A stretch of DNA of 27,854 nucleotides from the IMG/VR virus record IMGVR_UViG_3300048590_000398, positions 1 to 27,854 of that record; one strand, given 5' to 3'. This document shows, in pieces, positions 1 to 27,854 of the stretch. Within the stretch, counting starts at the first letter, position 1. Each line of letters begins with the position of its first letter. This DNA is from a virus. A program made the position numbers and the translations under genes. The notes beneath the pieces are model-generated. The model saw only the letters and a program-made list of their open reading frames with translations. It was not told the DNA's origin and ran no database searches.

Positions 1-1
1 T

Positions 2-1474
2 CGTCAGCGCACCGAACCCGGAACCTGGCAGGAGTGGATTGTCGAGAACTTCGCCGGCTACCTCTGGCCGCCGTATGCGGCCTACCACGAGCAGTTCTGG
101 CAGTGGGCCTGGGCGATCGAAGCGGGCGCGCCGGCTCGGCCGTTCGTCGCCATCTGGCCGCGCGGCTTCGCGAAGAGCACCAGCACCGAAGTCGCCTGCG
201 CCATGGTCGCGGCCCGGCAGACGCGCCGGTACGGGCTCTACATCTGCGCCACCCAGGAACGGGCCGACGATCACGTCAAGAACGTCGGCGGCTTGCTCGA
301 ATCGCGCACCTTCTCGCAGCACTACCCGGCCGCCTCGCAGCGGAAGCTGGGCAAGTACGGCAACGCCGCCGGCTGGCGCCGGAACCGGCTGCGGACGGCG
401 AGTGGCTTCACCCTCGACGCGATCGGGCTCGATACGGCGGCGCGCGGGGCCAAGATCGACGAGGACCGGCCGGACTTCCTCATTTTCGATGACATCGACG
501 GCCTGCTCGATGCGCCGGGCACCGTCGAGAAGAAGATCGCCACCATCACGCAATCGCTGCTGCCATCGCGGGCCGCGCACGCCGCGGTGCTCGTGGCGCA
601 GAACCTGATCCACGAGCATGGCATCGTGTCGCGGCTCGCCGATGGCCGCGCCGACTTCCTCGCCGACCGCATCGTCTCGGGGCCGCATCCCGCCATTCGC
701 AACCTGGTGACCGAGCAGCGGGGAGGCAAGGCCATCATCAGCCACGGGGAACCGACCTGGCCGGCGATGGGGATCTCGGCGCTGCAAGCCGAGCTCAACG
801 AGATCGGGCTGACCGCCTTCCTGCGCGAAAAGCAGCACGAGGTGGGAAACGTTGAGGGCGGCATCTTCGGCCATCTCAGCTTCCGGCACTGCGCCTGGGA
901 CGAACTGCCGCCGCTCGAGCGGATCGTGGTCTGGGTCGATCCCGCCGTCACCGATACCGACCGCTCGGACGCGCACGGCATCCAGGCGGACGGGCTGGCG
1001 GCGGACGGGACGATCTACCGGCTCTTCTCGTGGGAGGCCCGCACGTCGCCCGATGATGCGCTGACCCGGGCCCTGCGCAAGGCGCTGGAGCTCAAGGCGG
1101 AATGCGTCGGCGTGGAGACCGATCAGGGCGGTGACACGTGGAAGAGCACCTATGCCGGCGTGGTGGAGCAGCTGCGGGCCGCGGGCGAGCTAGGCCGCAA
1201 GGAACGAGCGCCGCAGTTCCGGCAGGACAAGGCCGGGGCGGGGCACGGCCCGAAAGCCCACCGCGCCTCGCAGATGCTAGCCGACTACGAAAAGGGCCGC
1301 ATCGTGCATGTGATCGGCACGCACGAGACGCTGGAGCGGGCGCTCAAGCGCTACCTGCTGATCAAGCCGTACGACCTGGTCGATGCCGCCTTCTGGAGCT
1401 GGCACGATCTGCGGCACGGGACGCCGGTCAAGATCGCCCCCACGGTCCTCGTCTCGCCGTCGGTGTGGCGCTGA
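2..1474 (+). CDS. terL: Phage terminase large subunit (5' end beyond window)
   Basis: This is the ATPase/nuclease motor that packages DNA into the prohead. The frame is open from base 2, so the true start lies upstream of the window. A Walker A-like motif (WPRGFAKST, about nt 152-180) precedes a Walker B motif with its catalytic acidic pair (DFLIFDDID, about nt 473-499). A C-terminal RNase H-like nuclease follows, with the first metal-binding aspartate in WVDPAVTD (about nt 929-952) and a second acidic cluster at VETDQGGD (about nt 1117-1140). The order ATPase then nuclease is that of large terminases. The stop overlaps the start of the next gene as TGATG, so the two are probably translationally coupled. 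The small terminase subunit, if present, is outside the window. Confidence 0.93.
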   Translation, partial: RQRTEPGTWQEWIVENFAGYLWPPYAAYHEQFWQWAWAIEAGAPARPFVAIWPRGFAKSTSTEVACAMVAARQTRRYGLYICATQERADDHVKNVGGLLESRTFSQHYPAASQRKLGKYGNAAGWRRNRLRTASGFTLDAIGLDTAARGAKIDEDRPDFLIFDDIDGLLDAPGTVEKKIATITQSLLPSRAAHAAVLVAQNLIHEHGIVSRLADGRADFLADRIVSGPHPAIRNLVTEQRGGKAIISHGEPTWPAMGISALQAELNEIGLTAFLREKQHEVGNVEGGIFGHLSFRHCAWDELPPLERIVVWVDPAVTDTDRSDAHGIQADGLAADGTIYRLFSWEARTSPDDALTRALRKALELKAECVGVETDQGGDTWKSTYAGVVEQLRAAGELGRKERAPQFRQDKAGAGHGPKAHRASQMLADYEKGRIVHVIGTHETLERALKRYLLIKPYDLVDAAFWSWHDLRHGTPVKIAPTVLVSPSVWR

Positions 1475-1671
1475 TGGCGACGGCGGTGGTGTTGCGGCCA
1501 TTCGCCTGTCCGTCGTGCGGCCGGCTGGCCGGCTTCACCGATCGCGCGAGCGGATACGTTCGGGTCTATTGCAAGCAGTGCCGGCAGACGGTGCTCATCA
1601 AGATCACGGGGGAGCCCGTGGTGCGACCGAGCGGGCGGCGGATTGAGGACGATGTCGTATACTGCGAATGA
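1474..1671 (+). CDS. Com-like small zinc-binding protein
   Basis: A 65-residue protein with two CxxC pairs, C12/C15 and C33/C36 (CPSC and CKQC), spaced like the zinc site of the phage Mu Com protein, and with the same pattern of basic and aliphatic residues after each pair. Com binds an RNA stem-loop in the mom leader and activates its translation. No mom-like gene is visible here, so the target is unknown. The start overlaps the terminase stop (TGATG). The final codons (V-V-Y-C-E) contain a TATACT -10-like hexamer, and a strong hairpin follows 14 bases after the stop. It is the first of four small zinc proteins that end gene blocks in this prophage. Family assignment is by motif only. Confidence 0.7.
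   Translation: MATAVVLRPFACPSCGRLAGFTDRASGYVRVYCKQCRQTVLIKITGEPVVRPSGRRIEDDVVYCE
1658..1663 (+). promoter_or_regulatory. Putative -10 element (TATACT), module 1
   Basis: TATACT lies inside the last codons of the upstream zinc-protein gene. No TTGACA-like -35 is found 16-18 bases upstream. It is supported mainly by recurrence: similar hexamers stand at the same place before hairpins in the other gaps. Confidence 0.45.
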
Positions 1672-1684
1672 GCAGGGCCATGCA

Positions 1685-1722
1685 CGGGCCAGCACCTCGT
1701 CCGAGGTGCTGGCCCGTTTTTG
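1685..1722 (+). terminator. Perfect hairpin with T-tract, module 1
   Basis: A 15-base arm (1685-1699) is exactly complementary to 1702-1716 and is followed by TTTTTG. It has the form of an intrinsic terminator, yet lies only about 20 bases after the putative -10 and just before the ribosome binding site (GGAGG, 1737-1741) of the next gene. It may end the upstream block, attenuate the downstream one, or be a protein-binding leader hairpin. The bases before it (gggccatgca) recur in module 2. Confidence 0.8.
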
Positions 1723-1748
1723 TTTGCGAGTGACGTGGAGGATTCATC

Positions 1749-2177
1749 ATGGCATCGGGCACGTTCGCCTGGTACGGGCAGGGGCTTCTGCGCATCGTCA
1801 ACGGCGAGATCGACATGAACGCGCACACCTTCAAGGCCGCACTCGCCTCCAGCTCCTACACTCCGAACCAGGACACGCATGACGATTGGGCCGACGTGAG
1901 CGCCAACGAAGTCACCGGCACCAACTGGGCCGCCGGCGGCCAGACGCTCTCGATCACGACGGGCATCGACACGGCCAACAACCGCGTCTCCTTCACCGCG
2001 ACGGACATCAGCGTGGCGAGCGTCACCCTCAGTGACGGCAAGCACCTGGTCATCTACGACGACACGCACGCGAGCAAGGCGCTGGTGGGTTACGTGACGT
2101 TCGACACGCCGCTGGCCCCGAGTGCCGGCACGCTGGCCGTGGACTTCGGGACGGAGATCGGGCGGATTACCTACTAG
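1749..2177 (+). CDS. Phage structural protein, small beta-rich
   Basis: A 142-residue protein preceded by GGAGG seven bases before the ATG. It opens with a short segment followed by phrases (FKAALASSSYTPNQDTHDDW, then NEVTGTNWAAGG) that recur in a family of small phage structural proteins found near head or tail-fibre genes of many siphoviruses. The rest is rich in Thr, Ser, Val and Asp, as in beta-sandwich virion proteins, and has no signal peptide or membrane segment. It is the first gene after module 1 and precedes further small surface-type proteins, so a head-fibre or decoration role is plausible. The exact role is inferred from composition and place. Confidence 0.6.
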   Translation: MASGTFAWYGQGLLRIVNGEIDMNAHTFKAALASSSYTPNQDTHDDWADVSANEVTGTNWAAGGQTLSITTGIDTANNRVSFTATDISVASVTLSDGKHLVIYDDTHASKALVGYVTFDTPLAPSAGTLAVDFGTEIGRITY

Positions 2178-2226
2178 GCCGCTCGGCGGTGATCCATGCG
2201 TGCCGGCGGACCAGGGACGATCCATC

Positions 2227-2577
2227 ATGGCGGTGCAGACCATCGAATACCTGACGATCGGATGGGACGCCGGCACGCAGCGGCCGGTCTGCTCCGTGTG
2301 GTTGGCGTATGACGACAGCACGCTGGCCCTGGTCTCGGTGCGGGTGGTCAATGCGTCCGACGATACCAGCGTGTCGTTCGTGCTGACCGATCACGCCCGC
2401 GCGCCCGGTCACCCCAGGCGGGAGACGACCCTGACAATCACGCCGGGGCGTGACGAGACCGCGGCCCCGCGCGGGCTGACCGTGACCCGCGACGAGACGG
2501 ACGCGCTGGTCGTGCCGGGCTACTCGTTGCACGTGACCGGCCCACCGACGCGCACCGATCCCCGGCGGGTGCGCTGA
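2227..2577 (+). CDS. Hypothetical phage protein, 116 aa
   Basis: The ATG at 2227 is chosen because upstream codons in this frame cross the previous gene's end and look non-coding. The protein alternates polar and hydrophobic residues (VCSVWLAYDDSTLALVSVRV, VSFVLTD), as expected of a small beta-sandwich. A basic, Pro-rich tail follows (PPTRTDPRRVR). There are no cysteine motifs, membrane segments or known catalytic motifs. It ends in a TGATG overlap with the long repetitive protein, so the two are probably co-translated and may be parts of the same surface structure. I do not recognise the family. Confidence 0.6.
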   Translation: MAVQTIEYLTIGWDAGTQRPVCSVWLAYDDSTLALVSVRVVNASDDTSVSFVLTDHARAPGHPRRETTLTITPGRDETAAPRGLTVTRDETDALVVPGYSLHVTGPPTRTDPRRVR

Positions 2578-4586
2578 TGCCGGTCGCCGTTGATGCGGTC
2601 ACGACCGCCATTTCCCCCGGTGCAAACGTCACCTCCCTGAGCTGGTCACACACCTGCTCGGGGAGTGACCGCTATCTCATCGTCGCGGCGCGCTACTCCA
2701 GCGGCGCCGGCACGGTGGGAGCCACCTATAACGGCGTGGCGATGACGCCGCTGACCTCGGTTGGCAGCCGGCTCTATGTCTACGTCCTGCTCAATCCCCC
2801 GGCCGGGACCTACACGGTCCAGACCACGAACACCATCGGCCGGGACGTGGTCGGCGGCGCGGTGTCACTGAACGGCGTGGATCAAACGACACCGATTGGC
2901 ACGCCCACGGCGACCACGCCGGCCGCCTTCACGGCAACCATTTCCGATGCCGTGAGTTCAGCCACCGGGGAGCTGGTGATCGGTCTCGCGTCGAACAGCG
3001 GCAATACGACTGGCACCCTCACCTCGGTCGGCAGCGGGCAGACGGAACTGGCCGAGCAGCCAAACATCTCCGGCAACGCGACATCTATGTGGCTCTCGTC
3101 CAAGCCAGGCGACGCCACCACGACGCTCTCCTGGACGTATGACAGCGGCACCTGGTCGAATCCGATGATCTCGCTCGTGCCCGTCAAACCGTCTGCGGGC
3201 GGGTCTGACGCCAGCGCATCCGTGACCGTCGGCAGCGCGGCTGCCTCGGGGCTGAACGTCACCGCCACCGCGCAGCGATCGGACACCGGCGCCGCCGCCG
3301 TCGGATCGGCCACCGGCTCCGGATTGAGCGTGGCCGCCACGGCGGGCCAGCAGGCGAGCGGCACCGTCACCGTGGGCGGCGCACCAGCGGACGGAACGAC
3401 CGTCACCGCCGCCGGGGCGATCGCCGCCAGCGCCACCGTCACCGCCGGCCCCGCGGCAGCCACCGGCTTCACGGTCACGGCCGGAACCGGCACGACCGGC
3501 AGCGTCACGAACGACGACGCGGCGGCGTCCGGGCTGATCGTGACCGCGACGGCCGGGCAACAGGCGACCGGGCTGGTCAGCGCCGGCACGGCCACGGCGG
3601 ACGGCCTCGCGGTCACGGCGTCAACGGCGGTCACCGCGACCGGCACCGTCGCCGTGGGGGAGGCGGTCAGCACTGGCCTCGGCGTCAGCGGATCGAGCGG
3701 CGCGACCGGGGCGGTCATGGTTGGCCACGCGACGGCAGACGGCCCCGCCGTGTCCGCCACGGCGGGCACTGGGGCCAGCGCCACAATCACGCCCGGTGAT
3801 GTCGTCGCATCGGGCCTCATCGTCACCGGGCGCACCAGCGCGGATGCCGCGATCACCGTGGGCACCGGCGCTGCCTCCGGTCGCAGCGTCGCGGCCACCG
3901 CCGGTGCCGGCGCAAACGGCACGGTGTCCATGGGCGACCTCGCAGCGTCCGGCCTGAGCGCCACGGCGACCACTGGCACGACCGGCGCTGTGACGGCTGG
4001 GGGTGCCGCCGCATCCGGCCTGCTGATCGCGGCGAGTGTGGGCGGAGCGGTGCAGGGTGTGGTGCAGACCGGCCCAAGCGCGGCCGCCGGCCTGAGCGTC
4101 ACGGCATCGGCCGGAACCAGCGCATCGGTGATCGCAGGCGCCGCGGCGGCGGACGGCGCGGCGGTGAGCGCGGGCATCAGCGCCGGGGCGGTCGCAAGCG
4201 TTGGCACGGCGATGGGAACCGGCCTGGTCGTGGTCAGCAGCGCAGGCGCCGCTGGTGCGGTCAGCCCCGGGGCCATCACGGTAACCGGGGTGCTGATCGA
4301 GGCGGGCGTGGGAACGACCGTCACGATCAGCACCCCGGCCGCAATCGTCGCCGATGGCATCACGGTAACGGCGGATGGGGCGGTGTTCATTCCGGCGACG
4401 GGATCGCTCACCGCCACGCTGCGCACCACCGCGCACCTCACGGCGTCGATGCACACGGATGCGGCCGTTCGCTCGGTGGTGACGGTCGCGCCTGCGTTGC
4501 ACGGCGCCGTTGCCATCGCTGATGCGCTCACCGCTACCGTTGGCACTGATCGCGCGCTGCGCGCCATGCTGGAGGTTCTTCCATGA
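2577..4586 (+). CDS. Repetitive fibre-like virion protein
   Basis: A 669-residue protein in three parts. Residues 1-205 form a globular, beta-rich domain containing LIVAARYSSGAGTVGATYNG and repeated VG, SG and TS turns. About residues 211-600 are roughly 17 degenerate repeats of 20-23 residues with the pattern (T/A)VTVGxAAASGLxVTATAG. A short Ala/Thr-rich tail closes the protein. Such low-complexity beta repeats suit a fibre, a head spike or a surface-binding protein. It lies before the portal, away from the tail-tip genes, so a head-attached fibre is more likely than a tail fibre. The start overlaps the previous stop and the end overlaps the next start (ATGA). No family is assigned with certainty. 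Confidence 0.65.
   Translation: MPVAVDAVTTAISPGANVTSLSWSHTCSGSDRYLIVAARYSSGAGTVGATYNGVAMTPLTSVGSRLYVYVLLNPPAGTYTVQTTNTIGRDVVGGAVSLNGVDQTTPIGTPTATTPAAFTATISDAVSSATGELVIGLASNSGNTTGTLTSVGSGQTELAEQPNISGNATSMWLSSKPGDATTTLSWTYDSGTWSNPMISLVPVKPSAGGSDASASVTVGSAAASGLNVTATAQRSDTGAAAVGSATGSGLSVAATAGQQASGTVTVGGAPADGTTVTAAGAIAASATVTAGPAAATGFTVTAGTGTTGSVTNDDAAASGLIVTATAGQQATGLVSAGTATADGLAVTASTAVTATGTVAVGEAVSTGLGVSGSSGATGAVMVGHATADGPAVSATAGTGASATITPGDVVASGLIVTGRTSADAAITVGTGAASGRSVAATAGAGANGTVSMGDLAASGLSATATTGTTGAVTAGGAAASGLLIAASVGGAVQGVVQTGPSAAAGLSVTASAGTSASVIAGAAAADGAAVSAGISAGAVASVGTAMGTGLVVVSSAGAAGAVSPGAITVTGVLIEAGVGTTVTISTPAAIVADGITVTADGAVFIPATGSLTATLRTTAHLTASMHTDAAVRSVVTVAPALHGAVAIADALTATVGTDRALRAMLEVLP
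3207..4379 (+). repeat. About 17 tandem degenerate coding repeats
   Basis: Direct repeats of about 60-69 bases inside the fibre-like gene encode units of the form (T/S)VTVGxAAASGLxVTATAG. The unit is clear in protein but diverged in DNA. The spacing is even, and each unit carries a VG-x-A-x-A-x-G-L core. Confidence 0.75.
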
Positions 4587-4873
4587 GCACGTACTACCCG
4601 GGCGTCACCATCCGGGCCACGGTTGCCGATCTCACCCACATCGATAACGGCGCGATCGAGATGGGCGAGGCGACGGTGACCTTCACCCTCTACGATCGAA
4701 CTGGGGCGGTCGTGGACACCGGGAGTGGCACGCCAGATACCGATGATTGGTCCTTTGATTTCAACCTGCCGGCCACGCCGGGCACCTATCGGCTGGTCGC
4801 CGAAGCAGTGCTCACGGACGGCACCACCACCTGGAAGGGGCGCGAACAGATCATCGTTTCGCGCCTGCCGTAA
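4583..4873 (+). CDS. Small Ig-like phage protein
   Basis: A 96-residue protein whose ATG overlaps the previous stop (ATGA). Alternating strands (VTIRATVADLT, ATVTFTLYDRTGAVV, GTYRLVAEAVLTDGTTTWKG) and the absence of cysteines suggest a single immunoglobulin-like or invasin-like beta-sandwich. Such domains are common on phage capsids and fibres, where they bind weakly to surfaces. It follows the repetitive protein directly and may be part of, or attach to, the same appendage. It ends 12 bases before the portal start, with the portal's ribosome binding site (GGAG) between them. The fold is inferred from pattern alone. Confidence 0.6.
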   Translation: MSTYYPGVTIRATVADLTHIDNGAIEMGEATVTFTLYDRTGAVVDTGSGTPDTDDWSFDFNLPATPGTYRLVAEAVLTDGTTTWKGREQIIVSRLP

Positions 4874-4885
4874 GGAGCCCGAGCC

Positions 4886-6238
4886 ATGACTGATCGCGCG
4901 CGCGCATCCGCCCCCTTCGTCACCCACGGCGCATCGGGCCTCGCCCACTACGGCGGGGTGCTCTGGTCCGACGATCCCGACAAGGCGTGGCGCGGGGCGG
5001 AACGGGACCGGACCATCCGGGCCATGATCGCCTCCCCGGAGATCGGCGCGATCCTGCACGGCATCGAGATGCTGGTGCGGCGGGTGGACTGGTCGATCGA
5101 GCCGGCCGATGAGAGCCCGGCCGCGACGGACCTGGCCACGTTCATCGAGGAATGCCTCGCCGACATGGACGGCTACTGGCCGGGCGACACCCTCTCGGCG
5201 ATCCTCTCCTACATCCCGTGGGGTTGGTACGCCGGCGAGCTCATCTACAAGCGGCGCGGCGGGCCGGAGCAGGCCGATCCCACGCAGCGCAGCGCCTTCG
5301 ATGACGGGCGGATCGGCTGGCGGCGCTGGGCAACCCGGCCACAGGCGACCCGCTACGGCTGGGCGTTCGATGACGCCGGCGACGTGACGGCGCTGATCCA
5401 GCAGGACCCGGTCGGGTTCCAGAAGTACGAGATCCCAATCGAGCGGCTGCTGCACATCGTCTACTCCGGCAAGACCAACTCGCCGGAAGGGTGGACGCCG
5501 CTGCGGCCGGCATACGACGCCTGGTACTACAAGCGGGCCATCCAGAAGATCGAGGGGATCGGCATCGAACGGGACCTGGCCGGCATCCCGATGATCCGGA
5601 TGCCGGCGTCGGTGATGCAGGAGGGTGACCCGCTCTACGCCGCCTACCAGCAGATGGTGACCAACCTCCGGAACGGCGATCAGGCCGGCATCATCCTGCC
5701 GAGCGACAGCAACCAGGACGGCGGCAAGCAGTATGAGTTCGAGCTGATCAAAAGCGGCGGCGGCAAGGCCTTCGATACCGATCCGGTGGTGCGCCGCTAT
5801 GCCAACGAGATCGTGACCGTCTTCCTGGCCAACGTGATGCGGACCGGGCAGGACGGCATCGGGGCGCTGGCACTTTCGGAGACGCAGAGCGGGCTGTTCC
5901 AGTCCGCGATCGGGGCGCACCTCGACATCGTGGCCGATGCGATCAACACGCAGGCCATCCCGCGGCTGTTGCGCCTCAACGGCCTGGACAGCGAGCTGGC
6001 GCCCAGGCTCAAGCCGGGCCGGATCGATAGCCGCGATCTCCAGAATCTCGGGCTCTACCTGGTGCGGCTGGCCAATACCGGCACGCTGATCGATTCGCCG
6101 GAGCTGCGCGAGTTCCTGCACACGGTGGCCGGCCTGCCGATCAATGACCTGCCGACCGCTGATGAGATCAAGCAGCAGCGGGCCGAGTGGGCGGCGACCA
6201 AAGGCAGCGGGGATGCGCCGCCGGACGGTGGCGCATGA
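4886..6238 (+). CDS. Portal protein, Mu gp29/DUF935-like
   Basis: A 450-residue protein of typical portal length. It contains the sequence features of the DUF935/gp29 portal class: an early segment on a conserved bilayer of helices (IRAMIASPEIGAILHGIEML), a Trp-rich stretch (PWGWYAGELIYKRR), and a later QSGLFQSAIGAHLDIVADAI helix. The portal forms the dodecameric ring at the capsid vertex through which the terminase drives DNA and to which the connector proteins dock. A GGAG ribosome binding site lies nine bases upstream. The stop overlaps the start of the MuF-like gene as ATGA, the usual neighbour of a portal. The family call is from motif and synteny. Confidence 0.88.
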   Translation: MTDRARASAPFVTHGASGLAHYGGVLWSDDPDKAWRGAERDRTIRAMIASPEIGAILHGIEMLVRRVDWSIEPADESPAATDLATFIEECLADMDGYWPGDTLSAILSYIPWGWYAGELIYKRRGGPEQADPTQRSAFDDGRIGWRRWATRPQATRYGWAFDDAGDVTALIQQDPVGFQKYEIPIERLLHIVYSGKTNSPEGWTPLRPAYDAWYYKRAIQKIEGIGIERDLAGIPMIRMPASVMQEGDPLYAAYQQMVTNLRNGDQAGIILPSDSNQDGGKQYEFELIKSGGGKAFDTDPVVRRYANEIVTVFLANVMRTGQDGIGALALSETQSGLFQSAIGAHLDIVADAINTQAIPRLLRLNGLDSELAPRLKPGRIDSRDLQNLGLYLVRLANTGTLIDSPELREFLHTVAGLPINDLPTADEIKQQRAEWAATKGSGDAPPDGGA

Positions 6239-6933
6239 CGCCGGCCGATCTCGAATGGGATGACCGCACGCGGCGCTACCGCCACACGCGGACCGGCACG
6301 CTCGTGACCGAGGCGCAGCTCGTAGCGCTGCGCAACGCCATGGCCGACGCCTACGAATCACGGATGGTCGCCCTGGTGGCCGACTACGTGGCCGGCACCA
6401 TCGCCAAGGTGACCTGGGAGGATCGCTTCTTGACCCTGATCGTGGAAGCGGCCTCGCATGGGTACGTGTTGGGGCGGGGCGGGACGGCGCTGATGACCGA
6501 CGCCGACTGGGACGAGCTCGCGGTCGTGGTGACCCGGCAGACCGCCTACGGGCAACGCTTTCTCAACGAGCTGCAGGCCGCCATCGACGCGCAACGTGGT
6601 ACAACACCCCTCCAAGCCATCAAGGAGGCACTGGAGGCTCGCACGCAAGCGCGGGCGGCACTGTATGGAGGGGCGGCCGTAGAAGGCTACGAACGGGGAC
6701 ATGCAGCAGCAAAGGGCGGTGGGGCATCGGGCAGCCGGCTCCCCTGCTATCCGGCGGACGGCGGCACCGAATGCAAGAGCCGCTGCCGGTGCCGATGGTC
6801 GATCGTCGGGGACAACGAACGGCAGGTGTGGGTGGCGACCTGGATCACTGAATCGGACGGTGACGTGTGTGCCGGCTGCGCGGAGCGGGGACGCCTGTAT
6901 CAGCGCGTGGAGTACCCGATGGCGATGCGATAG
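6235..6933 (+). CDS. MuF-like minor head protein
   Basis: A 232-residue protein directly after the portal and overlapping it by ATGA. The N-terminal two-thirds is helical. The C-terminus carries a cysteine-rich segment seen in phage minor head/MuF-type proteins: a C-x-P-A-D-G-G-T-E-C stretch, then KSRCRCRW, then V-W-V-A-T-W and a final CAGC pair. MuF-family proteins are packaged in small copy number and help head assembly or DNA ejection. It is somewhat shorter than full-length MuF (Mu gp30). It is the last gene before module 2, so this block, like four others, ends in a protein with CxxC-type cysteines. Start chosen for the ATGA overlap. Confidence 0.75.
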   Translation: MTPADLEWDDRTRRYRHTRTGTLVTEAQLVALRNAMADAYESRMVALVADYVAGTIAKVTWEDRFLTLIVEAASHGYVLGRGGTALMTDADWDELAVVVTRQTAYGQRFLNELQAAIDAQRGTTPLQAIKEALEARTQARAALYGGAAVEGYERGHAAAKGGGASGSRLPCYPADGGTECKSRCRCRWSIVGDNERQVWVATWITESDGDVCAGCAERGRLYQRVEYPMAMR

Positions 6934-6959
6934 GTCGTCGCATGCAACAACATCGCGTG

Positions 6960-6968
6960 TGCTAAACT
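6960..6968 (+). promoter_or_regulatory. Putative extended -10 (TGC TAAACT), module 2
   Basis: A TGnTAAACT extended -10 motif lies 26 bases after the MuF-like stop. No good -35 is visible. The following bases share gggccatgca with module 1. Confidence 0.5.
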
Positions 6969-6990
6969 GACATGTGAAAAGGGCCATGCA

Positions 6991-7027
6991 TGGGCCAGCG
7001 ACTCCACTGGAGTCGCTGGCCCATTTT
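6991..7027 (+). terminator. Perfect hairpin with T-tract, module 2
   Basis: A 15-base arm (6991-7005) is exactly complementary to 7009-7023, with a three-base loop and TTTT after it. The lower arm begins with the same GGGCCAGC as in module 1, so the two modules look related by duplication. The ribosome binding site of the next gene (TGGAG, 7031-7035) follows within five bases of the T-tract. Confidence 0.8.
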
Positions 7028-7040
7028 GTTTGGAGCCGAG

Positions 7041-8756
7041 ATGGCAGACGACGACTTCACCCTCAGCGACGACGACCGCGCGGCGATCCTGGCCCAGCTT
7101 CGGCAGGCGATGGGCCGCGGCGTCGCCGTGCCGAATGACCAGCTGCCGAACGCACTTCACCTCGCCGAGGGCGCCTACACCGGGCTGCTGGTGGCGTTGT
7201 GGCTGGACGACGCCACCGCGGCCGCCCTGGCGCAACCAGGCGGGGAACCACCTGAGAACCTGCACATCACCCTGGCCATCGTGCCCGACTTGGCCACGGC
7301 CGATGACTTGACCTTTGCCCGCATCGTCGGGGCGGTCGATGACATCGCCGCCTACCACGTGCCGTTGACCGGCACGATCGGCGGGCATGGGCGGTTCTTC
7401 GGCGGGGACGATGGCGACGTCATCTACGCCGCGCCCGATGTGCCGGCGCTTGCCGAGCTGCGGCAGGCCATCGTGGAGCATCTTGGATACGCCGGTGCCC
7501 GCGTCAGCACCGAGCATGGCTTCACGCCGCACATCACGCTCGCCTATGTCTCAGACGGCACCGAGCTCACGCCGGAGCTCGCCGATCTGCCGTTGCGCTT
7601 CACCGACATCGTGGTCATCGCGGGCGAGCGTCGCGTCGCGATCCCGCTGCGCGGCATGGCCGACGGCATGGTCTACGCCGAACCGATCCGCGACCATGCC
7701 GGCATTCGGCTCGTCCGGCCCCGCACGTTCACGGCGGCCAGTGCGTGGGTGCAGTTCCTGCCCCCGCCGGGCACGTACAGCCATGCGGTCTTCGGGACGC
7801 TCGACTTCACGGCCGAGAAGTACGCGGCGATCGTCGCCAACTTCAGCGCCAACACCTACGGGCAGGATCTGCCCATCAACGTCGAACACGACTACCGCTC
7901 GGCCGGGGCGGTCGGCTGGATCCGCGAGATGCGTCTCGGGGAGGACGGCTCGATCGAGGTCCGCCCGGAGTGGAATGACCGGGGCCGCGAGCTGATCGCC
8001 GGCGACCGCTTCCGCTACGTCTCCGCCGAGATCTACGACCAGTGGCAGGACCCGGTCACCGCCGAGTTCCACGACAACGTGGCGGTCGGCATGGCGATCT
8101 GTGTCCGCCCGCATTTCAAGACGGACGTTCTCCGGCCGCTGGCGGCCAGCGAAACCGGGGCGTTGGATGATCAGGCCGGGGCAGCCCGGCAGGAGGGTAC
8201 TGGCGTGTCTGACGCCAAGAACCAGCAGCCGCCAGCGGCATCGCCGCCGGTCACGCTTACCGAGGCCGAGATTCGCGAGTATCGCGAGCTCAAGCCGAAG
8301 TACGAGGCGACGGTCACGGAACTGGCCGAGGCCAAGACGACGATCACCGCCCAGGAGGGGCGCATCGCCTCGCTCGAGACCGCACAGCGGACGCAGCGCT
8401 TTACCGCGCTGGTCAAGGGTGCGGACGGCGGCCCGCGCTGGTTCGGGGATCTCCCCGGCCACGTGGCGATGCTCAACGATCTGGCGCAGGCGTTCGGTGA
8501 GGACTCCGAGCAGGTCACGCGCTACATCACGACGAACACCGAGCAGGCGAAGCAGGTGGCGGCGTCCGGGCTCTTCTCGGCGACGGGCACGGGCGCCGGC
8601 GGCGACGGTGATGCGGCCAAGACCGCGCTCGAGCAGATCGACGCCAAGGCGCGCGTCTACGCCGAGGCGAACGCGGTCAGTCATGCCGTGGCGTTTACCC
8701 ACGTGCTGGAAACCGACCGCGAGCTGGCCGCGGCCTACGCGAAGGAACGCAACTAG
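7041..8756 (+). CDS. 2H phosphoesterase fused to Mu I-like protease and scaffold
   Basis: A 571-residue polyprotein. Residues about 45-205 form a 2H phosphoesterase domain with both signature motifs, H75-I-T77 (LHITL) and H164-I-T166 (FTPHITLAYV). Residues about 225-375 match the Mu I prohead protease family: a conserved INVEHDYRSAGAVGWI block with H283, then FRYVSAEIYD. From about 390 to the end is an Ala/Glu-rich coiled coil typical of a scaffold. Mu I cleaves the scaffold and head proteins during maturation. The 2H domain cleaves cyclic or 2'-5' phosphodiester bonds in known members. ATG 7041 is chosen over in-frame ATG 6990 because it has GGAG before it and 6990 lies inside the module-2 hairpin. 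The fusion is unusual. Confidence 0.8.
   Translation: MADDDFTLSDDDRAAILAQLRQAMGRGVAVPNDQLPNALHLAEGAYTGLLVALWLDDATAAALAQPGGEPPENLHITLAIVPDLATADDLTFARIVGAVDDIAAYHVPLTGTIGGHGRFFGGDDGDVIYAAPDVPALAELRQAIVEHLGYAGARVSTEHGFTPHITLAYVSDGTELTPELADLPLRFTDIVVIAGERRVAIPLRGMADGMVYAEPIRDHAGIRLVRPRTFTAASAWVQFLPPPGTYSHAVFGTLDFTAEKYAAIVANFSANTYGQDLPINVEHDYRSAGAVGWIREMRLGEDGSIEVRPEWNDRGRELIAGDRFRYVSAEIYDQWQDPVTAEFHDNVAVGMAICVRPHFKTDVLRPLAASETGALDDQAGAARQEGTGVSDAKNQQPPAASPPVTLTEAEIREYRELKPKYEATVTELAEAKTTITAQEGRIASLETAQRTQRFTALVKGADGGPRWFGDLPGHVAMLNDLAQAFGEDSEQVTRYITTNTEQAKQVAASGLFSATGTGAGGDGDAAKTALEQIDAKARVYAEANAVSHAVAFTHVLETDRELAAAYAKERN
8205..8756 (+). CDS. Nested scaffold protein, internal in-frame start
   Basis: A GTG at 8205, in frame with the protease gene, has a strong Shine-Dalgarno sequence (AGGAGGG, 8191-8197) seven bases upstream. 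It would yield a 183-residue protein consisting only of the Pro/Ala linker and the coiled-coil scaffold. In phage Mu, the scaffold Z is likewise made from an internal start in the protease gene I. An internal start gives more scaffold than protease, which matches their roles. What is seen is the start signal; that it is used is inferred from the Mu precedent. Confidence 0.6.
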   Translation: MSDAKNQQPPAASPPVTLTEAEIREYRELKPKYEATVTELAEAKTTITAQEGRIASLETAQRTQRFTALVKGADGGPRWFGDLPGHVAMLNDLAQAFGEDSEQVTRYITTNTEQAKQVAASGLFSATGTGAGGDGDAAKTALEQIDAKARVYAEANAVSHAVAFTHVLETDRELAAAYAKERN

Positions 8757-8797
8757 GCCTCCGCCTGGCGCGGACCGGCTGAGAAGGAGCACGACTC

Positions 8798-9193
8798 ATG
8801 GCGTGGGAAGTTGACGGCGTCGTCAAGCTCGTGGGGCACACGGCGGGCGCCGATCTGAGTGGCAAGCAATATCACTTCGTCAAGCTGGCGGCCAACAAGA
8901 CCGTGGCCGTCTGCGCGGCGGTGACGGACATCCCGATCGGCGTGCTGCAGAACACGCCGACGAGCGGGCAGGCGGCCGAGGTCTGCATCATCGGCATCAG
9001 CAAGATCGTGGCCGATGCCAACCTGGCGACGACCGACCTGATCGGCACCAGCGCCGACGGGCAGGCAGCCAAGAAGACGCCGGGCACCGACACGACCAAC
9101 TACGTCGTTGGGCAGGTGCTCGAGGAGAACACGACCGCCGGCGGGATTATCACGGCGGTGATCAACTGCGCGGCCCCGGCACGGGGCGCCTAG
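8798..9193 (+). CDS. Capsid decoration-like protein (DUF2190-like)
   Basis: A 131-residue protein with AAGGAG ribosome binding site before the ATG. It is Ala, Thr and Val rich and has the pattern seen in small head-decoration or DUF2190-type proteins: repeated short beta strands, a PIGVLQNTPTSGQAAEV segment and a central GISKIVAD. It lies between the protease/scaffold and the major capsid protein, which is the standard place for a decoration protein. Such proteins bind the outside of the expanded capsid and stabilise it against internal DNA pressure. The family call rests on that segment and gene order. Confidence 0.72.
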   Translation: MAWEVDGVVKLVGHTAGADLSGKQYHFVKLAANKTVAVCAAVTDIPIGVLQNTPTSGQAAEVCIIGISKIVADANLATTDLIGTSADGQAAKKTPGTDTTNYVVGQVLEENTTAGGIITAVINCAAPARGA

Positions 9194-9232
9194 CGGCGGG
9201 TGGGCGCGAGCCACCAGAAGGAGTGATGAGCC

Positions 9233-10177
9233 ATGCCTACCGCGTCGGGGGTGCACATCGACCGCGCGCTGACCAATGTCAGCCTGGCCTATGTGCAGAG
9301 CGATGCCGACTTCATCGCCGGGCGGGTCTTCCCGTCCGTGCCGGTGAGCGCGCAGACGGACAAGTACTGGACGTACGACAAGAACGACTGGTTCCGGGAC
9401 GAGGCGCAGATCCGCCCGCCCGCGACCGAATCGGCCGGCGGCGACTTCGACATCGACACCGCGTCCTACTACGCCAAGGTCTACGCCTTCCACATGGACC
9501 TGGACGATCAGACGTTGGCCAACGCGGACGCCGCGCTGAACCTGGAGGCGGACGCCGCCCGGTTCGTGACCCGCCGGCTGCTGTTGCGGCGCGAGATCGA
9601 CTGGGCCAGCAAGTACTTCACGACCGGCGTCTGGGGCACCGACAACACGTCGGCCACCGACTGGGATAACTACGCCACCAGTACGCCGCTGCTCGACATT
9701 CAGGCGGCCAAGGGGACCATGCTCAACACGACCGGCTACGAGCCGAACACGCTCGTGCTGGGCTACGACGTCTACGCGGCCCTGCTCAACCATCCGGACT
9801 TCGTGGACCGCATCAAGTACACGAGCAGCGAGGCGATCACCAGCCAGATCATGGCACGGCTGTTCGGCGTCGATCGGGTCTTTGTGGCCAAAGCGGTCAA
9901 GGCGACCAACGTGGAAGGCGAGACCGCGGCGTACGCGCAGGTCAGCGGCGATAACGCCTTGCTGGTCTACGTGCCCCCGTCTCCGTCGCTGCTCACGCCG
10001 AGCGCCGGCTACACCTTCGAGTGGACCGGAGTCTCGGACGGCGTCGGCGAGAACGTTGGCACCGTGCGGATCCCGATTCCGGAAAAGCGGGTCGTGCGGG
10101 TCGAATCGCAGATGGCGTGGGACGCCAAGGTGATCGCCGCAGACATGGGCTACTTCTTTTCCGACCTCACGACTTGA
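9233..10177 (+). CDS. Major capsid protein
   Basis: A 314-residue protein preceded by AAGGAG. ATG 9233 is chosen over the ATG at 9223, which is in another frame. Its length and position after protease, scaffold and decoration genes are those of a major capsid protein. The N-terminal segment (SLAYVQSDADFIAGRVFPSV PVS) and the later QIMARLFGVDRVFVAKAV helix and strand pattern match Mu-like and related major capsid (coat) proteins with the HK97 fold. The C-terminus contains RVVRVESQMAWDAKVIAADMG, typical of the P-domain strand. It would form the icosahedral shell around the scaffold. The fold is inferred, not proven. Confidence 0.88.
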   Translation: MPTASGVHIDRALTNVSLAYVQSDADFIAGRVFPSVPVSAQTDKYWTYDKNDWFRDEAQIRPPATESAGGDFDIDTASYYAKVYAFHMDLDDQTLANADAALNLEADAARFVTRRLLLRREIDWASKYFTTGVWGTDNTSATDWDNYATSTPLLDIQAAKGTMLNTTGYEPNTLVLGYDVYAALLNHPDFVDRIKYTSSEAITSQIMARLFGVDRVFVAKAVKATNVEGETAAYAQVSGDNALLVYVPPSPSLLTPSAGYTFEWTGVSDGVGENVGTVRIPIPEKRVVRVESQMAWDAKVIAADMGYFFSDLTT

Positions 10178-10217
10178 TGAGGCTAACCATGCTGCGAGTT
10201 GAGACGGAGCGGACGAC

Positions 10218-10472
10218 ATGGCGACACGGCGACGGCAGCGCCCGCAGGGCGGCAGCGAGCGAACCCCGGAACCGGCGGCGGCAACCACCACGGTCGCCCC
10301 GCCGGAAACGGCACCGGAGCAGCGGGTGCGGGTGCTGCGCGGTATTCCCACGGGCGGCGGCGCGGTGATCGAACCGGGCAGCATCCTGACCGTCGGGAAG
10401 GACCTGCCGTACCACCGCGTCCGCCAGTTCACCGAGCAGCGCTACGTGGTGGCGCTCGATCCGGAGGACTAA
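10218..10472 (+). CDS. Small hypothetical head-region protein
   Basis: An 84-residue protein between the capsid and connector genes. The N-terminal 40 residues are basic and then Pro/Thr/Ala rich, probably disordered. The C-terminal half (LRGIPTGGGAVIEPGSILTV) looks like a small beta domain. There are no cysteines or membrane segments. Many siphovirus head modules have a small gene of unknown function here. The stop lies three bases before the GTG of the connector gene, whose ribosome binding site GGAGGA is inside this gene's last codons. Confidence 0.6.
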   Translation: MATRRRQRPQGGSERTPEPAAATTTVAPPETAPEQRVRVLRGIPTGGGAVIEPGSILTVGKDLPYHRVRQFTEQRYVVALDPED

Positions 10473-10475
10473 GCG

Positions 10476-10892
10476 GTGAGCGCCACGTACGACCCGTCCC
10501 TGTCGACAACCAGAGATTGGCTGCGGTTCCGGGTGCAGGATACCGTCGTCAATCCGGCGTCGGCCGCACTCTTCTCCGATGAGGAGCTCGACGCGCTGCT
10601 GGCCGAAAACGGCGACAGCGTCTGGAACGCCGCCGTCGACGCGGCGCGGGCACTCGCGGCCCGCTTCCGGCACCTGGCGTCCTTGAGTGTCGGCGATACG
10701 AGCATCAGCTTCACGGACCAGGCGGCGGCCTACGATGCGATGGCGGCCCAGTTCCAGACCAAGGTGGGTGGCACCCCGTTCACCGGCGGGATCAGCCGGG
10801 CGGACGTGCTGGGGCGACAGGACAACGCCGATCGCGTGGCCCCGTTCTTCGAGCGGACGACCCGTGATCCGGCGGAGGGCTACCGCTCATGA
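10476..10892 (+). CDS. Head-tail connector (adaptor) protein
   Basis: A 138-residue, mainly helical protein starting with GTG, with GGAGGA eight bases upstream. The N-terminus (STTRDWLRFRVQDTVVNPAS AALFSDEEL) and the helix AAVDAARALAARFRHLASLS are typical of HK97 gp6-type head-tail adaptors, which bind beneath the portal as the first neck ring. It is the first of a run of neck genes in the usual order: adaptor, stopper, tail completion, terminator. The stop overlaps the next start (ATGA). The call is from helical pattern, length and order. Confidence 0.72.
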   Translation: MSATYDPSLSTTRDWLRFRVQDTVVNPASAALFSDEELDALLAENGDSVWNAAVDAARALAARFRHLASLSVGDTSISFTDQAAAYDAMAAQFQTKVGGTPFTGGISRADVLGRQDNADRVAPFFERTTRDPAEGYRS

Positions 10893-11257
10893 TCCCGGCC
10901 CACATGCTTCACCACGCCCGCGCCTTGATCGCCCGCCAGCTGCGGGCGCAGTGCACCATCACCCCGGTCAGGGACGCGGCTGGCGTCCAGACGTGGCCGG
11001 GCGGTGGGGCGGTGACGGTGGCCTGCATGAAGGGCAATCCGGGGCAGGACGGCGGCGAGGACCTGATGTACGAGGAGGTGCCGGCGTCGCGGTTCTGGGT
11101 CCCGGTGGGGACGACCGTGGCGCCGGGCGATCGCCTGACGTGGGATGGCGAGCCAGGCCGTACCTACCAGATCGTGGGGCTGCCGGGCCTGCACGCCGAC
11201 GAATTGCTGCGGCCGGTCGATTGCATCGAGATCCGCAGCCCCCGGGAGGCGGTCTGA
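10889..11257 (+). CDS. Head closure (stopper) protein
   Basis: A 122-residue protein overlapping its neighbours by ATGA and TGATG. After an N-terminal helix it is beta-rich: CTITPVRDAAG, then ASRFWVPVGTTVAPGDRLTW and GRTYQIVGLPG. This is the pattern of phage head-closure or DUF6093-like proteins that plug the neck channel after packaging. Place between adaptor and tail-completion genes supports the role. Two cysteines (in CTI and CMK) and one in VDCIEI are not in CxxC form. I am fairly sure of the neck role but less of the exact family. Confidence 0.65.
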   Translation: MIPAHMLHHARALIARQLRAQCTITPVRDAAGVQTWPGGGAVTVACMKGNPGQDGGEDLMYEEVPASRFWVPVGTTVAPGDRLTWDGEPGRTYQIVGLPGLHADELLRPVDCIEIRSPREAV

Positions 11258-11742
11258 TGGCGACGCTGGGCCGATCGTTCACGGTGGACACCGCGCCGCT
11301 GCTGGCCGTCGCCCGGCAGTTCGAGAACGGCGCGACCATCGCCCAGGAGGAGCTGCTCACCGCCATGGAAGGCGGGCTTGACGACCTCTACGGCGACATC
11401 AAGGACGTCACCCCCCGCTGCCGCACTGGCAAACTCCAGGACTCGCTGGAGAAGTCGGCGGTGCAGTCGGGCAAGGACATCTCTGGCACCGTCAAGAGTC
11501 TCGGCTCGATCGCGCCCTACAACGAGTGGGTGCATGACGGGCGCGGCCCGGTGGTGGCCAAGCCGGGCAAGGCGCTCAAGATCACCTTCTGTGACGGCAC
11601 GACGATCTTTCGCAAGCGGGTCCGGGCCGCGAAGGCGAACCCGTTCATGGACAAGGGCCTGCGCAAGGCGGAGTCCGGGATTCAGAAGCGGTTTGACCAG
11701 GCGGAAACCCGCATCGCGGCGCGACTGGAGGGTGGGTCATGA
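11257..11742 (+). CDS. Tail completion protein, HK97 gp10-like
   Basis: A 161-residue protein. ATG 11257 is chosen because it forms a TGATG overlap with the previous stop; longer readings run through the upstream gene out of frame. The pattern of an N-terminal helix, a DVTPRCRTGKLQDSLEKSAV segment, SIAPYNEWVHDG and a C-terminal NPFMDKGLRKAE helix is characteristic of HK97 gp10-like neck/tail completion proteins, where the tyrosine-histidine stretch after IAPYN is well conserved. These proteins join the tail to the head closure. The end overlaps the next start (ATGA). Confidence 0.82.
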   Translation: MATLGRSFTVDTAPLLAVARQFENGATIAQEELLTAMEGGLDDLYGDIKDVTPRCRTGKLQDSLEKSAVQSGKDISGTVKSLGSIAPYNEWVHDGRGPVVAKPGKALKITFCDGTTIFRKRVRAAKANPFMDKGLRKAESGIQKRFDQAETRIAARLEGGS

Positions 11743-12170
11743 GCCTGGCCGATGTGATCGCCAAGAGCGCGACACGGCTGGAATCGCTCATCCCGGCCAC
11801 GCTGACGGCGGTCTACGCGAAACCGCCGCAGGCGGCCATCCCGGACGCGGTCCTGCCGGCCGTCTTCCAGCGGCCCGATACCGGGACCGTGGACTACACG
11901 GGCAGCCAGCGGGTGGTGATCCACAGCTTTCACGTGATCGCGCTAGTGGCCCGCACGCAGGACCTGCCGACCGACTACAGCGCGGCGATGCCGCTGCTGG
12001 AACCGCTGATCGCCGTTTATGAGGCGGATACGCAACTCGGCACGGCGACCTACTTCGATGCCCGCGTGGTCGATTACGACGTGGGGCCGGTGACGTACCA
12101 GGACGCGCACTACGTGGCGATCGCGCTCACGGTGCAGGTGAAAGAGAAGACCGCCGTCCCCATGAGCTAG
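11739..12170 (+). CDS. Tail terminator-like protein
   Basis: A 143-residue protein at the place of the tail terminator, between the gp10-like gene and the tube gene. It has an N-terminal helix (IAKSATRLESLIPATL), a central strand pair (RVVIHSFHVIALVART) and a C-terminal strand (YVAIALTVQVKEKT), the alpha-beta plan of gpU/gp11-type terminators. Those proteins form the ring that stops tube growth and docks to the neck. ATGA overlap with the previous gene. The function is inferred from order and predicted plan. Confidence 0.65.
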   Translation: MSLADVIAKSATRLESLIPATLTAVYAKPPQAAIPDAVLPAVFQRPDTGTVDYTGSQRVVIHSFHVIALVARTQDLPTDYSAAMPLLEPLIAVYEADTQLGTATYFDARVVDYDVGPVTYQDAHYVAIALTVQVKEKTAVPMS

Positions 12171-12189
12171 ACGGCGCAAAGGAGCGGAT

Positions 12190-12423
12190 ATGGCGAAGCG
12201 ACATGGCACCTGGACCTTCACCGGTGAACGCGCGGCGGACGGGCGCCCACTCCGGTTCTTCACCGGCATCCCGGCGCGTGACCTGACCGAGCGGGACATC
12301 GACCGGCTCGACGATGACCAGTACGCGACGGTGGTGGCGTCCGATCTCTACGAACGGGTGGATCCACCGAAACGGGACCAGAAGCACAACGGCACGCCTG
12401 ACGCGGCGAGCGAGAAGGAGTAA
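12190..12423 (+). CDS. Small hypothetical protein, 77 aa
   Basis: A small charged protein with AAGGAG before its ATG. It contains WTFTGERAADGRPLRFFTGI and ARDLTERDIDRLDDDQYATV, then a polar Asp/Lys/Glu tail. The middle resembles short phage proteins that are often found beside tail-tube genes and have no assigned role. No cysteines or membrane segments. The stop codon overlaps the ribosome binding site (GAAGGAG, 12415-12421) of the tube gene, so the two are probably co-translated. Confidence 0.65.
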   Translation: MAKRHGTWTFTGERAADGRPLRFFTGIPARDLTERDIDRLDDDQYATVVASDLYERVDPPKRDQKHNGTPDAASEKE

Positions 12424-12429
12424 GCGCCG

Positions 12430-13437
12430 ATGGGCACGAACGAGGTCATCCTCCTCAAAGCGCAGGCGGGAATTGAAACGACGCGGGCCACGAACGTTGC
12501 CGCCACGCGCAAGATCTACGCGCAGATCAACCCGACCTACAACAAGCCGATCCAGCAGTTCCAGGACACGACCGGCAGCTACTTCGACCGACGGCGCATC
12601 GCCTACGGGCTCGAAGAGATCGGGTTCACCGGACTCGACCTGGCGACCTTCGAGGACCTGCCCTGGTGGGCGCAGCTCTTCCTGAAAGGCGGCGTCACCG
12701 GCGTGACCGATGCCGGCACCCCGCCGGCCTACACCTATGCGTTCGCCCCGACGGCGAGCAGCGACGACCTGAAGTCGATCACGCTGGAGTTCAACGAGTC
12801 GGGCAATCCCTACGAATCCGGGCAGGTGATGGTCACGCAGGCCACCCTGCGCTTCAACGTCGGCAACAATAACGAGCCGGCCTGGATGCTCGACCTGACC
12901 CTGATGGGCCGGGACTGGCAGACGACCACCTTCACCGCCGCCCTCTCCGACCGCGACACCGAGGTCATTCTCGGGCGCGGCACCAAGCTCTTCATTGACA
13001 ACGCCGGCGGGACGATGGGCGCCACGCAGGTGCTCGGCAAGCTGATCAGCGCGTCGGTGACGTTCAACCCGAACATCCACTTCAAGAACTTCTCGGAGGA
13101 CGAGACCAGCTACGCGGCCAACAAGGTCGGGCGCGGGGCCTACCACGTCGATGCGCAGTTCCAGTTCGAGTTTGATGACGACGACGAGTTCGCCAACTAC
13201 CGCAGCGCCACCCCGGTCAAGCGCCTGATCAGGCTGCAACGCGAGGGGACGACGATTCACACGACCGTCAAGAAGCGGATGCGGCTCGACTTTCCGGCCA
13301 TGTACTGGAGCAGCTGGAGCCGGGGCGACCGGAACGGCAACCTGATCGCCACCTTCGGCGGGCAGGCCTTCTATGACACGGGCGAGGCGAACATCGTCGA
13401 GCTCGAGATCGTCAACGCGCTGGCCAGCCTCGTCTAA
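12430..13437 (+). CDS. Major tail tube protein
   Basis: A 335-residue protein in the tube position, after the terminator gene and before the chaperones and tape measure. Alternating beta strands (SDDLKSITLEFNESG, QVMVTQATLRFNVG, KLISASVTFNPN) and the repeated NP-type turns suit the tube fold. It is longer than minimal tube proteins (about 200 residues), so it may carry an extra surface domain. The tube forms the hollow shaft through which DNA passes. The stop overlaps the start of the second zinc protein as TAATG. The function rests mainly on order and beta pattern. Confidence 0.8.
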   Translation: MGTNEVILLKAQAGIETTRATNVAATRKIYAQINPTYNKPIQQFQDTTGSYFDRRRIAYGLEEIGFTGLDLATFEDLPWWAQLFLKGGVTGVTDAGTPPAYTYAFAPTASSDDLKSITLEFNESGNPYESGQVMVTQATLRFNVGNNNEPAWMLDLTLMGRDWQTTTFTAALSDRDTEVILGRGTKLFIDNAGGTMGATQVLGKLISASVTFNPNIHFKNFSEDETSYAANKVGRGAYHVDAQFQFEFDDDDEFANYRSATPVKRLIRLQREGTTIHTTVKKRMRLDFPAMYWSSWSRGDRNGNLIATFGGQAFYDTGEANIVELEIVNALASLV

Positions 13438-13658
13438 TGAGCCGGTCGGTGTGGCGGTGCAAGACCAGCGGCTGCGCCGGGATGCTCGGCGGGGTGGATC
13501 GCTACAGCAAGGCGTTCCGCCCCGCACAGGGCGTGACGGCGATCGTCCATGGGGTGAGCGTCACGCTCGTGTGCCCGCTCTGTGGCCGGCCACGTGTCTT
13601 CAAGGGCTTCGAGGCCCAGTTCACGCCGCAGCGGGTGTATACTGGTCCCAACAACTGA
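13437..13658 (+). CDS. Small zinc-ribbon protein (second copy)
   Basis: A 73-residue protein with C8-x4-C13 and C46-P-L-C49, followed by a basic/aromatic R-x-R-V-F segment. The same plan (C-x4-C, about 32 residues, CPxC, then V/R-R-x-F/W) is found in the genes at 14562 and 22621, so the three are likely paralogues; the gene at 1474 is a shorter, more Com-like relative. The likely role is nucleic-acid binding, but this is inferred. The start overlaps the tube stop (TAATG). The last codons (R-V-Y-T) contain TATACT of module 3, as V-V-Y-C does in the first copy. Confidence 0.65.
   Translation: MSRSVWRCKTSGCAGMLGGVDRYSKAFRPAQGVTAIVHGVSVTLVCPLCGRPRVFKGFEAQFTPQRVYTGPNN
13638..13643 (+). promoter_or_regulatory. 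Putative -10 element (TATACT), module 3
   Basis: TATACT lies inside the 3' end of the zinc-protein gene, 15 bases before its stop, with no recognisable -35. A second, weaker A/T-rich candidate (GGATAAT) lies near 13670-13676. Confidence 0.42.
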
Positions 13659-13684
13659 TGACGCTGGGTGGATAATTTGATGAG

Positions 13685-13733
13685 GCCGCCGGCACTGGAG
13701 CGCACCGTAAGGGCGCTCGGTCCGGCGGCTGTT
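13685..13733 (+). promoter_or_regulatory. Two-part leader hairpin, module 3
   Basis: The outer stem pairs GCCGCCGG (13685-13692) with CCGGCGGC (13722-13729). An inner stem pairs GAGCGC (13698-13703) with GCGCTC (13713-13718). GTTT follows, a weak T-tract. The outer stem and the flanking tga...ctgttt resemble module 5. It may be a weak terminator or a regulatory leader. Confidence 0.65.
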
Positions 13734-13762
13734 TCGTCGCCGGAGTCACCGGAGACGAGACG

Positions 13763-14410
13763 ATGAGCACCACGGCACCCCCCGTCACCCCGACGCCCTT
13801 CATCCTCAAGGAACGCTTTACCCGCATCGACTGCCCGCTCGACGGCTACGCCGGGCTCTGGTTCGAGGTGCGGATGAACCTCTCCAATGGCGAGCTGCAC
13901 GCGCTGCGGGAGGCGGTGCGCGATGTGGACGACCGCATTACCGACGTGAGCGACACGTTCGTCGAGCGCGCCGATGAGATCGATGCTCGGCTCAAGGCAA
14001 TTCCGACAGATGACCGGGTTGGTCGGCGGGCGATCCAGCGAGAGATCACGCAGATTCAGCGGGAGTGCGAAGACGCGCTCTTCCCGCTGCACGTCGAGCG
14101 CCGCAACCTCGTGGCGCCGCACGTTCGGGCATGGAACCTCTTCGAGCCGAATCCTGACGGCGGCGAGCCGCGCCCGATTCCGCCACCCCGCGAGCAGCCT
14201 GAATCGCTGGCCGATCTCGGGCCGGACGTGGTGCGGTGGCTCTGTCAGGAAGTGCTCACGGCGTATGCGGGAGGCCGGGGTTTCACGCCAGGCTCCGAGA
14301 CATCCGGGACCGCGCCGGAGCCTGGGCGGATGCAGAGCAGCGGCGGTCCGCAAATCCGCGAGCCATTGTCACCTTCCCGGACCTCCCGGACGAAGTCGCG
14401 TGGGCGCTGA
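13763..14410 (+). CDS. Tail assembly chaperone (short form)
   Basis: A 215-residue protein, the frame-0 product of a chaperone pair like lambda G/GT, made before the tape-measure gene. These proteins coat the tape measure during tube assembly. The first 174 residues are a well-formed acidic, helical domain (LSNGELHALREAVRDVDDRI, then a coiled coil). The last 40 residues after the slip site are Ser/Pro/Arg-rich and look unconstrained, as expected where the frame-0 tail is of little use. GGAG lies before the ATG. The gene begins module 3's block. Confidence 0.78.
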   Translation: MSTTAPPVTPTPFILKERFTRIDCPLDGYAGLWFEVRMNLSNGELHALREAVRDVDDRITDVSDTFVERADEIDARLKAIPTDDRVGRRAIQREITQIQRECEDALFPLHVERRNLVAPHVRAWNLFEPNPDGGEPRPIPPPREQPESLADLGPDVVRWLCQEVLTAYAGGRGFTPGSETSGTAPEPGRMQSSGGPQIREPLSPSRTSRTKSRGR

Positions 14411-14565
14411 GCGTTGATGTTCGGGGGCTGCGGCCGTGGGAGTGGGCGGCGATGGACGCCCATGACTACTACCGGATTCTGGAGATCCGGCGAGCGTGGA
14501 CGGAGGGGCAGCAGGACTATCGCGCCGCGACGGACGAGGCGAAACGGCAAGGCACGGCGGGATGA
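13763..14565 (+). CDS. Tail assembly chaperone, -1 frameshift product
   Basis: Reading shifts back one base at GGGTTTC (14278-14284) and continues in the other frame to 14565, giving a 267-residue fusion. The second-frame part (FPDLPDEVAWALSVDVRGL, then PWEWAAMDAHDYY and a charged helix) reads like a real domain, whereas the same bases in frame 0 do not. This corresponds to lambda GT. The extension ends in an ATGA overlap with the third zinc protein, which supports that it is translated. That the shift happens is inferred from the signal and codon pattern; the frequency is unknown. Confidence 0.72.
14278..14325 (+). promoter_or_regulatory. Programmed -1 frameshift signal
   Basis: The heptamer G-GGT-TTC (14278-14284) fits X-XXY-YYZ in the chaperone's frame. 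A perfect 10-base stem (14288-14297 with 14316-14325, 18-base loop) starts three bases later, a possible pausing structure. The spacing is a little shorter than usual. Confidence 0.72.
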
Positions 14566-14786
14566 CCATCAAGAGCGCGTACCAATGCCAGAATCGTGAC
14601 TGCCGGGTGACGCTCGGTTGGGTGCTGTCACGCGGCGAGCGACTGAAGGTGCGTGAGGGGGTCTTCGCCGAGGACGCCGGGCCGGTGTGCCTGGTGCGGT
14701 GCCCGTCGTGCAGGGCGGTGCGGACCTTCGTGGCGCTGCGCGATGAGGCGAAACAGCCCAACGTTCCCGCAAAAATGGTAAAATAA
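14562..14786 (+). CDS. Small zinc-ribbon protein (third copy)
   Basis: A 74-residue protein with C9-x4-C14 and C47-P-S-C50, then V-R-T-F. It shares this plan with the copies at 13437 and 22621 (CPxC followed by x2-V-R-T-F/W in this and the last copy). Likely a nucleic-acid-binding zinc ribbon. The start overlaps the end of the frameshifted chaperone (ATGA), which requires that frame to be translated for coupling. The final codons (K-M-V-K, stop) contain the TAAAAT of module 4, again placing a -10-like hexamer on the 3' end of a zinc-protein gene. Confidence 0.68.
   Translation: MTIKSAYQCQNRDCRVTLGWVLSRGERLKVREGVFAEDAGPVCLVRCPSCRAVRTFVALRDEAKQPNVPAKMVK
14776..14784 (+). promoter_or_regulatory. 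Putative extended -10 (TGG TAAAAT), module 4
   Basis: TGGTAAAAT covers the last codons of the third zinc gene. The region is A-rich for this genome. No -35 is seen. Confidence 0.48.
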
Positions 14787-14788
14787 AA

Positions 14789-14826
14789 GGGCGTCGGAAT
14801 TGCGGCCCGACGCCCAGCACCGTTTT
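14789..14826 (+). terminator. Hairpin leader, module 4
   Basis: GGGCGTCGG (14789-14797) pairs exactly with CCGACGCCC (14807-14815) across a nine-base loop. TTTT follows seven bases later (14823-14826), so it is a weaker terminator than modules 1 and 2. It lies four bases after the -10. Confidence 0.68.
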
Positions 14827-14844
14827 GCGACATGGAAGACAACG

Positions 14845-15714
14845 ATGCCCTCACAGCCTACATCCTCCAGTGAACGAATGTGCAAAGGCTGCGGCGTGGT
14901 TCTCGTGCGACGCCCCAAGGAGATGCCGTCCGTATTTGCAACACGCCTATTTTGCAGCTATCCGTGCTCGGCCGAATACAGGGGTCGCAACCTTCCGCAG
15001 TCGAAAGCGTGTGTGATCTGTGGCGAACACTTCTCTCGACGCGATGGGCAAGGCGCGTCAACGTTCCGGCGGAAACAAACCTGCTCATTTGACTGCCAGC
15101 GAGTTTACATGTCGAACCGGCAGAAGGACGTGAATCCCGCATACGTGCCGCCGCCGAAACGGTGCGAGGTGTGCCGGAAGTGGTTTGCGAAACGAAAAGA
15201 GGAGTCGCATCCCACATATCTGGCGAAACGAACCTGCTCCAGAAAGTGTGCGGCAAAACGCTTGGAAGGGTGGCGCAAAGACTATCCGCCTCGTGAGTGC
15301 CCGATCTGCCATACCATGTTTGAGCGAAGAGCCGACGAACGGGCAGGGAACTGGAATCGTCGGTTGACGTGCTCGATCACGTGCCAGGCCCGCCTCATGG
15401 TGCAGGTCCGCAACCTGGGTGTTGGTGAGCGATCATCGGCCTATCCCTATCAATGGACGAGCGGGAATGGCCGACAGCTACGGGAGTGGATTCGGGAGCG
15501 CGATCAGCGAATCTGCCAAGTGTGTGGAGCAACGGAAGGGGCGAAGGTTCATGCGGTTCACCATATCGACTACGAAAAGGACAACATCAACCCATCAAAC
15601 CTCATAACACTCTGCCACCCATGCCACGGTAAGACAAACCATGACCGGTGTTTCTGGCAAGCGTTCTTCGAGCAGTTCATGGCCGAACGGAGCGATGCGG
15701 AGCGCGCCGCCTAA
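14845..15714 (+). CDS. HNH endonuclease with tandem zinc knuckles
   Basis: A 289-residue protein. Four zinc units of about 45 residues come first: C13/C16/C37/C41, C56/C59/C80/C84, C107/C110/C131/C135 and C152/C155/C176/C180, each C-x2-C...C-x3-C. A C-terminal HNH nuclease follows, with C224/C227, H239-H240, N249, C257/C260-H261 and H266. HNH enzymes cut DNA with one metal ion. Base composition is clearly less GC-rich than the neighbours and codons differ, which points to a recent insert, perhaps a homing-type nuclease between chaperone and tape-measure genes. The ATG 14845 has GGAAG upstream; a TTG at 14800 would start inside the hairpin. Confidence 0.85.
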   Translation: MPSQPTSSSERMCKGCGVVLVRRPKEMPSVFATRLFCSYPCSAEYRGRNLPQSKACVICGEHFSRRDGQGASTFRRKQTCSFDCQRVYMSNRQKDVNPAYVPPPKRCEVCRKWFAKRKEESHPTYLAKRTCSRKCAAKRLEGWRKDYPPRECPICHTMFERRADERAGNWNRRLTCSITCQARLMVQVRNLGVGERSSAYPYQWTSGNGRQLREWIRERDQRICQVCGATEGAKVHAVHHIDYEKDNINPSNLITLCHPCHGKTNHDRCFWQAFFEQFMAERSDAERAA

Positions 15715-15996
15715 CTAGGCCCGCGCTTTCCGCTTCGGATTGACCCGTACCGGCGATTGGCCAGGCACAGGTTCCGGCTCGGCGTAGGGATCATCAAAGT
15801 CCTCGAAGAGGTCGGCATCGGGCACGTAGTTTGCATCGTCGGCGGGGTCCTGTTTGGGCTGCACGTTCGCGGCGATGATGACCAGCAGGCCGACGACGAA
15901 CAGGCTACTCGCCACGCTGGTCCCGATCACCACATTGCTGACCAGGCTGACACAGAGCCAGACGATCCCCGAAAGCGCCGCGAGCCATTTGACCAT
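15715..15996 (-). CDS. Small membrane protein on the opposite strand
   Basis: A 93-residue protein, the only complete minus-strand gene here. Two hydrophobic segments (about residues 4-24 and 27-46: LAALSGIVWLCVSLV and ASSLFVVGLLVIIAA) are followed by a long acidic and then Pro/Lys/Arg-rich cytoplasmic tail (DADLFEDFDDPYAEPEP). The start at 15996 is chosen for the purine-rich GAGGGGGAT just upstream; the reading can extend 18 codons further but those look non-coding. A perfect TATAAT lies 35 bases before the start on its strand. Orientation and own promoter suggest a gene expressed in the lysogen, such as superinfection exclusion, but no function is visible. Confidence 0.68.
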   Translation of the reverse strand: MVKWLAALSGIVWLCVSLVSNVVIGTSVASSLFVVGLLVIIAANVQPKQDPADDANYVPDADLFEDFDDPYAEPEPVPGQSPVRVNPKRKARA

Positions 15997-16030
15997 GCCG
16001 ATCCCCCTCTCACGCTGAACTGATGCCGCG

Positions 16031-16036
16031 ATTATA
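16031..16036 (-). promoter_or_regulatory. -10 box TATAAT for the minus-strand gene
   Basis: The consensus TATAAT lies 35 bases before the ATG of the minus-strand membrane protein. The -35 is weak (TTCCCG at 17 bases). It is divergent from the module-5 -10 element about 35 bases away. Confidence 0.5.
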
Positions 16037-16067
16037 GCGATTCCACACAAAGCCGGGAATGCTCCCG

Positions 16068-16076
16068 TGATACACT
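16068..16076 (+). promoter_or_regulatory. Putative extended -10 (TGA TACACT), module 5
   Basis: TGATACACT stands before the tape-measure leader. No -35 is seen; the upstream bases instead hold the divergent TATAAT. Confidence 0.5.
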
Positions 16077-16102
16077 CAGGGCAGATTAGGCAGGACGTGA
16101 GG

Positions 16103-16145
16103 GCCGCCGATCTACGTCATTCGGACGTAGACGGCGGCTGTTTTT
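16103..16145 (+). terminator. Hairpin with T-tract, module 5
   Basis: A 15-pair stem with one bulge: GCCGCCG (16103-16109) with CGGCGGC (16132-16138), and CTACGTC (16112-16118) with GACGTAG (16124-16130). TGTTTTT follows. It resembles module 3 in its outer stem and stands in the tape-measure leader. Confidence 0.78.
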
Positions 16146-16167
16146 GTGGCCGCCATGAAAGCGAACC

Positions 16168-18555
16168 ATGGCGAAAGATCTCCTGATCCGGATTACGGCG
16201 ACCGACTCGGCGTCAAAGGTCTTCGAAGAAGTCGGGACCGCCGGCAAGGACATGGGCAAAGACATCGACGAGGGGGCGTCCACGGCCTCGGACGCGCTCG
16301 ACAAGACCGTCGACGCCGTGCGCCCGCTCAAGCCGGCGGTGGACGATGCCGTCAACGCCGTGCGGCCGCTGCCGAGCGCGCTCGATGATGTCGGGAAAGC
16401 CGCGCAAGACGCCGCGACGCCGCTGAACGATGCCGGCGCCGGGGCGAGCGTGCTCGGCGTCGCCATCGGAGAAGCCGGGGACAAGATCGGGGGCGCGGCC
16501 GGTGACATCGTCAAGGGGCTCGGTGACATTGTCGCGGAATCAGAGCGGACCGGGACCGCCGTCGATAAAGCGGCGCTCGGGCTTCAGGTGCTCAAAGGGG
16601 CGGCGGTCGCGGCGGGGCTGGCGCTCGGCCCGATCGTGATGGGCGCGGCCCTGAGCGCGGCGGGCTGGGCCGTGGGCGAGCTCTCCGGCCTGCTCGGCGG
16701 CGGCGACGGCCTCGCCGACCGGTTGGACGAAACCCGCGCCAATGCCGCTGAGCTCAATGCGGAAATCCTCAAGACCGCCGCCGGCATCGACAACGCGGGG
16801 CAGGCGCTGCGGCTCTTCGAGGGCGGCTCGTCGGTCAACCAGATGGTCGAGGACTTCGCCCGGCTGATCGAGCTGCAACAGGTGTTCCAGGGGGGCAACC
16901 CGGCGGGCGATTTTGCCAGCGGCGCGGTGCCCGGCATCAGCTCCTACAACGAAGCGATGGCCGAAGCCATCACGCTCACGGGCGCGTACGGGCTGTCGGC
17001 GAGCGATCTGGTGAACGGCAATCTCGACCTGACCGGATCGCTGGACGACCTGTCCACCTCGCAGGCCATGTACAACGAGCTGCTGAGCGTGACCGGGCCG
17101 GGACAGGAGGCGGTGCGGCAACGGCTCGGCGAGCTGGTCACGCAGTTGCAGAACGGCGAGATCAGCACCGAAGAGTTCAACGCGCAACTGACCTGGATGG
17201 TCCAGAACCTCGAAACCGCCTACATCGCCCCGGCGCTCGCCGCCGAATCGCTGGCGCAGTTTTCGGCGGCCGCCTACGACGCGGCGGTCAATGCCGGGCT
17301 GCTCAATACGGAAGCGGAACGATTGCAGGCGGCGGGGCTGGACAGTCTCGCGATCGATGTCGCGGTCAACCTCGACCGCTCGGCCCTGCAAAGCACGTTC
17401 GACATCATCGTCGGCGGCACCAACCGGCTGGCGCAATCGTCGCAGGCGGTGGCCGACTGGTCCGACAGTCTCGCCAACGCCGAAGACGGTCTCTCGGTGC
17501 TGGGTGAACTCTACGAGAATCAGCTGATCGAGCTTGACCAGTACAGCGCCGGCATGGCGGCGAACACGCGCATCCAGGAAGCCAACGCGGCCATCCAGGA
17601 AGAGATTCTGGCGATTCAGGCCAATCACCTGCCGCTGATGGCCGAACTGACCGAGCAGCAACGCGAGTACATCGAAGGGTTGGGCGATCTTTCAGCCGAG
17701 CAGCAGATTGCGGCCCTCGGCTTCATGGACGCCTCGCAGAGCGCCAAAGCGATGGAGTTGGCCTATCTCGCCGCCGATGCCGCCTCCGGGGCGTTAGGTG
17801 AGACCGGCGAGGCGACGGCGAGCAAGATCATCACGGCCGCGGCCAACGCGGACCCGGTGATGAAACAGATGCTGCTCGACATGGGGCTGATCTCGGAAGG
17901 GGCCGAAGGCGAGGTCGTCGTCAACTTCCCGAACGCCACCAGCGTCACCGATTCCGTCGATGCCCTGAAAGCGAGCATCGACGCGCTGACGCTGGCCATC
18001 GGCGGCACGCCGCCGGTCGATACGAGCACCAATGCCTCCGAGACGCAGGCCGAGGTCGATAGCCTGACCGGGGCCATCATCGGGATTCCGGACAGCCATA
18101 ACACCAGCATCACCGCCACCGACAACGCCTCCGGCGTGATCAGTGGCGTGATCAGCTCCCTCAACTCCATTCCCGCCGTCACCTATGCCAGCGTCGTGGT
18201 TACCACCACGCAATCCGGGCTCCCCGCTGGCACCCCCATCGGCGGGGCAATTGGCGGCGGGGCAACGGGACGAACGATCCCGTTCAATGCAGGAACGGTG
18301 CTCGACGGCGTGCCTGCGTTCGCCGGCGGCGGCACGCTGGCGCTGGTGGGGGAGGCGGGGCCGGAACTGGTGCGGCTGCCCACGGGGGCGCAGGTGACCA
18401 GCAACCCGGCGACGCGGACGCAGCTGGCCACCATGACCCGGCGCGGCCCGGAGGGGGCCGTGATCATCAACGGGCCGGTGACGCTGCAGCCGGCCGGCAG
18501 TGATGCGTATTCGGCCATTCGCCGCGCCGCGCTGGCGCGGGCACGGGGGTACTAG
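16168..18555 (+). CDS. Tail tape-measure protein
   Basis: A 795-residue protein that sets tail length and enters the cell during injection. The N-terminal 100 residues are coiled-coil-like Ala/Asp-rich (KDMGKDIDEGASTASDALDK). A long hydrophobic segment at about residues 135-175 (VAAGLALGPIVMGAALSAA) could cross membranes. The middle is helical. The C-terminal part (about 560-700) is Thr/Asn/Val-rich, then a Gly-rich GGAIGGGATGR hinge and a GEAGPELVRLPTGAQV motif found at the end of many tape measures. It follows the chaperones as expected, though separated by the HNH and minus-strand genes. The ribosome binding site is poor. Stop precedes a GTG by one base. Confidence 0.88.
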   Translation: MAKDLLIRITATDSASKVFEEVGTAGKDMGKDIDEGASTASDALDKTVDAVRPLKPAVDDAVNAVRPLPSALDDVGKAAQDAATPLNDAGAGASVLGVAIGEAGDKIGGAAGDIVKGLGDIVAESERTGTAVDKAALGLQVLKGAAVAAGLALGPIVMGAALSAAGWAVGELSGLLGGGDGLADRLDETRANAAELNAEILKTAAGIDNAGQALRLFEGGSSVNQMVEDFARLIELQQVFQGGNPAGDFASGAVPGISSYNEAMAEAITLTGAYGLSASDLVNGNLDLTGSLDDLSTSQAMYNELLSVTGPGQEAVRQRLGELVTQLQNGEISTEEFNAQLTWMVQNLETAYIAPALAAESLAQFSAAAYDAAVNAGLLNTEAERLQAAGLDSLAIDVAVNLDRSALQSTFDIIVGGTNRLAQSSQAVADWSDSLANAEDGLSVLGELYENQLIELDQYSAGMAANTRIQEANAAIQEEILAIQANHLPLMAELTEQQREYIEGLGDLSAEQQIAALGFMDASQSAKAMELAYLAADAASGALGETGEATASKIITAAANADPVMKQMLLDMGLISEGAEGEVVVNFPNATSVTDSVDALKASIDALTLAIGGTPPVDTSTNASETQAEVDSLTGAIIGIPDSHNTSITATDNASGVISGVISSLNSIPAVTYASVVVTTTQSGLPAGTPIGGAIGGGATGRTIPFNAGTVLDGVPAFAGGGTLALVGEAGPELVRLPTGAQVTSNPATRTQLATMTRRGPEGAVIINGPVTLQPAGSDAYSAIRRAALARARGY

Positions 18556-18556
18556 C

Positions 18557-20848
18557 GTGAAGATTCTTTCCTTCCGGGGGGTCACGTTCGCGCCGGATTT
18601 CTGGGTGGGCGTGACCAACGAGAACGCGCGGGGACGGTGGGCGGTGATCCCGCAGATCGCTGCCCGGCGCAACGACATGGGCGAAATCACCGGCACCACC
18701 ATCAGTGACCGGCCGATCGCCTGCCAGATCGGGCACACCGGCGCCGGCAGTCACGAGGATGCCTTCTATGGGCTGCTCGGCGCGCTCAACCCGCTCGATC
18801 CGGAACCGGGGGAGCTCGTGATCGAGCTCAACGACGGGGTGACGCAGCTGGCGTGTCAGGCGCTGATCGTCACGCCCGGCGAGCAGGCGATCGACGGCGA
18901 GGTGAACACCATCGCCGTCACCTTCCTGACCACCGATCCGATGTGGCGGGCCCTGACCGAAACGACCGAAGCCCCGGTCAGCGTGGCCAAGGGGAGCTAC
19001 GGCGGGTATGACGACGTGACGATTGACGGCGACGCCCCGGTCCATGGCACGGTGCGCCTGACGCCGACGGCGGCGGACCAGCAGGTGACGGTCCGGACCT
19101 TTTCGATCACCAACAACGGCAGTCACCCGCTGGTCAACTTTCCGGTGCGGGTCGATCTCGGCAACACCTACGACGGCACCGCGCATCCGTCGTTCTACTT
19201 CGCGCTGCTAAAAGACGGCGTGCGGCAGCGGATGCAGCTGATCAACCAGTACGGGCGGAATATCGCCTACCTCTGGCTCGTGGTCGATCACCTCGCGCCG
19301 GGCGACACCGCGGACTACACCCTGCTCCTCTCCGACACCTACCTGATGCCGGGCACCGCCTTCAATTCCTACACCCAACCCGCCTTTGACACGCAGTACG
19401 AGGTGCGGACGGTGGTGGCCGGGCCGGGTGCTACCACCGTGCACAGCATCACCGGCGTCTCCTGGGAGACTAACCAGTGGCGCGGCGGCGTCATGCGCGC
19501 CCTGACCGGCACGCAGGCCGGGGTCGAGCGGGAGATCACGGCCAGCACCGCCGCCGGCCTGACGACGGCGGCCTTTCCGGGGGCGGTGGCCGGCGGCGAG
19601 AGCGTGCTGATCACCCTCTCGAGTAACGGCAAATGGGTCTACCCCGTGCGGCAGACGGAGCGCAACGACAGCCGGCGCGGGCTCTGGTGGATCAACCAGG
19701 GGCAGAAGGCCCCCGGCGATGCCCGCTTCGACGTGCCGGGCGCGTGGGCGCCGTACCTGTATATCGACAACGACGATGTCAAGAACCAGGCGGACTGGAC
19801 GGCGGTCAACGTGGGGACGGTGGACTACTTCGCCATCCTCGACGCGGACCGTTCGTTCCCGGGCGGGTCGTCGGTGCTCGACAACGGCGCGGACGGGGTG
19901 AGCCTGACGATGCCGTTCCCGATCACCGGGCTGCGGCTCACCTACCAGTTCAAGAACCCGAACGGGATGGCGACCTTCGTCGTGGGGAGCCGGGAAGCGG
20001 GCGGGGCGCTCGGCTTCATCCACGAGTACACCGACACGGCGCAGCTGACGACCCTGACCAACCGGAGCGAGCAGACCCTGACCCTGACCGCCGAGACCAT
20101 CCAGCTCTACCTCGGGCTGATTCCGACCACGATCGGCAACCAGGTGCAGGATGAGATCGGCGAGCGCTGGGCCGGGGACGACGGCACCGCCACGAGCGGA
20201 TCGACCACGCAGCTCAACGACAACACGAAAGAGTGGATTGCCGATCAGTGGATCGGGGCGTCGGCGCGGATCATCTCCGGCACCGGGGCGGGGCAGGAAG
20301 CGGCCATCACCGACAACGGCACCAACAATCTCACCGCCTCGTTCGCCACGGCCCCGGATTCGACCAGCCGCTACGTGATCCGGCAGAAGCGGGGTATGGT
20401 GGCGACCGCGCGAACCAACGACCGGCTCGAAGTGACGTGGGACGCCAGCGCCCTCACGATCAGCACCCCCACGGCCCCGGTGAGCGGCTACCTCCTCAAC
20501 CGGACCCTCTATCTCGACCGGGACACGGCGAGCAGCAATCCGCCGTACCAGCGGTTCCAGTTCGACCCCGACGATACGAGCCGCTACATCGTCCTGACGA
20601 GCGGCGAGACGTTCGTGATCGATGGGGCGCAGCAGCGCGCATGGATCGAAAACGGCGGCGGCGTGGAGCTGCGGAACGTGCCGCCGCGCGCGCTGCTGGT
20701 GCATGACGTGGAGGCGGACGGCACCGAACGCCTGGCCGAGCGGTGGCTGTGGCTGACGCCGGGCACGCACGATCTGAAGCTCGCGGCGAAGACCGATGGC
20801 AACACGTACGATCTCGCCCTCGCGTACACGCCGGCGGTCTTCGGCTGA
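18557..20848 (+). CDS. Distal tail (Dit-like) protein with added domains
   Basis: A 763-residue tail-tip protein. GTG 18557 is chosen because upstream in-frame codons lie inside the tape measure, and it leads straight into KILSFRGVTF, a usual Dit start. The first 150 residues (N-terminal Dit-like ring domain) end with a segment typical of tube-tip proteins (IAVTFLTTDPMWRALTET). Residues about 185-300 (TFSITNNGSHPLVNFPVRVD and YLWLVVDHLAPGDTADYTLL) form a DUF2341-like beta domain. The rest is beta-rich and may bind carbohydrate. A Dit ring joins the tube to the baseplate. The stop overlaps the next start (TGATG). Length is above the family's usual 250-300. Confidence 0.75.
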   Translation: MKILSFRGVTFAPDFWVGVTNENARGRWAVIPQIAARRNDMGEITGTTISDRPIACQIGHTGAGSHEDAFYGLLGALNPLDPEPGELVIELNDGVTQLACQALIVTPGEQAIDGEVNTIAVTFLTTDPMWRALTETTEAPVSVAKGSYGGYDDVTIDGDAPVHGTVRLTPTAADQQVTVRTFSITNNGSHPLVNFPVRVDLGNTYDGTAHPSFYFALLKDGVRQRMQLINQYGRNIAYLWLVVDHLAPGDTADYTLLLSDTYLMPGTAFNSYTQPAFDTQYEVRTVVAGPGATTVHSITGVSWETNQWRGGVMRALTGTQAGVEREITASTAAGLTTAAFPGAVAGGESVLITLSSNGKWVYPVRQTERNDSRRGLWWINQGQKAPGDARFDVPGAWAPYLYIDNDDVKNQADWTAVNVGTVDYFAILDADRSFPGGSSVLDNGADGVSLTMPFPITGLRLTYQFKNPNGMATFVVGSREAGGALGFIHEYTDTAQLTTLTNRSEQTLTLTAETIQLYLGLIPTTIGNQVQDEIGERWAGDDGTATSGSTTQLNDNTKEWIADQWIGASARIISGTGAGQEAAITDNGTNNLTASFATAPDSTSRYVIRQKRGMVATARTNDRLEVTWDASALTISTPTAPVSGYLLNRTLYLDRDTASSNPPYQRFQFDPDDTSRYIVLTSGETFVIDGAQQRAWIENGGGVELRNVPPRALLVHDVEADGTERLAERWLWLTPGTHDLKLAAKTDGNTYDLALAYTPAVFG

Positions 20849-21843
20849 TGGCCGCCCGCATCCTGATCAGCGACATCGGCGGCGGGAACGAACAGCGCCT
20901 CCCCACGAACGGGATTAGCCGGAGCTGGGCGGTCGAAACGCCGGGCACGCTCTCGGCGGAGCTTCTGACCGAGACACTGGTGCAGGCCGGGCTGACCCAG
21001 CCGAAAGGCAGGTGGGTGCGGGTGGAGGCCAACGATGTCGGGACCTGGGCCGGGGTCGTGCAGGAAACGCAGCCCCGCGACGACGGCACCACCGAACTGA
21101 CCGCCACCGACTGGCGCATCCTGCTCAGTGACCGCCGCCTGTCGCGGCGCGCGCGGCCGCTCTTCGGCCCGCCCGGCACCCTGGCGCTGGCGGCGCTGGC
21201 CGATGCCGAGCGGCACGGGCCGGTGTGGGTGCGGGACCGCACCGCCGACGAGACCGGGCAGCCGGTCGAACTGCGGCTTGACGGGCAGACGCTCGGCTCG
21301 GCGCTCGACGGCCTCGCCCGGGCATCCGGCGCCGAGTGGCGGATCGATCCCGACACCATGGCCTTCAGCTGGGGCCGGAGCGGCACGGACCGTTCCGCCA
21401 CGCGGCAGCTCGTCGCGCCCCGGCACATCGTCTCGTATACCCTGCCCGATTCGATTGCCCCGGTGATCAACGACCTGCTGGTCTACGCGCTCGATGACCG
21501 GACCGAGCTGCGGCGGGCCGTGCGGGTCGAGAACGTGGCCTCGATTGCCGCGCACGGGCGCCGACAGGACGAAACGGTGCTGGCCATGCCGGGCAGCGTG
21601 ATTGCGCTGCGGCCGGCCGCGCAGGCGCTGGTCAACCGGCTGGCCTATCTGGGACAAACCTTCGAGGCGCAGCTGGTCAACGTCGATCGCTGCTTCGGCT
21701 GGGTGCGGGAGGGGGACACGATCGCCTGCCTGCTGCCCGGGAATAACCAGCAGGTGACGGTCCGCATCATGGCGCGGTCACTGAGTGAGCCGGACGGCAT
21801 CATGGCCGTCTCCGGGATCGTCACGGATCGGAGGATCGGGTGA
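20848..21843 (+). CDS. Tail hub / tail-associated protein
   Basis: A 331-residue protein following the Dit-like gene, the usual place of the tail hub (Tal, gp27-like). It has a beta-barrel-like N-terminus (GISRSWAVETPGTLSAELLT, VRVEANDVGTWAGVVQETQP), a central LDGQTLGSALDGLARASGAEW helix typical of hub proteins, and a C-terminal strand pair ending in a DRR-type motif. A hub trimer caps the tube and often carries cell-wall hydrolase or adhesion domains; none is obvious here. It overlaps its neighbours by TGATG at both ends. Role inferred from order and pattern. Confidence 0.65.
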   Translation: MAARILISDIGGGNEQRLPTNGISRSWAVETPGTLSAELLTETLVQAGLTQPKGRWVRVEANDVGTWAGVVQETQPRDDGTTELTATDWRILLSDRRLSRRARPLFGPPGTLALAALADAERHGPVWVRDRTADETGQPVELRLDGQTLGSALDGLARASGAEWRIDPDTMAFSWGRSGTDRSATRQLVAPRHIVSYTLPDSIAPVINDLLVYALDDRTELRRAVRVENVASIAAHGRRQDETVLAMPGSVIALRPAAQALVNRLAYLGQTFEAQLVNVDRCFGWVREGDTIACLLPGNNQQVTVRIMARSLSEPDGIMAVSGIVTDRRIG

Positions 21844-22376
21844 TGCGGCGCAATCCGCCCACGCTGGTCAACCCGGATGATGTGGTCACCGCGGCCACCG
21901 ACCAGCAGCTCGGCATCACGCCCCGGCAGACGCTCGAAGACCGCCTCGCCGCCGTGGAACGGCTGCTGGTGCGGCAGGACGGCGTGCTCGCCCGGTTGCT
22001 GCGCGGCCTCGCGCCGGCCGTCCCGGCCATGCAGGCCGGACCGAACGGCCCGTCGACCATCGCCGTGCAGGCGGCGGCGGGATCGACGGCCACGGCCACG
22101 GTGACCGGCACCGATGACGAGGGCCTGATCGTGCTCACGCCGGGCGGTACCGGCATCACGACCGGCACGCAGGCCATCGTGACCTTCAAGCTCCCCCGAG
22201 CGAGCGCCAACTACACCGTCCATCTCCAGGCGTTCTCGGCGGCGGCCCGGACGGCGGGGGCGACCGTGGGCCCGGCCAGTCGCTCGGCGTCGAGCTGGCA
22301 GATCACCACCGGCACGGCGCTTTCGAGCGGATCCACCTATCAGTGGCTCTACCGCGTCGGAAAGGTGTACGGCTAA
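21843..22376 (+). CDS. Tail-tip protein, putative receptor-binding
   Basis: A 177-residue protein. ATG 21843 is chosen for the TGATG overlap; a GTG one codon upstream is equally possible. An N-terminal helical part ends in a coiled coil (LEDRLAAVERLLVRQDGVLA), followed by a beta-rich C-terminal domain (PSTIAVQAAAGSTATATVTG, ASANYTVHLQAFSAAAR, SGSTYQWLYRVG). A coiled-coil stalk with a small beta head is common in trimeric tail-tip or receptor-binding proteins. Stop and next start overlap as TAATG. No family is recognised with certainty. Confidence 0.6.
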   Translation: MRRNPPTLVNPDDVVTAATDQQLGITPRQTLEDRLAAVERLLVRQDGVLARLLRGLAPAVPAMQAGPNGPSTIAVQAAAGSTATATVTGTDDEGLIVLTPGGTGITTGTQAIVTFKLPRASANYTVHLQAFSAAARTAGATVGPASRSASSWQITTGTALSSGSTYQWLYRVGKVYG

Positions 22377-22624
22377 TGGGACGGCGGGAGGATCTGGCGG
22401 CGCGGCTGACGAGCCTGCAGGGCCCGAAGGACCGGGCGCTGGCGATTGGGCGCTGGGTGGCGCTCAACCGGGACGAGCTCATCGACGGCGCGCCGGCGGC
22501 GATCGTGCCCGCGCTGCTGGAAATCGAGAGAATTTACTATTCCGTGGAAGACGGGGTGGCTCCAGTGAGCGAACTCATCGCGGCGTTCCGGGCGGTCCGG
22601 GACGCGGTGCAGGCGCTGGCATGA
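22376..22624 (+). CDS. Small helical phage protein
   Basis: An 82-residue helical, moderately charged protein (REDLAARLTSLQGPKDRALA, ELIAAFRAVRDAVQALA) starting in a TAATG overlap and ending in ATGA with the fourth zinc protein. No membrane segment, cysteine or known motif. Its place between tail-tip genes and the zinc protein does not define a role. Confidence 0.6.
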   Translation: MGRREDLAARLTSLQGPKDRALAIGRWVALNRDELIDGAPAAIVPALLEIERIYYSVEDGVAPVSELIAAFRAVRDAVQALA

Positions 22625-22824
22625 ACGCCATGGTCTTGACCTGCGCGAATCCGGCCTGCCGGCTGCCCCTGGGCCGCTGGCGCCCGGAGACCGGGCACCT
22701 GACCAAGGCACGGGATGTGCGGGTGGTCTATGATCGGACGCAGCAGATCGCGCACCTCCAGTGCCCGGCCTGCGAGACGGTGCGCACCTGGCGCGCCGGT
22801 GGAACCAAGCGCCGTCGGTCGTAG
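22621..22824 (+). CDS. Small zinc-ribbon protein (fourth copy)
   Basis: A 67-residue protein with C8-x4-C13 and C48-P-A-C51, then V-R-T-W and a basic tail (GGTKRRRS). The spacing and the CPxC-x2-V-R-T-(F/W) end match the copy at 14562 most closely. The basic tail suits nucleic-acid binding. It starts in an ATGA overlap and is the last gene before module 6, as the other copies are before modules 1, 3 and 4. Here the -10-like TAAACT lies just after the stop rather than inside it. Confidence 0.68.
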   Translation: MNAMVLTCANPACRLPLGRWRPETGHLTKARDVRVVYDRTQQIAHLQCPACETVRTWRAGGTKRRRS

Positions 22825-22834
22825 CGACATACGG

Positions 22835-22840
22835 TAAACT
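22835..22840 (+). promoter_or_regulatory. Putative -10 element (TAAACT), module 6
   Basis: TAAACT lies 11 bases after the fourth zinc-protein stop, preceded by CGG rather than the TGn of an extended -10, with no -35. The hexamer is the same as in module 2. Confidence 0.45.
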
Positions 22841-22871
22841 AGTGCTCACGACAACCGAAGATGATGGCACG

Positions 22872-22920
22872 CGGGCCGTCAGCAGCGCCTCCTCCCAGGC
22901 GCACGCTGGCGGTCCGTTTT
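22872..22920 (+). terminator. Long hairpin with T-tract, module 6
   Basis: A 12-pair lower stem (with two G-U pairs) and a six-pair upper stem separated by a small bulge run from 22872 to 22916. The loop is CCTCCC. TTTT follows, then CG. It has terminator form. The loop's CCTCCC is complementary to Shine-Dalgarno sequences. Confidence 0.75.
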
Positions 22921-22966
22921 CGTTGGCTGACCATCGTCTCGGCCGCTGTGGGCAGGTTCGTTGAGG

Positions 22967-23443
22967 ATGGATCAATGGCGACAGTTGTGGCCGGAAGCGA
23001 GCATCGTGACGGGCGCCCTGGCACTCCTGTTGCGCCTCTTCGGTCGTTCCCCGGTCCGCACCATTGTGCGGCTCAAAAACGGGATCTTCGACATCGGCGC
23101 GCTCTACATTCGGTTGGAGACCTGCGAGGCGGACAACCGGGCGAAGGACGAGGCGATCACGTCCCTGACCAGGCAGCTCACGGCATGGCGAAGCCAGGCA
23201 TCATCGCCAGCATCTCCCGCTGGTTCTACCGGCGCAAGTACGGACCCATCCGAGACGCCGCCGAGCGCACCGCCACCGACCCCGGCATGGTCGCCGCGTT
23301 CGGGCCGGCGAAGGCGCGCGAGGTCGCCTACCGCCAATACGGCCCCATCCTCGATGAACCGACCGGCAACTTCGCGGCCGACGCCATTGTCGAGCGGATC
23401 CGGGGACGGCGGGAGGGACGGCGATGAGGGACGGGCTGTTTGA
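22967..23443 (+). CDS. Small membrane protein, likely with lost stop
   Basis: The first 73 residues look real: a start (ATG 22967; TTG 22961 is also possible), one hydrophobic segment (ASIVTGALALLLRLFG), a basic stretch and a short coiled coil (CEADNRAKDEAITSLTRQL). After codon 73 the sequence turns Ser/Pro/Arg-rich, out of frame with the convincing gene at 23185. Almost every other junction in these blocks has a stop overlapping the next start; here the codon at 23186-23188 is TGG where ATGA would give TGA. The original gene probably ended there. It begins the lysis cassette; a holin accessory or spanin-like role is possible but unproven. Confidence 0.55.
   Translation: MDQWRQLWPEASIVTGALALLLRLFGRSPVRTIVRLKNGIFDIGALYIRLETCEADNRAKDEAITSLTRQLTAWRSQASSPASPAGSTGASTDPSETPPSAPPPTPAWSPRSGRRRRARSPTANTAPSSMNRPATSRPTPLSSGSGDGGRDGDEGRAV
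23185..23427 (+). CDS. Small hypothetical protein in lysis cassette
   Basis: An 80-residue basic protein (ASISRWFYRRKYGPIRDAAE, then a helical KAREVAYRQYGPIL and a terminal IRGRREGRR). It has an amphipathic, aromatic start and no full membrane segment. It overlaps the previous frame by 240 bases and ends in an ATGA overlap with the three-segment membrane protein, which supports that this frame is the translated one. No family is recognised. Confidence 0.6.
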   Translation: MAKPGIIASISRWFYRRKYGPIRDAAERTATDPGMVAAFGPAKAREVAYRQYGPILDEPTGNFAADAIVERIRGRREGRR

Positions 23444-23816
23444 GACGCTGACGTTCGCCGCCGTCGGCGTTCCGGCGCTCGTGTTCGCCATCGGGAAGGC
23501 GTGGCTGGCCCTCCTGATGTACCGGGGCACGCGCATCCGCACCGAGATCGGCCGCTGGCTGCTCCACCTCTACTGGATCGTGGCGGCCCTGACGCTTCTC
23601 ATCGGCGCCGCCTACCTGCTCACCGTCTCCGACCGGGAGGGGCTCATTCGCGCCAATTTCGCCACGATCCGCCAGGGGATGCGGCTGGCGATCGGCGGGC
23701 TCTACCTGCTCGGCGTGGTGGCGTCGTACAAGCTCTGGCGCGCGGTCGACGCGCTGGAAGCGACGGTGCGGGACCGTGATCCGGATGACCCGCCGGACCG
23801 GGAGGAATCGCCATGA
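23424..23816 (+). CDS. Three-segment membrane protein, putative holin
   Basis: A 130-residue protein with three hydrophobic segments at about residues 9-32, 46-67 and 86-103, separated by short basic loops (RGTRIRTEIGR) and ending in a charged Asp/Arg/Pro-rich tail. This is the plan of class I holins, which form holes in the membrane to release endolysin. It lies two genes before the endolysin and is linked to both neighbours by ATGA overlaps. Alternatives are a membrane antiholin or an unrelated small membrane protein. Confidence 0.6.
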   Translation: MRDGLFETLTFAAVGVPALVFAIGKAWLALLMYRGTRIRTEIGRWLLHLYWIVAALTLLIGAAYLLTVSDREGLIRANFATIRQGMRLAIGGLYLLGVVASYKLWRAVDALEATVRDRDPDDPPDREESP

Positions 23817-23926
23817 AGCACCCCCAGGACGACGGCACGATCACCATCCTCACGGTCGCCGTGGCGCTCGCGTTCGGCGGCGTCCTGCTCATCATCGCCT
23901 GCATCCTGTTCGGCTACGGAGGCTGA
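23813..23926 (+). CDS. Single-segment membrane micro-protein
   Basis: A 37-residue protein starting in an ATGA overlap and ending two bases before the endolysin ATG. A short polar N-terminus (MKHPQDDGTITI) precedes one hydrophobic segment (LTVAVALAFGGVLLIIACIL) and a short FGYGG end. Such one-segment proteins next to endolysins may act as antiholins or holin partners. The position is convincing; the function is inferred. Confidence 0.6.
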   Translation: MKHPQDDGTITILTVAVALAFGGVLLIIACILFGYGG

Positions 23927-23928
23927 CC

Positions 23929-25491
23929 ATGCTTCGCACCTCGGATTTCCTGTTAGGCCCGCCACGCATCACCGACGCGCATGTGGCGACACTCTTCTCG
24001 AAGCTCGATCACCCGGACGCCAAAGACCAGCAGTTCGTGATGCTCTTGCGGCACTGGTGCGCGGTCGCCGGTGTCGATGATGCCAACGCGTTCAGTCAGG
24101 TGATCTGGGAGACGGACTACCTGAAAGCGCCACGCTGGAATAACGACTTGAATCCGGCCGGCATCGGGATCACCGGCAACGCCACCGCGCAACCCTTCAC
24201 CATCGCCAACGTCGATGAATCGGCCCGGCTCTTTGTCCAGTGCATCTACAGCATGGTCAAAAAGGCGTGGCACCCCGGCGTGCCGATTCCGGAGAAGGCG
24301 CGGTCGTGGATGGATGGGATTTGGCTGGCGAAAGTCCGGCACCCGCTCTACCCAAAGGGCGTCGAACAGGTCAACGACCAGCACATCATCTACTACATCG
24401 ACGGGGACATGAAGGCCACCTGGGCCGCTGATGACGCCTACATGGGCCATGTGCAGCGGTTCAACGCCCTGATTCCCGGCGTGCCCGATCAATCGCGTAT
24501 CACCCTGCCAATCGACCCACAACCGGAGGAACCACCTGTGAGCACGCCCGTCCTGACCCCTTCGGTCAAGAAGCCGGTCATCTATGATCTCGCAACGGAT
24601 TACGCGCGATTCGGCCTGACGCAAGCCGAGGCAAGCCGGGTCATCGGCTATCGCTTTGCCAATCGCAATGGCGGTTCGCCCCAATTCATCTTCCTGCACA
24701 TTCAGGACGGCAGCACCGCGGGCTCACTCGACTGGTGGGCGAATGGCTATACCAACGGCGTCAAGGTGACGGCCTCCGCGACGGTCATGGTGCAGAAGGA
24801 CGGCAGCGTGCTTCGCATCATTCCGGAACAGCATGGGCCGTGGACCAACGGCGACGTCAATCGCCCGACGGCGCAGGCGTCCGACGTGCTGGCGCTCGGT
24901 GGCAATCCCAATAACTGGAGCCTGACCGTTGAAGCGGAGGGTGGGCCGTGGGATCAGATGCCCGCCGCGCAGCGCGACGCGATTATCTGGGTGGTGCAGG
25001 ACTGGTACATCCGCTATCCGGCCATCCGGCAACGCGGGGCAGCGGCCATGAAGCGGCACGGCTGGATCAACAGCGTGAGCCGCCCGAACTGTCCCGGTGA
25101 CTACTTTCCGTTGGTCGTCAATCCGGTGGCGGCATGGCTGACGGCGGCTCCAGCGCCCCAACCGGACCCCGAGCCTGAGCCGGTGCCGGAACCGCTCTAC
25201 CCCAAGGGGATGACAGAAGAACTCGCCAGGCGGCTCTATGGGCAGGTCACTGTGCCGTGGGCGGCGAACCCACTGGCGTTCGATCCGGAGCGATCGGAGT
25301 GCCAGTACTGGTTGGCACGCGGGAAGTTGCGGCTGAAGCCCGGAGAGAGCTACACGGCGACGACTTGGCCGCCACTGGAAGATGTGATCCGGCGTGGCTC
25401 GACCAAAAACGTGCATGTCTACCAATGGGCGAACGGGGATGTGTTCGAGAAGGTCGTTCGCAGCCCGGAAGCGCAGCCGGCCGCCGCGTGA
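23929..25491 (+). CDS. Modular endolysin (glucosaminidase-like plus amidase)
   Basis: A 520-residue lysin. Residues 1-190 form an N-terminal hydrolase-like domain with a glucosaminidase (GH73-type) pattern: QQFVMLLRHWCAVAGVDDANAFSQ, an early E in SQVIWETDYL, and GIGITGNA. A Pro-rich linker (about 195-210) leads to an amidase-2 (PGRP) domain of about 220-405. Its likely zinc ligands are the His of FIFLHIQDG, the later KRHGWINS His, and the Cys of PNCPGDYFP. Residues about 430-520 may bind the cell wall. It would cleave both sugar and peptide links of peptidoglycan. ATG 23929 is two bases after the previous stop. The N-terminal assignment is less sure than the amidase. Confidence 0.82.
   Translation: MLRTSDFLLGPPRITDAHVATLFSKLDHPDAKDQQFVMLLRHWCAVAGVDDANAFSQVIWETDYLKAPRWNNDLNPAGIGITGNATAQPFTIANVDESARLFVQCIYSMVKKAWHPGVPIPEKARSWMDGIWLAKVRHPLYPKGVEQVNDQHIIYYIDGDMKATWAADDAYMGHVQRFNALIPGVPDQSRITLPIDPQPEEPPVSTPVLTPSVKKPVIYDLATDYARFGLTQAEASRVIGYRFANRNGGSPQFIFLHIQDGSTAGSLDWWANGYTNGVKVTASATVMVQKDGSVLRIIPEQHGPWTNGDVNRPTAQASDVLALGGNPNNWSLTVEAEGGPWDQMPAAQRDAIIWVVQDWYIRYPAIRQRGAAAMKRHGWINSVSRPNCPGDYFPLVVNPVAAWLTAAPAPQPDPEPEPVPEPLYPKGMTEELARRLYGQVTVPWAANPLAFDPERSECQYWLARGKLRLKPGESYTATTWPPLEDVIRRGSTKNVHVYQWANGDVFEKVVRSPEAQPAAA
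24538..25491 (+). CDS. Possible internal start: amidase-only lysin form
   Basis: A GTG at 24538, in frame with the endolysin, has GGAGGA (24525-24530) seven bases before it. It lies in the linker, exactly between the two domains, and would yield a 317-residue protein with the amidase and C-terminal part. Internal starts that make a shorter partner are known in some endolysins. The signal is seen; its use is inferred. Confidence 0.45.
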   Translation: MSTPVLTPSVKKPVIYDLATDYARFGLTQAEASRVIGYRFANRNGGSPQFIFLHIQDGSTAGSLDWWANGYTNGVKVTASATVMVQKDGSVLRIIPEQHGPWTNGDVNRPTAQASDVLALGGNPNNWSLTVEAEGGPWDQMPAAQRDAIIWVVQDWYIRYPAIRQRGAAAMKRHGWINSVSRPNCPGDYFPLVVNPVAAWLTAAPAPQPDPEPEPVPEPLYPKGMTEELARRLYGQVTVPWAANPLAFDPERSECQYWLARGKLRLKPGESYTATTWPPLEDVIRRGSTKNVHVYQWANGDVFEKVVRSPEAQPAAA

Positions 25492-25568
25492 GTCCGTTCG
25501 AGTGGGCGGCGCTGATCGTCGCCGCGGTGATCATCGTGGCCGTGCTCGGCCAGCAACGGGAGGAATGA
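25488..25568 (+). CDS. 26-residue membrane peptide
   Basis: A GTG overlaps the endolysin stop (GTGA) and encodes a peptide of 26 residues: a short polar start, one hydrophobic segment (LIVAAVIIVAVLG) and a QQREE end. The stop lies four bases before the next GTG. The overlap and the clean hydrophobic segment argue that it is real. It resembles very small holin-type or anti-holin peptides, but is too short for family assignment. Confidence 0.5.
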   Translation: MSPFEWAALIVAAVIIVAVLGQQREE

Positions 25569-25572
25569 GACC

Positions 25573-25962
25573 GTGTTCGATCGCAGACGCGCGCTTCGGT
25601 TCTACCGCATTCTTGGGTTGGCGTTCCTGCTGCTGCTCGGCCTGGTGTCTGGCGCGGCCGCGCAAGAGCAGGCCGTCATTCCCGACACCAACGTCGGCCG
25701 TTGGAGCTTCCTGATCGGCACCTTCCTGCCACTGGCGATCGCCGCCGTCAACCGGCAGTATTGGCGGTCGCAGACGAAAGGCGTGATGACCTTCGCCATC
25801 AGCGCACTCGCCGCCGCTGGCACGAGTTTCTTCGCCGGCGAGTTCAATGGGCAGGATCTGGTCACGAGCTTCCTGATCGTGCTGGTAACCGCGACGGTGA
25901 CCTTCCAGGTGTTCTGGAAACCGAGCGGGATCGCGGAGACGGTGGAGCAGAAGACGGGGTAA
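25573..25962 (+). CDS. Membrane protein with signal-like N-terminus
   Basis: A 129-residue protein beginning with GTG, with GGAGG about ten bases upstream. An N-terminal basic then hydrophobic stretch (RILGLAFLLLLGLVSGAAAQ) looks like a signal peptide with an A-x-A site near residues 27-31. Three hydrophobic segments follow at about 43-60, 72-90 and 97-115. It is the last gene of the lysis block and may be a second holin-type or spanin-like protein. No family motif is visible. Confidence 0.6.
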   Translation: MFDRRRALRFYRILGLAFLLLLGLVSGAAAQEQAVIPDTNVGRWSFLIGTFLPLAIAAVNRQYWRSQTKGVMTFAISALAAAGTSFFAGEFNGQDLVTSFLIVLVTATVTFQVFWKPSGIAETVEQKTG

Positions 25963-25972
25963 TGATTACGGG

Positions 25973-25995
25973 CACTTGACAAGTGTACGTATACT
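25973..25995 (+). promoter_or_regulatory. Palindrome and -10 (TATACT), module 7
   Basis: CACTTG-A-CAAGTG (25973-25985) is a perfect 13-base palindrome that ends four bases before TATACT (25990-25995). The TTGACA inside it is only eight bases from the -10, too close for a normal -35, so it reads better as an operator or activator site. Confidence 0.5.
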
Positions 25996-26014
25996 GTGAG
26001 GAGGGCAACAAATG

Positions 26015-26043
26015 CCGGGGTGCTCATACGAGCGCCCCGGTTT
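26015..26043 (+). promoter_or_regulatory. Leader hairpin, module 7
   Basis: CCGGGGTGCTC (26015-26025) pairs with GAGCGCCCCGG (26030-26040), one G-U pair, loop ATAC. TTT follows. AGGAG for the next gene lies 13 bases later. Confidence 0.68.
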
Positions 26044-26065
26044 GCATTCGACAGGAGCAATGTAA

Positions 26066-26293
26066 GTGAGACGGACTGAGTTCTTTGCGTTTCGGGAGAC
26101 AAACGTCGAGAAGCTCGCGGAGACGATTAACCAGCGGATGACGGAGCTTGCGGATCGCAAGCCTACGATCGTCTCAGTCCACTATGAAACCGCACCCTAC
26201 AGGACTGGAACGGACGACTATGTGTACCACAACGCGCTTGTAGTTCTCGATCTTCTTGAGGACGGTACGAAGAAGCAAGCCCGCATCATGTAG
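26066..26293 (+). CDS. Small right-end protein, 75 aa
   Basis: Starts with GTG, AGGAG eight bases upstream. It is helical then beta (ETNVEKLAETINQRMTEL, TIVSVHYETAPY, HNALVVLDLLEDG). The pattern faintly resembles short proteins of the sporulation Cse60 type, but I do not assign it. It is less GC-rich than the structural genes and has its own leader (module 7), so it may be a separately expressed accessory gene. Confidence 0.55.
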   Translation: MRRTEFFAFRETNVEKLAETINQRMTELADRKPTIVSVHYETAPYRTGTDDYVYHNALVVLDLLEDGTKKQARIM

Positions 26294-26311
26294 ACGCTAG
26301 ATCACATGTTC

Positions 26312-26320
26312 TGATAACAT
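26312..26320 (+). promoter_or_regulatory. Putative extended -10 (TGA TAACAT), module 8
   Basis: TGATAACAT is the weakest of the eight -10 candidates. It stands before a structured leader, as in the others. Confidence 0.3.
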
Positions 26321-26325
26321 TCCAC

Positions 26326-26448
26326 GCGGGCGAGCAGCCAGAGCGCCGCCGCGCCGCCGGGAACCAGGTCACACCAGTGACCGGACCGGCTCGCCCGCCA
26401 ACTCCGATGCCCCTCTCAGCGCCGTCTCGATCATTCGAGACGGCGCTG
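26326..26448 (+). ncRNA. Structured leader region, module 8
   Basis: An outer stem (GCGGGCGAGC, 26326-26335, with 26389-26398) encloses an inner hairpin (GGTCAC-acca-GTGACC, 26367-26382). A second, separate hairpin of 14 exact pairs follows (26417-26430 with 26435-26448, loop TCAT), then TTCATC. No convincing coding frame crosses the region. It may be a regulatory leader or small RNA; no known riboswitch class is recognised. Confidence 0.5.
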
Positions 26449-26463
26449 TTCATCACGTGAGCG

Positions 26464-26793
26464 ATGCGCGTGCCACCCGTCATCCCGCCCCGCGGCCAGC
26501 CCATTACCCTCGAGCAGGCGGACGCCATCCTCGCCGAGCATGCCGACTTCGCGGGCGAGCTGGCGGCCGGCGTGGCCGTCGCCCTGCGCGACGCCGGCCG
26601 AATCGTCCATGGGTGGACCGTCCTCACGGCTGACGAGCTGGTGCGCGCCTGGCCCGCCGAGCTCGACATCGCGCCGATCGCCTTTGTCCATTACGCGCCG
26701 TCGCAGAGCATTCCGTTCGACGCCGTGCAGATCCGGCTCGATAAGGTCACCGGGATGGTCTTTGTTTGGGATGGGCGCGGGGTGCTGGGATAG
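26464..26793 (+). CDS. Hypothetical right-end protein, 109 aa
   Basis: A 109-residue protein with a Pro-rich start (RVPPVIPPRGQPITLEQADA) and a helical, Ala/Asp-rich part (ILAEHADFAGELAAGVAVAL), then beta strands ending in VTGMVFVWDGRG. It has no membrane segments or cysteines. No Shine-Dalgarno is clear, so the start is uncertain. It is the last gene before the prophage end and may be an accessory (moron) gene of unknown function. Confidence 0.5.
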   Translation: MRVPPVIPPRGQPITLEQADAILAEHADFAGELAAGVAVALRDAGRIVHGWTVLTADELVRAWPAELDIAPIAFVHYAPSQSIPFDAVQIRLDKVTGMVFVWDGRGVLG

Positions 26794-26802
26794 GGCGGGC
26801 CA

Positions 26803-26848
26803 GGGAGCACGTGTCATACCATCGATCATAGTCGTGACACGTCCTCCC
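26803..26848. repeat. Long inverted repeat near prophage end
   Basis: A 14-base arm (26803-26816) matches 26835-26848 in reverse complement with one mismatch and an 18-base spacer containing ATCGAT. There is no T-tract. It may terminate transcription from the last gene or be a protein-binding site near the attachment site. Confidence 0.5.
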
Positions 26849-26944
26849 GTTGCTCACGATCGTTCAGCACCACGCCGGCGGACGTCTGTCCCGCTGCTCA
26901 CTCGATCTGACGACGCTGACCCATGCAGACCAAGGCGTTCCGGG

Positions 26945-26965
26945 CAAGTCCCCCCATCTCCACCA
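26945..26965 (+). tRNA. Displaced tRNA 3' end; putative attR core
   Basis: The bases fit the 3' end of a tRNA: loop CAAGT, T-stem strand CCCCC, acceptor strand CATCTCC, discriminator A and CCA. The loop's first two bases would be TT in a tRNA but are GG, and no matching 5' half (GGAGATG acceptor) lies within 100 bases upstream. So this is a fragment. Its place at the edge of the prophage, with an intrinsic terminator eight bases later, points to integration into the 3' end of a tRNA gene. GGAGATG would suit a tRNA-Ser, but the identity is uncertain. Confidence 0.6.
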
Positions 26966-26973
26966 CACGGCAG

Positions 26974-26999
26974 AAACCCCGGACGAATCCGGGGTTTTT
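26974..26999 (+). terminator. Intrinsic terminator after tRNA fragment
   Basis: AAACCCCGGA (26974-26983) pairs exactly with TCCGGGGTTT (26988-26997), loop CGAA, and the T-run continues to 26999. It is a classical host-type terminator and presumably the original terminator of the interrupted tRNA gene. Confidence 0.88.
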
Positions 27000-27471
27000 C
27001 ATGCCCGTCAGGGGAGTCTCTTTAGAACGACCCGAGGTCTTTTTCGTTGGCATGAAGAGGGCTTTACAGCGCTCTGCAGTCAGCGTTCGCGCGACGGGGG
27101 GAGGAGACACGCTCCTCCCGGACAGAAATCCTCCGTAAAGGCGGGTTCACTTACACCGGTTGGGTCCGGCGTCCTGCGTAGCCCTGGAAGGGCGTCCACG
27201 TTCCTAGCACCGTCCTTCAGGGCGATGCATTCCGCGCAACCGCTCAGCAATTCCCTGTAGGCGGGAGCACCTTGTGTGCTCCCGCCGTCACCGAGGCGTG
27301 CGTGCGCGCGCTGAAATCAGCGCTAAGCATGCGGTTGCCGGTGGAACGGGGCGCCGTCATCCGTGGATAGCGCGATAGGTCGCCCGTTGCACCGCCAGGC
27401 GTCCCGGCGTTCAATCCCGCAAGGAAAACGAGCCGGTGTGAGGGAATCCCCATCACGCGACGGGGCCGGTG
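27000..27471. other. Host intergenic region with hairpins
   Basis: No convincing gene is seen in this stretch; the open frames in it have poor codon use and no start signals. It holds a hairpin GGGAGGAG/CTCCTCCC (27099-27106 with 27112-27119) and an 11-pair hairpin (27260-27270 with 27276-27286, loop CTTGT). The second could help end the minus-strand nitrilase gene. A weaker pair of arms (GCCCTGGAAGG and CCTTCAGGGC, about 27181-27223) is also present. Confidence 0.5.
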
Positions 27472-27854
27472 TCATCGGTGTGCGACCGGCACTGGCTGGG
27501 ACACCGGAAGGTCCGCTTCGTCGGCCACTCGGGGAGCCGGTCGGGCGCCGTGGGCGCCGGCGATCGGCGGGACCACCGACTGGTAGCTGACCTCGGTGCT
27601 GGCGACGATGCCATAGAACTCGGGGCGCCGGTCCTGCAGCAGGTTGAGCCCGAAGAAATCGCGCGTGCGCCCCTTCTGGATGCCGTCGAGCAGATCGACC
27701 GTGGCGGAGACGACACCTTCCTCGTGGCCGAGGCCGGCGACGATCTCGCCGGTGGGCGCGATGATGCGGCTGTGACCGTAGTAGTTGGCGCAGCCAGGTG
27801 TCGGCGGGCGGTGGACCTGGTTGGAGCAGACCATCCAGAACTGGTTCGCCAGCG
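27472..27854 (-). CDS. Host nitrilase-family hydrolase, C-terminal part
   Basis: The frame is open to the window edge (A-L-A-N-Q-F-W before the first Met at 27834), so only the C-terminal 127 residues are present. The pattern of an N-Q-F-W-M-V-C-S-N-Q-V strand, a G-x-S-R-I-I-A-P-T-G-E segment and a later V-D-L-L-D-G-I-Q-K-G-R-T-R-D-F-F-G helix is typical of the C-terminal half of carbon-nitrogen hydrolases (nitrilase superfamily; amidase or N-carbamoyl hydrolase branch). The catalytic Cys, Glu and Lys lie mostly upstream of what is shown. Orientation and content differ from the prophage, so it is host DNA. Substrate cannot be told. Confidence 0.82.
   Translation of the reverse strand, partial: LANQFWMVCSNQVHRPPTPGCANYYGHSRIIAPTGEIVAGLGHEEGVVSATVDLLDGIQKGRTRDFFGLNLLQDRRPEFYGIVASTEVSYQSVVPPIAGAHGARPAPRVADEADLPVSQPVPVAHR

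Follow-up and report, generated by a model that had tools for sequence, protein, structure and literature searches.

Small zinc-protein genes beside promoter-like boxes and hairpin leaders in a phage fragment

The analysed window, a phage fragment of 27,854 nucleotides from IMG/VR, harbors four small genes for zinc proteins on its + strand, namely Z1 (1474..1671, a zinc-ribbon protein of 65 aa encoded immediately 3' of the terminase), Z3 (13437..13658, 73 aa), Z4 (14562..14786, 74 aa), and Z6 (22621..22824, 67 aa). All four deduced proteins revealed C-x2-C or C-x4-C followed by C-x2-C and are basic (pI 9.0-11.1), confirming the four cysteine-pair ORFs of 65-74 residues reported in a preliminary description of this DNA. 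All four begin in overlap with the stop of the preceding ORF.

A strict scan for a box TA[ACT][AC][AC]T, a gap of 15-45, a hairpin with dG ≤ -25, and a T-rich tail resulted in six canonical modules (box, hairpin, U-run, then gene) on the + strand and none on the - strand; in 40 dinucleotide-shuffled versions of the + strand, the same scan found 0.2 modules on average and one at most. All features given in the following lie on the + strand. Module M1 consists of the -10-like box TATACT (1658..1663), which overlaps the end of Z1, and a hairpin (1684..1717, dG -33.0) followed by TTTTGTTTGC. It has a class-A element, GGCC-N7-GGCC with flanks (1674..1693), in common with M2, which comprises the box TAAACT (6963..6968), its own class-A element (6980..6999), and a hairpin with U-run (6990..7024, dG -33.0). 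The box of M3, TATACT (13638..13643), lies within the end of Z3 and precedes a hairpin with T-rich tail (13684..13730, dG -36.8). A second TANNNT candidate box, TAATTT, is located 35 bases past this TATACT. M5 (box TACACT, 16071..16076; hairpin with T-rich tail, 16102..16139, dG -28.9) is followed by an ORF of 795 residues, which had no PHROG match and was taken for the tape measure gene by place and length. M6 is formed by the box TAAACT (22835..22840) and a hairpin with U-run (22871..22917, dG -36.0) that is nearly identical in the related phage G001, and M7 by the box TATACT (25990..25995) and a hairpin with T-rich tail (26014..26041, dG -25.3). Eight hairpin modules had been proposed, and these six stand. 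'Module 4' (14779..14815; box TAAAAT at 14779, hairpin 14789-14815) is not canonical, as its hairpin begins 4 bases past the box and has no U-run adjoining it, while 'module 8' failed the strict scan. 'Module 4' forms the leader of an HNH endonuclease ORF (14800..15714 from the first possible start) between Z4 and M5, and a hairpin of similar geometry stands before an HNH gene in G001.

Measured from the end of each stop codon, the next box starts at -13 for Z1, -20 for Z3, -7 for Z4, and +11 for Z6. Each zinc gene thus ends next to a box, as had been described for modules 1, 3, 4, and 6, but one of the four modules is the non-canonical one, and no zinc gene lies directly 5' of the canonical modules M2, M5, and M7 (boxes at 6963, 16071, and 25990). 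With independence assumed and a rough gene list made for this analysis, the probability of finding all four zinc genes among the eight pre-module genes of the preliminary description, out of 37, is about 0.001, and that of at least three among the six genes preceding canonical modules is 0.01. The motif TA[ACT]ACT is largely confined to modules, which account for 12 of its 14 + strand sites (window 6/7, pieces of G001 4/4, G006 2/3); none was found on the + strand of G002. A sigma-70 scan requiring a -35 element detected no promoter in the window because there is no -35, so that the case for promoters comes from the -10 box and its position. An extended -10 (TGN) occurs at 6/14 module boxes versus 4 of the 34 TANNNT boxes that the window contains in total, those of the modules among them, an excess that is suggestive only. 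At gathering scores, no Rfam family matched the window.

Concerning the relationships among the zinc proteins, comparison within the window linked Z4 to Z6 (28.1 bits) and to Z3 (24.3 bits), while the direct match of Z3 and Z6 was not significant (15.4 bits) and Z1 matched none of the other three. As the Z1 group and the Z3/Z4/Z6 group reached only 14% in hhalign, the presumed four paralogues are reduced to Z3, Z4, and Z6, and Z1 appears to be a separate, Com-like protein as judged from its sequence. In hhalign, the Z1 group scored 81% against three Com proteins (E 1.2e-5 over 30 columns) and 4.7% against P2 Ogr as a control, whereas the Z3/Z4/Z6 group scored 5.8% against Com, i.e., it is not Com-like, and 4% against P2 Ogr. 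The Pfam Com profile (PF10122, Zn_ribbon_Com) matched nothing in G000, G001, and G006 and none of the zinc proteins of the window; with hmmscan, one of four Z1 members, not that of the window, was detected at E 0.001, and the best score, that of Z1 from G008, was 18.8 bits, below the curated cut-off of 22.9 bits. Likewise, Z4 alone among the zinc proteins revealed a weak similarity to Ogr_Delta (PF04606; 13.6 or 17.4 bits) over its C-x4-C knuckle, which did not reach the cut-off of 26.3 bits. The suggested likeness to Com would therefore apply to Z1 and not to the other three. Structure prediction was of modest quality (pLDDT 67.6 and 73.2 for two models), and the best VIA matches of the Z4 and Z1 models (Z 4.4-4.5) were all small zinc domains, namely chains of Sec23 and of archaeal RNase P in the case of Z4 and small ribosomal-subunit chains, which we presume to be bL33, in that of Z1; these likenesses do not indicate a function. 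A sequence search of the PDB gave nothing convincing (best E 0.54 and 0.083).

A GC-rich hairpin with U-run after a promoter-like box and before a gene was also identified in the related phages G001, G006, and G002. Z1 and M1 occur together in three distinct phages and are both missing from 41 other terminase loci; Z3 with M3 and Z6 with M6 recur in G001, from which M5 is missing together with Z4 and the HNH gene. Z1 and Z3 stay with M1 and M3 at the same boundaries, yet their orthologues are only 36-53% identical. Altogether, eight genes belonging to one or the other zinc profile have downstream sequence (four in the window, three in G001, one in G006), and every one of them is followed, at a distance of -20 to +28 bases, by a box and hairpin; six of these modules are canonical and two are of the HNH type. 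HNH genes were found at zinc-module junctions in both the window phage and G001. The profile search anticipated in the preliminary description, with relatives showing the same pairing of gene and hairpin, was hence borne out for the pairing and, as far as profile comparison goes, for Z1 near Com, but not for Z3, Z4, and Z6. Of the two kinds of mismatch in relatives that had been named as a refutation if random, only one is seen: none of these eight zinc genes is unpaired, but leaders without an adjacent zinc gene are common (M2 in the window, G001, G002, and G006; also M5 and M7 of the window and M0 and MP of G006). A further small cysteine-pair ORF on the minus strand of G001 (L108, 14820-15044) belongs to neither zinc profile and has no box or hairpin after it. 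Since the carriers form one small clade, the co-occurrence may reflect shared descent. Searches for further relatives resulted in no hit for Z3 in viral contigs, for the portal in genome contigs, or for Z4 in phage records, and in weak matches to Vibrio and Shewanella phages for Z1 in phage records (best E 0.08); the Z6-pair profile matched G001 only, and the capsid profile detected two distant loci in genome contigs. The pattern GGCCTCTGTYGGCC...TTT occurred at four places among the IMG/VR matches listed, two being G006 and G002 and the remaining two, in other contigs, being read as chance.

Analysis of the leaders revealed the element GGYC-N6/7-GGCC in 8/8 leaders at M1, M2, and MP, the last of which was itself discovered through this element, and in 0/7 other leaders. 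Within one phage, the class-A spacers are alike, but the window phage, G001, and the G006/G002 pair each have their own; the GGCC repeats are about one helical turn apart. The M2 leader of the relatives can fold over its own ribosome site with compensatory changes, a fold that is weak in the window phage. Between G006 and G002, 11 of 12 pairs of this outer stem are kept, with three double and two single changes (the M2 box of G002 is uncertain; TAGAAT at L003:1970 was taken). When the part of the leader before the hairpin was paired with the segment running from the U-run to just past the start codon, a combined p of 2.4e-4 was obtained over 15 leaders, with orthologues counted as independent. 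In this duplex test, the lowest values were obtained for M2 of G006 (0.002), G001 (0.008), and G002 (0.022), followed by M6 of the window (0.032), MP (0.042) of G006, M6 of G001 (0.093), M7 of the window (0.12), M3 of G001 (0.16) and the window (0.31), M1 (0.32) and M2 (0.40) of the window, M0 (0.63) and M1 (0.64) of G006, M1 of G001 (0.74), and M5 of the window (0.93), so that neither M1 nor M2 of the window itself has a significant outer stem. A longest-helix test on eight leaders resulted in p values of 0.0005 (G006 M2), 0.010 (G002 M2), 0.057 (window M1), 0.082 (G001 M2), 0.77 (window M2), 0.80 (G001 M1), 0.86 (G006 M1), and 0.90 (G006 MP). A short GGCC hairpin or antiterminator pairing with the 5' arm of the terminator exceeded shuffles only weakly, with a combined p of 0.033 for the 15 leaders and 0.05 as the lowest p of any one leader, so that more weight falls on the M2 outer stem. 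Going by sequence, and in particular by the M2 covariation in the relatives, the hairpin leaders look regulatory, with signs of RNA function.

The hairpin bound by Com is short and lies next to an inhibitory structure in which the start codon is held (PMC6483171). The arrangement described here resembles Mu com-mom in that a small zinc-ribbon gene lies just upstream of a structured leader, that Z1 appears from the profile comparison to share the zinc-ribbon core of Com, and that the M2 leaders of the relatives can also hide the start region. In contrast, com overlaps mom in Mu and an annotated methylase gene in B3 and Chuche, whereas the zinc genes of the window end at a promoter-like box and do not overlap the next gene. 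Further differences are the number of zinc genes, up to four between structural blocks, the lack of Com likeness in Z3, Z4, and Z6, and the Mu Com motif CC(N)2-3GAG, which is missing from 13/15 leaders, the two matches (G006 M1 and MP) lying late in the hairpin.

Other known systems share single traits with these modules. At the lambdoid pR'/tR'/Q region, a promoter, a short leader, and a terminator-like hairpin precede the late genes; the window modules have the same order of elements in six copies instead of one, and some of their leaders may also mask translation. In BglG/SacY-type control, the RAT is a short hairpin overlapping the 5' arm of a terminator, as the GGYC-N6/7-GGCC hairpin does here, but with the weak energetic support given above. 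SAS/ESAS elements of cluster K mycobacteriophages are short repeats, some with inverted repeats, just before the start codons of many operons; compared by description only, they differ in that here a -10 box and a terminator-like hairpin with U-run belong to the unit. P2 Ogr and P4 Delta (PF04606) are small zinc proteins serving late genes, and similar in size (P2 Ogr 72 aa) and in the C-x4-C knuckle, but by our own reading the order of the knuckles is reversed, and the PF04606 score is below cut-off.

Based on these findings, we tentatively favor, at somewhat less than an even chance, that the zinc proteins are Com-like RNA-binding regulators of attenuated late leaders and open later blocks. 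The late region would be cut into blocks, several of them opening with a -10-type promoter and a structured leader of their own, whose strong hairpin and U-run, shortly before the first start codon, may put a brake on transcription and in part on translation. The zinc genes would be the last, translationally coupled genes of some preceding blocks, and their small basic products would most likely bind leader nucleic acid, in the manner of Mu Com upstream of mom, and lift this brake, allowing later blocks to open as products of earlier ones accumulate. Regulators of this kind, binding RNA or DNA, had been proposed before; the Com-like Z1, the recurrent pairing, and the M2 covariation speak for them, while the other three proteins, the leaders without zinc genes, and the scarcity of the Com motif do not. 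Unsupported is the idea of a step-by-step chain or of one protein matched to one hairpin. A more elaborate version is distinctly unlikely, namely a set of block-specific zinc-ribbon RNA regulators, each produced in step with translation of its block's last gene and attaching to the leader, or leader class, of the next block, which would relieve both termination and ribosome masking and, as a relay paced by proteins, set the timing of packaging, head, tail, and lysis genes.

The many leaders without zinc genes (e.g., M2 in four phages, M7 of the window, M0 and MP of G006), the lambdoid pR'-tR' order, and the overlap of the zinc genes with preceding stops would also suit attenuators opened by another factor, be it a modified RNA polymerase or an antiterminator of the Q or RAT type, with the zinc proteins serving elsewhere, e.g., in virion assembly, and merely standing at block ends. 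We consider this unlikely, as it leaves unexplained why 8/8 genes of the two profiles stand directly before a box and hairpin and why Z1 with M1 and Z4 with M5 are present or absent jointly. That M2 covariation points to RNA, and that Ogr_Delta and P2 Ogr are matched so poorly, makes it highly improbable that the proteins are instead DNA-binding, Ogr/Delta-like activators of -10-only promoters that do not act on RNA, although the empty -35 scan, the 17.4-bit match of Z4 on its C-x4-C knuckle, the zinc genes abutting boxes, and the helical spacing of the GGCC repeats would fit such activators. Selfish or moron-like cassettes of zinc gene and promoter-hairpin, inserted at block boundaries like the HNH genes there and having no regulatory link, would account for the joint absence of Z4, the HNH gene, and M5 in G001 and for HNH genes at the junctions; they are nevertheless very unlikely, since Z1 with M1 and Z3 with M3 are kept in place despite their divergence, and passive inserts would not predict class-A elements common to M1 and M2 within a phage.

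Judged by titles and abstract openings, none of the open-licence papers found reports zinc genes next to promoter-hairpin leaders that are repeated in one phage. Even without a link to the zinc proteins, a promoter-attenuator leader at several late blocks would be an unusual plan. Should the leaders be targets of the zinc proteins, control in the style of Com, as described for com-mom, would extend to phage structural operons, and several small RNA-binding proteins, not one master antiterminator, would set the timing of late genes.

The window, a linear IMG/VR virus record of 27,854 bases, encodes a terminase, a minor tail protein, a portal, an RNA-ligase-like/head-protease fusion, a major head protein, and an amidase. 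The four small zinc-protein genes named in the preliminary description are real, namely Z1 (1474–1671, 65 residues), Z3 (13437–13658, 73 residues), Z4 (14562–14786, 74 residues), and Z6 (22621–22824, 67 residues), their products having pI values of 9.0–11.1. Since each of the four starts overlaps the stop of the preceding ORF, translational coupling appears likely. The first gene of block 2 (7041–8756) combines a 2'-5' RNA-ligase/LigT-like domain with a Mu-like head protease. The DNA of a 669-residue ORF (2577–4586) looks repetitive by eye (Ala/Gly/Thr/Val-rich units). The region 26800–27854 has few good ORFs and then a reverse-strand ORF, nitrilase-like by eye, for which PHROG gave only a weak hit (E 0.0056); this stretch could represent host sequence flanking a prophage.

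A strict scan (box TA[ACT][AC][AC]T, gap 15–45, hairpin dG <= -25, T-rich tail) revealed six modules on the + strand, M1, M2, M3, M5, M6, and M7, with boxes at 1658, 6963, 13638, 16071, 22835, and 25990. Their hairpins (-25 to -37 kcal/mol) lie 18–40 bases from the box and are followed by a T-rich tail. The − strand gave none, and dinucleotide shuffles (n=40) a mean of 0.2 with a maximum of 1. Six of the seven TA[ACT]ACT sites on the window's + strand are module boxes; in the window, the pieces of relative phage G001, relative G006, and locus L003 together this holds for 12/14 + strand sites, the − strands having three sites. Eight hairpin modules had been proposed, but the hairpin of module 4 starts 4 bases past its box with no U-run adjoining, a geometry resembling a G001 hairpin preceding an HNH gene, and module 8 was not recovered by the scan, leaving six canonical leaders. 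A zinc gene lies directly upstream of three of these (M1, M3, and M6), whereas the fourth pairing claimed involves the non-canonical module 4.

Scans with capsid, portal, and terminase identified relatives G001 (L002/L107/L108, 41.3 kb), G006 (L112/L117), G002 (L003), and G008 (L113/L118), as well as further copies of the same virus as the window (L110/L130, i.e., G007, and L131). G001 harbors Z1 with M1 and Z3 with M3, and G006 Z1 with M1; in G008 the contig ends about 13 bases past Z1. Between Z6 and M6 of G001 there is an HNH gene that carries a hairpin of its own. The window has both an HNH ORF and a small − strand ORF separating Z4 from M5; G001 lacks all three of Z4, the HNH gene, and M5, and retains only a − strand ORF at this place. 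We take Z4 and M5 to have been paired originally and then separated by insertion of an HNH gene, as with Z6 and M6 in G001. Both HNH genes (window 14800–15714; L107 minus strand, ~1591–956) have a 5' hairpin a few bases past a -10-like box, and the zinc gene–module junction is possibly a homing site for HNH endonucleases. With two zinc profiles, all eight genes with downstream sequence showed box and hairpin at -20 to +28 bases (six canonical, two HNH-type). In the relatives, leaders also occur without a zinc gene, namely M2 of G001, MP (before portal), M2, and M0 of G006, and M2 of G002 (within 6.35 kb). Two small Cys-pair ORFs matched neither profile: one, in G001 (L108 minus strand, 14820–15044), has no box or hairpin after it and counts against the pairing, and the other, in G008 (L113, 1306–1446), has the box TACGGT together with a hairpin that is weaker and falls within a 212-residue ORF. 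In one of the two further records of the same virus, L110/L130, the M1 hairpin has a T to G change in its 3' arm that weakens it (L110 5983–6043, window 1658–1718; -33.0 to -28.3 kcal/mol), whereas L131 agrees with the window at this base. The change may be a genuine variant or a sequencing error.

Among 48 terminase loci, four belong to this phage family and three ran off the contig; the 41 others, some near-duplicates and some with <700 bases after the gene, showed no Z1 by profile and no module where the terminase gene ends. Eight of the 41 had loose Cys-pair matches that gained no support from the zinc profiles, and five (L138, L143, L148, L160, and L164) showed a looser box-plus-hairpin match 243–423 bases downstream. 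The top profile match outside the clade was L007 (E 0.0064), and module matches outside it, scored with a slightly looser box, numbered 35 in 1.67 Mb (both strands, 153 loci). All carriers fall within a single clade, so common ancestry by itself could account for much of the zinc-module co-occurrence.

The leaders themselves revealed a class-A element, GGYC-N6/7-GGCC, at the base of the terminator hairpin in 8/8 M1, M2, and MP leaders and in none of the seven others. Its spacer is similar for M1 and M2 of one phage but varies from phage to phage (ATGCAYG in the window, AATTGTC in G001, TCTGTT or TTTGTT in G006, and TCTGTC in G002), a pattern suggestive of a trans-acting partner specific to each phage. 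Two alternative pairings are open to the first GGYC, one with the base of the hairpin and one with the sequence downstream of the U-run, where the ribosome site lies. Between G006 and G002, 11/12 pairs of the M2 outer stem are kept, with three double and two single changes. Over 15 leaders, pairing with the downstream stretch exceeded shuffles (combined p 2.4e-4), driven by M2 of G001, G006, and G002, window M6, and MP; window M1 (p 0.32) and M2 (p 0.40) were not significant, and the outer stem of window M6 stops short of the start codon. Shine-Dalgarno-like AGGAGG or GAGAGG lies within the hairpin 3' arm of G001 M1, G006 M1, and G006 MP, shortly before the start codon (L002 3131–3210; L112 5775–5840 and 9923–10003).

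The four genes had been taken as Com-like paralogues, which holds in part. Z4 matched Z6 (34.6%, 28.1 bits) and Z3 (25.4%, 24.3 bits), with only 15.4 bits for Z3 against Z6 directly, but Z1 matched none of them, and the two groups reached 14% in profile comparison. Against three Com proteins, Z1 and its orthologues scored 81% (E 1.2e-5, 30 columns of the zinc ribbon), but the Z3/4/6 group only 5.8% (not Com-like); the control P2 Ogr gave 4–5% with both. The best Pfam Com score, 18.8 bits in G008, stayed below the cut-off of 22.9 bits.

The zinc gene/leader anatomy of the window resembles that of Mu com-mom. In that system, Com attaches to a short hairpin close to a structure that inhibits translation (PMC6483171). 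The best single reading, held tentatively and at somewhat less than even odds, is that the zinc proteins bind RNA in the manner of Com and regulate the attenuated late leaders; the zinc-free leaders, the non-Com Z3, Z4, and Z6, and the lacking Com motif are the chief doubts. The proposed chain of zinc regulators over successive blocks is possible, with no direct support. One zinc protein could act on several leaders, the simplest case being Z1 acting on both M1 and M2, which have the class-A element in common.

Follow-up and report, generated by a model that had tools for sequence, protein, structure and literature searches.

The window, by which we mean the whole 27,854 nt stretch of DNA analysed here, is record IMGVR_UViG_3300048590_000398 of an uncultured virus of bacteria. 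Its head gene region includes a single gene joining a 2H phosphoesterase domain to a head maturation protease and a scaffold, and contains the following features:

4886-6238, plus strand: Mu-type portal protein (PF06074, E 1e-32)
6235-6933, plus strand: probable MuF-like minor head protein (a putative name, drawn from phrog_24776, its location and a comparable gene in L006)
6990-7024, plus strand: perfect hairpin of 16 bp followed by a T-rich tail, directly upstream of the 2H-protease gene
7041-8756 (stop included), plus strand: fusion of a 2H phosphoesterase, a Mu I-type head maturation protease and a scaffold; 571 aa, one intact ORF
7173-7658 (residues 45-206), plus strand: 2H phosphoesterase domain (PF13563, LigT_PEase, profile boundaries, AlphaFold2 pLDDT 89.7)
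7263-7271, plus strand: first HxT motif, H75-I-T77, kept in 32 of 32 sequences
7530-7538, plus strand: second HxT motif, H164-I-T166, kept in 31 of 32 sequences (L039 has HVC)
7734-8150, plus strand: Mu I-type protease domain (PF10123)
7887-7889 and 8022-8024, plus strand: H283 and S328, putative protease catalytic residues, invariant in the window, L003 and L006
8205-8756, plus strand: scaffold part with an internal GTG start at 8205 and AGGAGGG at 8191-8197
8798-9193, plus strand: small head protein of the scaffold/decoration type (phrog_673, E 1e-15)
9233-10177, plus strand: major capsid protein (phrog_1005, E 2e-95)

The order of these genes (portal, MuF-like, 2H-protease-scaffold, small head protein, major capsid protein) is Mu-like and is the same in L006, with the PF10123 protease sitting between the portal/MuF and capsid genes. 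In phage Mu the protease gene likewise follows portal and MuF-like genes and comes before those for a small head protein and the capsid, and an internal start (I/Z) gives a separate scaffold. The window protein shares with Mu gpI/gpZ the protease profile, the gene order and the internal scaffold start, but at its N terminus it also has a short extension and the 2H domain. Elsewhere in the window, a 669-residue repetitive protein rich in Ala, Thr, Val and Gly (2577-4586) is unusually placed between the large terminase and portal genes and has small companions at 1749-2177 and 4583-4873, and an HNH endonuclease that carries several Cys clusters resembling zinc ribbons (14800-15714) is inserted in the genes beyond the capsid module.

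The fusion ORF likely starts at the ATG at 7041 rather than at an earlier ATG at 6990, which is an unlikely start because the hairpin precedes the ATG at 7041; lying between the MuF-like and 2H-protease genes, this hairpin resembles a head-operon terminator or processing site. The sequence-only reading had ended the gene at 8204, just before the GTG at 8205, but the ORF is open to 8756 and the shorter version loses the in-frame scaffold. A separate scaffold consisting of the final 183 residues is probably translated as well, since the in-frame start and ribosome-binding site are kept in L003 (the same GTG and site) and in L006 (an ATG with AAGGAG). The scaffold part is helical in the AlphaFold2 model, with local confidence at its C end; the full-length model, built from three sequences, has a pLDDT of 36.7 and is unusable for the relative placement of the 2H and protease domains.

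The N-terminal domain is a 2H phosphoesterase by fold, motifs and Pfam assignment. PF13563 (2_5_RNA_ligase2) matches residues 73-183 (E 1.1e-13, 52 bits against a cut-off of 27), LigT_PEase also matches the 2H part, and the motif sequences are ENLHITLAI (H75) and FTPHITLAY (H164); when the residues of the domain are shuffled 20,000 times, two such HxT motifs arise in only 7 cases. PF10123 (Mu-like_Pro) matches residues 256-398 (E 1.5e-7, 31.7 bits against a cut-off of 25.2), and the PHROGs matches are to RNA ligase (phrog_14859, 9e-26) and head maturation protease (phrog_328, 2e-12). AlphaFold2 gives a 2H fold for the isolated domain (17 sequences, pLDDT 89.7, pTM 0.86), and nearly all of the 49 PDB entries matching this model at E<=0.001 are named as 2H proteins. 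Both motif histidines and both threonines are present in every row of a 17-sequence alignment, and across 32 sequences, among them ones from Arthrobacter, Gordonia, Mycobacterium, Streptomyces and Rhodococcus phages, the motifs depart only in TurkishDelight (L039), with the HVC noted above. The sequence-only reading had assigned the domain to the 2H superfamily with HxT motifs at H75 and H164, ahead of a Mu I-like protease, and had proposed structure prediction as a check; on all of these points it holds, with the histidines conserved in relatives rather than lost. The fusion is seen again in L003 (2H part 82% identical) and L006 (47%), and is therefore not an assembly artefact. Comparison of the window with L003 (Nei-Gojobori) yields dN/dS values of about 0.20 (2H part), 0.12 (protease) and 0.35 (scaffold), indicating at the sequence level that the 2H part is under purifying selection.

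Members of the same 2H subfamily are joined to a variety of other head proteins. A tblastn search with the 2H domain of L005 matched 363 phage records, nearly all of them actinophages, and in each of 12 annotated records sampled from these the 2H gene lies among head genes near a portal, protease or capsid gene. The domain is paired with a Mu I-type protease in the window, L003 and L006; with an XkdF protease (PF14550) in L005 and the Arthrobacter phages L018, L019 and L038; with an HK97-type S78 protease in L010 and, by eye, L015; with portal and MuF in L004 and L009; and with portal alone in L007 and L013 (by eye). L016 alone has 2H, S78 protease and major capsid protein in a single protein, its 983-residue ORF (5998-8946) combining the 2H domain with an S78-type prohead protease and an HK97-type major capsid protein. 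The long MuF-containing Streptomyces phage proteins L032 and L039 also include a 2H domain and are named in GenBank as capsid maturation protease or MuF-like fusion; the labels of L015, L030 and L040, the portal of L007 and L013, and the protease of L032 and L039 come from sequence reading or GenBank names and not from above-threshold Pfam matches. On Deinococcus gobiensis plasmid P2 the 2H domain is attached to a DUF935 portal, and a phage protease gene comes next.

Where the 2H domain is encoded separately, the gene lies within the head genes, by portal or capsid genes, in seven of seven annotated phage records; a portal gene is nearby in L008, and L012 has genes for a portal and a DNA-transfer protein close by, while a scan of a few neighbours of the solo genes in L017 and L028 identified no head gene. 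GenBank names for 2H genes include 'RNA ligase', 'aldolase class I', 'capsid maturation protease' and 'head maturation protease', and the 2H-XkdF proteins called 'aldolase class I' or 'RNA ligase' (L018, L022, Laroyevirus gp18) are most likely misnamed. The gp18-type proteins of Arthrobacter Laroyevirus resemble the window protein in having 2H and then a head protease in one chain, but the protease is XkdF (PF14550) rather than Mu I, and the 2H parts are about 33-41% identical. With the window protein as query, records in the annotated phage collection match the 2H or the protease part and never both, and the exact 2H-Mu I pairing is therefore so far seen only in uncultured phages.

Mapping partner labels on the 2H tree requires at least some 14 changes (a direct count that leaves out the outgroup gives 13, and simplified labels give 12), and for the Mu I-protease label two or more changes are forced by the starred branches; since most deep branches are open, these figures count partner changes and not the direction of gain or loss or the exact number of fusions. 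The outgroup was L029, a distant stand-alone 2H protein from a Patescibacteria MAG and the only relative found in a second scan of genome collections, the first having found none. L044 has the same protease-scaffold with a related N-terminal flank but no 2H domain, which argues that the 2H domain is an add-on, dispensable for the work of the protease; the N-terminal slot of this protein (1789-3468) is occupied by another domain (phrog_16160) and a Cys-rich linker.

The closest solved relatives of the domain are of the ThpR/LigT type. The best matches to its profile are archaeal LigT-like proteins, the Deinococcus radiodurans cyclic phosphodiesterase, and the LigT proteins of Thermus thermophilus and E. 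coli, and Foldseek places 5h7e (the D. radiodurans enzyme, TM 0.78), 1iuh and E. coli LigT at the top, with both HxT motifs aligning (5h7e, 5ldi). ThpR/LigT enzymes are stand-alone and cellular, whereas the window 2H is a fused phage domain and misses the TIGR02258 ThpR/LigT equivalog cut-off of 65.7 bits (29.4 for the window, 59.9 for L006). Among viral structure models the best matches are actinophage 2H proteins, several of them 324-1102 residues long and some named 'putative structural protein' or 'capsid morphogenesis protein'. The modelled fold therefore places the window 2H with the LigT type, within a separate phage subfamily. Rotavirus VP3 2',5'-phosphodiesterase reaches a TM of about 0.55, below the LigT-type leaders, and PADLOC returned no defence match for the window 2H domain.

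This placement bears on what the enzyme might do. The sequence-only reading had pointed to the phage 2H enzyme Acb1, whose tetrad is likewise HxT/HxT (PMC9117128), and the domain could be an anti-CBASS enzyme of that type working within the infected cell and never packaged. Fifteen of 17 members do match the Acb1 profile when E values up to 1 are allowed (best 1.3e-5), but the window protein does not match PF23474 even at E 1, relatives scanned singly score 16-20 bits against a cut-off of 27, and the Acb1 structures, of which 7t26 has the 2H fold and both motifs in common with the window domain, rank only 44th-45th (TM about 0.5), behind LigT. Acb1 is moreover a separate small protein of about 150 residues, and a late head protein would be an odd fusion partner for an early cytosolic function; the specific likeness to Acb1 was not supported, and we regard this explanation as improbable. 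Slightly more doubtful still is a structural or regulatory role in which the 2H fold binds nucleic acid or aids assembly and catalysis is unneeded: the domain does reside in a protease-scaffold protein whose N-terminal region differs between relatives, but the catalytic motifs are retained across very different partners, and the same protease-scaffold occurs in L044 without 2H.

A role in RNA processing deserves more weight, although we consider it unlikely. Instead of destroying signal nucleotides, the enzyme would open 2',3'-cyclic phosphate ends left by host ribonucleases, or trim RNA, and so protect tRNA or phage RNA, or else it would act as an RNase. The closest solved relatives are ThpR/LigT-type 2',3'-cyclic phosphodiesterases, and an RNase role is among the two options offered in PMC5512222. 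Repair, however, requires a ligase, and Rnl2-type RNA_ligase (PF09414), RtcB (PF01139) and KptA (PF01885) were found in none of 22 records (14 isolate phage genomes and 8 metagenome contigs, the window included, which are possibly fragments) in searches whose controls worked; the controls of a T4 Rnl1 search were silent, and the negative rests on these three families. Their absence weakens the RNA-repair reading, and PMC5512222 states that 2H versions of this kind never accompany RNA ligases; later repair steps could nonetheless come from host enzymes, and an RNase or end-processing role may be compatible with the absence of a ligase.

The explanation that we favor is that the 2H domain is a packaged and injected passenger acting early in the next cell, which as a whole we hold at a little under an even chance. 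The N-terminal domain would be an active, metal-independent phosphoesterase carried by the head protease-scaffold protein. Abundant short scaffold and a few full-length chains would co-assemble inside the prohead, the scaffold tail drawing the full-length chains into the shell; scaffold would then be removed by cutting during maturation, and protease action may free the 2H domain, which would be retained inside the shell and reach the next cell together with the DNA. There its most likely targets would be phosphodiester bonds that are 2'-linked or 2',3'-cyclic, in signalling nucleotides made by the host or in RNA ends, and cleaving them would blunt early defence. We predict with considerable confidence that the window domain is an active enzyme, and its presence in the head is likely; its injection is not quite an even prospect, and action on host defence nucleotides is somewhat less likely still.

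Attachment of the domain to many different head proteins suggests that it may be carried in the virus particle, perhaps against host defence, and since it swaps among unrelated carriers that all lie inside the prohead or at its inner face, selection for the prohead interior is the best explanation of the pattern. Head proteins are made late, and the enzyme would therefore come too late for early defence unless injected. Prohead proteases often exit the head after maturation, and the 2H part could be lost from the head in this way. The modelled domain is also nearer to housekeeping ThpR/LigT proteins than to known anti-defence enzymes, which counts against an anti-defence role. Of the head-carried role put forward in the sequence-only reading, packaging is made plausible by the covalent link to the protease and the head setting in many phages; injection and substrate, like packaging itself, are what we infer. 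A literature search short on subscription journals found neither experiments nor virion proteomics or ejection data on any 2H member. A virion-associated 'phosphoesterase' of phage P318 was not counted, as it is encoded in a DNA-metabolism cluster away from head genes.

There is precedent for injection in T4 Alt and MuF-fused effectors, as described in PMC5512222 and PMC9503650. We note that in Gordonia phage Kabocha (L036) the 2H gene adjoins a gene for a VIP2-like ADP-ribosyltransferase close behind the portal gene, possibly forming a cluster of injected effectors; such transferases are of a kind predicted to be head-packaged (PMC9503650), and this neighbour fits the injection reading on that account.

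The general idea was published in 2017 and 2022 (PMC5512222, PMC9503650): it was proposed there that 2H domains joined to MuF or portal proteins are packaged into the head and injected, to act either as RNases or on nucleotide signalling of the host. The 2H proteins of Iyer et al. 2017/2022 are, as in the window, joined to a head protein and without an RNA ligase partner, and here too the members are fused to head proteins or cluster with their genes. The available text, however, names only MuF and portal as 2H partners, and the capsid-processing serine peptidase as a partner of Nudix and not of 2H, whereas the window partner is a Mu I-type protease with scaffold. New relative to that work are this pairing, the occurrence with three protease types and with a capsid protein, and the evidence from L044 that the domain is an add-on; the recurrent swapping of 2H partners is what tells us most.

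Many sequenced actinophage genes labelled RNA ligase are 2H phosphoesterases of the head module. The fusion also points to a class of enzyme that may be head-carried and may act at the first moment of infection, before phage gene expression; because such 2H genes occur in laboratory phages that grow on M. smegmatis and Arthrobacter, the question is directly testable. In its most far-reaching form, which we think unlikely, one 2H subfamily has been repeatedly grafted onto prohead-interior proteins (three types of protease, portal, MuF and capsid), travels into the cell along with the DNA, and on entry destroys an alarm nucleotide of the host. If this is true, hundreds of 'RNA ligase' genes would encode anti-signalling enzymes loaded in advance and carried in the virion, and the prohead protease would have a second job as a device for their loading and release.
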